From Amyloporia xantha (lineage: Eukaryota; Basidiomycota; Agaricomycetes; Polyporales; Adustoporiaceae): a stretch of DNA of 64,000 bases. The translations under genes and the position numbers were made by a program. The notes under the pieces are model-generated. The model was not told the DNA's origin. It saw only the letters and a list, made by a program, of their open reading frames with translations, and did not search any database. Shown piece by piece: positions 1 to 64,000 of this stretch (positions are counted from its first letter, which is position 1; each line of letters begins with the position of its first letter). The stretch lies in assembly GCA_036971615.1 (NCBI GenBank), contig JAYKKR010000051.1, positions 62,001 to 126,000 on the forward strand. The letters run 5' to 3'.

Positions 1-394
1 CCATCCCATCTTACATCCCTCACTCTCACGAGCAGACTGGTGGTCGAGATATGAGAAAGGTAACTTATTCTTGGTTAAACCTACTTGAGCGTGCTCTCCG
101 TGCTCTGCACGCTACATCCTGTCTTGCCCCATCCTTTCATCCTCTCATCCTGCCATCCCTGCCTCATCGTCGATGTTGCAGGGGGCACGTGAGAGGGATG
201 GTGTGCAGATGAGCGCAAGGCGAGGGATGCAGATGGAGCAGTCTTGTTTTCAGCCTTTTGTCTGTTTATATGTTTTATCGTTCGCGATATAATATTTTAA
301 TCGAGCCGTGCCCCCTCTCATCCCATCCTTCGGATGCCGAAGGATGGGATGCATCAACCGGCACGACGCAGGCTAATATAAAATTATTTTACGT

Positions 395-993
395 ATGAAA
401 AATTTACTTATTGATATTTTAGCTTTCGCTACTCTTTTTTCAGGTGTATTAGTTATTACTTCTAAAAATCCTGTTATAGCTGTAATTTTTTTAATCTCAG
501 TTTTTGTTAATGCTGCAGGATACCTAATACTATTAGGAATAGGATTTATTGGTATTTCTTATATTATTGTATACGTTGGTGCAATTGCTGTATTATTTCT
601 TTTTGTTATTATGATGATTAATATTAAATTAACTGATATATTAGAAACAGGTTCTCAGTATACAAAAACCTTCCTTTAGCTTTAGCTATAGGATCTTTAT
701 TTATATATGAAATTTTTACTATTATTCCTTTCAGTTTTAATAATGTCTCAGCAATATCTGCTTTGTTAGAAGTATTAACTAATCTAAATGGATTAATATT
801 AAATTCTGAAATTTATACAGTAAATGTAAATACTGCTTTTAGCCCTGTTATAGCTGATACTACATTCACTAACTTCTTACAAATTGAAGCCATTGGTCAA
901 GGTCTTTATACTTATGGAGCTTCTTGGCTTATTATTACTAGTGTAGTATTATTACTTGCTATGGTTTCACCAATTTTCATTTCTAGAAAATAA
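395..993 (+). CDS. nad6: NADH dehydrogenase subunit 6 (frameshifted copy 1)
   Basis: Complex I membrane subunit. It matches the intact 199-residue copy at 60042-60641 (minus), but an A run near 664-668 is one base short, so the frame breaks after about residue 90 and resumes in another frame to the same C-terminus. The length of 599 instead of 600 nt points to sequencing error. It lies in the inverted left arm. Confidence 0.9.
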
Positions 994-1204
994 ATATCCC
1001 CACCTCTCTTTGAACCCTCCATCTCTTAGATACCATCCTTCGGCCCATCCTCTAACCTCAACCCTCATCCCTCTCATCCATGGATGCACCATGGATGCAG
1101 GATGCCGGTTGCCGGGCAACCGGCAACCTGCGACCCTCATCTAGATGGTCCGAAGGATGGGTTGAGGCTAGAGGATGCAGATGGGAGATAAAGAAGATGA
1201 CAAG

Positions 1205-1615
1205 TTAGAAAAGACGTAAGGGGTTATTACGTGACCATCCTTCGGATGGCATGTTATATTCTTTAGCTTCACTTATAGATATAGCACCTGAACCTATTTC
1301 TAGGACAAATCCTATAGTTAATACAATGAAGAAAATTAATGCGACAGAAAAACCAAAAGTACTTACTTGATATAAAGTAACAGCAATTGGGAATAATAAC
1401 AGTATTTCCAGATCAAAAACTAAGAATAACATAGCAACAATATAAAAATGTATTTGAAAAGTAGATCTAGTTTGACCTTGTATAGCGTTAAATCCACATT
1501 CATATGCAGATACTTTAGCTTCATCGGGTCTATGTGGAGCTACTAATAAATTTAATGCCAGTAATATTACAGATAAAATAGGTACAAAAATAAATAACAT
1601 TAATAAAGTATTCAT
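1205..1615 (-). CDS. nad3: NADH dehydrogenase subunit 3 (copy 1)
   Basis: Intact 136-residue complex I subunit, identical in protein to the copies at 14637-15047 and 59420-59830. Its start codon follows the nad2 stop with no gap. The C-terminus ends in an unusual tail with PSEGW, encoded by a GC palindrome (see the 59420 copy). Confidence 0.95.
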   Translation of the reverse strand: MNTLLMLFIFVPILSVILLALNLLVAPHRPDEAKVSAYECGFNAIQGQTRSTFQIHFYIVAMLFLVFDLEILLLFPIAVTLYQVSTFGFSVALIFFIVLTIGFVLEIGSGAISISEAKEYNMPSEGWSRNNPLRLF

Positions 1616-3188
1616 TTAAAAGTTATATACAGATAAAGAAAGTAATTGTGTACTATTTAATAATATAGAAGGTTTAAGAACAAATAATAATATAGATAAA
1701 GTTAAAGTACTAATTAAAAAACTATGGAAATTACTTAGTTCAGATTCAGACGCTTGTACGTCAGTTTCTTCTGGCATCCATGCATGCCCCATCCCCTATC
1801 GACGATGAAAGGGATGCGGATGGCATAGGAGAATGAAGAACTCTAATTATTTTTAAGTAATAAGAAGCACTAATTACACTTACTACAATAGCTACAATAG
1901 CCATGAAATAGTATCCACTTTGTATAGCAGAATATAATACAAATTGTTTAGAGAAGAAACCAATTAAAGGAGGGATCCCTGCCATAGAGAATAAGCAAAT
2001 ACTTAAACTTAAACTAAGTAAAGGATTAGAAAAAAATTGACCTTTTAATTCAGATATAAATTTAATATCTTTATCCGTGCTTTGCACGGTCTGCATTCGT
2101 GGTTCGTACGCCGGCGATGATGCTTCGCCGGATCGTTGTACGACGTAACCAAAAGCTAATATAATTAAGAAAGTATTTAAATTAGTTATTGAATATTGTA
2201 TAATATAAAATATTAATGAATCTATAGATTGTTCTGTATTTATAGCTAATGTTAATAACATAAATCCTATGTGAGATATAGTACTATAGGCTAATAATCG
2301 TTTAATTCTAGATTGAGCTAAACCTACTACTGTACCTAAAATTAAGGATAGTAAGGAACTTATTAGTATTAAGTTTTTTAATACGTCACCTGTAACGCCG
2401 CCTATTTGTGTATGCAATTCTAATAAAAAGATTAAAATTGATATTTTTGGCATAGTAGTTAGCCATATTGTTACTATAGTGGGAGCATCATCGTAAACAT
2501 CTGGGGCCCAATTATGTAAAGGTGCGGCAGCTATTTTAAATAAGAAACCTACTACTACTAATATTAAACCTAAACTTAAACCTTGACTGATTGATGCTGC
2601 AAAGCCGGATACTGAGACTATACTATATATTGATTCAAAGTTTGTTAGACCTGTAAAGCTATAAATTAATCCTGCTCCCAATAATATTAAACAAGAAGAT
2701 AAACCACCTAATAAAAAGTATTTTAATCCAGCTGAAGTAGCTGCTTCTTTTTCTCGATATAAAGTAGATAAAATATATACGGCAAATGATTGTAATTCAA
2801 TACTTAAATACATAGAGATAAGATCAGCACTTGATACTAATAAAGACGCACCTAGTGTACTGAACAAGCAAATTAAGGAATATTTTGACGCCACTCCCAT
2901 CGACGATGCGTCGCTACGATTTATAGTAGGCCAAGAGATTAAAATTAAAGATCCTATTATAAATAGGAAAGCATCTAAAAGTTGAGATACTATGCTTACA
3001 TGGAATAAACCACTATAAATACCAATACCTGATCCAATTGACTGAATATAAAAAGCATTAAAAGCTAATGCTCCGGCATAAATAAAAATTATAGAAGATA
3101 TTCTAAGATATAATATGGATGAAATATTTTTATTGAATGAAGGTAGGGCAATTGCCACTATTAAAATTAAGATACTAAGAAAGATCAT
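1616..3188 (-). CDS. nad2: NADH dehydrogenase subunit 2 (frameshifted copy 1)
   Basis: Matches the intact 524-residue nad2 at 57845-59419. A C run near 1788-1791 is two bases short, inside a GC-rich palindromic insert, so the frame breaks after about residue 466 and the C-terminal 50 residues are out of frame. Length is 1573 against 1575 nt. Confidence 0.9.
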
Positions 3189-3357
3189 TACTCAACAAAA
3201 TTAATTCTTCTTTTACCTTTATCAGCTAACTCCTCTCTCAACCCTCTCTTCATCCTCATCCTGCATCCCTCGACCATGGTCGCAGGATGAGGGATGAGAG
3301 GGATGAGGGGCCGGAGAGTAATGTAAAAGAGTCCTAAAAAATAAAAATAATATAAAA

Positions 3358-3428
3358 GGTCTTTTAGTATAAAGGTTGTACAGCTACCCTTCAAGTAGCT
3401 AGTATCAGTTCAATTCTGATAAAGATCA
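3358..3428 (+). tRNA. trnE: tRNA-Glu (TTC), copy 1
   Basis: Acceptor GGTCTTT pairs with AAAGATC. The anticodon stem GCTAC/GTAGC encloses CCTTCAA, giving anticodon TTC with C instead of the usual U at position 33. The T-arm is well formed. Confidence 0.85.
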
Positions 3429-3431
3429 CGA

Positions 3432-3511
3432 GGAATGGTTTACATAGGTAAGTTAAAACGATTGCTAATTGTTCGGGTAATACCCTTAGGGGTTCGACTC
3501 CCTCTATTCCG
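3432..3511 (+). tRNA. trnS: tRNA-Ser (GCT), copy 1
   Basis: Acceptor GGAATGG/CTATTCC, anticodon loop TTGCTAA (GCT), and the long variable arm typical of class II tRNAs. One G shorter than the other two copies. Three bases after trnE and 46 before atp6. Confidence 0.9.
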
Positions 3512-3557
3512 TACATTCAATCTAATTAAGCACGACGACGAAACAACAACAAGAACA

Positions 3558-4331
3558 ATGTTCGGAAATATAAATCCCGTAATAATAAATTCTCCATTAG
3601 AACAATTCGAAGTTACTAGTTTACTAGGTTTAAACGCACCTATTTTAGGTTATTTAAATATAAGCTTAACTAATCTAGCTTTATATTCATTATTAGTATT
3701 ATTTATAATAGTATCATTACATTATATGGCTAATAATGACACTAAATTAGTACCTTCAAAATGGTCTATAGCTCTAGAAAGTTTATTTGCAAGTATAAAC
3801 TCAATGGTTAGAGAACAATTAGGTAAAGAACTTTACTTACCATTTATTTACTCTTTATTTTTTTTCATATTAATTGCGAACTTAACTGGTAATATACCAT
3901 ATTCTTTCACAATTACTACCTCAATAATGGTGTCAATTGGTTTATCATTCACTATACTAATAGCAGTAACAATTCTAGGTTTATCTATACATAAATTACA
4001 CTTCTTCTCATATTTTGTACCATCTGGAACACCTTTAGCTTTAGTGCCTCTATTAGTTTTAATCGAATTAGTTTCATACCTAGCAAGAGCTTTCTCTTTA
4101 GGTATAAGACTTTTCGCTAACATGGTGGCTGGACACACTTTATTGAAAATATTAGCAACTTTCCTATATCAAATGTTTAGCGGTAGTTTAATTGTTGCTG
4201 TTTTAACTGTAATTCCTTTTACTCTATTCTTAGCTATAATGGGATTAGAATTAGCAGTATCTTTTATACAAGCATATGTATTTGTAATATTAACATGTTC
4301 TTATATCAAAGACGCAATTGAATTACACTAA
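3558..4331 (+). CDS. atp6: ATP synthase F0 subunit a (copy 1)
   Basis: Intact 257-residue subunit 6 of the F0 proton channel. I chose the ATG giving MFGNINPVI, the usual start of mature fungal Atp6; an upstream in-frame extension runs through the tRNA-Ser gene and is not real. The channel helix SLGIRLFANMVAGHTL, with the essential Arg, is present. Confidence 0.95.
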   Translation: MFGNINPVIINSPLEQFEVTSLLGLNAPILGYLNISLTNLALYSLLVLFIIVSLHYMANNDTKLVPSKWSIALESLFASINSMVREQLGKELYLPFIYSLFFFILIANLTGNIPYSFTITTSIMVSIGLSFTILIAVTILGLSIHKLHFFSYFVPSGTPLALVPLLVLIELVSYLARAFSLGIRLFANMVAGHTLLKILATFLYQMFSGSLIVAVLTVIPFTLFLAIMGLELAVSFIQAYVFVILTCSYIKDAIELH

Positions 4332-4509
4332 TCATCGTGCTTTGCACGCCCCTCCCCGTACCTCGCGTGTTTATACTTTTATTAAAGGGGGATAAAGTAA
4401 ACGTGTCCTGCTGCATTCTCGCTCGGCATCCCTCATCTAGATGGTCCGAAGGATGGGACACTTGGGCTAGAGAGGAGCGCAGGATGAGATGATGGGTCAT
4501 TACTTATTA

Positions 4510-4731
4510 CTATGAATATAATAATAAGAAAGCAATCATTAATGAGAATAATCCAGTAGCTTCGGCTAAAGCAAAACCTAAAATAGCGTAACTGAATAAT
4601 TGTCCTCTTATTTGTGGGTTTCTAGCAGTTGATGCTATAAGTGCAGAAAAGATTAAACCTATTCCTGCTCCAGCTCCGATTAAACCTGAGCAGGCTAATC
4701 CAGCTCCTAAATATTTAGCTGCAGCTAACAT
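4510..4731 (-). CDS. atp9: ATP synthase F0 subunit c (copy 1)
   Basis: Ring-forming subunit 9, 73 residues from the canonical [11 protein letters not shown] start. A further in-frame ATG lies 12 codons upstream (4767). The two helices flank the ARNPQ polar loop, and the proton-binding Glu lies in [10 protein letters not shown]. Confidence 0.95.
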
Positions 4732-4908
4732 TTGTTTAAATAAAGTACGAAAGATAGTGTCTAACATATGCGCGCATCCTCATTCCTCACTCATCCCGCT
4801 AGAGGATGGGCCGGTTGCCGTATGCAGCAGAGCACACTCATAAATCAGCTCTCGCAGCGTGCCGCATCGACGAGGATTGACGCAATATACTCTTTTAGTC
4901 TTTAATAA

Positions 4909-4981
4909 CGAGCCCTTCCAGATTCGAACTGGGACCACCCTAATCGACAACTAGGTACTCTACCAATTAAGCTAAGGGCCC
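4909..4981 (-). tRNA. trnD: tRNA-Asp (GTC), copy 1
   Basis: Acceptor GGGCCCT/AGGGCTC, anticodon loop TTGTCGA (GTC), T-loop TTCGAAT. Clean cloverleaf. Confidence 0.92.
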
Positions 4982-5025
4982 TGCGTATTTAAAAGAGTTA
5001 TAAGATTGAAGATTATAACTCTTTT

Positions 5026-5099
5026 AAGAGCGTAGTATTAATTGGTTAGTATGACGATCTCCAAAATCATTGGTAGGTGTTCGAATCACCTCGCTCTTG
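5026..5099 (+). tRNA. trnW: tRNA-Trp (CCA), copy 1
   Basis: Acceptor AAGAGCG/CGCTCTT and anticodon loop CTCCAAA, giving CCA, which reads UGG only. The anticodon stem has one C-A mismatch. Confidence 0.9.
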
Positions 5100-5611
5100 T
5101 TCTTTCGTACCGTGCCCTCCGATGCATCCCTCTCATCCTTCGGCCCAACCTCTAGCCTCAACCCTCATCCTCATCCTGCGACCATGGTCGAGGGATGCAG
5201 GATGCCGGTTGCCGGGCAACCCTCTCTCCCTGCCATCCTTCGGATGGCACCAGCGACGATGAGAGCAGGAGGGTCGAGAGAGTGAGGTGCATCACTCAAT
5301 CAATGAGTGCCCGTGCATCCTGCTAGAGGAGAGGAGGCTTCGGATAAACACATAGTTTTTTATAAAAGAGTCTGAGTATGTATTTAAAATATACGTTCAA
5401 TTATTAGTTACAGTGTCATAGCATAATTTAATTAATCGTGCTTTGCACGATTAATTAAAAAAAAAATAGATATCTTACCATGCTTCGCATGCCTCATCCC
5501 TCTCATCCCTCCACCGGCACTGAGTAAGTGCCGGAGAGACGATGACGAATGTAAAACAAAAAAAAAAATAACCTCTGTCCCGCCTCAGTTTAGATTATTA
5601 TCTTATTAAAC

Positions 5612-6169
5612 GTGCAGAACACGAGGGGCTTTAAATTTATTATAAAAAATGTTAAGAAGTCAATTAAAAAAATAAAAAATAGTATTAATATCTCTTTAGG
5701 TACAAATACTTTAATCTCTAGATTTTTCCATAGTTCTGTAAATAAAAATAATAGTATTAATAATACGAATAATAATAATTATAATAATAAATTTAAATGG
5801 TTAAGTCTATTATGTATATTTATTATATTAATGATTAAATATTTATCACCATCATTATATGATTATATAATGAATTTAATTTCAATTGATCCTTATTGGA
5901 TAAAATATTCTTTATTAATATGGATAATAGGGTGGTTAATACATTATATTTTAGAATTTTATTTTTATATAGTTTTCTCCATAGATAGTAATTATTATAT
6001 TACTAAGCCTAAATACTTACCTAAATTCATATTGACTTGGTTAAATAGAATAGAGGATAATAGTAAAGTATCGAGTCAGGCTAAACATTGGTTTCTACAG
6101 ATGTATATCAGAATTATATTATTTCATCTTAGTTTAACATTCTTATACCTATATTTATTTATCTTATAA
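5612..6169 (+). CDS. ORF-C membrane protein (copy 1)
   Basis: Copy of the ORF at 10640-10080, 185 residues here, with a few A-run differences near the start that change residues 13-20. About three hydrophobic segments follow an Asn-rich linker. Function unknown; see the other copy. Confidence 0.75.
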   Translation: MQNTRGFKFIIKNVKKSIKKIKNSINISLGTNTLISRFFHSSVNKNNSINNTNNNNYNNKFKWLSLLCIFIILMIKYLSPSLYDYIMNLISIDPYWIKYSLLIWIIGWLIHYILEFYFYIVFSIDSNYYITKPKYLPKFILTWLNRIEDNSKVSSQAKHWFLQMYIRIILFHLSLTFLYLYLFIL

Positions 6170-6591
6170 ATTCCGACAGGCGTGCCATCCTTCGGATGGA
6201 CCTCAATTTGTTTAGATAAAAAAATTGAACAAAATATAACCCCCTACCTTCTGTCAGCCTCAAGGTCAGCCGCAGGTACAAGCTCAAGGAGGTGGTCCAG
6301 TGGAGGGAGGTGGTCAAGGTACAGCCTAATGATATCCTAGGTGTAATTGCTAAAACTCACTGGGTATTTAAAAGTGTTAATTATATAATACTTAAAAAAA
6401 AACTATTAACCCATCCCTCCACCCTCACTCTCGACCCTCCTGCTCTCATCTAGATGGTGCCATCCGAAGGATGGCCGGTCGCCCGGCGCGCTGCGACCCT
6501 CATCTAGATGGTCCGAAGGATGGGATGAGAGGGTTGCCGGGATGCCGGATAGGAGTAGATTTTTTGACTTCTTACAGTATTTAGCTTATAA

Positions 6592-6665
6592 TGGACTATG
6601 GTTTAATTAGGTAACACAGTAGAAACACGTAACTACAGTTATTGGTTCAAATCCAATTGGTCTAT
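6592..6665 (+). tRNA. tRNA-like element before ORF-B (copy 1)
   Basis: Good acceptor (TGGACTA/TGGTCTA), D-arm and T-arm (T-loop TTCAAAT), but the anticodon arm is 18 nt with an enlarged loop around ACACG, so no anticodon can be assigned safely. It ends one base before the ORF-B ATG. Confidence 0.6.
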
Positions 6666-6666
6666 A

Positions 6667-7355
6667 ATGAAAAATATAAAAAATTTTATTATAGTGACTT
6701 TTAGAGTCCTTTCTTCATTCTTATCTGCTTATCAGATACACGTATTAATTATATTCTTTATTTATATCGGGGTTATTATCTGGCGTGATCCTGCTCTTCA
6801 GGCATCCTGCTCTTCAGGCATATCAGAAATAACTTTTTATATTCAGTCAATTGGATCAGGTATAAGTGGTTATAATTACACCTGCACCATCGACGATGAG
6901 GCAGGGATGGCAGGATCCTGCTCTGCAGGTTTAATCACCAAAAAACTAAATAAATTACCTAGTTGGTTAAAAACAGTGATTTTATTTATTATTAGTTTTA
7001 TCTGTTTAAATTTTATGTATCAAAATACAGGTTTAAATGGAGGTCCATCCGAAGGATGGCACGCTATATTATTATCTAATCTTGTATTAGTTAAATTGTT
7101 TTTTATTTTAGGATCTATTTCTTCTTCATTATGATAGCTTACTACGCAATTACTATTTATTTATTTATATTGTTTTCTAAAAATAAAATAAGTGTTCCTA
7201 TTTATTTACCTCAATTTATTTTGGATTGGCTTAAATTTATTCAACAAATGAGTAAATATGAAAATAAAGGTTTGTATATAGAATTTTATTTTAGATTAAT
7301 CTTAGCTTATCTATTTATTTTATTACTGACTCTTTTCATATTAAGTAAATTATGA
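6667..7355 (+). CDS. ORF-B membrane protein (frameshifted copy 1)
   Basis: Matches the intact 229-residue ORF at 9579-8890, but one T is missing near 7124-7128, splitting it into two overlapping frames. Function unknown. Confidence 0.8.
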
Positions 7356-7619
7356 GTTATACTTGTTCACCTAACTTATGGGGCACGGGAATAAATTAAA
7401 ACAGTTATTATTATAATATAAATTAATATTTATCTATAACACATGTCTTTAAAGTGTTTAGAAATTTAATTTAATTACTTCAAATTCTTTTACCAATTTA
7501 TAATAAATTCAGGCGACGAAGTCGCAAATAATACGAACGACCCGCTTTACTAAATTGATATATTAAATATAGAATAATAATTTAAAACAAACACCTCCAA
7601 AGGAGGTTTTAAATTAAAA

Positions 7620-8665
7620 ATGAATTTTAGAAAAAGAACCATACAAGTATTAAAAAGCTTTATTAACTCCAACATTACCACAACATATCACAGATTTTAA
7701 AAATAAACTCGTAATTAGAATACTTAGAGTATTGGGTGGTTTAAGTATGTTATTAGTATTATCAAAAAAATTAGATATCTTATTCTCAGATCCAGCTTTG
7801 CACGCTATAGCTACAATATTTTGTATAATATTTATTATATTGTTTATGATATATAATATATACATAGCTTATCATATAATATTACATACTATTCGAGTAT
7901 TGAAAAGCGATAAATTAGATATTAGAAACTCCCCTTACTCCGAAGAAGGGGGAAGTGTTTGGGCTAGAGTAATATTATGTAGCAAAGGAATCTGTCAAGC
8001 GACCGGCCCTCTCTTCATCCGGCAACCTGCATCCTGCATCCCTCGACCATGGTCGCAGGATGAGGGATGAGGGTTGAGGCTAGATGAGGCTAGAGGGTCG
8101 AGGGTGTATACGGAGCTATGGGTTTAGGTGGAGCACTTGCAATAGATCATATAATAATGTTTAATGGTTTAGATCCCGACGCGTTACCTATATTAGCAAA
8201 AGTTATGACTGGGACAAATGAACAGGCGGCGAAGGAAATGAGAAAAGAAAGACTTAAATTAACCAGAAATAATATAGCATCCGAAGGATGGTATGAAGAA
8301 GAGTTGAATGCTTATGATAAATTATTAAATGATAAAATAATTAGTACAGATGAACATAACCTGCAAAGCAGGGATACTCCTCCAAAGGAGGTTCAGTAGC
8401 TAATTCTACAGAATCTGAAAATAAAAATTCTAATCTTATTAATAGTTCAAATAATTTCTTTTTATTACTAAATAATAATAATATAAATAAAAAAATTCCT
8501 TATTGGCTAAAAATATTATTTAGATTACTCATCCGAAGGATGGGTCGCAGGTTGAGGGACACGTTGCTAGAGAGGATGAGAGGCACGAGTAGTATTTTAG
8601 AATTTTTTAATAATTTAATTTATTTAAAACTATTTTGTTATTTCTCATGCTTTATCAATTATTAA
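7620..8665 (+). CDS. ORF-A membrane protein, interrupted (copy 2)
   Basis: Same gene as 52392-53440, here also missing two or three A's near 7655 so that the first frame breaks early. The coding sense runs through three frames: a hydrophobic N-terminal part, a middle part starting GAMGLGGALAID at about 8118, and an Asn-rich then hydrophobic C-terminal part from about 8402. The breaks sit at a GC-rich cluster (8004-8108) and at the palindrome CCTCCAAAGGAGG. No recognised domain. It is the spacer between the arms of the inverted repeat. Confidence 0.6.
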
Positions 8666-8889
8666 ATATATATTTAATATATCAATTTAGTAAAGAAGCG
8701 GGTCGTTCGCAGGTATTTGCGACTTCGTCGCCTGAATTTATTATAAATTGGTAAAAAGAATTTGAAGTAATTAAATTTCTAAACACTTTAAAGACATGTG
8801 TTATAGATAAATATTAATTTATATTATAATAATAACTGTTTTAATTTAAATTCCCGTGCCCCATCCGAAGTGGGGTGGGCAAGTATAAC

Positions 8890-9579
8890 TCATAATTTAC
8901 TTAATATGAAAAGAGTCAGTAATAAAATAAATAGATAAGCTAAGATTAATCTAAAATAAAATTCTATATACAAACCTTTATTTTCATATTTACTCATTTG
9001 TTGAATAAATTTAAGCCAATCCAAAATAAATTGAGGTAAATAAATAGGAACACTTATTTTATTTTTAGAAAACAATATAAATAAATAAATAGTAATTGCG
9101 TAGTAAGCTATCATAATGAAAGAAGAAATAGATCCTAAAATAAAAAACAATTTAACTAATACAAGATTAGATAATAATATAGCGTGCCATCCTTCGGATG
9201 GACCTCCATTTAAACCTGTATTTTGATACATAAAATTTAAACAGATAAAACTAATAATAAATAAAATCACTGTTTTTAACCAACTAGGTAATTTATTTAG
9301 TTTTTTGGTGATTAAACCTGCAGAGCAGGATCCTGCCATCCCTGCCTCATCGTCGATGGTGCAGGTGTAATTATAACCACTTATACCTGATCCAATTGAC
9401 TGAATATAAAAAGTTATTTCTGATATGCCTGAAGAGCAGGATGCCTGAAGAGCAGGATCACGCCAGATAATAACCCCGATATAAATAAAGAATATAATTA
9501 ATACGTGTATCTGATAAGCAGATAAGAATGAAGAAAGGACTCTAAAAGTCACTATAATAAAATTTTTTATATTTTTCAT
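8890..9579 (-). CDS. ORF-B membrane protein (copy 2)
   Basis: Intact 229-residue protein with about four hydrophobic helices and the C-terminal pattern YLPQFILDWLKFIQQMSKY followed by a last helix, which resembles ORF-C and more loosely the other orphan ORFs. Residues about 54-64 ([13 protein letters not shown]) come from a 31-bp stretch shared with nad2. A duplicated GCATCCTGCTCTTCA unit and palindromes encoding CTIDDEAGMAG and GPSEGW are inserted in frame. It starts one base after a tRNA-like element. Function unknown. Confidence 0.75.
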   Translation of the reverse strand: MKNIKNFIIVTFRVLSSFLSAYQIHVLIIFFIYIGVIIWRDPALQASCSSGISEITFYIQSIGSGISGYNYTCTIDDEAGMAGSCSAGLITKKLNKLPSWLKTVILFIISFICLNFMYQNTGLNGGPSEGWHAILLSNLVLVKLFFILGSISSFIMIAYYAITIYLFILFSKNKISVPIYLPQFILDWLKFIQQMSKYENKGLYIEFYFRLILAYLFILLLTLFILSKL

Positions 9580-9580
9580 T

Positions 9581-9654
9581 ATAGACCAATTGGATTTGAA
9601 CCAATAACTGTAGTTACGTGTTTCTACTGTGTTACCTAATTAAACCATAGTCCA
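9581..9654 (-). tRNA. tRNA-like element before ORF-B (copy 2)
   Basis: Identical to 6592-6665. Acceptor, D and T arms are good, but the anticodon arm is irregular. It is extra to the full tRNA set found elsewhere, so it may serve as a processing signal for the ORF-B message rather than in decoding. Confidence 0.6.
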
Positions 9655-9919
9655 TTATAAGCTAAATACTGTAAGAAGTCAAAAAATCTACTCCTATCCG
9701 GCATCCCGGCAACCCTCTCATCCCATCCTTCGGACCATCTAGATGAGGGTCGCAGCGCGCCGGGGCGACCGGCCATCCTTCGGATGGCACCATCTAGATG
9801 AGAGCAGGAGGGTCGAGAGTGAGGGTGGAGGGATGGGTTAATAGTTTTTTTTTTTAAGTATTATATAATTAACACTTTTAAATACCCAGTGAGTTTTAGC
9901 AATTACACCTAGGATATCA

Positions 9920-9997
9920 TTAGGCTGTACCTTGACCACCTCCCTCCACTGGACCACCTCCTTGAGCTTGTACCTGCGGCTGACCTTGAGGCTGACA
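9920..9997 (-). pseudogene. Gln/Gly-rich coding remnant (copy 2)
   Basis: An open stretch of 26 codons including the stop reads CQPQGQPQVQAQGGGPVEGG and then QGTA. It has no start codon and an in-frame stop just upstream. It looks like the low-complexity tail of a protein whose body is lost or lies in another frame after ORF-C. Present in all three copies (6252-6329 plus; 54695-54772 minus). Confidence 0.4.
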
Positions 9998-10079
9998 GAA
10001 GGTAGGGGGTTATATTTTGTTCAATTTTTTTATCTAAACAAATTGAGGTCCATCCGAAGGATGGCACGCCTGTCGGAAT

Positions 10080-10640
10080 TTATAAGATAAATAAATATAG
10101 GTATAAGAATGTTAAACTAAGATGAAATAATATAATTCTGATATACATCTGTAGAAACCAATGTTTAGCCTGACTCGATACTTTACTATTATCCTCTATT
10201 CTATTTAACCAAGTCAATATGAATTTAGGTAAGTATTTAGGCTTAGTAATATAATAATTACTATCTATGGAGAAAACTATATAAAAATAAAATTCTAAAA
10301 TATAATGTATTAACCACCCTATTATCCATATTAATAAAGAATATTTTATCCAATAAGGATCAATTGAAATTAAATTCATTATATAATCATATAATGATGG
10401 TGATAAATATTTAATCATTAATATAATAAATATACATAATAGACTTAACCATTTAAATTTATTATTATAATTATTATTATTCGTATTATTAATACTATTA
10501 TTTTTATTTACAGAACTATGGAAAAATCTAGAGATTAAAGTATTTGTACCTAAAGAGATATTAATACTATTTTTTATTTTTTTTAATTGACTTCTTAACA
10601 TTTTTTTTATAATAAATTTAAAGCCCCTCGTGTTCTGCAC
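10080..10640 (-). CDS. ORF-C membrane protein (copy 2)
   Basis: 186 residues from the first ATG, or 174 from a second ATG at 10604 (MLRSQLKKIKN), which I prefer because the first twelve codons cross a GTGCAGAACACG palindrome. A basic N-terminus and an Asn repeat precede about three helices and the family-like motif YLPKFILTWLNRIEDNSK. The upstream same-strand leader carries TTAGTTACAGTGTC (near 10845-10858) and a TAAAAGAGT box (near 10881-10890). Function unknown. Confidence 0.7.
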   Translation of the reverse strand: MQNTRGFKFIIKKMLRSQLKKIKNSINISLGTNTLISRFFHSSVNKNNSINNTNNNNYNNKFKWLSLLCIFIILMIKYLSPSLYDYIMNLISIDPYWIKYSLLIWIIGWLIHYILEFYFYIVFSIDSNYYITKPKYLPKFILTWLNRIEDNSKVSSQAKHWFLQMYIRIILFHLSLTFLYLYLFIL

Positions 10641-11153
10641 GTTTAATAAGATAATAATCTAAACTGAGGCGGGACAGAGGTTATTTTTTTTTTTGTTTTA
10701 CATTCGTCATCGTCTCTCCGGCACTTACTCAGTGCCGGTGGAGGGATGAGAGGGATGAGGCATGCGAAGCATGGTAAGATATCTATTTTTTTTTTAATTA
10801 ATCGTGCAAAGCACGATTAATTAAATTATGCTATGACACTGTAACTAATAATTGAACGTATATTTTAAATACATACTCAGACTCTTTTATAAAAAACTAT
10901 GTGTTTATCCGAAGCCTCCTCTCCTCTAGCAGGATGCACGGGCACTCATTGATTGAGTGATGCACCTCACTCTCTCGACCCTCCTGCTCTCATCGTCGCT
11001 GGTGCCATCCGAAGGATGGCAGGGAGAGAGGGTTGCCCGGCAACCGGCATCCTGCATCCCTCGACCATGGTCGCAGGATGAGGGATGAGGGTTGAGGCTA
11101 GAGGTTGGGCCGAAGGATGAGAGGGATGCATCGGAGGGCACGGTACGAAAGAA

Positions 11154-11227
11154 CAAGAGCGAGGTGATTCGAACACCTACCAATGATTTTGGAGATCGTC
11201 ATACTAACCAATTAATACTACGCTCTT
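11154..11227 (-). tRNA. trnW: tRNA-Trp (CCA), copy 2
   Basis: Identical to 5026-5099. Transcribed away from trnD, with two opposed TAAAAGAGTT boxes in the 44-bp gap between them. Confidence 0.9.
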
Positions 11228-11271
11228 AAAAGAGTTATAATCTTCAATCTTATAACTCTTTTAAATACGCA

Positions 11272-11343
11272 GGGCCCTTAGCTTAATTGGTAGAGTACCT
11301 AGTTGTCGATTAGGTGGTCCCAGTTCGAATCTGGAAGGGCTCG
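11272..11343 (+). tRNA. trnD: tRNA-Asp (GTC), copy 2
   Basis: Same tRNA as 4909-4981, with one G missing in the anticodon-stem/variable region (TTAGGTGG rather than TTAGGGTGG), probably a sequencing slip. Confidence 0.88.
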
Positions 11344-11520
11344 TTATTAAAGACTAAAAGAGTATATTGCGTCAATCCTCGTCGATGCGGCACGCTGCGA
11401 GAGCTGATTTATGAGTGTGCTCTGCTGCATACGGCAACCGGCCCATCCTCTAGCGGGATGAGTGAGGAATGAGGATGCGCGCATATGTTAGACACTATCT
11501 TTCGTACTTTATTTAAACAA

Positions 11521-11742
11521 ATGTTAGCTGCAGCTAAATATTTAGGAGCTGGATTAGCCTGCTCAGGTTTAATCGGAGCTGGAGCAGGAATAGGTTTAAT
11601 CTTTTCTGCACTTATAGCATCAACTGCTAGAAACCCACAAATAAGAGGACAATTATTCAGTTACGCTATTTTAGGTTTTGCTTTAGCCGAAGCTACTGGA
11701 TTATTCTCATTAATGATTGCTTTCTTATTATTATATTCATAG
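11521..11742 (+). CDS. atp9: ATP synthase F0 subunit c (copy 2)
   Basis: Intact 73-residue Atp9 (85 if started at 11485). Preceded by trnD and a TAAAAGAGT box at 11355. Confidence 0.95.
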
Positions 11743-11920
11743 TAATAAGTAATGACCCATCATCTCATCCTGCGCTCCTCTCTAGCCCAAGTGTCCCATC
11801 CTTCGGACCATCTAGATGAGGGATGCCGAGCGAGAATGCAGCAGGACACGTTTACTTTATCCCCCTTTAATAAAAGTATAAACACGCGAGGTACGGGGAG
11901 GGGCGTGCAAAGCACGATGA

Positions 11921-12692
11921 TTAGTGTAATTCAATTGCGTCTTTGATATAAGAACATGTTAATATTACAAATACATATGCTTGTATAAAAGATACTGCTA
12001 ATTCTAATCCCATTATAGCTAAGAATAGAGTAAAAGGAATTACAGTTAAAACAGCAACAATTAAACTACCGCTAAACATTTGATATAGGAAAGTTGCTAA
12101 TATTTTCAATAAAGTGTGTCCAGCCACCATGTTAGCGAAAAGTCTTATACCTAAAGAGAAAGCTCTTGCTAGGTATGAAACTAATTCGATTAAAACTAAT
12201 AGAGGCACTAAAGCTAAAGGTGTTCCAGATGGTACAAAATATGAGAAGAAGTGTAATTTATGTATAGATAAACCTAGAATTGTTACTGCTATTAGTATAG
12301 TGAATGATAAACCAATTGACACCATTATTGAGGTAGTAATTGTGAAAGAATATGGTATATTACCAGTTAAGTTCGCAATTAATATGAAAAAATAAAGAGT
12401 AAATAAATGGTAAGTAAAGTTCTTTACCTAATTGTTCTCTAACCATTGAGTTTATACTTGCAAATAAACTTTCTAGAGCTATAGACCATTTTGAAGGTAC
12501 TAATTTAGTGTCATTATTAGCCATATAATGTAATGATACTATTATAAATAATACTAATAATGAATATAAAGCTAGATTAGTTAAGCTTATATTTAAATAA
12601 CCTAAAATAGGTGCGTTTAAACCTAGTAAACTAGTAACTTCGAATTGTTCTAATGGAGAATTTATTATTACGGGATTTATATTTCCGAACAT
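11921..12692 (-). CDS. atp6: ATP synthase F0 subunit a (frameshifted copy 2)
   Basis: Matches the intact 257-residue copies, but an A run near 12386-12391 is two bases short, splitting the protein after about residue 101. Length is 772 against 774 nt. Confidence 0.9.
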
Positions 12693-12738
12693 TGTTCTTG
12701 TTGTTGTTTCGTCGTCGTGCTTAATTAGATTGAATGTA

Positions 12739-12819
12739 CGGAATAGAGGGGAGTCGAACCCCTAAGGGTATTACCCGAACAATTAGCAATCGTTTTAACT
12801 TACCTATGTAAACCATTCC
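12739..12819 (-). tRNA. trnS: tRNA-Ser (GCT), copy 2
   Basis: Class II tRNA with anticodon GCT. It has four G's at the T-stem/acceptor boundary where the left-arm copy has three. Confidence 0.9.
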
Positions 12820-12822
12820 TCG

Positions 12823-12893
12823 TGATCTTTATCAGAATTGAACTGATACTAGCTACTTGAAGGGTAGCTGTACAACCTTTATACTAAAAGACC
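12823..12893 (-). tRNA. trnE: tRNA-Glu (TTC), copy 2
   Basis: Same as 3358-3428. First gene of the minus-strand trnE-trnS-atp6 unit, headed by a TAAAAGAGT box near 12920-12928. Confidence 0.85.
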
Positions 12894-13063
12894 TTTTATA
12901 TTATTTTTATTTTTTTTAGGACTCTTTTACATTACTCTCCGGCTCATCCCTCTCATCCCTCATCCTGCGACCATGGTCGAGGGATGCAGGATGAGGGATG
13001 AGAGAGAGGGTTGAGAGAGGAGTTAGCTGATAAAGGTAAAAGAAGAATTAATTTTGTTGAGTA

Positions 13064-14636
13064 ATGATCTTTCTTAGTATCTTAATTTTAATAGTGGCAA
13101 TTGCCCTACCTTCATTCAATAAAAATATTTCATCCATATTATATCTTAGAATATCTTCTATAATTTTTATTTATGCCGGAGCATTAGCTTTTAATGCTTT
13201 TTATATTCAGTCAATTGGATCAGGTATTGGTATTTATAGTGGTTTATTCCATGTAAGCATAGTATCTCAACTTTTAGATGCTTTCCTATTTATAATAGGA
13301 TCTTTAATTTTAATCTCTTGGCCTACTATAAATCGTAGCGACGCATCGTCGATGGGAGTGGCGTCAAAATATTCCTTAATTTGCTTGTTCAGTACACTAG
13401 GTGCGTCTTTATTAGTATCAAGTGCTGATCTTATCTCTATGTATTTAAGTATTGAATTACAATCATTTGCCGTATATATTTTATCTACTTTATATCGAGA
13501 AAAAGAAGCAGCTACTTCAGCTGGATTAAAATACTTTTTATTAGGTGGTTTATCTTCTTGTTTAATATTATTGGGAGCAGGATTAATTTATAGCTTTACA
13601 GGTCTAACAAACTTTGAATCAATATATAGTATAGTCTCAGTATCCGGCTTTGCAGCATCAATCAGTCAAGGTTTAAGTTTAGGTTTAATATTAGTAGTAG
13701 TAGGTTTCTTATTTAAAATAGCTGCCGCACCTTTACATAATTGGGCCCCAGATGTTTACGATGATGCTCCCACTATAGTAACAATATGGCTAACTACTAT
13801 GCCAAAAATATCAATTTTAATCTTTTTATTAGAATTGCATACACAAATAGGCGGCGTTACAGGTGACGTATTAAAAAACTTAATACTAATAAGTTCCTTA
13901 CTATCCTTAATTTTAGGTACAGTAGTAGGTTTAGCTCAATCTAGAATTAAACGATTATTAGCCTATAGTACTATATCTCACATAGGATTTATGTTATTAA
14001 CATTAGCTATAAATACAGAACAATCTATAGATTCATTAATATTTTATATTATACAATATTCAATAACTAATTTAAATACTTTCTTAATTATATTAGCTTT
14101 TGGTTACGTCGTACAACGATCCGGCGAAGCATCATCGCCGGCGTACGAACCACGAATGCAGACCGTGCAAAGCACGGATAAAGATATTAAATTTATATCT
14201 GAATTAAAAGGTCAATTTTTTTCTAATCCTTTACTTAGTTTAAGTTTAAGTATTTGCTTATTCTCTATGGCAGGGATCCCTCCTTTAATTGGTTTCTTCT
14301 CTAAACAATTTGTATTATATTCTGCTATACAAAGTGGATACTATTTCATGGCTATTGTAGCTATTGTAGTAAGTGTAATTAGTGCTTCTTATTACTTAAA
14401 AATAATTAGAGTTCTTCATTCTCCTATGCCATCCGCATCCCTTTCATCGTCGATAGGGATGGGGGCATGCATGGATGCCAGAAGAAACTGACGTACAAGC
14501 GTCTGAATCTGAACTAAGTAATTTCCATAGTTTTTTAATTAGTACTTTAACTTTATCTATATTATTATTTGTTCTTAAACCTTCTATATTATTAAATAGT
14601 ACACAATTACTTTCTTTATCTGTATATAACTTTTAA
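13064..14636 (+). CDS. nad2: NADH dehydrogenase subunit 2 (frameshifted copy 2)
   Basis: Same gene as 57845-59419, but two G's are missing inside a GC palindrome near 14455-14464, so it stops at 14491 and the last ~50 residues are out of frame. Copies 1 and 3 differ at the same G runs, which suggests unreliable base calling there. Confidence 0.9.
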
Positions 14637-15047
14637 ATGAATACTTTATTAATGTTATTTATTTTTGTACCTATTTTATCTGTAATATTACTGGCATTAA
14701 ATTTATTAGTAGCTCCACATAGACCCGATGAAGCTAAAGTATCTGCATATGAATGTGGATTTAACGCTATACAAGGTCAAACTAGATCTACTTTTCAAAT
14801 ACATTTTTATATTGTTGCTATGTTATTCTTAGTTTTTGATCTGGAAATACTGTTATTATTCCCAATTGCTGTTACTTTATATCAAGTAAGTACTTTTGGT
14901 TTTTCTGTCGCATTAATTTTCTTCATTGTATTAACTATAGGATTTGTCCTAGAAATAGGTTCAGGTGCTATATCTATAAGTGAAGCTAAAGAATATAACA
15001 TGCCATCCGAAGGATGGTCACGTAATAACCCCTTACGTCTTTTCTAA
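14637..15047 (+). CDS. nad3: NADH dehydrogenase subunit 3 (copy 2)
   Basis: Intact, 136 residues. Starts on the base after the nad2 stop codon. Confidence 0.95.
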   Translation: MNTLLMLFIFVPILSVILLALNLLVAPHRPDEAKVSAYECGFNAIQGQTRSTFQIHFYIVAMLFLVFDLEILLLFPIAVTLYQVSTFGFSVALIFFIVLTIGFVLEIGSGAISISEAKEYNMPSEGWSRNNPLRLF

Positions 15048-15258
15048 CTTGTCATCTTCTTTATCTCCCATCTGCATCCTCTAGCCTCAACCCATCCTTC
15101 GGACCATCTAGATGAGGGTCGCAGGTTGCCGGTTGCCCGGCAACCGGCATCCTGCATCCATGGTGCATCCATGGATGAGAGGGATGAGGGTTGAGGTTAG
15201 AGGATGGGCCGAAGGATGGTATCTAAGAGATGGAGGGTTCAAAGAGAGGTGGGGATAT

Positions 15259-15857
15259 TTATTTTCTAGAAATGAAAATTGGTGAAACCATAGCAAGTAA
15301 TAATACTACACTAGTAATAATAAGCCAAGAAGCTCCATAAGTATAAAGACCTTGACCAATGGCTTCAATTTGTAAGAAGTTAGTGAATGTAGTATCAGCT
15401 ATAACAGGGCTAAAAGCAGTATTTACATTTACTGTATAAATTTCAGAATTTAATATTAATCCATTTAGATTAGTTAATACTTCTAACAAAGCAGATATTG
15501 CTGAGACATTATTAAAACTGAAAGGAATAATAGTAAAAATTTCATATATAAATAAAGATCCTATAGCTAAAGCTAAAGGAAGGTTTTTTGTATACTGAGA
15601 ACCTGTTTCTAATATATCAGTTAATTTAATATTAATCATCATAATAACAAAAAGAAATAATACAGCAATTGCACCAACGTATACAATAATATAAGAAATA
15701 CCAATAAATCCTATTCCTAATAGTATTAGGTATCCTGCAGCATTAACAAAAACTGAGATTAAAAAATTACAGCTATAACAGGATTTTTAGAAGTAATAAC
15801 TAATACACCTGAAAAAAGAGTAGCGAAAGCTAAAATATCAATAAGTAAATTTTTCAT
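15259..15857 (-). CDS. nad6: NADH dehydrogenase subunit 6 (frameshifted copy 2)
   Basis: One base is missing from an A run near 15762-15767 compared with 60042-60641, breaking the frame after about residue 30. The rest is intact. Confidence 0.9.
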
Positions 15858-16416
15858 ACGTAAAATAATTTTATATTAGCCTGCGTCGTGCCGGTTGATG
15901 CATCCCATCCTTCGGCATCCGAAGGATGGGATGAGAGGGGGCACGGCTCGATTAAAATATTATATCGCGAACGATAAAACATATAAACAGACAAAAGGCT
16001 GAAAACAAGACTGCTCCATCTGCATCCCTCGCCTTGCGCTCATCTGCACACCATCCTCTCACGTGCCCCCTGCAACATCGACGATGAGGCAGGGATGGCA
16101 GGATGAGAGGATGAAAGGATGGGGCAAGACAGGATGTAGCGTGCAGAGCACGGAGAGCACGCTCAAGTAGGTTTAACCAAGAATAAGTTACCTTTCTCAT
16201 ATCTCGACCACCAGTCTGCTCGTGAGAGTGAGGGATGTAAGATGGGATGGTAAGGCCGAAGAAAATATATAAAATCGCCGCTGCATCTCCCAACCACCAT
16301 CCTGCATCCTGCATCCTCTAGCAGGATGAGGGATGACTGGATGAGTGAAGGGGTGGCGATTAAACCAAGAGGATATACCTCTGTCTTTTATAGACGTATG
16401 GGGTTACCGTCGTGTT

Positions 16417-17391
16417 TTAGAAAAATCTATGTCCAATTGTAATAGTAAGACTAAATGTACCTCTTTTGTTTTTTGTAGTAAATCTAGATGTAGTTACAAG
16501 GTCTGCACTACTTCTAGTTAAACTTCCGTTTTGAGTTGTTTTTACTGTACGTCGAGGTATTATTTTTTGTTTTAATAAACGACCGGCTAGTCTTATTTTT
16601 AGACCAGTTAAGAAAGTAGGTACACTAGATTTAGATTCTGGAATCATTATTGTAGGGTTTTTTATAGTCGCCTTATTAAAAATATTATCCAATATATATA
16701 TATAAGGTTTAAAATTAATATCAGAAATTCTACCTAGAAGATTAGCTAAAATATTACTATCGTAAAAAGGATAATGTAATCTTACTAAATTAAGTTCTAC
16801 AGGTTTTTTAAAATAGTTACTTAAATTAGCACATAATAATTCTAAATGTTTACTCTTAAGAGTCGTCGTCGTAAGAAAAAAGAAAAATAAATGTATAACT
16901 ACTTTTTGAGGTGTAATATAATATACAGGTTTACTAATTAAACTTGACATTGTCATAAATGAATTTTCTAAAATAGAAGAAATATTAGCGGCGGTTGATG
17001 TTGAGATGAGAGATGCGCTATTAAAGTTATAATTAATAATTTGAGATCGAGCTACGTCAACATTAAATTTAGCGTGCGAAGCACGTAAGTACGTTTCTTT
17101 ATTTTGTACGCTATCGGCGTAGCCGCGTGGTCGTAACATATCTACGTACGTCTGGCTCTTATTATCATCTGTCAACGCCATCCCGCGCGCGAGAATTGAT
17201 GCGTCTTGAGATTTTTCTTTTTTCGTTTGTAAGATTGTTTTTTTTTTATCAAGGCTTGAGATTAGCAGACTATATTTTGTTAATTCACTTATACGTAATA
17301 TAAAACTTTTTTTATCTTTGTCGTGTTCTTCTATACCATCTCGTGATGCGTGCAACATCGACGATGAGGCACGGATATTTTGTACGTGCAT
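16417..17391 (-). CDS. rps3: Ribosomal protein S3
   Basis: 324-residue small-subunit ribosomal protein, free-standing rather than inside an rnl intron. The C-terminal region carries the features of mitochondrial Rps3: LKIRLAGRLLK, then IIPRRTVKTTQNGSLTRS, and the ending TIGHRFF. The N-terminal half is poorly conserved and takes in GC palindromes in frame, including GTGCGAAGCAC encoding RASHA and another near 17180. Start codon at 17391 follows an AT-rich leader (17392-17556) shared with ORF-F and ORF-J. Best copy in the window. Confidence 0.9.
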   Translation of the reverse strand: MHVQNIRASSSMLHASRDGIEEHDKDKKSFILRISELTKYSLLISSLDKKKTILQTKKEKSQDASILARGMALTDDNKSQTYVDMLRPRGYADSVQNKETYLRASHAKFNVDVARSQIINYNFNSASLISTSTAANISSILENSFMTMSSLISKPVYYITPQKVVIHLFFFFLTTTTLKSKHLELLCANLSNYFKKPVELNLVRLHYPFYDSNILANLLGRISDINFKPYIYILDNIFNKATIKNPTIMIPESKSSVPTFLTGLKIRLAGRLLKQKIIPRRTVKTTQNGSLTRSSADLVTTSRFTTKNKRGTFSLTITIGHRFF

Positions 17392-17556
17392 GATTTGATT
17401 TTTTTTAATAAAATTTATTTATTTATTTATATAAATTTTATGATATATATATTTTACTTTGCATAACATCCGAACTTAACAATACACGTGAATAATATAC
17501 ATACGTTTTATTTTACATGTTAAATAGATATTTTATTGTTAAGTTATAACAGCTAG
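17392..17556 (-). promoter_or_regulatory. rps3 5' leader (shared module)
   Basis: About 165 bp directly upstream of the rps3 start. It contains a 12-bp inverted repeat (AACTTAACAATA/TATTGTTAAGTT) about 70 bp apart. Near-identical sequence precedes ORF-J (50844-50999) and ORF-F (23124-23285), each time touching the start codon. Further upstream, GATAAAAGAATCA (17661-17672) is a promoter candidate also found before ORF-J. Confidence 0.75.
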
Positions 17557-17697
17557 GCGCGTCCCCCTCTATCTTTCTCTCAACATCGATCCTAGCCGAT
17601 TGGCTAGATCAATGTTGAGGCTCCGAAGCTGGGGGGGGGTTTATGATGAGTTTTAATAGCTGATTCTTTTATCTCGTCTCAACAATCACGTGCCCAT
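17557..17697. other. Spacer between rps3 and trnR
   Basis: Holds a hairpin whose arms read CAACATCGATCCTAGCC and GGCTAGATCAATGTTG (about 17581-17617, near-complementary), a G9 run at 17631-17639, and the minus-strand TAAAAGA box at 17661-17672. Confidence 0.6.
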
Positions 17698-17698
17698 G

Positions 17699-17772
17699 CC
17701 TAGATTATAGTTAAAGGGGATAACACTAGAACTACGAAACTAGAGTTGCAGGTTCAAATCCTTCTAATCTTA
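17699..17772 (+). tRNA. trnR: tRNA-Arg (ACG)
   Basis: Acceptor TAGATTA/TAATCTT (outer pair weak), D-arm GTT/AAC, T-loop TTCAAAT. The anticodon arm CTAG..CTAG encloses CTACGAA, giving ACG, but holds one extra A, so the loop is 8 nt or one base is a sequencing insertion. The same form is seen in the copy at 62,480-62,560. Confidence 0.7.
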
Positions 17773-17874
17773 GACACACCTTTATATACATTAACACACT
17801 CAGCGCCGGCTTCGCCGGTTGACACATTTCATTCATTACCGGTTCCCAAAGGACGTGTTTATTACATAAAAAAC

Positions 17875-20673
17875 ATGAAACAATTAATTATTATACTCTA
17901 CTTCGCACTTCGGGCGATTATTATCGCCCCGCGTAGCGGTCTAATAGGGTTAGTTTTAAATCGAAAAACTTAATCCTATTTTTCATGGTCTGCGCGATTC
18001 TTGTAGCATTCACTGCTGTGGATACTAACATACTGTGCAAAAGCTCGACCTCATCCTGGTTGATGATTACTCCAATTATAAAAATAAACAAATCAGGATT
18101 CAATGAATTTATTGGTGATATTGACACTCCAGAGATACTTAGTTTCACACCCGATTCGGGATTATCTTTAATAATCAAAGCTTTTTTCAATCGTATTATT
18201 AGCACTGCAGGCGACAGAAAATTCTTTATATTACTAAGACTACACTATGATGATGATTCAATAAGAACACTACATAAAGGACTCATAGTTAAACATGCTT
18301 CTTTAAATGAGTACATTACTCTATGTAAAAACTTAATCTCGATTAAATCCAATGATTATACAGCAAGAGCGATAACGAAAGTAACCTTTAATTATTTCAT
18401 GATTGATCTTGATCGTGAACAATATTATATTGATAAGTGGACAGAACTAGACATGCAGAATACGAAACCAATATCATTAACACCGTTTGGTAAATATAAA
18501 CTTCCGTCAAATAATAACTATTCTAGTTGGGGTGTTATAATGTCAGAAACTGATAAAGTTTCAGTGATCGCAAGTGATAATTATATTTATGTTATTACTC
18601 ATCTTTCCGAAACGGAAACGGAAATTAAAGTTTTTAAAAATAAAAAACTGATTATTACATTTACAGACGTGCTTTTATCACGGACCGATGTTGATGCCTT
18701 TTTTAAACGAGTCATTAACTCTATGACATATTACATTCGCAATGGGGCTATACTTCTATCAATTAAAGAACTAGAAACTAAATTCCTTAAAACTCTAAAA
18801 TGTAAAAACGTTCCTTCTGCTAATAAGATTATTACTTTCGATATTGAAACTCTTCTTATTGACGGTCAACATAAACCTTATCTTTATTCAATGTATGACG
18901 GCAAACGTACTTATTCTTGGTTCACTGATTCGCCTCAATCCTTATTCGATCAACTATTAAGACGTAAATATAAAAACTTTGTCTGCTATGCCCATAATCT
19001 ATCTGGATTCGATATCGTATTCATTTTCAGATATCTAGCGGTCCTGCATAGTCAGGGTTATAAAATTACAATCCTTAAAAGATGATACCATGCTTCGCAT
19101 GGAATATAAATATCGCTTCCCGAAAAGACAATATATCAATTGACATTCGTGATTCTTTTAATCTTACCATTTTCTCTATCTAAACTAGCATTGCAATTTA
19201 ATGTAGAAACATCTAAAGACATTGAACCAGTATTAACCGGAAAAGGAGCCTGCGAACATCCAGAGTACGCCATGTCTGACTTTAAACATTATTCTAAAGA
19301 CATTGAATTAGTGGAAGATTTTAATCTGTGGAAACAGAAAGTTCAGCAATATTGTGAACATGACTCGATAAGCCTACACCAGGTTTTAGTTAAATTCCGA
19401 AGCTTAGTTAAAGATAAGTGGGGTTTAGACATAACTAAATATCCCACTACACCGTCATTAGCTTTTGCTATTTATCGTAGTTCTTACTTAAAGGATCATA
19501 CTATACCTATTACTCAAGGAGAAGTGTATGACTTTATTAAAGAAAGTTTCACCGGTGGTGCCACAGAAATGTATAAACCCGTCTCATCGTCGAGAAACAT
19601 TTATTGTTATGATGTTAACTCATTATATCCATTTGTAATGGCAAACAATAAATTCCCAGTAGGTCAAATTCTGCAGTTTGAAGGTGATCCTACTATTCTA
19701 TCGCAGGATGATTATTATTGGATTGGGGATGTAGAAGTGCAAACTAAGAAAAACTTATATTCACCTTATCTTCAAATCCACCATAATATCACGGGCGCTG
19801 CTGGTGGAATGCGTACTATAAGTCCAAATGGGGCATTCAGAATGAAAATTAACTCACCTGAATATTATAATTCTTTAAAGGATTACAATATAGTAACTTC
19901 GCGTGGATATATTTTCAGAAAAGAAGACATATTTTCGAGTTTTATAAACGATCTTTATAAAATAAGATGTTCATATCCTAAATCTGATCCGATGAACATG
20001 ATCACTCGTGCAAAGCACGTTATGAATTCGTGCTATGGCCGATTCGCCATGGCACCTATTCGTTCAGTCCAAGCCTTTGTTAATAAAGAGGAATTCTTAA
20101 GATTAAGTGAAAAATTCGAAATTTTAGAATATATCGATTTAATTGATACGTCTCCCGCGCGAGAAGGTACGGATACTTCATTATTCGTTAATTATCTTGA
20201 TCCTTCTTTATTACATAAAGAATCTAAGACATCAATTGGAATTGCATCCGCAGTCACCTCATATGCCAGAGTTCACATGTCTCAATTTAAATATCCAAGC
20301 AGTCAATATAAATTATATTACACAGACACAGATAGTATCTATATTGATAAGCCATTAGACGACTCCTTAGTTTCTGATGTCGAATTGGGTAAATTTAAAC
20401 TTGAACATGTCTTTAAAGAAGCAGTATTCCTAGGGCCTAAAATATATGCAGGTATTACCACAGATGATAAATACATCTGTAAAGTAAAAGGATTTAAGGA
20501 TCCTAAACTCGTGCTTCGCACGTTGGTGATATGAAAACCCTTTTAGCGAAGGATACCCATCCGAAGGATGATTAAGTCATCTAAAATGGTTTAAGAATTT
20601 ATACTGTGCACTAAAAAGGAAGATGCGTGAGGATTACCATCTTGACACCTTGACTCCAGAAAAACTGTTTTAG
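17875..20673 (+). CDS. dpo: Family B DNA polymerase, plasmid type (frameshifted)
   Basis: Protein-primed DNA polymerase of the kind carried by linear mitochondrial plasmids, here integrated. Visible motifs are ExoI FDIET (near 18840), ExoII YAHNLSGFD (near 18990), ExoIII YCEHDS (near 19352), TGGATEMY (near 19551), motif A YDVNSLYP (near 19607), motif B KHVMNSCYG (near 20014) and motif C YYTDTDSIY (near 20318). The frame is broken near 17966, 19076-19140 and 20520. The end, KWFKNLYCALKRK to TPEKLF, lies in another frame at 20584-20673. Several breaks are in A/T runs that differ in the second copy. GC palindromes occur in frame. About 930 codons in all; activity cannot be judged. Confidence 0.85.
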
Positions 20674-20935
20674 TGTTTGATGGGGGGGGGGGTATGGGCT
20701 ATATACCACTTTTCGACTCTTATATCAGGTGTCCTGTCTCTGGTGTGTCGAGCTCGTCTATTGGTCCTACTCCCTTATAACTATTCATGTGCCCCGGTCC
20801 ACACCCGAGTGAATAGATGATGTGCCATCCAAAGAATGTGTCTATTTTATTATTATTTTATAGCGTCATTAGGAAAATAAGACTAATAAATTTAAATAGA
20901 TGATTACGAATAAGACTAAGATTATAATAAAAAAA
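20674..20935. other. Spacer after dpo
   Basis: No gene seen. Begins with a run of about 11 G's (near 20681-20691). The rest is unique sequence without GC-cluster cores except CCATCCAAAGAATG near 20825. Possibly residual plasmid sequence. Confidence 0.5.
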
Positions 20936-21187
20936 TTAATGAACAAATTGACATAGAGTATTTTTTGTCTCACCCGAATAAAAATAGCTAATTTTGGAAA
21001 TCTCTTCCAATCCGTAATATCTTATAATTTTATCTGCAAATAATGTAGCAATAATAGTCATTAAACAATGAAGTATTAGAATAGAACCACTTAAGTGAAC
21101 TATAGCTCCTATTTGTTCAAGATTTAAGTCCTTTATGCTATTAGTTATAATATCTAAGGTATTATTACCATCTATAAAATTTTTCAT
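20936..21187 (-). CDS. ORF-D small membrane protein
   Basis: 83 residues. NLEQIGAIVHLSGS leads into a helix, then ADKIIRYYGLEEISKISYF, which resembles the helix-plus-KYPKL region of ORF-E, ORF-F and ORF-J but without the Arg-rich and final helical part. It may be a truncated paralogue. The leader carries GATTAAAAATAGAATA (near 21222-21237, minus), as in the cob leader, and TAGTTACAGTGG (near 21407-21418, minus). Function unknown. Confidence 0.6.
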   Translation of the reverse strand: MKNFIDGNNTLDIITNSIKDLNLEQIGAIVHLSGSILILHCLMTIIATLFADKIIRYYGLEEISKISYFYSGETKNTLCQFVH

Positions 21188-21610
21188 TGTTTTGTTTGTT
21201 GATTGTTGTTTTGTTAACGCCCTATTCTATTTTTAATCATAAAGGTGGACCCGTGCCTCATCGCTCCCATCCTGCCATCCCTGCCTCATCGTCGATGTTG
21301 CAGGGGTGAGGGATGAGTGCCCGATGGTCCACGGGTCCAAAGCAAAAGAATTATTATATTAAATTATGTAAGACTCTTTTTAATTAATAAGACGGTTGAA
21401 GCCGACTATACCACTGTAACTAAAAAGTCGTCTATATACTTCTTTTAAATAAGTGCAATGCGACCCCAAAATTTAAAAAATCTGGTTGTGTCCTCCGAAG
21501 CCTCCTTCTCATCCATCTCAACCGGCGCTCTCAACCTTCGCCATCCCTGCAGAGCAGGGGTGAGGTGCCGGAGAGGGATGCAAGGAGGGGGCGTATGGGG
21601 TGGAACCATT
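21188..21610. other. ORF-D leader and GC clusters
   Basis: Contains two GC-rich clusters (21248-21335 and 21487-21600) with CATCGTCGATG and CTGCAGAGCAG palindromes. Between them lies minus-strand leader sequence with TTAAAAGAAGTATA near 21434-21447 and TAGTTACAGTG, a pairing also seen upstream of cob and ORF-A. Confidence 0.6.
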
Positions 21611-22207
21611 TTAATTAAAAAATAGTTCAATTAATTTAGGTAATATTATATGTGCATACACAAAAATTTGCGGTAGAATACCTATAAAGATCCAAACAAA
21701 ACAAAGTTTTAAATAATAATTTTGTAATTTTCTTCGTATTTGTATATACTTAGCTAACTTAGGGTATTTATTTTCTAAATCGAATCGTTTAATTAAGTAT
21801 TCACCATATAACACTAAAATTATACTTACGACATAGCTTAGCACTAAACTATTTAATAATAAACCACTAAAAGCTAATAATTCCTCTTGTCTTAAGGAAT
21901 CTAAGAAAGTTTGTAAGTCAAAATCAAATGAAATGATACTACTTTTGTTTATAATATTTTTTATCTCTTCTGCATAATTAATTATATGATTATAAGATAT
22001 AGGCTGTGTCCATAGACAAGACATTGCCATACTATAAATACCAATGCCTGATCCAATTGACTGAATATAAAAAGCATTAAAAGCTAATGCTCCGGCATAA
22101 ATAAAAATTATAGAAAATATTCTAAGATATAATATGGATGAAATATTTTTATTGAATGAAGGTAGGGCAATTGCCACTATTAAAATTAAGATACTAAGAA
22201 AGATCAT
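21611..22207 (-). CDS. ORF-E, nad2-ORF chimera
   Basis: 198 residues. The first 59 match the nad2 N-terminus with one change (LRIF for LRIS); the upstream 5' leader is nad2's too. From MAMSCLWTQ on it is an unrelated membrane protein: FDFDLQTFLDSLRQEELLAF, two helices, and GEYLIKRFDLENKYPKLAKY then RRKLQNYYLKL. This part is a close paralogue of ORF-F and more distantly of ORF-J. The nad2 part could supply a leader and membrane-insertion segment. Function unknown. Confidence 0.8.
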   Translation of the reverse strand: MIFLSILILIVAIALPSFNKNISSILYLRIFSIIFIYAGALAFNAFYIQSIGSGIGIYSMAMSCLWTQPISYNHIINYAEEIKNIINKSSIISFDFDLQTFLDSLRQEELLAFSGLLLNSLVLSYVVSIILVLYGEYLIKRFDLENKYPKLAKYIQIRRKLQNYYLKLCFVWIFIGILPQIFVYAHIILPKLIELFFN

Positions 22208-22239
22208 TACTCAACAAAATTAATTCTTCTTTTACCTTT
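22031..22239 (-). repeat. Duplicated nad2 5' end
   Basis: About 209 bp copying the nad2 leader (about 31 bp) and its first 178 coding bases, with about two substitutions relative to nad2. It forms the start of ORF-E. Confidence 0.9.
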
Positions 22240-22441
22240 CGTGCCTCTCATCCCTCTCCATCCTGCATCCTGCGACCCTCATCTAGATGGTCCGAAGGAT
22301 GGGTTGAGGGACACGTTGCTAGAGAGGATGCAGGATGGGTAGGTCTTAAGGGGTAGTAACATTTATTAAACTATATTATTATTATGCCCACCCGACCCAG
22401 CTTGTAGCCATGGTCTCAACCATGGTTAAGTAAAATAATAA
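22208..22441. other. Spacer between ORF-F and ORF-E
   Basis: nad2-derived leader to 22239, then a GC cluster (22240-22345) and a second palindrome CAACCATGGTTG region near 22410-22425. No gene. Confidence 0.6.
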
Positions 22442-23123
22442 CTAAGTCGAGCATAGCACGTCTAATAGTTTAGGGTATAATATTAATATATCAATAATAA
22501 ACTGTGGTAATAAAGCAAAGAATATCCAAGCAAAGCAAAGTTTTAGGTAATAATTTTGTAATTTTCTTCGTATTTCTATAAATTTAGCAATTTTAGGGTA
22601 CTTATTCTCTAAATCAAATCGTTTAATTAAGTATTCACCATATAATACTAAAATTATACTTACGACATAACTTAATACTAAACTATTAAATAATAAACTA
22701 CCTAAAGCTAATAATTCCTCTTGGCTTAAAGAATCTAAAAGTTTGTAAGTCAAAATCAAATGAAATGATACTACTTTTGTTTATATCATGATCATCTAAT
22801 TTTGGAGAAGGATCTACGCTAACTAAAAAATTACCTTTAAATAAATTATAAAACCATTGTTTTATTGAATAAAATATGATAATATATAATATATACAAGA
22901 TAGATAATATAAAAACAGTCGTGCATAGCACGTCTATATTATTTAATTGTTTCCCTATACCACTAACCATAATAAATACACTTAATCCACCTATCATTTT
23001 GAATATTCTTACATAAATATTTTTATATCTCATTATTATATGATTAGGGAAGGTAGGTAAATCCCAACCAGATTTTATACCATAGAAAATTCTTTGGTTT
23101 ATTGTTTTATTATTTTTTTTCAT
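22442..23123 (-). CDS. ORF-F membrane protein (frameshifted)
   Basis: About 226 residues if read through a two-base deficit in a T run near 22739 (seen by comparison with ORF-E, which is intact there). Starts MKKNNKTINQRIFYG. It has about two N-terminal helices, a linker, then FDFDLQTF, LDSLSQEELLALGS, two helices and FDLENKYPKIAKF. GTGCATAGCAC and CGAGCATAGCACG palindromes lie inside. The leader is the rps3 module. Function unknown. Confidence 0.75.
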
Positions 23124-23285
23124 TTATTTTTTTTTTGTTTTATTTTAAAATTTATATTTATATAAATTTTATGATATATATTTTTTTACTTTGCATAACA
23201 TTCGAACTTAACAATACACGTGAATAATATACATACGTTTTATTTTACGTGTTAAATATCGTGCTCTCGACGATATTTTATTGTT
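23124..23285 (-). promoter_or_regulatory. ORF-F leader copied from rps3
   Basis: Matches the rps3 leader at 17392-17556, with a GTGCTCTCGACGATATT insertion that disturbs one arm of the inverted repeat. Confidence 0.75.
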
Positions 23286-24159
23286 ATTGTTTTTTTTTTA
23301 TGAAATTGTCATGTAGCGTTCCTCAACCATGGTTGCAGCATGCTGCGACCATGGAGGATCACAATTCAAAAGGTACGCCGTCATTTTGCGACCGGCAACC
23401 CATCCTTCGGCATCCGAAGGATGGGTTGAGGGTCGATTAAACTTCGACTGCTTATAGATTGACATCCACCTTCAAATGAAGATGGCTAGGCGTAAGCCGC
23501 TATGTATAACGCAACAGGCGAGCGTGGATGTCAATCCTTTGAAATTCATTTGATGTTATATCTATATTGTCATCGTTCCTTTTATTTTGCTGTTTCTACC
23601 CCGATGCTCCCAAAATGGTGTTTTTTCTAAAATAGGGGTTTTGATTGATGTGTGTTTTTCCTGTTGAGCTCAATTCCTAATAAGGGTCATAAAATCTATT
23701 CGCTTACCTGGATTGCTTATCCCTGCTTGCAGGCGTATGCATCCTGGTGAATGATGATAGAGAAGGTACGCCGTCATTTTGCGACCGGCCATCCTTCGGA
23801 TGGCACCATCTAGATGAGAGCAGGAGGGTCGATTAAACTTCGACTGCTTATAGACTCATCCCTGCAACATCCTCTCATCTCAACTCATCCTGTGTCCCAT
23901 CCTTCGGATGGGACACAGGATGAGATGTGACCCCAATGTTCAAGAAAATAGGGTAAATATTATATAATAAAAGAATAGCATCTCGGTCTCTTTTTTATGA
24001 GACCAGCCATTTAAGCAGCCAAAACGAGTTGCGCACAGCTCGCTTCGTAATAACTTTGGTGATATATAACATACATGCTCTGCAGTCATCCTCATCCTTC
24101 GGATGCCGAAGGATGGGATGCAGAAGGCAGCACGTATATTTACACATGTATACTAAATA
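23286..24159. other. Mosaic spacer with rnl fragments and cox3-type leader
   Basis: No gene. It holds two copies of an rnl segment (23369-23457 and 23763-23855) with GC clusters replacing the hairpin tip, a foldable block 23458-23535, a piece of the rnl 5' end (23533-23600), GC clusters, and the cox3-type leader 23967-24083 leading to ORF-G. Confidence 0.7.
23967..24083 (+). promoter_or_regulatory. ORF-G leader copied from cox3
   Basis: Matches on the same sense the upstream region of cox3 (33628-33741 minus), from TAAAAGAATAGCATC through the GCGCACAGCTCGC block to TTTGGTGATA. The hairpin GGTCTCTTTTTTATGAGACC is perfect here. Confidence 0.8.
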
Positions 24160-25143
24160 ATGATAATTATTCAACTTTTTAATGATACCATACTTACTTG
24201 TATGTTAATAATTTTAAATCCTATATTAATAATAACGTCTTCTTTGGTCTCCCAACCAATGTTTATTAAAACCTTTATAATAGCCTTTTTAATAGAAAGC
24301 GATTTGCTCGGGAAAAATATTAAAATGTACTGTAATTTTATAATAAATCATAAGTGGTTTCGCATCTTAGTTTATTTAATATTATTAGTTTCATTCATAT
24401 TAGGCCTACTGCATCCATCAATGCTTAACGATCATATTTTATATTTAAATGAACCTAACAATACTGACGTGCCAAACACGGATACTCCTGCTGCATCATC
24501 AACATCAACCACGGTTACAAATGATAGCACGCATAGTGCAACAAGTTCTACTACTGTTAATAATATTTTAAATATAAATGTTCCAAATTCTGCAAAGGAT
24601 ACCGCTTTAACTGCTATGGGCATGAAAATAGGTCTGGAAGCTGCTAAAAGCCTACCCGCAGCTGGTAAATTAGTGGCTGTTGGTGTAGGTGGTGGCGTAG
24701 CTCTTAGTTTATCTAAAATCTCCGATATTATTGATAAAGGTAAAGGTAAAGGTGGTGGTAAACCAGGTGAAGGTTCAAACTATGTTATGGAACCTGCAGC
24801 TGTAGAAGACTCAATCGTGCAAAGCACGTCCGATAATCAATTAATATTACAGCATTATCCCTTTAATCTCTTAAGTGAGCTATTTACAATAAATCAATTA
24901 GAGTTAGCATGTTTAATTTTAATTTTAAATTGTTTCATATCAACCTTAATTAGACATTCAGGATTTAATTATAGTAAATACATTCCTAATAACAAATTTA
25001 AACCTAAAATTGAGTATCTAATTAATAGATACATCGATATATGGTATAAATCTAATATTTTTGTATTTAGTGTTTCATGGGTCTGCTTATTTGTAATAAA
25101 TTTTACAATTAAATATTCACTTCATCTAATATTATCGTCATAA
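24160..25143 (+). CDS. ORF-G membrane protein
   Basis: Intact, 327 residues. Three N-terminal helices, a Ser/Thr-rich linker (about residues 115-140), an Ala/Gly-rich hydrophobic block AAGKLVAVGVGGGVALSLSK, a Lys/Gly-rich stretch KGKGKGGGKPGEG, then two more helices with KYIPNNKFKPKIEYLINRYIDIW between them. A GTGCAAAGCAC palindrome sits in frame (IVQST). Two helices around a basic linker at the C-terminus recall the other orphan ORFs. Function unknown. Confidence 0.8.
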   Translation: MIIIQLFNDTILTCMLIILNPILIITSSLVSQPMFIKTFIIAFLIESDLLGKNIKMYCNFIINHKWFRILVYLILLVSFILGLLHPSMLNDHILYLNEPNNTDVPNTDTPAASSTSTTVTNDSTHSATSSTTVNNILNINVPNSAKDTALTAMGMKIGLEAAKSLPAAGKLVAVGVGGGVALSLSKISDIIDKGKGKGGGKPGEGSNYVMEPAAVEDSIVQSTSDNQLILQHYPFNLLSELFTINQLELACLILILNCFISTLIRHSGFNYSKYIPNNKFKPKIEYLINRYIDIWYKSNIFVFSVSWVCLFVINFTIKYSLHLILSS

Positions 25144-25665
25144 GATGCCGCATCACGGCTCTCATGCATGGAGCATCTAGATGCTCCATGCATAGCACAC
25201 TTCTCTCAACCCTCATCCGGCTCGTTGTGAACATGGGGGGGCAGCCTATTATTATTATTATTATTCGCGGTCATCCAATGATTGTTGGCCTATAAACATA
25301 TCCCCGTATTATTTACCCAGTGTATGCGAAAATCATGTTTCTTGGATTTTAGCTATCTGCGACCATGGTCGAGAGGGTGTCTATTTTTGGCCTAAGCTGA
25401 ATTCTCTTTGGTTAAGTAAAATCTACCCCGCTATCTACTACTTTCCTCATCCCTCCCTCTCTCGACCGGCAACCATGGTTGAGGGTCGCCCCTGCGCGCT
25501 GCGAGCCTCATCCCTCATCTAGATGGTCCGAAGGATGGGATGCCGGTCGAGGGTTGCCGAGGGCCGGAAGCGAGCCCCCTCTGCCGAGCTCAGCACGGAG
25601 TTGATGCACGGGTAAATGTAAGGGGTTATTACGTCGACTCCGCCGAAACTTCGTCGACGCAACCT
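25144..25665. other. GC-cluster-rich spacer
   Basis: No gene. A perfect 30-bp palindrome at 25164-25193 centred on CTAGATG, an ATT repeat near 25248-25265, and GC clusters 25380-25600 with CGACCATGGTCG and CATCTAGATG cores. Confidence 0.6.
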
Positions 25666-25751
25666 CGGGCACTGTGAGATTTGAACTCACGACTTTTTTG
25701 AAGTACTCGTTTTCAAGACGAGCGCCATAAACCAGACTCGACCAAATACCC
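25666..25751 (-). tRNA. trnS: tRNA-Ser (TGA)
   Basis: Acceptor GGGTATT/AGTGCCC, anticodon stem CTCGT/ACGAG with loop CTTGAAA (TGA), long variable arm. Last of the minus-strand tRNA cluster. Confidence 0.92.
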
Positions 25752-25903
25752 TCTTGCATCCCTCTCTCATCCCCTCTCTAGCCCCTCATGCGAAGCATGG
25801 CCTCATCTAGATGGTGCCATCCGAAGGATGGCAGGGTGAGAGGGATGGTGGATGGGGGGACGGCTTGAGGTTGAGGATGAGAGAGATGAGGATGACACTC
25901 TAC

Positions 25904-25977
25904 TAAGACCGAAGGGAATTGAACCCTTATAAGATCCATTATGAGCGAATTGCATTAACCTATTATGCTACAGTCTT
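25904..25977 (-). tRNA. trnM: tRNA-Met (CAT)
   Basis: Acceptor AAGACTG/CGGTCTT, loop CTCATAA. A GC-cluster spacer of about 150 bp separates it from trnS(TGA). Confidence 0.88.
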
Positions 25978-26000
25978 AAACTATACTAAAAAGATACGTA

Positions 26001-26084
26001 TGAGCAGTAAAGGAATCGAACCTTTTACAGTTATACACCAATTCTTTTACAGAGAACCACCATTACCAATCGGATCACCTGCCC
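26001..26084 (-). tRNA. trnY: tRNA-Tyr (GTA)
   Basis: Loop CTGTAAA (GTA) on stem GTTCT/AGAAT, with the long variable arm usual for fungal mitochondrial tRNA-Tyr. Confidence 0.88.
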
Positions 26085-26101
26085 TTTTTAATTTTTAGTG
26101 T

Positions 26102-26173
26102 TGAAAGCACCTGGACTTGAACCAGGACTATCTTCTTAAAAGGAAGATACTCAACCACTCGAGTTCTGCTTCC
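26102..26173 (-). tRNA. trnK: tRNA-Lys (TTT)
   Basis: Acceptor GGAAGCA/TGCTTTC, loop CTTTTAA, T-loop TTCAAGT. Confidence 0.92.
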
Positions 26174-26185
26174 TTTTGTTTATAT

Positions 26186-26259
26186 CTGAGTTGACCAGAC
26201 TCGAACTGATATTAGCCACTTCCAAAAAATGGTGTTCTTCCAAATTAAACTACAACTCA
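26186..26259 (-). tRNA. trnQ: tRNA-Gln (TTG)
   Basis: Acceptor TGAGTTG/CAACTCA fully paired, loop TTTTGGA (TTG). Confidence 0.9.
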
Positions 26260-26265
26260 TATACT

Positions 26266-26337
26266 TGCCGAAAACTGGGATTGAACCAATATTTAAGTCT
26301 TACAAGGAATTCGTTTTACCATTTAAACTATTTCGGC
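26266..26337 (-). tRNA. trnT: tRNA-Thr (TGT)
   Basis: Acceptor GCCGAAA/TTTCGGC, loop CTTGTAA (TGT). One mismatch in the anticodon stem. Followed by a GCCGGCTTCGCCGGC palindrome. Confidence 0.88.
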
Positions 26338-26367
26338 TATTATAGCCGGCTTCGCCGGCCACAAGCT

Positions 26368-26439
26368 TACCCCGGGAGAGAATTGAACTCACATCTCTAA
26401 GTCTTCAAGTTAGCGCTTTGACCACTAAGCAACCGAGGT
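26368..26439 (-). tRNA. trnF: tRNA-Phe (GAA)
   Basis: Acceptor ACCTCGG/CCGGGGT, loop TTGAAGA (GAA) on CTAAC/CTTAG with one C-C mismatch next to the loop. Confidence 0.88.
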
Positions 26440-26476
26440 TTCTCATATATTATAATAACTCTTTTAAATATCGTGT

Positions 26477-26547
26477 TGGAGATAGATAGATTCGAACTAT
26501 CATATTTGTAGTGCAAATACAACTGATTACCATTATCAGATATCCCC
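26477..26547 (-). tRNA. trnA: tRNA-Ala (TGC)
   Basis: Acceptor GGGGATA/TATCTCC, stem TTGTA/TACAA, loop TTTGCAC (TGC). First of the eight-tRNA minus-strand cluster, headed by a TAAAAGAGT box near 26561-26571. Confidence 0.88.
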
Positions 26548-26638
26548 TATCATTCCTTCAAACTCTTTTATTCTATAAGGGGCCATCCGGCATCCTGCGA
26601 CCCTCAACCATGGTTGCCTGATGAGGGATGAGAGGATG

Positions 26639-28085
26639 TTACGCAGAATATAATAAAGTAGAAACCGGTAAGTGAATAGTATATAATATAACATTAGGTA
26701 AAATACCTAAGACTATAGTAGGTATAAGTAAAGTGATTAAAAGGTTAAATTCTTGTCTAGTTATATCTATATAAGGTTTAAGGTGAGGAGAATATACCCC
26801 ATAAGAAATTCTATTATATAAATAAATAGAATAACATGCAGATAAAACAATACCAGTAGCACCTAGAGCAGATATAATTGGACTTTTTTCCCATATACCA
26901 ATTAAAGATAATTGTTCACCTAGGAAATTTAAACTTAAAGGTATACCGGTATTACATAAAGTAAATATAAAGAATAAGACAGTAAATACAGGCATATAAG
27001 TAACTAAACCTCTAATATATTGAATAATTCTAGTACCAGTTCTTTCATATATAACACCACCCACACAAATAAATAAGGCAGGTGATACAAAACCATGACC
27101 TAAAGAAAGTAGAATAGCTCCTTCTATCCCTTGTATTGTATTAGAAAATAGACCTAATATAACTACACTCATGTGTGCAATACTTGAATAAGCAATAAGA
27201 GATTTAGTATCTTGTTGTATTACAGTTGCTAATGATGAATAAATTAAAGTTATAATTGCAATAGTTTGTATTAATGGACCAAAATAATTAGAAGCATCAG
27301 GTAAAAAGTTAATCAATACTCTAATATAACCATAAGTAGCAAATTTTAGAATAGTTCCAGCTAGTAGAATTGAACCAGCTAATGGACTATCAGCATGAGC
27401 TCTATAAAGCCAACCAGTTAAAGGCCATAGCGGAGTTTTTACTGCAAAAGCTAAGAAGAATGCTAACCATAATATTTTTTGAGTATCTAAGCTTATATCA
27501 GATAAAGAGATTAATTGAAAGTCTGTAGAACCTACATTACTATAAATATGCAGAATAGCTAAAAGCATAAATAAAGATCCAGCTAAAGTATATAAAAAAT
27601 AATAAAGCTGATCTAATTCTATTTTCTCCTGAACCGTAGACTACTATAATTATAAATAATACGGGTAATACACTTTCGAAAAAAATATAGAAAAGAAATA
27701 AATCTAAAACTACAAAAACTGCTATTTGTAGTGTTTCTAGGATTAAAAAGGAGATAAGGAAATATTTTATATTTTTATATATATTTTTATAATTAGAAAG
27801 TATTGCTATTGGTGTTATAAATGTTGTTAGTAAGACATAGTATAGTGAAATCCCATCTATACCTATATTAAAGTGACAAAAACTTAATTTATTGAATTCA
27901 TATATAAATTGATAATCACTAGTACTTGAATCAAATTCAACCCATAATAAGATAGAGATTAGTAAATTAATTAGAGACGTTGAAAGAGCTATATTTTTCA
28001 TTTTATTTTCATTTTTTATTGTGTCTTGTATAGGTAATATTAATAAAGAACCTATAATTGGAACTATTAGAAGTAATTGAATCAT
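26639..28085 (-). CDS. nad4: NADH dehydrogenase subunit 4 (frameshifted)
   Basis: Proton-pumping complex I subunit, about 482 residues in two overlapping frames. The break is in the A run 27594-27599, probably two bases short: upstream reads to ENRIRSALLFF, downstream resumes at the residues before LFMLLAILHIYSN. Core motifs PLWPLTGWLYRAHADSP and AYSSIAHMS are intact. Only one copy exists in the window. The leader (28089-28205) is duplicated before ORF-H. Confidence 0.92.
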
Positions 28086-28708
28086 TTTAAATTAACGTAG
28101 ACGGGTTGTTGTTTTATTAAATACGGCGAAGCCGAATATTGATGATAGGATTACGATTGTAATTCAAATTTTTATATTAAAAAATTGAAAAAAATTAATC
28201 AGATTGGTAGATCGGTCATATGACCAGAGAGGCTTGACTGTATATTCTACAAAATAATTTAGCTTAGTAAACGATTCTTTTATAGCGTTCGGAGGACGGT
28301 TTTTTTATTTAAAATAAAGCGTGCGAAGCACGTAAGTAAATATAAAGAAGAGTCGACCGGCAACCGGGAACCCTCGCGCGCCGGTGCATCCCTCACTCAA
28401 TCAATGAGTGCCGGGGCATCCGGCAACCCATCCCATCCTTCGGATGCCGAAGGATGGGATGAGAGGGATGAGAGAGGGTTGAGGGTGCCGGAGAGAGAGC
28501 GAGAGGCTAAGGATAAGCCTTTTATCTAATAAAGGAGTAAGGTCGTGTAAGCCCATCGATCCTTTAAATCCTTTTTTTTAGATATTTTAATTCCCCTTTG
28601 CGACCGGCACTCCCTCGACCCTCCTGCTCTCATCTAAATAATGCCATGCTTCGCATGAGGGTCGAGATAGGGTTGAGAGGGATGCGAGGGGGTGATTGGT
28701 ATTATTCT
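28086..28708. other. nad4 leader and GC-cluster spacer
   Basis: 28089-28205 is the nad4 5' leader, also found at 29731-29846. A minus-strand TAAAAGAATCG box lies near 28271-28281. From 28320 to 28700 there are GC clusters (CACTCAATCAATGAGTG, CATCCTTCGGATGCCGAAGGATG forms). No gene. Confidence 0.65.
28089..28205 (-). promoter_or_regulatory. nad4 5' leader
   Basis: 117 bp immediately before the nad4 start, essentially identical to 29731-29846 before ORF-H. Includes the GGCGAAGCC palindrome and an A/T-rich tract. Confidence 0.75.
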
Positions 28709-29730
28709 TTATTTCTTAGGGAAGTATGTATGCAAATCAATTGGTAACTCTTCTAATGGTAGAGGATGGGTGATAAGATAATGTAAACCTACAAAAAGCT
28801 CTATTAGGCCAAACACTATTATTAATGGTAATAGAAAAAGACTAATTTTACTTAGGGTAATTTGGTAGTTAATAAAAAACGCAATAAATTTATTATTAGT
28901 ATTAAATTTGTTTATAATGAATTCTTTATTATGTAGCATTATATTTATAAGCGTATATAAACTAAATAAAATGATTAAACTAACTACTATTAATAACATA
29001 AGTGAGTAGATAAATATTTGTTGACCTATTAAATCATCCAAATATCCGTGTACGTGTACTGGTTTAAAGAATTGAATAAAGAAATTGAAAATACCATCTA
29101 AAGATAAGTCTTGAAAGTAGTAACCGTCGCCTGTTCTAGTAGCCTCATCGCTAAGTCTGTCAAATACTGGGTTTAATCGATTATCATGTATAACAGCAGA
29201 TACAATAGCTGGCCATGAACCAGTTATTTTGTACTCCATCATTGACGTGCTCCGCACGAATCTGTTAAAGCCATTTGGATTTACAGCATGAAACCATACA
29301 GCAGAAGGTCGTGCTTTGCACGCTAACGAAGTTAAAGCAGCTATTGCTTTAATTTTGGGTGTTCCAGGTACTAATCTATATACACCTATAGCACCTCCTA
29401 TAATACCCCTCCTGCAACCATGGTTGAGAAGGAGGGAGGAGTACCAGAAGGCCACCATCTAACAGGGTCCTGATTATTATTACTATCATTGACATATAAC
29501 CATTCAGGTTTAATATTAGAATGAAGAAATAATAGCTGGATTAAACTAAGAATAAACATGATACCAGTAAAAATTAAGAGGATTAATATTAATATTTCAA
29601 TTATAGTACTAGTCTGACATAGGTTTTTAGCTTTTAACCCTAAAAGACCTAATTTAGAAGTATACATAATTACTAATGATAATACTGAGGTATATAATAA
29701 GAGATTTAATATCATTAAGTTGATTTCCAT
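28709..29730 (-). CDS. ORF-H membrane protein (frameshifted)
   Basis: About 340 residues. The N-terminal part has two helices and DPVRWWPSGTP. After a GC palindrome (GCAACCATGGTTG, near 29415-29427), a C/G run at 29406-29409 appears one base short. Past it the frame continues GIIGGAIGVYRLVPGTPKIK, AVWFHAVNPNGFNRFV and KITGSWP, then three C-terminal helices. GTGCTCCGCACG and GTGCTTTGCACG palindromes are in frame. I do not recognise a domain. The leader is nad4's. Confidence 0.75.
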
Positions 29731-29846
29731 AAATTAACGTAGACGGGTTGTTGTTTTATTAAATACGGCGAAGCCGAATATTGGTGATAGGATTACGATT
29801 GTAATTCAAATTTTTATATTAAAAAATTGAAAAAAATTAATCAGAT
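29731..29846 (-). promoter_or_regulatory. ORF-H leader copied from nad4
   Basis: Starts on the base after the ORF-H ATG (minus strand) and matches 28089-28205 with about one substitution. Confidence 0.85.
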
Positions 29847-30148
29847 ATCTCCATCTCTCGACCCTCTCGACCATGGTCGAGAGGGTTGAGGGCAAGATAT
29901 CTACAAAAATAGTTTTTATTGGTAAACTATTCATTCTTTTATACGTAGGGGGTTATTATATCATCGTCATCGTCTTTAACATCCTTCCCATCTTAAAAAA
30001 AGATGTAGATAGGCTGTGTCCTGCATCCCATCCTTCGGACCATCTAGATGAGGGTCGCCGGGGCACTCATCCCTCATCCTGCGACCATGGTCGAGGGATG
30101 CAGGATGGGAGAGAGGGACAAGAGAGATGTAAGATGTAAAAGTTTGTC
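29847..30148. other. Spacer upstream of ORF-H, downstream of nad5
   Basis: GC clusters at 29850-29895 (CGACCATGGTCG) and 30015-30125. Between them AT-rich sequence with a minus-strand TAAAAGAATG box near 29935-29943. No gene. Confidence 0.6.
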
Positions 30149-32131
30149 CTATTCTGAAGAAAGAACTAATACTAAAGCTGCCATATAAATAATAACTAAT
30201 CTAATTTCACTAAATAAAGAAGTATCAATTAAAATAGGAGCAAAAACTAAGAATAATAAAGAAAGTAAACCTAAAGTGATATACAGAGAATAAGTAGTAA
30301 TTACTCCAGTATCTAATTTACCAATATTAATACCAGTATTACTTACTGTATTACTTAAGCCGTATGGTCCAACTAGTTCAATTACCCCTCTATCTAAAAC
30401 TTTAGAAATGGTGTAACCTAGTTGTAAACCTCCTGCAATTATATAATAATTATAAACTACATCAAATAGATATTTACCATTTAAAAATGTATAAATTTTT
30501 CTACCTAGTGAAGTATCTGTAAGTTCTATTACAAAATTAGGAGTATAATGGTATAAGAATATAGCCAGACTAGCTCCTAATAAAGATAAAATAGCAGGTA
30601 AAAGTTTAATAAAAATAGGTAAACTAAATTCAGCTTCAATAATAGAAATATTATTAGGATGAATAAATAAAGAGTTAGCAAAGAAATCTGTACCTACTCC
30701 TACAAACAAATCAGAAAATACAAAACCAAAGAAAATACTAAATAAAGCTAGTATAAACAATGGAATTATTACTGCTAAATTTGCTTCATGAGAATTTAAG
30801 TAAGCATTTCGTGAGCCATTTGGTACAGTTAAAAATACCAATGATATTAATCTAAATGAATAAAAGGCAGTTAAACCTGCAGTAATACTTCCTAATATAA
30901 AGGCGAAAGTACCACTAAAGCTATATTGTGCATAAGCTAATTCTATTATTAAATCTTTACTATAGAATCCAGTTAGCCACGGTGTGGCTAGTAATGATAA
31001 TGAACCGACTAACATACAAGTATAAGTAAATGGTAAGAATTTTATTAAACCTCCAAATCTTCTAACATCTTGTTGATCGGCAAAACTATGAATTACTGCA
31101 CCAGCACCTAAGAATAATAATGCTTTAAAGAAAGCGTGGTTAACTACATGCATTAAAGCAACATTATATTGACTTAGACCTACAGCCATAACCATATATC
31201 CTAATTGGCTTATTGTGGAGAACGCAATTATTCGTTTTAAATCATTTTGTACTAGACCACAAGTTGCTGCGAAAAAGGCTGTAGAAGCACCTACTAATGT
31301 TATTACTAATAGTGCTGTACTACTATACTCTAATAATGGTGAGGATCTTACTAATAAGTATAATCCAGCTGTTACTAGTGTAGCCGCATGAATTAAAGCT
31401 GAGACAGGTGTAGGACCTTCCATAGAACCAGGAAGCCAAGAGTGTAATGGTATTTGAGCTGATTTAGCCATAGCTCCACTAAGAAGTAATAAACCTATTA
31501 TAGTAATAGCTGTTTCATTCATAAAAGGTGCTAAACTAAATACAGTCGCATAGTCTATACTTCCAAATAAAGCAAATACTGCAAAGAATCCTATACTTAG
31601 ACCCATATCTCCTACTCTATTCATAGTTAAAGCTAATATTGCTGCTTTATTTGCTTGTAATCTAGTAAACCAGAAATTAATTAGTAAGTATGAGACTACT
31701 CCTATACCTTCCCAACCTACAAACATTACAAAATAATTAGCACCTGATACTAATAATAACATAAAGAAAGTGAATAAAGATAGATATGAGAAAAATCTTT
31801 GATTATGTGGATCTTCAGACATATAATCTGTAGAAAATATATGAATTAAAGAAGAAATATATAGGACAGGTATAAACATTGCGACAGTTAATTGATCAAA
31901 TAAAAATTCCCAAGATATAGAAAGAAACTCTGAATCAATCCAAGTATTTAAATGAATTGAGAGAGGTGAGGCACAGATACCTACTTCATAAAAAGCTAGA
32001 CTCGCTAAAATTGAAGATAAAATTAGGCAGGTACATGTAATAATATGTGAGCCACTTACTCCTATTTTTCGTCCCATTAAACCTGAGACAATTGAACCTA
32101 ATAAAGGTAATATTAATATAGAAAGATACAT
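30149..32131 (-). CDS. nad5: NADH dehydrogenase subunit 5
   Basis: Intact 660-residue complex I antiporter-like subunit. Recognisable core: GWEGIGVVSYLLINFWFTR, LHSWLPGSMEGPTPVSALIHAATLVTAG (Lys/His/Glu channel region) and FSTISQLGYM. Its ATG overlaps the nad4L stop by one base (32131), the usual fungal arrangement implying joint transcription. No GC insert in the coding region. Confidence 0.97.
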   Translation of the reverse strand: MYLSILILPLLGSIVSGLMGRKIGVSGSHIITCTCLILSSILASLAFYEVGICASPLSIHLNTWIDSEFLSISWEFLFDQLTVAMFIPVLYISSLIHIFSTDYMSEDPHNQRFFSYLSLFTFFMLLLVSGANYFVMFVGWEGIGVVSYLLINFWFTRLQANKAAILALTMNRVGDMGLSIGFFAVFALFGSIDYATVFSLAPFMNETAITIIGLLLLSGAMAKSAQIPLHSWLPGSMEGPTPVSALIHAATLVTAGLYLLVRSSPLLEYSSTALLVITLVGASTAFFAATCGLVQNDLKRIIAFSTISQLGYMVMAVGLSQYNVALMHVVNHAFFKALLFLGAGAVIHSFADQQDVRRFGGLIKFLPFTYTCMLVGSLSLLATPWLTGFYSKDLIIELAYAQYSFSGTFAFILGSITAGLTAFYSFRLISLVFLTVPNGSRNAYLNSHEANLAVIIPLFILALFSIFFGFVFSDLFVGVGTDFFANSLFIHPNNISIIEAEFSLPIFIKLLPAILSLLGASLAIFLYHYTPNFVIELTDTSLGRKIYTFLNGKYLFDVVYNYYIIAGGLQLGYTISKVLDRGVIELVGPYGLSNTVSNTGINIGKLDTGVITTYSLYITLGLLSLLFLVFAPILIDTSLFSEIRLVIIYMAALVLVLSSE

Positions 32132-32397
32132 TAGTTTCTTAATGAAATGTTTCCTCTTAAACGATAAAAAGCTACAAGAATACTTAAACCTATTACTGAT
32201 TCTGCTCCAGCTATTGAAATTATAAAGATACTAAAAGTTTGTCCTATTCCATCATCAAAAGTGAATGAACTAATTAAAACTAATAGTGTTACAGCTAATA
32301 GCATTATTTCTATCGCAATAATCATTAGGATTATATTTTTTCGATTTAAAATAAATCCTAAAATACCTATTAAAAATAAGAATAATGACAGATTCAT
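32131..32397 (-). CDS. nad4L: NADH dehydrogenase subunit 4L
   Basis: Intact, 88 residues, three helices with the conserved IEIMLLAVTLL and AGAESVIGLSILV segments. Upstream of and overlapping nad5. Confidence 0.97.
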   Translation of the reverse strand: MNLSLFLFLIGILGFILNRKNIILMIIAIEIMLLAVTLLVLISSFTFDDGIGQTFSIFIISIAGAESVIGLSILVAFYRLRGNISLRN

Positions 32398-32734
32398 AGT
32401 TATGTATTTGTACGTCCTTTGGGAACCGGTAATAAATGTTGGCTCCGTGCCCCCCCCCTCTCTCTCCCTGCCATCCTTAGGATGGGCTAGAGGGATGGTC
32501 CATCTAGATGAGGCAGGGGGGGAGGGCCGGAGAGAGATAGAGAAGAAAAGGGGGTTATGTATAACTCCGCCTGCATCCCTCTCAACCTGCGACCCATCCG
32601 AAGGATGCCGGTCGAGGTTGGCCCATCATGCGAAGCATGGCCTCATCGTCGATGGTGCAGGACCGACCTGCATCCTGCATCCCTCGACCATGGTCGCAGG
32701 ATGAGGGATGAGGCTCGAGAGAGGCGAGGACGGA
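32398..32734. other. GC-cluster spacer between nad4L and cox3
   Basis: Nearly all GC-cluster sequence: CATCTAGATG, CATGCGAAGCATG, CATCGTCGATG and CGACCATGGTCG cores in series. Open frames here are products of the repeats, not genes. Confidence 0.65.
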
Positions 32735-33543
32735 CTAGTTTCCACCCCAGTAATATACAGCAATAAATAAGAATAACCATACAACATCAACAAAATGCCA
32801 ATAAAGTATAGCAGATTCAAATCCTTGGTGATGTGAGGTTGTAAGATGATAATTAACTAGTCGGAAGAATGCTACTGCAATGAAAATTGTTCCAATAATT
32901 ACGTGAAATCCATGTAAACCAGTTGACGCATAAAATGCGGATCCGTATACTGAATCTGCGAATGTGAATGCTGCTTCTGAATATTCGTAATATTGTAAGC
33001 AAGTGAAAATTACAGCTAATACAATTGTAAGAAGTGTACCTATTATTGCACCTTCTCTTGATCCTTGGATTAAGGCATGGTGTCCATATGTTACAAATGC
33101 TCCACTACTTAATAATAAAATTGTATTAAGTAATGGTATAGCAAAAGGATCTAGTGCTGTTATACCTTGTGGTGGCCATACTCCTCCAATTTCAATTGCT
33201 GGACTTAAACTAGAATGGAAAAAGCCCAGAATACACTTAAGAAAGCAAAAACTTCACTAACAATGAATAAAACTACACCTATTGTTAATCCTTTTTGTAC
33301 TTGAGTTGTATGACATCCTAAGTAAGTACCTTCTGTTATTACATCTCTAAACCATAGTGTCATACCATAAGCTGTAAGTACAAAACCTAAACTTAAGATA
33401 GTTCCACCATAAGGATATCCGTGCATATACATTACTCCACCTATAGCCATATTTAATAGAGTAAAACTAACTAATAAAGGCCATGGACTTATTTCTACCA
33501 AATGAAAGGGAAAATTTTGAATTTGGTTTCTATTTATAATCAT
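32735..33543 (-). CDS. cox3: Cytochrome c oxidase subunit 3 (one-base frameshift)
   Basis: 269 residues once a one-base deficit in the A run 33219-33223 is allowed for. The N-terminal frame starts MIINRNQIQNFPFHLVEISP and reaches FLSVFWAF; the second continues HSSLSPAIEIGG to FLFIAVYYWGGN. I chose this ATG because the upstream extension lies in a GC cluster. Confidence 0.93.
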
Positions 33544-33562
33544 TTTTTGTATTCGTATTTTT

Positions 33563-33741
33563 CGTGCTGTGCGCTCATCCGCATCCTTTGCATCCCTCAT
33601 CTAGATGAGGGATGCGCTGCACGTGAGAGCATGGGCACGTTATGTATCACCAAAGTTATTACGAAGCGAGCTGTGCGCAACTCGTTTTGGCTGCTTAAAT
33701 GGTGGCTCTCATAAAAAAGAGACCGTGATGCTATTCTTTTA
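33563..33741 (-). promoter_or_regulatory. cox3 5' leader (shared module)
   Basis: About 179 bp nearly repeated at 34562-34744 before ORF-I; its distal 110 bp also precede ORF-G. From the promoter end: TAAAAGAATAGCATC, a variable-tip hairpin, AAGCAGCCAAAACGAG, GCGCACAGCTCGC, TTTGGTGATA, then a GC cluster with CCCTCATCTAGATGAGGG. Confidence 0.8.
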
Positions 33742-34191
33742 GTCTTATTCTGTTATTACGTTGGCTCTCCTCCTTATCTAATCTTTTTTTCCTTATTAAT
33801 ACACTTCTCTCATCCGTGCTTCGCACGCCTCTCTAGCAACGTGGTTCCCATCCCATCCTTCGGATGCCGAAGGATGGGATGCAGACTGGTTGAGGCCGGC
33901 CGGAGAGCATCCCTCATCCAAAGGATGGCTTCGCACGAGCATGAGCACGTTGCTAGAGAGGGATGCAGTAGGGGGTGGACGATCGGATTATGACGATACG
34001 ACTTCGTCGATAGTGAATACTTAATTGTAAAGTTTATTACAAATAAACAGAGCCATGAAACAGTAAATACAAAAAGATAATTGATTATCGGACGTGCTTT
34101 GCACGATTGAGTCTTCTACACTACTCGACCCTCAACCCTCATCTAGATGGTCCGAAGGATGGGTTGAGGGTCGAGGGAGGAGGAGCACGAA
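33742..34191. other. Spacer between cox3 leader and ORF-I
   Basis: GC clusters 33811-33975 and 34120-34190 around unique AT-rich sequence. No gene seen. Confidence 0.6.
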
Positions 34192-34554
34192 TTAACTAAA
34201 ATGAATTATAATTTTTATACTAGCCTTTAACATATATCCTATGCTACTAAATAGAAATATAAGTTCTAATATAATAAAACTTACTCTAGTTCTATTATAA
34301 AATTTAACTAATTTAGTCATATACGCGCGAAGCACGCTATTAGATATTTTATCAATAATTTTATTATTATTTACTATATATAATGATAGTAGATATATGG
34401 AGATATTTATTACACTAAATAAAATAATACAATTAAAAATTAAACAACCTATAGCCAAAAAAACTATAGGCGGCAGAGCCGTATCATTTATATTTACATT
34501 TAGTCCAATAAAATTTAAAAAGTCATTAATATTATTTTGCATGAGAAATTTCAT
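34192..34554 (-). CDS. ORF-I membrane protein
   Basis: 120 residues from the ATG at 34554 (MKFLMQNNINDF); a longer start would begin inside the GC cluster. Two helices, then LVKFYNRTRVSFIILELIFL forming a third after a basic linker, as in the other orphan ORFs. A GCGCGAAGCACGC palindrome is in frame (VLRAY). The leader is a copy of cox3's. Function unknown. Confidence 0.72.
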   Translation of the reverse strand: MKFLMQNNINDFLNFIGLNVNINDTALPPIVFLAIGCLIFNCIILFSVINISIYLLSLYIVNNNKIIDKISNSVLRAYMTKLVKFYNRTRVSFIILELIFLFSSIGYMLKASIKIIIHFS

Positions 34555-34561
34555 TATTTTC

Positions 34562-34744
34562 CGTGCTGTGCGCTCATCCGCATCCTTTGCATCCCTCATC
34601 TAGATGAGGGATGCGCTGCAGGTGAGAGCATGGGCACGTTATGTATCACCAAAGTTATTACGAAGCGAGCTGTGCGCAACTCGTTTTGGCTGCTTAAATG
34701 GTTGGTCATGGGCTCAATGAGCAGACCGTGATGCTATTCTTTTA
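34562..34744 (-). promoter_or_regulatory. ORF-I leader copied from cox3
   Basis: Nearly identical to 33563-33741 apart from the hairpin tip, where GGTCATGGGCTCAATGAGCAGACC replaces the cox3 version while keeping outer pairing, and a few indels. Confidence 0.82.
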
Positions 34745-34837
34745 TATCGACGATGTCGAATGGCAACCGGCCATCCTTCGGATGGCACCATCTAGATGAG
34801 AGCAGGATGGTTGAGCGCCGGATGCTATGGGAGATGA

Positions 34838-34909
34838 TATGAGTAATCAGATTCGAACTGATGATCTCTACTTGGAAGGTAGATGTTATACCAGCTTAAC
34901 TATACTCAT
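34838..34909 (-). tRNA. trnG: tRNA-Gly (TCC)
   Basis: Acceptor ATGAGTA/TACTCAT, D-stem GTTA/TAAC, loop CTTCCAA (TCC). Lies just 3' of rnl on the same strand. Confidence 0.93.
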
Positions 34910-34924
34910 TCGTGCAATGAACAA

Positions 34925-37900
34925 TCCTTAACATCAAGTCTATTTAATAAATTAGTAATGATAAACTAAATACCTCACAGTAATTTCATTTTCATCCTAT
35001 CTAGAAATGTTCTATTTCTTACAAAATTAGATTCTAGAAGAATCTAATGATAGTATCTAGGATAGCTTCCTGCTTCATATTCATTCAGCGCTTATCTATC
35101 ATGTTTGTGGCTACCCAACTATGCTTACGCGTGCCCATCCTTTGGATGATCGCTCATCCCCTGCACCATCGACGATGAGAGCAGGAGGGATGCCGGGCAC
35201 GCTTCAACAATTGGTACACTAGAGAAACACAGCCTATTGATCCTTTCGTACTAGAAGGTCTGCCCCTTTTTACTATTTTTCCCTCCAGAAGATAGGGACC
35301 ATACTGACTCACGTCGTATTAAACCCAACTCGCGTAACCTTTTAATCGGCGAACAGCCGAACCCTTCCAAGCTTCTTCCCCCGGAGGATAGGTTGAGTCG
35401 ACATCGCAAATATTAGTATATCAAATATACCCCCTCTCTCATCCTCGACCGGCAACCCATCCTTCGGATGGGTCGCAGGATGGCTGAGGGCTTAATCTTT
35501 CGATTAAGATTAGACTATATCTTCATCCTGCATAAGAATACATTTATGTAGCTCCAGGATGTTGGCGTGTAGTCGTTGAGGGGTTACAAATTTTACAGTT
35601 GCTATAACCTAAATAGGTAACTTCCCTGCTGATTGCCCAATCTTTAAGATTTTTACAATTTATAAAAATAAATGAGTACTTAAAGCTTAAGGGTGTTCCA
35701 GCATATAGCCAATTTCTATATAAATATTTCTATTTATAGTCCCCGATGTAATTTTGCAATATTATTATATATTCAAGGTGCCAAACAGCCGGGACAATGT
35801 GTACTCTCACCAGCTATCAGCCTGTTATCCCTAGCGTAACTTTTATCGATTGATCCCCGTCTATTCCATAATATAGCGAAGGGTCACTATGCCCTACTTA
35901 CGTATCTGTGCGACTTCTAGGTCTTACAGTTAGGCATGCTTTCCGCCATTACGCCGATTACTACCTTTCTCACTGGTAGATTGTTCCCCATACAATAATC
36001 TAGCTCTACCTTTTTTAAAAATTTATTATATAAATAAAAATACGAGGTATTTCATCTATAAACTTTAAGTTAGTATATCTTTCTCTCTCATCCCTCATCC
36101 CTCATCCAGGGGATGCGGGATGCGGGATGGAGGAAGGATATTTATTAATAAAAAATCTTTGGATGTACTTTGCTACTTTATCAAAGACGACCGCCCCAGT
36201 CAAACTGCCAATTAGTCAACTCTCCCTCTAATTTTACAAATTATAAGGTAAACATTGACCCAACCTTAGTTAGGAGGTATTCCATCTTTCGTCTATCGAC
36301 TTCCCTAATCACTATTAACCGAGGTTGTTGTAGATCAACATGATAACTAACTACAGTAAAGCTGCATAGGGTCTTCCCGTCCACCTGGAGGCAACCCGCA
36401 TCTGCACGGGTAATTCAATTTCACTGAGCAAGTTGTAGAGACAGTGAGACCATCGTTACACTATTGATACCAGACCACATTTAATGGCCAACTGATTTTG
36501 CTACCTTTGGATCCTCATAGTTAAGACCGCTATTAACCAGACTTTCGATTAGTAACTTTCGTCATTACCTCTCTTATATTAATGGCATTGGGCAAATTTC
36601 ATTCAGAATACTATTATCTTAATCATTGCTCTGAATTGTGTTTTTAGTAAACAGTCGGGGCCTCCGATTTTGTGCCACCACCTTAATAAATAAATTATTC
36701 CTAATTTAAATTTCAGGCGGTTCCTCTTGTCGTCAAACTTATGAGGAGAACTTGCCGAGTTCCTTAACAACTTTTAGCTCTACGCCTTAGTATTCTCTAC
36801 CTACGAACCTGTGTCGGTTTAGGGTACGGTAGCGTTAACTTATTTTTCCTGGTCCATTAATTTACATATGGACTTTCAGTTAGCTACTCATCAGCCAAAA
36901 CTTTGGTTTTGGTCCTTAGAGGCCGCATTAACATAAGGCGGTTTAACCTTTCCTTATAACCCTTTCGTATTCGGCGAGAAGTATTATAACTTCTTTTTAC
37001 GTTACTCATGTCAGCATTATCTCTTCAGTTACCTAAAAACAATGAAACACTGTTTTATTAAAAGTTATACTGAATGTTCTACTACCTGTATTCGGAATAC
37101 GCGGCTTCGCCGGTATTCAGAATAAACACGATATCGGTTGATTATTTAGACCCGTTAAATTTTAGGTACAACATTCTAAGGGCTGCTACGTTGTTACATT
37201 ACGGTCATTAAAAGATAGCTACTTCCAAGCTCACTTTACAACTGCATTCAATATGTTATTTCCTTAATTTCACTTAATAATCATTTGGGACCTTGTATTC
37301 GTGTTCTCGGCTGTTTCCGTCTTGACTACTCAACTTGCTCATGAGCAGTCTGAATATCTATCATCAATTTATGTCATTTCGAGTTTCTCTTCCATTGGTA
37401 AGATTTTCGAGGTCCCCTCAACCTAAACATTATATTAGCTCGAAGGCTAATCTTTGTTGGGAATTCAGTGCTGTACCACCATAAATTTTGAATAGATGTC
37501 ATACTTACATATGTTTCGTAGAAAACCAGCTAGCACTAGGTCAGATTGGCATTTCACCGCTTCCCAAAACTCTTCGGAGAATTATGCAACATTCACCCGT
37601 TCGATCCATTATAATCTGGTCTTGGGAAGATCACCTAGCTTCGGGTCTAATAGAAGTAACTTATCCACCACTATTCCTAGAAAATAATTAACTTTATTGA
37701 TAGTTTTCTTGTCTCATCCCTCATCCCTCATCCAGGGGATGCGGGATGCAGGATGCAGGACACAAAACTTAAACAATAAAGGATTATCCTATTTTTACGT
37801 AGAAACAAAAAAATACACTCTCATCCCTCATCCCTCATCCAGGGGATGCGGGATGCAGGATGCAGGCTAGTTAGTCCAGTCGCTTTCACTAAGGCTTTTA

Positions 37901-38442
37901 ACCTTGCTACTCCTATTAACTTGCTGACCCATTATGCAAAAGGTACGCCGTCATTTATATTTATATAAATTTCGACTGCTTATAGAGTTACTAATTCAAG
38001 ACTATTTCACTATGTCTATTAATACATACTTTTCAACTTTTCCTTTACAGTACTTTTCACTATCGCTAAATTTATAATACTTAGCCTTAGAGGATGGTTC
38101 CCCTATATTCCGACAAGTTTTCTCTCATCGTACTTTTTACGTTATAATCTTTATACGTCTACAGGACTTCTTAACCTTCTCTGGTTATATTTTCAACGTA
38201 TAAAGTTATATAGGCTATTCCGATTTCACTCACCATTACTTTCGGAGTCTCGGTTGATTTCCTTTCCTTTCCCTACTAAAATGATTTACTTCGGGAAGTT
38301 TAAATAATAAAGGTTTCCCTTAGGATCGCCACAATTTGTGTGTTTGTGTGGCTTTTGGTTTTTTACCTCCTTTTGTATAAATTTGCTAGTTATCCTTAAT
38401 AACCCCTTTGAAATACATTTGATGTTAGATCTATATTGTCAT
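34925..38442 (-). rRNA. rnl: Large subunit ribosomal RNA
   Basis: Minus-strand LSU rRNA. On that strand the sarcin-ricin/3' region reads TTCTAGTACGAAAGGATC (near 35240) and the peptidyl-transferase segment is near 35800-35900 (complement of CCAAACAGCCGGGACAAT and CAGCCTGTTATCCCTAGCG). Ends are approximate; I place the 5' end near a TAAAAGAATCG box at 38443-38455. GC clusters interrupt variable regions at about 35129-35200, 35433-35570, 36082-36136, 37712-37760 and 37818-37866. No intron ORF seen. Confidence 0.93.
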
Positions 38443-38609
38443 CGATTCTTTTATTTATCTCATCCGTGCCCCATCCTGCATCCTGCGCTCCTCTCTCATC
38501 CTGCGACCATGGTCGAGGGATGCAAACCTGCGTCCCATCCTTCGGACCATCTAGATGAGGGATGCCGGTCGAGGGATGACAAAAATAAAAGAGTTATATA
38601 ATTATTGCA
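38443..38609. other. Divergent rnl/rns promoter region
   Basis: Between the two rRNAs: a minus-strand TAAAAGAATCG box (38443-38455) facing rnl, a GC cluster (38460-38580), and a plus-strand TAAAAGAGTTATATAA (38586-38601) facing rns. Confidence 0.6.
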
Positions 38610-40292
38610 CGAAGCATATAAAATACGACACGACAATGTCGGTCTAAATTTAGTAAGAATTTAATTTTGGTTCCGATTGAACGTTTTTCAGTAGTTTTAA
38701 GACATGCAAATCGTTGTTTTCGACGTAGAGTTCACCGTCTCGGCACTTGATGTTAGACGAGTAAACGAAGGATATTAGAAAATAAGGTGTAGAGGTGAGG
38801 ACAGTAAATAAGATACCCTGTAGTCTTCAGAAATAGGAGATATTTCTTTTTTAAAGAAAAGAAAATAAATAAGCTATATTTATCATTAAAGGACGTATCT
38901 GCTACAGGATTCTATTTATTTCGATTAGGTAGTTGATAGGGTAAAAGCCTACCAAGCCAACGATCGATAGCTAAGCTTGAAAGAGCCGATGGCCACATTG
39001 GGAATGAGATCTCCCAAGTAGTATTTTTAATTAATACGCTACCAGCAGTCGAGAATATTAGTCAATGCTCGCAAGAGTGAACTAGCTAACTGAAATCATT
39101 TGTGTGACACAAGTGATGTCGTAAGGGAAAATAATGATATTACCTTACTAATAGTGTCGTCAAAAACTGGTGCCAGAAGACTCGGTAAGACCAGAGACGC
39201 AAACGTTAATCATCATAAACAGGCGTAAAGGGTTTGTAGGCTGCTTTGAAAATCTTAACTTAAATATAGCCGTACTAGGTTAAGATCAATTAAAGCTAGA
39301 ATCAAATAGAGGTTATATTGAATAATACTTAGAGGAGGGATTAAATCCATAGATCCTAAGGGGAATACTTAGGGCGAAAGCATTTTACCACTAATGATTG
39401 ACGCTGAGAAACGAAGGTGAGGATAGGAAATAGGATTAGATACCCCGGTACCCCTCTCTGTCAACGATGAATGGTAGTTCCTAGTTTTTTAACTAGAGGC
39501 GATGTTAACACGTTAACCATTCCGCCTTGTGAGTACGATTGCAAAATTGAAAACAAAAAAATTAGTCGGTCTCGGAGCAAACGAAGTGAAGCATGTTATT
39601 TAATACGATAACCCGCGTAAAACCTTACCAGTTCTTGTATACAAACTTCTACGTTGTAGAAGGAGTGTTTTCCAAAAACACTTAGTTACAGGTGTTGCAT
39701 GGCTGTCGTCAGTCCGTATCGTGAGAAGTTTGGTTAATTCCTCTAACGGACGAAATCCCTGTTGTTAATTTATTCTTAACAATTTATGGAAGTGATAGAC
39801 TCCATTTGGGGCAAAGACAAGTCGTTATGGCCCTCATGTACTGGGCTATAGACGTGCCACAAAAACTTTTACAAAGTGATGCAATACTTAATAAAATAGG
39901 TGGAGCTAATCATTAAAGAAAGTTAATTTATAAAATTATGGTCGGATTGTCATCTGCAATTCGGTGGCATGAAGAAGGAATTTCGAGTAATCGTTGATCA
40001 CTAGCGCAACGGTGAAGATTGAATTCGTGATGAACTAACTGTCCGTCGCTGGGAAGAAGCTTAAACTGGGGGAAACTGGAGGTAGGTGAGCTTTTTCATA
40101 GTTGAGTTTTCATTTAACGTCCTCTCATCCGTGCCTCATCGGGCAACCATGTTGAGCGATGTTGCACGGGAGGACGAGTCAATTAAGAAATAAAACATCT
40201 ATGTTAAGTGAATTGGCTTTAGTTAACCCATTTAGGTAACATCTCAAAAGTCGTAGCAAGGTAGCTGTACTGGAAAGTGCTGCTGGATAATA
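38610..40292 (+). rRNA. rns: Small subunit ribosomal RNA
   Basis: Plus-strand SSU rRNA. The 5' domain has TTAAGACATGCAAATCG (near 38698), the 530 loop TACCAGCAGTCG is near 39040, and the 3' end AAAAGTCGTAGCAAGGTAGC is near 40248. One GC cluster near 40122-40175 lies in the last variable helix. Ends approximate. Confidence 0.93.
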
Positions 40293-40425
40293 AATTAATT
40301 TGAAACACCCCCTACCCTCTCTCGCTCATCCAGTCTGCATCCTCTCGACCGGCGACCGGCATCCGGCAACCATGGTGCATCCATGGATGAGAGGGATGAG
40401 GCTCGAGGCTCGAGAGGATGAGAGG

Positions 40426-40496
40426 GAGGAGTTAGCTGAGTGGTTTAGCAGTAATTTTACACATTATAGACAGGGGTTCGAATCCTCTACTCTTTA
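40426..40496 (+). tRNA. trnV: tRNA-Val (TAC)
   Basis: Loop TTTACAC (TAC) on GTAAT/ATTAT; acceptor GAGGAGT/ACTCTTT with wobble pairs. Its 5' side touches a GC cluster. Confidence 0.87.
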
Positions 40497-40506
40497 CTTA
40501 ATCTAG

Positions 40507-40589
40507 ACGAGTGTGCCGAAATGGTAGCCGGGTGAATCTTAGGAATTCATGATTTTTGGATCGTAAGAGTTCAAGTCTCTTTGCTCGTA
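40507..40589 (+). tRNA. trnL: tRNA-Leu (TAG)
   Basis: Acceptor ACGAGTG/TGCTCGT, loop CTTAGGA (TAG), long variable arm. Confidence 0.92.
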
Positions 40590-40705
40590 CTTAAAATTAA
40601 CGTGCCTTGCGCCCATCCGCATCCCTCTCTCATCCCATCCCATCCTTCGGCATCCGAAGGATGGGTCGAGAGAGGGATGCAGGATGGGGCACGGAGCACG
40701 ATTTA

Positions 40706-40777
40706 GCATCTTATGCTGAATGGTTCAGCAGTGGCCTTCGAAGCTATGGTTTATTGGTTCGAATCCAATAGGATGTT
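40706..40777 (+). tRNA. trnR: tRNA-Arg (TCG)
   Basis: Loop CTTCGAA (TCG) on GTGGC/GCTAT, T-loop TTCGAAT. With ACG and TCT isoacceptors elsewhere, Arg has three tRNAs. Confidence 0.88.
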
Positions 40778-40780
40778 TTA

Positions 40781-40838
40781 AAGGAATAATCGGGCTTAAA
40801 AGTAAGCAAATGTAGAGGTTCAATTCCTTTCGTCCTTA
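40781..40838 (+). pseudogene. Truncated tRNA-like remnant
   Basis: Starts AAGGAATAAT and ends in a good T-arm (AGAGG, TTCAATT, CCTTT) with TCCTT able to pair with AAGGA. There is room for only one arm (GCTT/AAGC) between, so an arm has been lost. Confidence 0.4.
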
Positions 40839-41092
40839 GATTTTACTACGGTAGAAGAATTGCTTAAGATGAATCTTAGGATACCCGCCCCCCCCTCGAC
40901 GATGAGGGATGCGAGGGATGTAGGTCGCCAATGGCGGGCTGATGATCGATGACAGGGTATTTAGCTCTCATCCTCTCGACCGGCGCTGCATCCTGCATCC
41001 CTCGACCATGGTCGCAGGATGAGGGATGAGAGGGTCGCAGGCTAGAGGACACAGTAAACTAAGATCGAGTGTATTTTTTTCTAAATATAAAA
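40839..41092. other. cox2 upstream spacer
   Basis: AT-rich sequence split by GC clusters at 40889-40960 (C9 run, CGACGATGAGGG) and 40965-41048 (CGACCATGGTCG). No gene recognised. Confidence 0.5.
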
Positions 41093-41840
41093 ATGTTAAA
41101 CACAATATTTTATACTATATTTAATGACGCTCCACAACCTTGGCAAATAGGATTTCAAGATAGTGCTGCTCCAGGTTTTACAGGTATTGTAGAACTACAC
41201 AATACTATTTTTTTACTTAGTTGTTATATCTGTCGGTGTATTTTGGGTTTTAGGTTCAGTAATCTATTACTACAACTCTAAAAAATCTCCTATAGTTCAT
41301 AAATATCTTAATCACGGAACATTAATTGAACTTATTTGGACTATTAGTCCAGCTTTAATCTTAATTGCTATCGCTTTCCCTTCATTCAGATTATTATACT
41401 TACTAGATGAAGTGATTTCTCCTACAATTACTATTAAAGTAGTAGGTCACCAATGGTACTGGTCTTATGAATATAGCGATTATATTAATGAAAGTGGAGA
41501 ATCTATTGAATTTGATTCATATATGATCCCAGAATCTGACTTAGAATTAGGTCAATTCAGATTATTAGACGTAGATAATAAAGTAATGATACCTACTGAT
41601 ACTCATGTTAGATTAATAGTGACTGGAGCTGATGTAATTCATTCATTTGCAGTACCTTCACTAGGTATTAAAATAGATTGTGTACCTGGTAGATTAAATC
41701 AAACATCTATCTTAGCTGAACGAACTGGTACTTTCTACGGTCAATGCTCTGAAATTTGTGGAGTATATCATGGTTTCATGCCAATTGCTGTAGAAGCTGT
41801 GTCTGTTCAAGATTATTTAGCATGGATAGATCAAGTTTAA
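41093..41840 (+). CDS. cox2: Cytochrome c oxidase subunit 2 (frameshifted)
   Basis: About 250 residues. Starts [20 protein letters not shown]; the T run at 41208-41214 puts LHNTIF out of frame with the continuation [15 protein letters not shown] (two T's short or one too many). The CuA site is complete downstream (residues of [17 protein letters not shown]), with the preceding His in [10 protein letters not shown]. The break is probably a sequencing error in a single-copy region. Confidence 0.93.
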
Positions 41841-42134
41841 TACGCTTTTCGTATTAACTTCGTCTTGCCATGCTTCGCATGCCTCATCCCTCGACCGGCA
41901 TCCCATCCTTCGGACCATCGACGATGAGGGATGAGGCTCGCAGGATGAGTTACGCTAGGATACTAATTATCACCCCCTTCCTCGTCTCTCATCCCTCTCT
42001 AGCCCCTGCTGCAACCCTCTCGACCCTCAACCCATCCTTCGGATGGGTCGCCCCTGTGTCCCATCCTTCGGATGGGTTGAGAGAGGAGAGGGAGGCGCTT
42101 CGAAAAATAAGTAAGACACGACTAGTTTAAAAGA

Positions 42135-42207
42135 GGTAATATTAGTTTAATTGGCAAAATGACGTCTTGTGGCGACGATGTTCAGAGTTCAAGTCTCTGA
42201 TTTTACC
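42135..42207 (+). tRNA. trnH: tRNA-His (GTG)
   Basis: Loop TTGTGGC (GTG). The extra 5' G pairs with the discriminator C, as in tRNA-His generally. One acceptor mismatch. Confidence 0.88.
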
Positions 42208-42858
42208 CGAGGGTTAAGATATCTAAATCTGAGATTATACTATAGTATAATTTTGTAAGGTTAAAAGGGTCACTTATAATATATCTATAGCAAAAATAAT
42301 TTTGTGGAGATAAAAAAATAAAGAAAATTTATACGTAATAGCGTCTCTCGCATCCCTCTAGCAGGATGACTGCAGAGCAGGTCATCATATCAAGCCCACC
42401 CCCCATCCAAAGGATGCCCCGGCAACCGGCAACCATGGTGCATCCATGGATGAGAGGGTTGAGGGTGCATCCTGCATCCCTCGACCATGGTCGCAGGATG
42501 AGGGATGAGAGGGATGGGATGGCATGTTGATATTTAAGATGTAAAGACGATAAAATATCTAACACTTAAGTATGTTTCGTATTATATTACGTTGTAAGGC
42601 TATACTCCTATATGATCTTATTAATATTTTATAGTTAATTCAGACGTATTCGTTTTTATACTTCTACTAAATTTTTCCTATAGAAGTCTAACTCACTCCC
42701 CTTATCCCCCTGCTACATCGACGATGAGGCAGGGATGGCCGGGGGACAACCCTCTCTCCCTGCCATCCTTCGGATGGCACCATCTAGATGAGGGATGCAG
42801 GATGGTCTCGGATGAGGATGCATGCCCATGGACACGGAGGAGAGGATGGTGTCGCTCG
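42208..42858. other. Spacer between trnH and trnM
   Basis: AT-rich unique stretches (42211-42342 and 42541-42700) with GC clusters 42345-42525 and 42705-42850. No protein gene seen; the AT-rich blocks could be RNA but show nothing I recognise. Confidence 0.5.
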
Positions 42859-42933
42859 AGCTGATATAGTTTAAATGGTTAAAACATACCACTCATGACG
42901 GTAAAATAAAGGTTCAATCCCTTTTTTCGGCTT
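42859..42933 (+). tRNA. trnM: tRNA-Met (CAT)
   Basis: Loop CTCATGA (CAT), T-loop TTCAATC. One T too many between T-stem and acceptor, probably a homopolymer slip. One of three CAT tRNAs; elongator, initiator and Ile-reading roles cannot be split safely. Confidence 0.8.
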
Positions 42934-43152
42934 TTTAAATTATAATTACACGGGCGAAATATGAGTCTTTAAGAGCTCTAATCCCCCTCTCTCATTCTCA
43001 TCCTACCCACGACCCTTACTCATCCTGTGTCCCATCCGAAGGATGATCCATGGTTGCAGCGCAGGACAAGGAATGGCCGGGGCGCGGCGCTCATCCCATC
43101 CTTCGGCATCCGAAGGATGGGATGAGGCTCGAGAGAGAGGTGGGGCTAGTAT

Positions 43153-43308
43153 TTATTTATTGTTAAGTTTAGTAATATACATTCTAATTACTTGTTGAAA
43201 TGTGAATAAAGGTAAAAAGTATTTAGAAATAATATAAATTAAAGCAAGTAAAGTTAAGAATGAAAAAGATAATTGATTTATAAAATAAAAAGGTATTAAT
43301 TGAGGCAT
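43153..43308 (-). CDS. atp8: ATP synthase F0 subunit 8
   Basis: 51 residues, starting [17 protein letters not shown], one helix, then the positively charged tail [10 protein letters not shown]. Length and MPQL start are typical. It is alone on the minus strand in a plus-strand region. Confidence 0.95.
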
Positions 43309-43570
43309 TATTTAATAAAAACATTATAAATGGTTTCTTATTCGTATTAAGAAGTATCTCTGCCCTCGACCCTCCCTCTCCGGCACATCACTCTCTCGAC
43401 CATGGTTGCCGGTTGCCCGGCAACCATGGTTGAGGCTAGAGGATGGGAGGGCCGGGGCACGTTGCTAGAGGGGGGAGACGATGAGACGGGAGAATTATGA
43501 GATAATGATCTAGTAAAAGAGTATATTGTCTAACGTCGACGCCGTGCCCTGCACGGAAGACTCTTTTAAA
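43309..43570. other. Spacer upstream of trnC
   Basis: GC cluster 43363-43490 with CAACCATGGTTG and GGTTGCCCGGCAACC, then TAAAAGAGTATATTG (43512-43526), a plus-strand promoter candidate for trnC-trnR-nad1. Confidence 0.55.
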
Positions 43571-43645
43571 GGGTTAAGTTTACAGATGGTTCTGTAGTGG
43601 ACTTGCAAAGTCTATTTATTTAGGGTTCAATTCCTTCTTAACTCT
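43571..43645 (+). tRNA. trnC: tRNA-Cys (GCA)
   Basis: Acceptor GGGTTAA/TTAACTC, loop TTGCAAA (GCA). Confidence 0.9.
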
Positions 43646-43650
43646 ACGAC

Positions 43651-43721
43651 ATTCTCTTAGTTTAAAGGTAGAACATCATTCTTCTAAAGTGTCAATTTTG
43701 GTTCGAATCCAAAAGAGAATT
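43651..43721 (+). tRNA. trnR: tRNA-Arg (TCT)
   Basis: Acceptor ATTCTCT/AGAGAAT fully paired, loop CTTCTAA (TCT). Confidence 0.9.
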
Positions 43722-44454
43722 AAGTAAAAACATATACGATCGTATAAAAGTTATAACCTATCTTATTAGTTACAGTGTCTTGCGTCATAAAGGACGATAA
43801 AAAATATACGTGCCTCGCGCGCCCCTGCCATCCTTCGGCATCCGAAGGATGGGATGCCGGATGGCGGTTGCCCCTCATCCTCTCTCAACCCTCTCATCCA
43901 TGGATGCACCATGGTTGCCGGTTGCCGGATGAGCGCAGCGCCCCGGCGCTCATCCATGCGTCGATGGTGCACGGATTTGATACGAGAGATGCGTGTTTAT
44001 AATTGGTTATACCGTGCTGTGATCCATGCCTCGTGCCATCCTTTCATCCTCGCCTCTCATCCTGCTAGAGGATGCCGAGCGAGGATGGTGGATGGGGCAC
44101 GACTAAGAATATATATTTCTGTCAATTATCATTTAACGTCCCGTCCATACCATTACCCTCTTGCCGCATCCGTGCCGTGCCCCATCACCAACACCAACCT
44201 CGACCGGCATCCCATCCTTCGGCATCCGAAGGATGGGATGGAGGATGGGGCATGCAGATGCGGCACTCCCATCCTGCATCCCTCGACCATGGTCGCAGGA
44301 TGAGGGATGAGTGCCGCGACCTGCATCCCATCCTTCGGACCATCTAGATGAGGGATGAGGGTCGAGAGGCGTGCCGATGGTATTTGAGATGGAAGTTGGT
44401 AGACGAGTATAATATAAATGATTAAAAAATAATAATTAAATAATTTGAAAAAAG
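43722..44454. other. nad1 upstream region
   Basis: Starts with AT-rich leader carrying TTAGTTACAGTGTC (43768-43781), then long GC clusters (43812-43985, 44017-44101, 44160-44385), then an AT-rich stretch with ATGATTAAAAAATAATAAT resembling the cob leader. No gene. Confidence 0.6.
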
Positions 44455-45471
44455 ATGATTAATAATAATTTAACCTTAACTATAATAAATATATTAATAA
44501 ATTTAATCGACGTATTATTAGTTTTATTACCTGTTTTACTTTCAGTCGCTTTTATGACTATTATTGAACGAAAACAATTAGCTGCACACCAGCGAAGAGT
44601 AGGTCCTAATACAACAGGATATTACGGTATACTTCAACCTTTCGCAGATGCTCTTAAATTAATTCTTAAAGAAACTGTTATACCCTCTCAATCTAATAAA
44701 GTATTATTTTATTTAGCACCTGTTTCTACTTTAGTGTTTAGTTTATTAGGCTGGGGTATAATACCTTTTGGTGAAGGTTTAACTCTGTCTGATTTTTCAT
44801 TAGGTATTTTATATACTTTAGCTTTATCTTCATTGGGTGTATATGGTATTCTATTTGCAGGTTGGTCCGCTAATTCTAAATATGCCTTTTTAGGATCACT
44901 AAGATCTACAGCAGCTATGATTAGTTATGAATTAATATTAAGTTCAGCAATTCTTATAGTAATATTATTAACAGGATCATTTAATTTTACTACAATAATT
45001 GAAAGTCAACAAGCTGTTTGGTTTGTAGTACCTTTATTACCAGTATTTATTTTTTACTTCATATCTATATTAGCTGAAACAAGTAGAACACCTTTTGACC
45101 TACAAGAAGCTGAATCAGAATTAGTTGCGGGTTTCTTTACTGAACATAGTTCAATTATTTTCGTTTTCTTCTTTCTTGCGGAATATAGTTCAATTGTTTT
45201 ATTTAGTTGTATTACAGCTATCTTATTCTTTGGTGGATACAATGCACCCGAACTTTTTATTAACGAATCGTTCATCAATCTACAATCTATTATTTTAGGT
45301 TTAAAAACATGTATGTTTTGTTTTTTATTTGTTTGGTTCCGTGCTACTCTACCTAGACTAAGATATGATCAACTAATAGAATTCTGTTGGCTTAACTTAT
45401 TGCCTGTAGCTGTAGCCTTTATTATACTAGTTCCTAGTATTTTAGTGGCTTTTGATATTGCTCCTTATTAA
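44455..45471 (+). CDS. nad1: NADH dehydrogenase subunit 1
   Basis: Intact 338-residue complex I quinone-site subunit. Conserved IIERKQLAAHQRRVGPNTTG, RSTAAMISYEL, DLQEAESELVAGFFTEHS and the C-terminal RATLPRLRYDQL are present. No inserts. Confidence 0.97.
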   Translation: MINNNLTLTIINILINLIDVLLVLLPVLLSVAFMTIIERKQLAAHQRRVGPNTTGYYGILQPFADALKLILKETVIPSQSNKVLFYLAPVSTLVFSLLGWGIIPFGEGLTLSDFSLGILYTLALSSLGVYGILFAGWSANSKYAFLGSLRSTAAMISYELILSSAILIVILLTGSFNFTTIIESQQAVWFVVPLLPVFIFYFISILAETSRTPFDLQEAESELVAGFFTEHSSIIFVFFFLAEYSSIVLFSCITAILFFGGYNAPELFINESFINLQSIILGLKTCMFCFLFVWFRATLPRLRYDQLIEFCWLNLLPVAVAFIILVPSILVAFDIAPY

Positions 45472-45640
45472 TTTAGCGCAACCCCCTACCCTACATCCCT
45501 CTCAACCCTCATCCCTCATCTAGATGGTCCGAAGGATGGGATGAGAGGGTCGAGAGAGGGATGGGAGGGATGAGGCGAGCTCTACTCGTTTTAAAAGAAG
45601 TATAGTATAAAATACGAAGGCAGCCGTAGGCGCTTCACAA

Positions 45641-45711
45641 AAGCCTATGATTTAAGGGTAGAATAATTTCTTGATAAGGAATCTGTAGAAGTTCAAATCT
45701 TCTTGGGCTTA
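45641..45711 (+). tRNA. trnI: tRNA-Ile (GAT)
   Basis: Acceptor AAGCCTA/TGGGCTT, loop TTGATAA (GAT). Preceded by TTTAAAAGAAGTATA (near 45596-45610). Confidence 0.92.
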
Positions 45712-46125
45712 TACTAGTATACGTAAATTAATAGTTACAGTGTTAGACTTAGCGTGCTTCGCTCATCCTACTTCCCTTTGTGTCGATGCCTCTCAACCTG
45801 CGACCGGCAACCGGCATCCCTTGTCCATGGACAAGGGATGCCGGTTGAGAGAGGGTTGCCCGGCAACCGGCATCCGGCAACCATGGTGCATCCATGGATG
45901 AGAGGGTTGAGGCTTGAGGCTAGAGGAAGGGCCGGTGGCCGATGGCGCACAGCATGAAGACGTAGACGAAAAATAAAAAAAATAAATAAACCTAATTAAA
46001 TATAGTGCCCCATCCTTCATCCTCTAGCAGATGGTGATGCAGATGGATCACGGCACGAACTAATTAATGATTAAAAATAGAATAATGACGAAAAAATAAA
46101 ATAAAAATAAATATAATTAAATAAA
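45712..46125. promoter_or_regulatory. cob leader region
   Basis: Begins ATAGTTACAGTGTTAG (near 45731), then a GC cluster (45755-45955). 45986-46088 is an AT-rich/GC block repeated at 52249-52350 before ORF-A, ending in ATGATTAAAAATAGAATAAT. Confidence 0.7.
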
Positions 46126-47276
46126 ATGAGAATATTAAAAAACATGTCTTACTTAGACTATTAAATTCCTATATAGTTGATTCGCCACAACCGGCAAATA
46201 TTTCATATTTATGGAATTTTGGTTCTTTATTAGGAACTTGTTTAGTTTTACAAATATTAACTGGAATATTTCTTGCAATGCATTATCAACCTCATGTAGA
46301 TTTTGCTTTCAATTCAGTTGAACATATTATGAGAGATGTTAATAATGGATGGGCAGTAAGATATACACACGCTAATGTTGCTTCATTCTTTTTTATCTTT
46401 GTATATGCTCACATCGCTAGAGGATTATACTACGGCTCATATAAATCACCTAGAGTTTTAGTATGGACTATTGGAGTTATTATTTTAATTCTTATGATGG
46501 GTACAGCTTTCTTAGGTTATGTATTACCTTATGGACAAATGAGTTTATGGGGTGCTACAGTTATTACTAATTTATTATCTGCTGTACCTGTATTTGGACA
46601 AGATTTAGTGGAATTAATCTGGGGTGGTTTTAGTGTAAGTAATGCCACTCTTAACAGATTCTTTTCATTACACTATTTATTACCATTTTTATTAGCAGCC
46701 TTAGCAGTAGGTCACTTATTAGCTCTTCATACACATGGTTCAAATAATCCAAATGGTGTAGGATCTAATTCCGATAGATATGCAATGCATCCTTATTTCA
46801 CATTTAAAGATCTTGTAACTATATTTTTCTTTTTCTTAGTATTATCAATAATAGTTTTCTACTATCCAAACTTATTAGGTCATAGTGATAACTATATTCC
46901 AGCCAATCCAATGCAAACTCCTGCTTCTATAGTACCTGAATGGTATCTTCTACCTTTCTATGCTATTTTAAGATCTATCCCTAATAAATTATTAGGAGTT
47001 ATAGCTATGTTTGGATCTTTATTAATTTTATTAATACTTCCTTATGCAGATTTATCTAGAATAAGAGGAAATCAATTTAGACCTGCTATGAAATTATTTT
47101 TCTGGTTCTTTGTTGTAAATTTTGTAATATTAATGTGGATCGGTTCTCAACACCCTAATTCTCCTTATGTTGAAATAGGGCAAGTAGCTACTGCATTTTA
47201 CTTTGTTTGGTTTATAGTTATAGTTCCTTTTTTAGGTTTATCTGAAAATTCGTTAATGGATATAGCTACAAAATAA
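46126..47276 (+). CDS. cob: Cytochrome b (one-base frameshift)
   Basis: About 383 residues. ATG at 46126; an A run near 46137-46142 is one base short, so MRILKK is out of frame with the continuation [20 protein letters not shown]. Downstream intact, with haem-binding His in HANVASFF and HYLLPFLL and the Qo motif [18 protein letters not shown]. No intron. Single copy. Confidence 0.95.
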
Positions 47277-47586
47277 AAAATATACAATATATCTCCCCGT
47301 ACTACACTCCATAACTCGAAAAATACTTACATTTGCATCCGCTTCGGTGCTTTCGCCTCCATCATCCTACACACCATGCGAAGCATGGCCTCATCGAGCA
47401 TCCCTCGCATCCCTCATCCCTCCGCGCATCCTCTCTCAACCCTCATCCCATCCTTCGGCATCCGAAGGATGGGTTGAGAGAGGGCCACGGGAGAGAGAGA
47501 AGGGATGCGGATTAGGGAGGCAGGGCGGTGGTGATACAGGAGAGACGAAGATAGAAGAGACTATTATAAAAGAGTTATATAACCGG
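47277..47586. other. Spacer between cob and trnP
   Basis: GC cluster 47337-47525 with CATGCGAAGCATG and CATCCTTCGGCATCCGAAGGATG-type palindromes, then TAAAAGAGTTATATAA (47568-47583) just before trnP, identical to the box before rns. Confidence 0.6.
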
Positions 47587-47661
47587 AGGGTAGTTGATTA
47601 ATTGGTCAATCGCTCCATTTGGGATGGAGATATAATGCGTGTTCGAATCGCGTCTACCCTA
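47587..47661 (+). tRNA. trnP: tRNA-Pro (TGG)
   Basis: Acceptor AGGGTAG/CTACCCT, loop TTTGGGA (TGG). Confidence 0.93.
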
Positions 47662-47674
47662 TAACGGCGTAAAT

Positions 47675-47748
47675 GGTGTCATGGCAGAGTGGTTATTGCG
47701 AAGTACTGTTAATACTTTTTTTCAGAGGTTCAATTCCTCTTGACACCT
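47675..47748 (+). tRNA. trnN: tRNA-Asn (GTT)
   Basis: Acceptor GGTGTCA/TGACACC, stem AAGTA/TACTT, loop CTGTTAA (GTT). Confidence 0.93.
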
Positions 47749-47847
47749 TAACTTATCTCATATCTCTCTAGCTCCCCCCTCGTCATCATCCCATGGATGA
47801 GAGGATGAGAGGCGTGCGAAGCACGGATGAGAGAGAGGCAGAGTAAA

Positions 47848-47932
47848 ACGAACATGTTGAAATTTGGTAAACAATCTCCTCTTAAGCAGGAGTGGAAGTA
47901 ATTCCTTAAGAGTTCGAGTCTCTTTGTTCGTA
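47848..47932 (+). tRNA. trnL: tRNA-Leu (TAA)
   Basis: Acceptor ACGAACA/TGTTCGT, loop CTTAAGC (TAA), long variable arm. Confidence 0.93.
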
Positions 47933-47963
47933 TTCGTGTTTCAACGATAGTGTACCTCCCTAA

Positions 47964-48036
47964 TGTGATATGGTGTAAAGGTTTCGCACAACAGCCTCAT
48001 GATCTGTTAGATTGGGTTCGATTCCTAATGTCGCAA
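47964..48036 (+). tRNA. trnM: tRNA-Met (CAT)
   Basis: Loop CTCATGA (CAT), acceptor TGTGATA/TGTCGCA with wobbles, T-loop TTCGATT. Third CAT tRNA. Confidence 0.87.
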
Positions 48037-48119
48037 TCTTATTATATAAATGAAATGTAATGTAATGTAGCTAATCAGGCGAGGTCCCGCGTCATTATCG
48101 CTACGCTTAATCAAGCCGT

Positions 48120-48167
48120 GCCGCCGTTACCATGCCTTCCATCCGAAGGATGGGAAGGCATGGTAAC
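48120..48167. repeat. Long GC hairpin
   Basis: Arms CCGTTACCATGCCTTCCATC and GATGGGAAGGCATGGTAACG pair over about 22 bp with one bulge around a GAA loop. The tip is the common CCATCCGAAGGATGG core, so a standard module has been extended by a unique stem. Confidence 0.8.
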
Positions 48168-48267
48168 GGCCGGTTGCCAGAGAGCTGATAAGCAGGGGAG
48201 AAAGTCAGAGGTATAATTTAAAAAAAAAAATAAAGGAATTTAAATTTAATTAAAGTTTTATTTTTAA

Positions 48268-50352
<2,085 letters not shown>

Positions 50353-50999
50353 TTTTTATTTAGAAGTTTATAACCCCCTACGGCTCGAGTAATTGACCAC
50401 CATCCTCTAGCCTCATCCCATCCTTCGGATGCCGAAGGATGGGATGCCGTGCATCACTCCTGCTCTCATCTAGATGGTGCCATCCGAAGGATGGCCGGGG
50501 CAACCATGGTTGAGAGAGAGAGAGGGCTCCTGATATCGACTCAACAAACATCAACTGATATAAAAGAATCAGCTATAAAATAGAACGGAGAGCTTCAGTG
50601 CGGCTGGCTTCTTTGATCTTTACATCTTTCGCTCTTACTCATCTTTGATCTAGCTTAGAGACGGGACCACCGCGTAAGCTGGATACCATCATCACGTGCA
50701 GTCAACAGAATACCAAATAGGGCTTGTTGCAAAACAGGCAAGACCATACCATATTTTTAATTTGATGACGCTTGATTGCATCAGGCTCTCACGTGCCTCA
50801 ACCATGGTTGCCAGGGTGGAGAGATAGAGGGAAGGGCGTGGCTAGCTGTTATAACTTAACAATAAAATATCTATTTAACATGTAAAATAAAACGTATGTA
50901 TATTATTCACGTGTATTGTTAAGTTCGGATGTTATGCAAAGTAAAATATAGACCATAAAATTTAAATAAATAAAATAAATTTTACTAAAATCAATCACA
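50353..50999. promoter_or_regulatory. ORF-J upstream region with rps3-type leader
   Basis: GC clusters 50395-50530 and 50790-50840; TATAAAAGAATCAGC (50562-50576), as upstream of rps3; a unique block 50585-50790 with possible stems; and 50844-50999, the copy of the rps3 leader that reaches the ORF-J ATG. Confidence 0.72.
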
Positions 51000-51551
51000 A
51001 TGAAAGCATTGTTAACGAAAATTTTTTCTCGGGTAGGTATAAAAAAAGGATTTAATGTACCTTTATTGCCTACAAAAATAACAAAAATTATCTATTTATT
51101 ATTTATTATTATTGCTATTAGTTTACTTATTTATTTTTATACTACTGGGTTTTATTCAAATATTATAATTCATTTTTTAAAAATGTTAGCTTCTTTCCTT
51201 AAAAAATTTGTTGGAAATTATAACAATGGGAGTAAAAAATTAGTTTCTGACGTGGTTAGCACGCTTGACTCTTTTTATGCTTATCTTGACAGTTTAACAC
51301 TTTTGGAAGAATTAGCTCTCTTCCAGGTTTTGTTTTTCTTATTAGTATTAATTATTGGTTTAAATATACTTATTGCCTTATTTTGTAATGAAATAATTAA
51401 TTACTTTGAGCTAGAAAATAAATATCCTAAATTACATAGGGTGCTTAAATTACGAGTTAAATTTCAAAGATACTATTTAGTATGGAATATATTTCAATTA
51501 TTTATAATATGTATTGTAGGAATAGGTCTAAATCTTTTATTTATAATTTAA
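51000..51551 (+). CDS. ORF-J membrane protein
   Basis: 183 residues, intact. One N-terminal helix, an amphipathic linker, then YLDSLTLLEELALFQ, a helix, NEIINYFELENKYPKLHRVL, RVKFQRYYL and a last helix. Shares this C-terminal layout with ORF-E and ORF-F. A GTGGTTAGCAC palindrome is in frame near 51254. Leader from rps3. Function unknown. Confidence 0.78.
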   Translation: MKALLTKIFSRVGIKKGFNVPLLPTKITKIIYLLFIIIAISLLIYFYTTGFYSNIIIHFLKMLASFLKKFVGNYNNGSKKLVSDVVSTLDSFYAYLDSLTLLEELALFQVLFFLLVLIIGLNILIALFCNEIINYFELENKYPKLHRVLKLRVKFQRYYLVWNIFQLFIICIVGIGLNLLFII

Positions 51552-52391
51552 GCGTGCCCACCTGCTCATCCGGCACTCGGCAACCGGCAACCTTGACCGG
51601 CACCCCATCCTTCGGATGGGATGCCGTGCATCCTGCATCCATTGATGAGGGATGAGAGAGAGGCTTGTCCCATGGTCGCCAGAACTGTTTCAATATCGAA
51701 AGTAATAATCCTGCTGCGCAGGTTAGGAACTATCCTTCGGAAGGACAAGCACTTTAGAAATTTGGTTTCTACTTCTTTTCTCGACCCTCAACCCATCCTT
51801 CGGATGCCGAAGGATGGGGTGCCGGTCGCAAGTTAAAACTATATCCCCGTTCCGAGCCTCATCCTGCTAGAGGATGCCGGTCGCCGGATGGCATGCGATT
51901 TATGAATGAAAATAGTATCAAAAGGATGAATACTCTTATGAAAATTTTAATCTAAAAGAAGTATATATGCATAAATTATTAGTTACAGTGTCAATAATAG
52001 ATCTCCCTCAAGCCTCTCTCTCAACCGGCGACCATGGGGCAACCGGCAACCGGCAACCGTGGTGCATCCATGGATGAGAGGGTTGAGGCTTGAGGGTGCA
52101 TCCTGCATCCCTCGACCATGGTCGCAGGATGAGGGATGAGAGGGAGGCTTGCCCCAGCATCCCTCCGCCGAACACGTTCGGCGGAGGGATGCTGGATTAG
52201 GGGTGCCGGGAGCCAGTGAAATCGCATAACGAAAATATAAAGAAATAAAATAAACCTAATTAAATATAGTGCCCCATCCTTCATCCTCTAGCAGATGGTG
52301 ATGCAGATGGATCACGGCACGAACCAATTAATGATTAAAAATAGAATAATAATTTAAAACAAACACCTCCAAAGGAGGTTTTAAATTAAAA
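51552..52391. promoter_or_regulatory. ORF-A upstream region with cob-type leader
   Basis: GC clusters (51553-51665, 51777-51895, 52005-52210) including the 40-nt hairpin 52155-52194. CTAAAAGAAGTATATA near 51953 and TTAGTTACAGTGTC (51977-51990) as upstream of cob; 52249-52350 duplicates the cob leader block 45986-46088. No gene. Confidence 0.7.
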
Positions 52392-53440
52392 ATGAATTTT
52401 AGAAAAAGAACCATACAAGTATTAAAAAAAGCTTTATTAACTCCAACATTACCACAACATATCACAGATTTTAAAAATAAACTCGTAATTAGAATACTTA
52501 GAGTATTGGGTGGTTTAAGTATGTTATTAGTATTATCAAAAAAATTAGATATCTTATTCTCAGATCCAGCTTTGCACGCTATAGCTACAATATTTTGTAT
52601 AATATTTATTATATTGTTTATGATATATAATATATACATAGCTTATCATATAATATTACATACTATTCGAGTATTGAAAAGCGATAAATTAGATATTAGA
52701 AACTCCCCTTACTCCGAAGAAGGGGGAAGTGTTTGGGCTAGAGTAATATTATGTAGCAAAGGAATCTGTCAAGCGACCGGCCCTCTCTCTCATCCGGCAA
52801 CCCGCATCCTGCATCCCTCGACCATGGTCGCAGGATGAGGGATGAGGGTTGAGGCTAGATGAGGCTAGAGGGTCGAGGGTGTATACGGAGCTATGGGTTT
52901 AGGTGGAGCACTTGCAATAGATCATATAATAATGTTTAATGGTTTAGATCCCGACGCGTTACCTATATTAGCAAAAGTTATGACTGGGACAAATGAACAG
53001 GCGGCGAAGGAAATGAGAAAAGAAAGACTTAAATTAACCAGAAATAATATAGCATCCGAAGGATGGTATGAAGAAGAGTTGAATGCTTATGATAAATTAT
53101 TAAATGATAAAATAATTAGTACAGATGAACATAACCTGCAAAGCAGGGATACTCCTCCAAAGGAGGTTCAGTAGCTAATTCTACAGAATCTGAAAATAAA
53201 AATTCTAATCTTATTAATAGTTCAAATAATTTCTTTTTATTACTAAATAATAATAATATAAATAAAAAAATTCCTTATTGGCTAAAAATATTATTTAGAT
53301 TACTCATCCGAAGGATGGGTCGCAGGTTGAGGGACACGTTGCTAGAGAGGATGAGAGGCACGAGTAGTATTTTAGAATTTTTTAATAATTTAATTTATTT
53401 AAAACTATTTTGTTATTTCTCATGCTTTATCAATTATTAA
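52392..53440 (+). CDS. ORF-A membrane protein, interrupted (copy 3)
   Basis: First frame to about 52780: MNFRKRTIQVLKKALL, two helices, then KSDKLDIRNSPYSEEGGSVW. A GC cluster (52781-52880) breaks it. The middle frame has GAMGLGGALAIDHIIMFNGL and an in-frame palindrome reading IASEGWYEE. After CCTCCAAAGGAGG a third frame gives an Asn-rich stretch and a C-terminal helix, reading through another GC cluster without a stop. It is either a decayed gene or one with two sequencing slips. The leader is cob's. Function unknown. Confidence 0.6.
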
Positions 53441-53664
53441 ATATATATTTAATATATCAATTTAGTAAAGAAGCGGGTCGTTCGCAGGTATTTGCGACTT
53501 CGTCGCCTGAATTTATTATAAATTGGTAAAAAGAATTTGAAGTAATTAAATTTCTAAACACTTTAAAGACATGTGTTATAGATAAATATTAATTTATATT
53601 ATAATAATAACTGTTTTAATTTAAATTCCCGTGCCCCATCCGAAGTGGGGTGGGCAAGTATAAC

Positions 53665-54354
53665 TCATAATTTACTTAATATGAAAAGAGTCAGTAATAA
53701 AATAAATAGATAAGCTAAGATTAATCTAAAATAAAATTCTATATACAAACCTTTATTTTCATATTTACTCATTTGTTGAATAAATTTAAGCCAATCCAAA
53801 ATAAATTGAGGTAAATAAATAGGAACACTTATTTTATTTTTAGAAAACAATATAAATAAATAAATAGTAATTGCGTAGTAAGCTATCATAATGAAAGAAG
53901 AAATAGATCCTAAAATAAAAAACAATTTAACTAATACAAGATTAGATAATAATATAGCGTGCCATCCTTCGGATGGACCTCCATTTAAACCTGTATTTTG
54001 ATACATAAAATTTAAACAGATAAAACTAATAATAAATAAAATCACTGTTTTTAACCAACTAGGTAATTTATTTAGTTTTTTGGTGATTAAACCTGCAGAG
54101 CAGGATCCTGCCATCCCTGCCTCATCGTCGATGGTGCAGGTGTAATTATAACCACTTATACCTGATCCAATTGACTGAATATAAAAAGTTATTTCTGATA
54201 TGCCTGAAGAGCAGGATGCCTGAAGAGCAGGATCACGCCAGATAATAACCCCGATATAAATAAAGAATATAATTAATACGTGTATCTGATAAGCAGATAA
54301 GAATGAAGAAAGGACTCTAAAAGTCACTATAATAAAATTTTTTATATTTTTCAT
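53665..54354 (-). CDS. ORF-B membrane protein (copy 3)
   Basis: Intact 229 residues, the same protein as 9579-8890. Confidence 0.75.
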   Translation of the reverse strand: MKNIKNFIIVTFRVLSSFLSAYQIHVLIIFFIYIGVIIWRDPALQASCSSGISEITFYIQSIGSGISGYNYTCTIDDEAGMAGSCSAGLITKKLNKLPSWLKTVILFIISFICLNFMYQNTGLNGGPSEGWHAILLSNLVLVKLFFILGSISSFIMIAYYAITIYLFILFSKNKISVPIYLPQFILDWLKFIQQMSKYENKGLYIEFYFRLILAYLFILLLTLFILSKL

Positions 54355-54355
54355 T

Positions 54356-54429
54356 ATAGACCAATTGGATTTGAACCAATAACTGTAGTTACGTGTTTCT
54401 ACTGTGTTACCTAATTAAACCATAGTCCA
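54356..54429 (-). tRNA. tRNA-like element before ORF-B (copy 3)
   Basis: Identical to the other two copies, including the irregular anticodon arm, so the oddity is not a random base-calling error. Confidence 0.6.
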
Positions 54430-54854
54430 TTATAAGCTAAATACTGTAAGAAGTCAAAAAATCTACTCCTATCCGGCATCCCGGCAACCCTCTCATCCCA
54501 TCCTTCGGACCATCTAGATGAGGGTCGCAGCGCGCCGGGGCGACCGGCCATCCTTCGGATGGCACCATCTAGATGAGAGCAGGAGGGTCGAGAGTGAGGG
54601 TGGAGGGATGGGTTAATAGTTTTTTTTTTTAAGTATTATATAATTAACACTTTTAAATACCCAGTGAGTTTTAGCAATTACACCTAGGATATCATTAGGC
54701 TGTACCTTGACCACCTCCCTCCACTGGACCACCTCCTTGAGCTTGTACCTGCGGCTGACCTTGAGGCTGACAGAAGGTAGGGGGTTATATTTTGTTCAAT
54801 TTTTTTATCTAAACAAATTGAGGTCCATCCGAAGGATGGCACGCCTGTCGGAAT
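54430..54854. other. Spacer between ORF-C and the ORF-B tRNA-like element
   Basis: GC cluster 54473-54615 (two CATCTAGATG cores and CCATCCTTCGGATGG), then the Gln/Gly-rich remnant (54695-54772, minus) and a CCATCCGAAGGATGG palindrome next to the ORF-C stop. Confidence 0.6.
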
Positions 54855-55415
54855 TTATAAGATAAATAAATATAGGTATAAGAATGTTAAACTAAGATGA
54901 AATAATATAATTCTGATATACATCTGTAGAAACCAATGTTTAGCCTGACTCGATACTTTACTATTATCCTCTATTCTATTTAACCAAGTCAATATGAATT
55001 TAGGTAAGTATTTAGGCTTAGTAATATAATAATTACTATCTATGGAGAAAACTATATAAAAATAAAATTCTAAAATATAATGTATTAACCACCCTATTAT
55101 CCATATTAATAAAGAATATTTTATCCAATAAGGATCAATTGAAATTAAATTCATTATATAATCATATAATGATGGTGATAAATATTTAATCATTAATATA
55201 ATAAATATACATAATAGACTTAACCATTTAAATTTATTATTATAATTATTATTATTCGTATTATTAATACTATTATTTTTATTTACAGAACTATGGAAAA
55301 ATCTAGAGATTAAAGTATTTGTACCTAAAGAGATATTAATACTATTTTTTATTTTTTTTAATTGACTTCTTAACATTTTTTTTATAATAAATTTAAAGCC
55401 CCTCGTGTTCTGCAC
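54855..55415 (-). CDS. ORF-C membrane protein (copy 3)
   Basis: Same 186-residue protein as 10640-10080. Confidence 0.7.
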   Translation of the reverse strand: MQNTRGFKFIIKKMLRSQLKKIKNSINISLGTNTLISRFFHSSVNKNNSINNTNNNNYNNKFKWLSLLCIFIILMIKYLSPSLYDYIMNLISIDPYWIKYSLLIWIIGWLIHYILEFYFYIVFSIDSNYYITKPKYLPKFILTWLNRIEDNSKVSSQAKHWFLQMYIRIILFHLSLTFLYLYLFIL

Positions 55416-55928
55416 GTTTAATAAGATAATAATCTAAACTGAGGCGGGACAGAGGTTATTTTTTTTTTTGTTTTACATTCGTCATCGTCTCTCCGGCACT
55501 TACTCAGTGCCGGTGGAGGGATGAGAGGGATGAGGCATGCGAAGCATGGTAAGATATCTATTTTTTTTTTAATTAATCGTGCAAAGCACGATTAATTAAA
55601 TTATGCTATGACACTGTAACTAATAATTGAACGTATATTTTAAATACATACTCAGACTCTTTTATAAAAAACTATGTGTTTATCCGAAGCCTCCTCTCCT
55701 CTAGCAGGATGCACGGGCACTCATTGATTGAGTGATGCACCTCACTCTCTCGACCCTCCTGCTCTCATCGTCGCTGGTGCCATCCGAAGGATGGCAGGGA
55801 GAGAGGGTTGCCCGGCAACCGGCATCCTGCATCCCTCGACCATGGTCGCAGGATGAGGGATGAGGGTTGAGGCTAGAGGTTGGGCCGAAGGATGAGAGGG
55901 ATGCATCGGAGGGCACGGTACGAAAGAA
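55416..55928. other. ORF-C leader and GC clusters
   Basis: Contains a perfect AATTAATCGTGC/GCACGATTAATT palindrome (near 55571-55597), the TAGTTACAGTGTC motif and TAAAAGAGT box on the minus strand, and a GC cluster next to trnW. No gene. Confidence 0.6.
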
Positions 55929-56002
55929 CAAGAGCGAGGTGATTCGAACACCTACCAATGATTTTGGAGATCGTCATACTAACCAATTAATACTACGCTC
56001 TT
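55929..56002 (-). tRNA. trnW: tRNA-Trp (CCA), copy 3
   Basis: Same as 5026-5099. Confidence 0.9.
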
Positions 56003-56046
56003 AAAAGAGTTATAATCTTCAATCTTATAACTCTTTTAAATACGCA

Positions 56047-56119
56047 GGGCCCTTAGCTTAATTGGTAGAGTACCTAGTTGTCGATTAGGGTGGTCCCAGT
56101 TCGAATCTGGAAGGGCTCG
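56047..56119 (+). tRNA. trnD: tRNA-Asp (GTC), copy 3
   Basis: Full 73-nt form with GGG in the anticodon-stem/variable region. Confidence 0.92.
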
Positions 56120-56296
56120 TTATTAAAGACTAAAAGAGTATATTGCGTCAATCCTCGTCGATGCGGCACGCTGCGAGAGCTGATTTATGAGTGTGCTCTG
56201 CTGCATACGGCAACCGGCCCATCCTCTAGCGGGATGAGTGAGGAATGAGGATGCGCGCATATGTTAGACACTATCTTTCGTACTTTATTTAAACAA

Positions 56297-56518
56297 ATGT
56301 TAGCTGCAGCTAAATATTTAGGAGCTGGATTAGCCTGCTCAGGTTTAATCGGAGCTGGAGCAGGAATAGGTTTAATCTTTTCTGCACTTATAGCATCAAC
56401 TGCTAGAAACCCACAAATAAGAGGACAATTATTCAGTTACGCTATTTTAGGTTTTGCTTTAGCCGAAGCTACTGGATTATTCTCATTAATGATTGCTTTC
56501 TTATTATTATATTCATAG
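56297..56518 (+). CDS. atp9: ATP synthase F0 subunit c (copy 3)
   Basis: Intact 73-residue Atp9 (85 from the ATG at 56261). Follows trnD and a TAAAAGAGTA box at 56131. Confidence 0.95.
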
Positions 56519-56696
56519 TAATAAGTAATGACCCATCATCTCATCCTGCGCTCCTCTCTAGCCCAAGTGTCCCATCCTTCGGACCATCTAGATGAGGGAT
56601 GCCGAGCGAGAATGCAGCAGGACACGTTTACTTTATCCCCCTTTAATAAAAGTATAAACACGCGAGGTACGGGGAGGGGCGTGCAAAGCACGATGA

Positions 56697-57470
56697 TTAG
56701 TGTAATTCAATTGCGTCTTTGATATAAGAACATGTTAATATTACAAATACATATGCTTGTATAAAAGATACTGCTAATTCTAATCCCATTATAGCTAAGA
56801 ATAGAGTAAAAGGAATTACAGTTAAAACAGCAACAATTAAACTACCGCTAAACATTTGATATAGGAAAGTTGCTAATATTTTCAATAAAGTGTGTCCAGC
56901 CACCATGTTAGCGAAAAGTCTTATACCTAAAGAGAAAGCTCTTGCTAGGTATGAAACTAATTCGATTAAAACTAATAGAGGCACTAAAGCTAAAGGTGTT
57001 CCAGATGGTACAAAATATGAGAAGAAGTGTAATTTATGTATAGATAAACCTAGAATTGTTACTGCTATTAGTATAGTGAATGATAAACCAATTGACACCA
57101 TTATTGAGGTAGTAATTGTGAAAGAATATGGTATATTACCAGTTAAGTTCGCAATTAATATGAAAAAAAATAAAGAGTAAATAAATGGTAAGTAAAGTTC
57201 TTTACCTAATTGTTCTCTAACCATTGAGTTTATACTTGCAAATAAACTTTCTAGAGCTATAGACCATTTTGAAGGTACTAATTTAGTGTCATTATTAGCC
57301 ATATAATGTAATGATACTATTATAAATAATACTAATAATGAATATAAAGCTAGATTAGTTAAGCTTATATTTAAATAACCTAAAATAGGTGCGTTTAAAC
57401 CTAGTAAACTAGTAACTTCGAATTGTTCTAATGGAGAATTTATTATTACGGGATTTATATTTCCGAACAT
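56697..57470 (-). CDS. atp6: ATP synthase F0 subunit a (copy 3)
   Basis: Intact 257 residues, confirming that the break in the 11921-12692 copy is a short A run. Confidence 0.96.
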   Translation of the reverse strand: MFGNINPVIINSPLEQFEVTSLLGLNAPILGYLNISLTNLALYSLLVLFIIVSLHYMANNDTKLVPSKWSIALESLFASINSMVREQLGKELYLPFIYSLFFFILIANLTGNIPYSFTITTSIMVSIGLSFTILIAVTILGLSIHKLHFFSYFVPSGTPLALVPLLVLIELVSYLARAFSLGIRLFANMVAGHTLLKILATFLYQMFSGSLIVAVLTVIPFTLFLAIMGLELAVSFIQAYVFVILTCSYIKDAIELH

Positions 57471-57516
57471 TGTTCTTGTTGTTGTTTCGTCGTCGTGCTT
57501 AATTAGATTGAATGTA

Positions 57517-57597
57517 CGGAATAGAGGGGAGTCGAACCCCTAAGGGTATTACCCGAACAATTAGCAATCGTTTTAACTTACCTATGTAAACCATTCC
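57517..57597 (-). tRNA. trnS: tRNA-Ser (GCT), copy 3
   Basis: Same as 12739-12819. Confidence 0.9.
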
Positions 57598-57600
57598 TCG

Positions 57601-57671
57601 TGATCTTTATCAGAATTGAACTGATACTAGCTACTTGAAGGGTAGCTGTACAACCTTTATACTAAAAGACC
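57601..57671 (-). tRNA. trnE: tRNA-Glu (TTC), copy 3
   Basis: Same as 3358-3428. Confidence 0.85.
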
Positions 57672-57844
57672 TTTTATATTATTTTTATTTTTTTTAGGAC
57701 TCTTTTACATTACTCTCCGGCCCCTCATCCCTCTCATCCCTCATCCTGCGACCATGGTCGAGGGATGCAGGATGAGGGATGAGAGAGAGGGTTGAGAGAG
57801 GAGTTAGCTGATAAAGGTAAAAGAAGAATTAATTTTGTTGAGTA

Positions 57845-59419
57845 ATGATCTTTCTTAGTATCTTAATTTTAATAGTGGCAATTGCCCTACCTTCATTCAA
57901 TAAAAATATTTCATCCATATTATATCTTAGAATATCTTCTATAATTTTTATTTATGCCGGAGCATTAGCTTTTAATGCTTTTTATATTCAGTCAATTGGA
58001 TCAGGTATTGGTATTTATAGTGGTTTATTCCATGTAAGCATAGTATCTCAACTTTTAGATGCTTTCCTATTTATAATAGGATCTTTAATTTTAATCTCTT
58101 GGCCTACTATAAATCGTAGCGACGCATCGTCGATGGGAGTGGCGTCAAAATATTCCTTAATTTGCTTGTTCAGTACACTAGGTGCGTCTTTATTAGTATC
58201 AAGTGCTGATCTTATCTCTATGTATTTAAGTATTGAATTACAATCATTTGCCGTATATATTTTATCTACTTTATATCGAGAAAAAGAAGCAGCTACTTCA
58301 GCTGGATTAAAATACTTTTTATTAGGTGGTTTATCTTCTTGTTTAATATTATTGGGAGCAGGATTAATTTATAGCTTTACAGGTCTAACAAACTTTGAAT
58401 CAATATATAGTATAGTCTCAGTATCCGGCTTTGCAGCATCAATCAGTCAAGGTTTAAGTTTAGGTTTAATATTAGTAGTAGTAGGTTTCTTATTTAAAAT
58501 AGCTGCCGCACCTTTACATAATTGGGCCCCAGATGTTTACGATGATGCTCCCACTATAGTAACAATATGGCTAACTACTATGCCAAAAATATCAATTTTA
58601 ATCTTTTTATTAGAATTGCATACACAAATAGGCGGCGTTACAGGTGACGTATTAAAAAACTTAATACTAATAAGTTCCTTACTATCCTTAATTTTAGGTA
58701 CAGTAGTAGGTTTAGCTCAATCTAGAATTAAACGATTATTAGCCTATAGTACTATATCTCACATAGGATTTATGTTATTAACATTAGCTATAAATACAGA
58801 ACAATCTATAGATTCATTAATATTTTATATTATACAATATTCAATAACTAATTTAAATACTTTCTTAATTATATTAGCTTTTGGTTACGTCGTACAACGA
58901 TCCGGCGAAGCATCATCGCCGGCGTACGAACCACGAATGCAGACCGTGCAAAGCACGGATAAAGATATTAAATTTATATCTGAATTAAAAGGTCAATTTT
59001 TTTCTAATCCTTTACTTAGTTTAAGTTTAAGTATTTGCTTATTCTCTATGGCAGGGATCCCTCCTTTAATTGGTTTCTTCTCTAAACAATTTGTATTATA
59101 TTCTGCTATACAAAGTGGATACTATTTCATGGCTATTGTAGCTATTGTAGTAAGTGTAATTAGTGCTTCTTATTACTTAAAAATAATTAGAGTTCTTCAT
59201 TCTCCTATGCCATCCGCATCCCTTTCATCGTCGATAGGGGATGGGGGGCATGCATGGATGCCAGAAGAAACTGACGTACAAGCGTCTGAATCTGAACTAA
59301 GTAATTTCCATAGTTTTTTAATTAGTACTTTAACTTTATCTATATTATTATTTGTTCTTAAACCTTCTATATTATTAAATAGTACACAATTACTTTCTTT
59401 ATCTGTATATAACTTTTAA
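57845..59419 (+). CDS. nad2: NADH dehydrogenase subunit 2
   Basis: Intact 524-residue membrane subunit of complex I, the reference copy. Recognised by [37 protein letters not shown] and [14 protein letters not shown]. Three non-conserved stretches are encoded by GC palindromes in frame: [11 protein letters not shown] (near 58116), [20 protein letters not shown] (near 58899) and [19 protein letters not shown] (near 59209). Its leader and first 59 codons are duplicated at ORF-E. The stop abuts the nad3 ATG. Confidence 0.96.
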
Positions 59420-59830
59420 ATGAATACTTTATTAATGTTATTTATTTTTGTACCTATTTTATCTGTAATATTACTGGCATTAAATTTATTAGTAGCTCCA
59501 CATAGACCCGATGAAGCTAAAGTATCTGCATATGAATGTGGATTTAACGCTATACAAGGTCAAACTAGATCTACTTTTCAAATACATTTTTATATTGTTG
59601 CTATGTTATTCTTAGTTTTTGATCTGGAAATACTGTTATTATTCCCAATTGCTGTTACTTTATATCAAGTAAGTACTTTTGGTTTTTCTGTCGCATTAAT
59701 TTTCTTCATTGTATTAACTATAGGATTTGTCCTAGAAATAGGTTCAGGTGCTATATCTATAAGTGAAGCTAAAGAATATAACATGCCATCCGAAGGATGG
59801 TCACGTAATAACCCCTTACGTCTTTTCTAA
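59420..59830 (+). CDS. nad3: NADH dehydrogenase subunit 3 (copy 3)
   Basis: 136 residues, with conserved YECGFNAIQGQTRSTFQIHFY and the loop-helix LVFDLEILLLFP. The tail after ISEAKEYN reads MPSEGWSRNNPLRLF, made by a CCATCCGAAGGATGG palindrome near the 3' end. Confidence 0.96.
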   Translation: MNTLLMLFIFVPILSVILLALNLLVAPHRPDEAKVSAYECGFNAIQGQTRSTFQIHFYIVAMLFLVFDLEILLLFPIAVTLYQVSTFGFSVALIFFIVLTIGFVLEIGSGAISISEAKEYNMPSEGWSRNNPLRLF

Positions 59831-60041
59831 CTTGTCATCTTCTTTATCTCCCATCTGCATCCTCTAGCCTCAACCCATCCTTCGGACCATCTAGATGAGG
59901 GTCGCAGGTTGCCGGTTGCCCGGCAACCGGCATCCTGCATCCATGGTGCATCCATGGATGAGAGGGATGAGGGTTGAGGTTAGAGGATGGGCCGAAGGAT
60001 GGTATCTAAGAGATGGAGGGTTCAAAGAGAGGTGGGGATAT

Positions 60042-60641
60042 TTATTTTCTAGAAATGAAAATTGGTGAAACCATAGCAAGTAATAATACTACACTAGTAA
60101 TAATAAGCCAAGAAGCTCCATAAGTATAAAGACCTTGACCAATGGCTTCAATTTGTAAGAAGTTAGTGAATGTAGTATCAGCTATAACAGGGCTAAAAGC
60201 AGTATTTACATTTACTGTATAAATTTCAGAATTTAATATTAATCCATTTAGATTAGTTAATACTTCTAACAAAGCAGATATTGCTGAGACATTATTAAAA
60301 CTGAAAGGAATAATAGTAAAAATTTCATATATAAATAAAGATCCTATAGCTAAAGCTAAAGGAAGGTTTTTTGTATACTGAGAACCTGTTTCTAATATAT
60401 CAGTTAATTTAATATTAATCATCATAATAACAAAAAGAAATAATACAGCAATTGCACCAACGTATACAATAATATAAGAAATACCAATAAATCCTATTCC
60501 TAATAGTATTAGGTATCCTGCAGCATTAACAAAAACTGAGATTAAAAAAATTACAGCTATAACAGGATTTTTAGAAGTAATAACTAATACACCTGAAAAA
60601 AGAGTAGCGAAAGCTAAAATATCAATAAGTAAATTTTTCAT
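60042..60641 (-). CDS. nad6: NADH dehydrogenase subunit 6
   Basis: Intact 199 residues, reference copy: SKNPVIAVIFLISVFVNAAG, the conserved GISYIIVYVGAIAVLFLFVIMM helix region, and a hydrophobic C-terminus. Convergent with nad3 across a GC cluster of about 200 bp. Confidence 0.96.
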   Translation of the reverse strand: MKNLLIDILAFATLFSGVLVITSKNPVIAVIFLISVFVNAAGYLILLGIGFIGISYIIVYVGAIAVLFLFVIMMINIKLTDILETGSQYTKNLPLALAIGSLFIYEIFTIIPFSFNNVSAISALLEVLTNLNGLILNSEIYTVNVNTAFSPVIADTTFTNFLQIEAIGQGLYTYGASWLIITSVVLLLAMVSPIFISRK

Positions 60642-61201
60642 ACGTAAAATAATTTTATATTAGCCTGCGTCGTGCCGGTTGATGCATCCCATCCTTCGGC
60701 ATCCGAAGGATGGGATGAGAGGGGGCACGGCTCGATTAAAATATTATATCGCGAACGATAAAACATATAAACAGACAAAAGGCTGAAAACAAGACTGCTC
60801 CATCTGCATCCCTCGCCTTGCGCTCATCTGCACACCATCCCTCTCACGTGCCCCCTGCAACATCGACGATGAGGCAGGGATGGCAGGATGAGAGGATGAA
60901 AGGATGGGGCAAGACAGGATGTAGCGTGCAGAGCACGGAGAGCACGCTCAAGTAGGTTTAACCAAGAATAAGTTACCTTTCTCATATCTCGACCACCAGT
61001 CTGCTCGTGAGAGTGAGGGATGTAAGATGGGATGGTAAGGCCGAAGAAAATATATAAAATCGCCGCTGCATCTCCCAACCACCATCCTGCATCCTGCATC
61101 CTCTAGCAGGATGAGGGATGACTGGATGAGTGAAGGGGTGGCGATTAAACCAAGAGGATATACCTCTGTCTTTTATAGACGTATGGGGTTACCGTCGTGT
61201 T

Positions 61202-62172
61202 TTAGAAAAATCTATGTCCAATTGTAATAGTAAGACTAAATGTACCTCTTTTGTTTTTTGTAGTAAATCTAGATGTAGTTACAAGGTCTGCACTACTTCT
61301 AGTTAAACTTCCGTTTTGAGTTGTTTTTACTGTACGTCGAGGTATTATTTTTTGTTTTAATAAACGACCGGCTAGTCTTATTTTTAGACCAGTTAAGAAA
61401 GTAGGTACACTAGATTTAGATTCTGGAATCATTATTGTAGGGTTTTTTATAGTCGCCTTATTAAAAATATTATCCAATATATATATATAAGGTTTAAAAT
61501 TAATATCAGAAATTCTACCTAGAAGATTAGCTAAAATATTACTATCGTAAAAAGGATAATGTAATCTTACTAAATTAAGTTCTACAGGTTTTTTAAAATA
61601 GTTACTTAAATTAGCACATAATAATTCTAAATGTTTACTCTTAAGAGTCGTCGTCGTAAGAAAAAAGAAAAATAAATGTATAACTACTTTTTGAGGTGTA
61701 ATATAATATACAGGTTTACTAATTAAACTTGACATTGTCATAAATGAATTTTCTAAAATAGAAGAAATATTAGCGGCGGTTGATGTTGAGATGAGAGATG
61801 CGCTATTAAAGTTATAATTAATAATTTGAGATCGAGCTACGTCAACATTAAATTTAGCGTGCGAAGCACGTAAGTACGTTTCTTTATTTTGTACGCTATC
61901 GGCGTAGCCGCGTGGTCGTAACATATCTACGTACGTCTGGCTCTTATTATCATCTGTCAACGCCATCCCGCGCGCGAGAATTGATGCGTCTTGAGATTTT
62001 TCTTTTTTCGTTTGTAAGATTGTTTTTTTATCAAGGCTTGAGATTAGCAGACTATATTTTGTTAATTCACTTATACGTAATATAAAACTTTTTTATCTTT
62101 GTCGTGTTCTTCTATACCATCTCGTGATGCGTGCAACATCGACGATGAGGCACGGATATTTTGTACGTGCAT
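61202..62172 (-). CDS. rps3: Ribosomal protein S3 (frameshifted copy)
   Basis: Same as 16417-17391, but one T run near 62034 is three shorter (one Lys fewer) and another near 62090 is one shorter, so the N-terminal ~50 residues are out of frame. Confidence 0.88.
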
Positions 62173-62482
62173 GATTTGATTTTTTTTAATAAAATTTATT
62201 TATTTATTTATATAAATTTTATGATATATATATTTTACTTTGCATAACATCCGAACTTAACAATACACGTGAATAATATACATACGTTTTATTTTACATG
62301 TTAAATAGATATTTTATTGTTAAGTTATAACAGCTAGGCGCGTCCCCCTCTATCTTTCTCTCAACATCGATCCTAGCCGATTGGCTAGATCAATGTTGAG
62401 GCTCCGAAGCTGGGGGGGGGTTTATGATGAGTTTTAATAGCTGATTCTTTTATCTCGTCTCAACAATCACGTGCCCATGCCT

Positions 62483-62556
62483 AGATTATAGTTAAAGGGG
62501 ATAACACTAGAACTACGAAACTAGAGTTGCAGGTTCAAATCCTTCTAATCTTAGAC
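62483..62556 (+). tRNA. trnR: tRNA-Arg (ACG), copy 2
   Basis: Same as 17699-17772, including the extra A in the anticodon arm, so that base is probably real. Confidence 0.7.
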
Positions 62557-62656
62557 ACACCTTTATATACATTAACACACCTCAGCGCCGGCTTCGCCGG
62601 TTGACACATTTCATTCATTACCGGTTCCCAAAGGACGTGTTTATTACATAAAAAAC

Positions 62657-64000
62657 ATGAAACAATTAATTATTATACTCTACTTCGCACTTCGGGCGAT
62701 TATTATCGCCCCGCGTAGCGGTCTAATAGGGTTAGTTTTAAATCGAAAAAACTTAATCCTATTTTTCATGGTCTGCGCGATTCTTGTAGCATTCACTGCT
62801 GTGGATACTAACATACTGTGCAAAAGCTCGACCTCATCCTGGTTGATGATTACTCCAATTATAAAAATAAACAAATCAGGATTCAATGAATTTATTGGTG
62901 ATATTGACACTCCAGAGATACTTAGTTTCACACCCGATTCGGGATTATCTTTAATAATCAAAGCTTTTTTCAATCGTATTATTAGCACTGCAGGCGACAG
63001 AAAATTCTTTATATTACTAAGACTACACTATGATGATGATTCAATAAGAACACTACATAAAGGACTCATAGTTAAACATGCTTCTTTAAATGAGTACATT
63101 ACTCTATGTAAAAACTTAATCTCGATTAAATCCAATGATTATACAGCAAGAGCGATAACGAAAGTAACCTTTAATTATTTCATGATTGATCTTGATCGTG
63201 AACAATATTATATTGATAAGTGGACAGAACTAGACATGCAGAATACGAAACCAATATCATTAACACCGTTTGGTAAATATAAACTTCCGTCAAATAATAA
63301 CTATTCTAGTTGGGGTGTTATAATGTCAGAAACTGATAAAGTTTCAGTGATCGCAAGTGATAATTATATTTATGTTATTACTCATCTTTCCGAAACGGAA
63401 ACGGAAATTAAAGTTTTTAAAAATAAAAAACTGATTATTACATTTACAGACGTGCTTTTATCACGGACCGATGTTGATGCCTTTTTTAAACGAGTCATTA
63501 ACTCTATGACATATTACATTCGCAATGGGGCTATACTTCTATCAATTAAAGAACTAGAAACTAAATTCCTTAAAACTCTAAAATGTAAAAACGTTCCTTC
63601 TGCTAATAAGATTATTACTTTCGATATTGAAACTCTTCTTATTGACGGTCAACATAAACCTTATCTTTATTCAATGTATGACGGCAAACGTACTTATTCT
63701 TGGTTCACTGATTCGCCTCAATCCTTATTCGATCAACTATTAAGACGTAAATATAAAAACTTTGTCTGCTATGCCCATAATCTATCTGGATTCGATATCG
63801 TATTCATTTTCAGATATCTAGCGGTCCTGCATAGTCAGGGTTATAAAATTACAATCCTTAAAAAAGATGATACCATGCTTCGCATGGAATATAAATATCG
63901 CTTCCCGAAAAGACAATATATCAATTGACATTCGTGATTCTTTTTTAATCTTACCATTTTCTCTATCTAAACTAGCATTGCAATTTAATGTAGAAACATC
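62657..64000 (+). CDS. dpo: Family B DNA polymerase, N-terminal part (partial copy)
   Basis: One frame runs 423 codons from MKQLIIILYF to 63928, with FDIET at about residues 322-326 and YAHNLSGFD at 372-380. It then needs a frame change in the A run near 63909 before SIDIRDSF and a stretch to the window end. It is continuous where the 17875 copy breaks near 17966 and 19077, so those breaks are base-calling problems. CCATGCTTCGCATGG is in frame as TMLRMEY. Confidence 0.85.

Follow-up and report, generated by a model that had tools for sequence, protein, structure and literature searches.

Core-gene leader copies upstream of orphan membrane-protein ORFs in the mitochondrial genome of Amyloporia xantha

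The locus and its orphan ORFs

The window—the whole 64,000-nt stretch of Amyloporia xantha DNA analysed here—is part of a mitochondrial contig, in which a 44.8-kb circle has been assembled several times over as a concatemer with fold-backs and homopolymer indels. Among the core genes lie a plasmid-type DNA polymerase and a set of orphan ORFs, most of them preceded by sequence that also occurs upstream of a core gene (window coordinates and strand):

8824..9579, minus: ORF B, 251 aa
10080..10601, minus: ORF C, 173 aa, related to B
10602..10889, minus: leader of C, with box and TTAGTTACAGTG element
13037..13240, plus: nad2 donor (TAAAAGA box, 27-nt leader, first 59 codons); the nad2 locus repeats at 3215-3012 (minus) and 57818-58021 (plus)
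16417..17391, minus: rps3 (VAR1 family), donor
17392..17671, minus: rps3 leader and box, donor
17830..17856, plus: copy of nad4L pre-start sequence, 26/27 nt (22 exact), 18 nt before the polymerase ATG
17875..20546, plus: family B DNA polymerase of plasmid type (PF03175), with a broken frame in the window
20936..21187, minus: ORF X21, 83 aa (in two other assembled copies the frame stays open for 119 codons)
21188..21447, minus: decayed cob-type leader before X21 (box, TTAGTTACAGTG, TGATTAAAAATAGAATA)
21611..22207, minus: ORF E, 198 aa, nad2 codons 1-59 fused in frame to an orphan tail
22031..22235, minus: nad2 block copied into E, 205 nt, 99.0%
22440..23123, minus: ORF F including its tail, frame broken in the window
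23124..23262, minus: rps3 leader copy before F
23536..23587, minus: copy of the LSU rRNA box/5' end region, 52 nt, 92%
23967..24159, plus: cox3 leader copied ahead of G, 95% over 103 nt, the rest diverged
24160..25143, plus: ORF G, 327 aa, four hydrophobic segments
28086..28282, minus: nad4 box and leader, donor
28709..29730, minus: ORFs H and H2, upstream of nad4 and in tandem with it
29731..29941, minus: nad4 leader copied ahead of H, a 206-column block with 83% identity across its length
32412..32438, minus: nad4L pre-start sequence, 14 nt upstream of its ATG; may be donor or recipient
33544..33741, minus: cox3 box and leader, donor
34192..34554, minus: ORF I, 120 aa, upstream of cox3 and in tandem with it
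34555..34744, minus: cox3 leader copy before I
38405..38456, minus: box and 5' end of the LSU rRNA, the source of the copy near F
45592..46125, plus: cob upstream region (box, tRNA-Ile, leader), donor
50819..50997, plus: rps3 leader copied ahead of J (91%, query 1-182 of 182)
51000..51551, plus: ORF J, 183 aa
51953..52391, plus: cob-type box and leader copied ahead of A, lacking the tRNA-Ile
52392..53174, plus: ORF A followed, after a GC-rich hairpin element and a stop, by its second part A2

The orphans mostly look like multi-pass membrane proteins, several of them paralogs: hydropathy segments number four in E, B, G and the F copy at C47:129220-129911 (a single ORF, 225 codons within the stretch, four hydrophobic segments), three in C, J and I, two in A, two plus two in H/H2, one in X21 and none in A2. 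ORF E carries two predicted transmembrane helices in its nad2 part and an orphan tail with two more. H and H2 are two frames in the window and in three of the six assembled copies of H, and one 340-aa ORF in the other three; on that ground we rejected the idea that a hairpin splits ORF H. At curated cut-offs, no family was assigned by Pfam (A, B, C, E, F, G, H, H2, I, J) or by NCBIfam (A, B, C, E tail, F, F tail, G, H2, I, J). Viral contigs scanned with part of the DNA polymerase, COX1 and a J/E/F/X21 alignment yielded no orphan relative, and one fungal-looking, mitochondrial contig in the viral collection (COX1 pieces at 57-80% identity) had no orphan match at E<=0.01 among its nine loci; an ATP8 model, uninformative here, matched nowhere. 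The predicted structure of J (four sequences) is all helical at a mean pLDDT of 67.5 and found no PDB match at E<=0.001, while G modelled alone reached a pLDDT of 40.9, and that model was not used.

Among the orphans, E, F, J and X21 form a kin group, X21 being a distant relative of J and E. The E and F tails show purifying selection, as judged from their codon changes: omega is 0.32 over 107 codons, and changes fall 25/10/37 across the three codon positions (chi-square P 0.0005), so that part of the family bears coding constraint. Omega values for E/J (0.75) and F/J (0.52) are rough, at dS 0.9-1.05.

Copied leaders and the TAAAAGA box

Core-gene leaders are copied in front of orphan ORFs. All seven ORF/leader pairs named in an earlier note on this DNA lie where it had placed them, with identities of 93-99% over the compared stretches (aligned columns only, gaps excluded, stretches chosen by us): nad2 to E, where the block extends past the leader into the ORF and brings 59 codons with it (202/204, from 27 nt of leader and 177 nt of codons; dS 0.02); nad4 to H (114/115, last part only); rps3 to F (130/137 aligned columns) and to J (132/139); cox3 to G (98/103, 5' part only) and to I (176/182); and cob to A (128/137, first 140 nt). 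Weaker than these are the cob-type copies before X21 and C, giving seven of ten orphans with clearly copied leaders and two more weakly; the TTAGTTACAGTG element stands before C, cob, A and X21, and also in the spacer before nad1. ORF B is without a core leader; its start follows a tRNA-like sequence (9581-9654, minus) at a distance of 2 nt, and its interior contains 42 nt of nad2 (codons 45-59, at 9372-9413). The LSU rRNA copy sits about 410-460 nt upstream of F, and the match between the nad4L and polymerase pre-start sequences had no equal in 100 shuffles.

Copied blocks were also said to keep their position relative to the start codon, and their placement is indeed similar: blocks end 0-13 nt from the ATG in nad2/E, nad4/H, rps3/J, rps3/F and cox3/I, and about 40 nt from it in cob and A alike. 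In G, the high-identity part stops ~90 nt upstream of the ATG.

Pairwise alignment of upstream regions, which the earlier note had proposed as a check, placed leader similarity above that of shuffled sequence. With repeats masked, the 450-nt regions 5' of 27 genes formed 351 pairs; the best score in 1000 shuffles was 31, and ten pairs exceeded it—nad4/H, rps3/J, cob/A, cox3/I, cox3/G, G/I, F/J, rps3/F, C/X21 and nad5/nad4L, the last trivially, because both windows overlap. The nad2/E pair scored only 28, since its leader is 27 nt long. Under a harsher mask, set by base composition and later replaced, 25 upstreams (300 pairs, 600 shuffles, null 24.5) likewise gave ten pairs above the null, seven of them leader pairs and three weak (dpo/B 26, atp6/I 26, nad5/H 25); cox3/I, which that mask hid, and G/I were missing from the list. 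Weaker matches at E<0.01, left unused, link the nad4 leader to 10014-10046 (0.001), the atp9 leader to 51890-51843 (antisense, 4e-5), the cox1 leader to 42944-42905 and 52388-52326 (0.004 each) and the C leader to 28341-28303 (0.002).

A catalogue of non-hairpin duplications in the circle (E<1e-5) gave 20 rows, comprising two self-palindromes, one tRNA pair and 17 others, all of which touch orphan ORFs or their remnants. In each row with a core protein gene or an rRNA gene, the copy belongs to an orphan ORF, and eight of these nine consist of a 5' leader/promoter region, in sense, upstream of the orphan.

The copies mostly span from a TAAAAGA box towards the start codon. That they begin at the same box as the donor, which the earlier note gave as the usual case, is true of E, G, H, I, J and A and fails for F, where the rps3 box is absent. 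TAAAAGAR occurs 27 times in the circle against 10.4 expected (maximum of 19 in 100 shuffles), and 23 of the 27 lie in sense less than 450 nt from a gene start (7/27 with strands flipped; 12.5% for random sites; binomial P 1.7e-17), 15 of them before core, rRNA or tRNA genes and eight before orphans. The box is probably a promoter or processing site. Donors make up 5/7 of box-led genes and 1/9 of the rest (Fisher P 0.035), a weak association that loses significance if nad4L is counted as a donor (2/9; about 0.07 one-sided, hand-calculated). Conserved RNA structure finds little support as a cause of leader conservation, given unremarkable folds for rps3, J, F, nad4 and cox3 (z 0.1 to -1.2); the cob leader is an exception (z -2.5, 4/200 shuffles equally good).

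Proposed cassette capture and competing explanations

These patterns support the view that the copies are expression-signal regions, with a probable promoter and 5' leader, and suggest that the orphan genes live by borrowing signals that the cell needs. Leader type is uncoupled from ORF kinship—E and F are closest relatives (tail dS 0.61) yet have different leaders, while G and I share the cox3 leader and show no mutual match at E<1—and leaders therefore seem to be swapped as expression cassettes. Our best explanation, to which we assign a probability of roughly 0.6, is that the orphan ORFs are expressed through captured, exchangeable core-gene cassettes. Each cassette would comprise the promoter/processing box and a core-gene 5' leader, plus the first 59 codons in the case of nad2; cassettes would be captured repeatedly, most likely by DNA recombination, and change places independently of the ORFs; the copied leaders would recruit the donor's translation factors, and selection for expression would maintain them. 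We propose that working copies persist, so that leaders stay 93-99% like their donors as the ORFs diverge; the leader shared by F and J is 93.8% identical, at a coding dS of about 1.05. Of the earlier suggestion that the ORFs either hijack these signals or are co-regulated with the donor genes, the common part stands, in that expression-signal regions go in sense from core gene to orphan at a similar distance from the ATG; as between hijacking or addiction on the one hand and co-regulation on the other, the sequence is equally consistent with either.

The chimeras might instead be functionless by-products of recombination, with segments copied at random through microhomology-driven repair, arising and decaying as in plant mitochondria. 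In favour are the in-frame stop of A beside its hairpin element, in view of which some orphan members may be decaying, the G-like remnants between I and cox3, and the internal nad2 piece of B, which has no leader role. Against it, eight of nine core-derived duplications would hardly be sense leaders or promoter regions before an orphan, when strand positions within 60 nt 5' of a core start make up ~1% and of an orphan start 0.7% (a rough estimate); this bias and the constraint on the E/F tails make the by-product account unlikely.

Captured cassettes could also form a fungal counterpart of plant cytoplasmic male sterility (CMS), in which selfish membrane genes, together with a plasmid-type polymerase, are repeatedly re-dressed in essential promoter-leader cassettes, such that nuclear silencing would silence respiration and leader swapping would offer escape from nuclear restorers. 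We hold this extension to be improbable. In passages of the plant literature (PMC3789559), CMS chimeric ORFs are membrane ORFs fused to core-gene parts or placed under a core promoter; E, with its 59 nad2 codons, and the core leaders of A, E, F, G, H, I and J are alike in this respect, whereas the present case concerns multiple paralogs of a fungus, most of which carry just a leader.

Insertion elements would produce a similar arrangement if an ORF landed behind a core leader, cutting it off from its gene, and either duplicated a leader or brought one along to keep the host gene expressed; the Allomyces atp6 insertion is reportedly a comparison case. I and H, in tandem directly upstream of cox3 and nad4 and each with its own leader, would then be recent insertions, and a plasmid-type polymerase is at hand, but E, F, J, A and G lie away from their donors, and Pfam detected no integrase or endonuclease in ten orphan sequences, which leaves this origin improbable.

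Copying through RNA, with partial core-mRNA cDNAs integrated upstream of ORFs, was proposed for Heterobasidion in passages pointing to group II intron reverse transcriptases (PMC10234125). Here, copies begin near the probable transcript 5' end, and A lacks the tRNA that separates box and leader in cob; against this, the whole box is copied, which transcripts initiated within or downstream of it could not supply, no group II intron reached the Rfam cut-off, and no reverse-transcriptase domain appeared among 30 proteins scanned with Pfam, so we consider this route very improbable. Assembly artefact is more improbable still: although the contig is a concatemer with indels, and the J leader and most of the A leader occur in a single assembled copy, donors and copies differ by substitutions in distinct contexts, ORF E is identical in four assembled copies and G in five (one partial), and the F, G and I leaders recur in four, four and five.

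Relation to known systems

Partial 5' copies of core genes are described for Heterobasidion mitogenomes (PA_nad2, PA_cox3, PA_atp8), and the passages concerned (PMC10234125) read them as expression signals with a proposed role in ORF expression, selfishness not being invoked there. As here, core 5' ends, nad2 and cox3 included, stand upstream of intergenic ORFs, nearly all with transmembrane regions, in genomes with GC palindromes and a plasmid DNA polymerase. In those passages core donors number three, two partial ORFs donate too, and one copy stands before cox2; here nad4, rps3, cob, LSU rRNA and (short) nad4L donate as well, and copies run from a promoter-like box towards the ATG. We therefore regard the present case as a richer form of something already known, and our literature search found no report of the cassette pattern with these donors.

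The orphans also resemble the plasmid-associated non-conserved ORFs of mushroom mitogenomes, described in passages of PMC4201751 and PMC10512249 as free-standing, intergenic, transmembrane and co-occurring with plasmid genes; promoter/5' UTR variation of one of them, nc-ORF5, was associated with growth rate, and leader capture is not the subject of those passages. The likeness lies in features (intergenic, without characterised homologues, transmembrane, with a plasmid-type polymerase). Copied leaders offer a concrete and testable account of how free-standing orphans in the mitogenomes of fungi might gain expression. They also serve as natural experiments through which the promoters and translation signals of mitochondria can be mapped, and the system may parallel CMS genes in a fungus. 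Linear mitochondrial plasmids (invertrons) are marked by a DNA polymerase B, a phage-type RNA polymerase and terminal inverted repeats; here, the six PF03175 matches in the genome are all on contig C47, and the six RNA_pol matches are all on contig C3.

Mitochondrial contig and gene content

The window (bases 62001-126000) belongs to a 180.8-kb contig, C47, of a 46.8-Mb genome, and this contig is made of copies of one 44,774-base circle (window 7553-52326) in both orientations, with fold-backs of the 44.77-kb unit at different places (window 1-7634, 8603-16250, and 52326-64000). The repeated, folded-back structure is probably an assembly artefact, though it may alternatively reflect linear or branched mitochondrial forms. 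Core genes identified were nad1-6, nad4L, cob, cox1-3, atp6, atp9, rps3, and both rRNAs, accompanied by ten orphan ORFs (A, B, C, E, F, G, H, I, J, and X21, mostly predicted multi-pass membrane proteins) and a plasmid-type DNA polymerase gene (dpo), whose reading frame is broken in the window. This gene set is consistent with a fungal source, probably a mushroom-forming species. Homopolymer indels distinguish the assembled copies of nad4, cox3, F, H, and dpo, and frame breaks in single copies are thus unreliable. Many spacers and some leaders contain GC-rich palindromic elements, whose families count 15 and 9 members in the window, and one such element sits between A and its second part, A2.

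Window 35491-35759: group I intron in the LSU rRNA gene
Window 48565-49003: group I intron in the cox1 gene
Window 42454-42514, 15131-15211, and 52085-52145: examples of GC-rich palindromic elements

Copied leaders and their box

The earlier note had claimed that orphan ORFs appear to carry duplicated 5' leaders of essential genes, usually starting from a shared TAAAAGA box, and self-comparison bore this out: all of the named copies were recovered—rps3 before F and J, nad4 before H, cox3 before I and G, nad2 plus 59 of its codons before E, and cob before A—mostly beginning at this box or slightly (a few bases) 5' of it, with 93.4-99.1% identity to the donor sequences over the compared stretches. 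When 27 upstream regions were aligned all-versus-all (351 pairs), nine non-trivial pairs scored above all 1000 shuffles; no core/core pair did so save nad5/nad4L, whose windows overlap. The nad2/E pair fell just under this threshold because its leader is just 27 nt, the full copied block being 205 nt at 99%. Inside the block E and nad2 are 99% identical and beyond it they share no similarity; its edge is therefore a true copy boundary rather than a product of decay.

We then catalogued duplications outside repeats at E<1e-5, with 5,412 of the circle's 44,774 bases masked, obtaining 20 rows: two self-palindromes, one tRNA pair, and 17 others, every one of which involves orphan ORFs or ORF remnants (nine core-to-orphan, two orphan/orphan leader matches, and six paralogous or remnant ORF matches). 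Eight of the nine core-to-orphan rows are leaders or promoter regions placed ahead of an orphan in sense; the remaining one is a 42-nt nad2 piece within B, which stops at the same point as the nad2 block in E. B also starts 2 nt after a tRNA-like sequence (window 9581-9654; 35.8 bits) and may thus be released through tRNA processing.

Copying extends to further elements. X21 is preceded by a decayed cob-type leader, composed of the box, TTAGTTACAGTG, and the 17-mer TGATTAAAAATAGAATA; allowing at most one mismatch, the latter matches three times, only before cob, A, and X21 (0 in 100 shuffles). The leader of C includes the box and TTAGTTACAGTG, and the core of this element, TAGTTACAGTG, has seven sites in the redundant window versus 0.04 expected, the five in the circle standing before cob, A, X21, and C and in the tRNA-Arg/nad1 spacer. 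F additionally has, in its upstream region, 52 nt copied from the LSU rRNA box and 5' end (92%), and thus appears to combine a copied rRNA promoter with the rps3 leader. Finally, 27 nt of the sequence that precedes the nad4L start recur before dpo, with 26 positions identical and 22 of them contiguous; the stretch stands 18 nt from the dpo ATG versus 14 nt in nad4L. This match, at E 5e-5, lies outside the catalogue cut-off. With up to three mismatches allowed, the window contains three instances of the 22-mer, the last of them belonging to the second assembled dpo copy (0 in 100 shuffles).

As for the box itself, the circle contains 27 TAAAAGAR sites versus 10.4 expected, and 23 of the 27 are sense-oriented and no more than 450 nt from a gene start; they include sites 29 nt ahead of LSU, 63 nt ahead of SSU, 8-49 nt ahead of seven tRNA genes, and 137 nt ahead of an eighth. 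We infer that it is a promoter or the main 5' processing site. Donors comprise 5/7 genes with a box directly upstream versus 1/9 others (cob; Fisher P 0.035), an association that loses significance once nad4L is counted as a donor.

Proposed capture and swapping of expression cassettes

The best reading of the leader copies is that orphan ORFs would have captured expression cassettes and swapped them. Leaders differ between the close relatives E and F (tails: dS 0.61, dN 0.19, omega 0.32); F and J have a common leader, 93.8% alike, at a synonymous divergence of about 1.05; and G and I carry the same leader type with undetectable protein similarity. Such likeness would be kept up by gene conversion or recapture, or else by strong constraint, and either would imply that the leaders of these putatively expressed ORFs matter.

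Leader copying before mitochondrial intergenic ORFs is already known from Heterobasidion: PMC10234125 reports, in five species, that 5' ends of nad2, cox3, and atp8, and those of two ORFs, stand upstream of cox2 and of intergenic ORFs, and suggests that they drive expression and originated as partial cDNA copies. PMC10512249 links growth rate to promoter or 5' UTR variation of one mitochondrial orphan ORF, which is the closest indication that leaders of this kind matter. Truncated atp9 copies appear in Armillaria mitogenomes, without description as leaders in the corresponding passages of PMC6506933. Plant CMS genes, as outlined in PMC3789559, resemble the orphan ORFs in build, a likeness that falls short of claiming membership.

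Orphan proteins

E, F, J, and X21 are homologous to one another, A matches F (8.5e-7), B matches C (2.3e-5), and I and H2 (grouped with H) show weak matches to the orphan family. G matches nothing but remnants of itself; G-like ORF remnants lie between I and the cox3 leader (window 33988-34191; 37 nt at 100%, 91 columns at 86%). E consists of the first two predicted TM helices of nad2 plus a two-TM orphan tail, and the readable copy of F has four hydrophobic segments, so the nad2 piece may stand in for the usual first helix pair. No scanned orphan rose above any cut-off in family libraries, the model of J had no match among solved structures, and G, J, and the rps3 and cox3 leaders, searched through the genome, matched on C47 alone. 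The start of ORF C (window 10498-10601) is basic, with RFFHSS, and looks like a nuclear-type mitochondrial presequence, which is odd for a mitochondrial gene.
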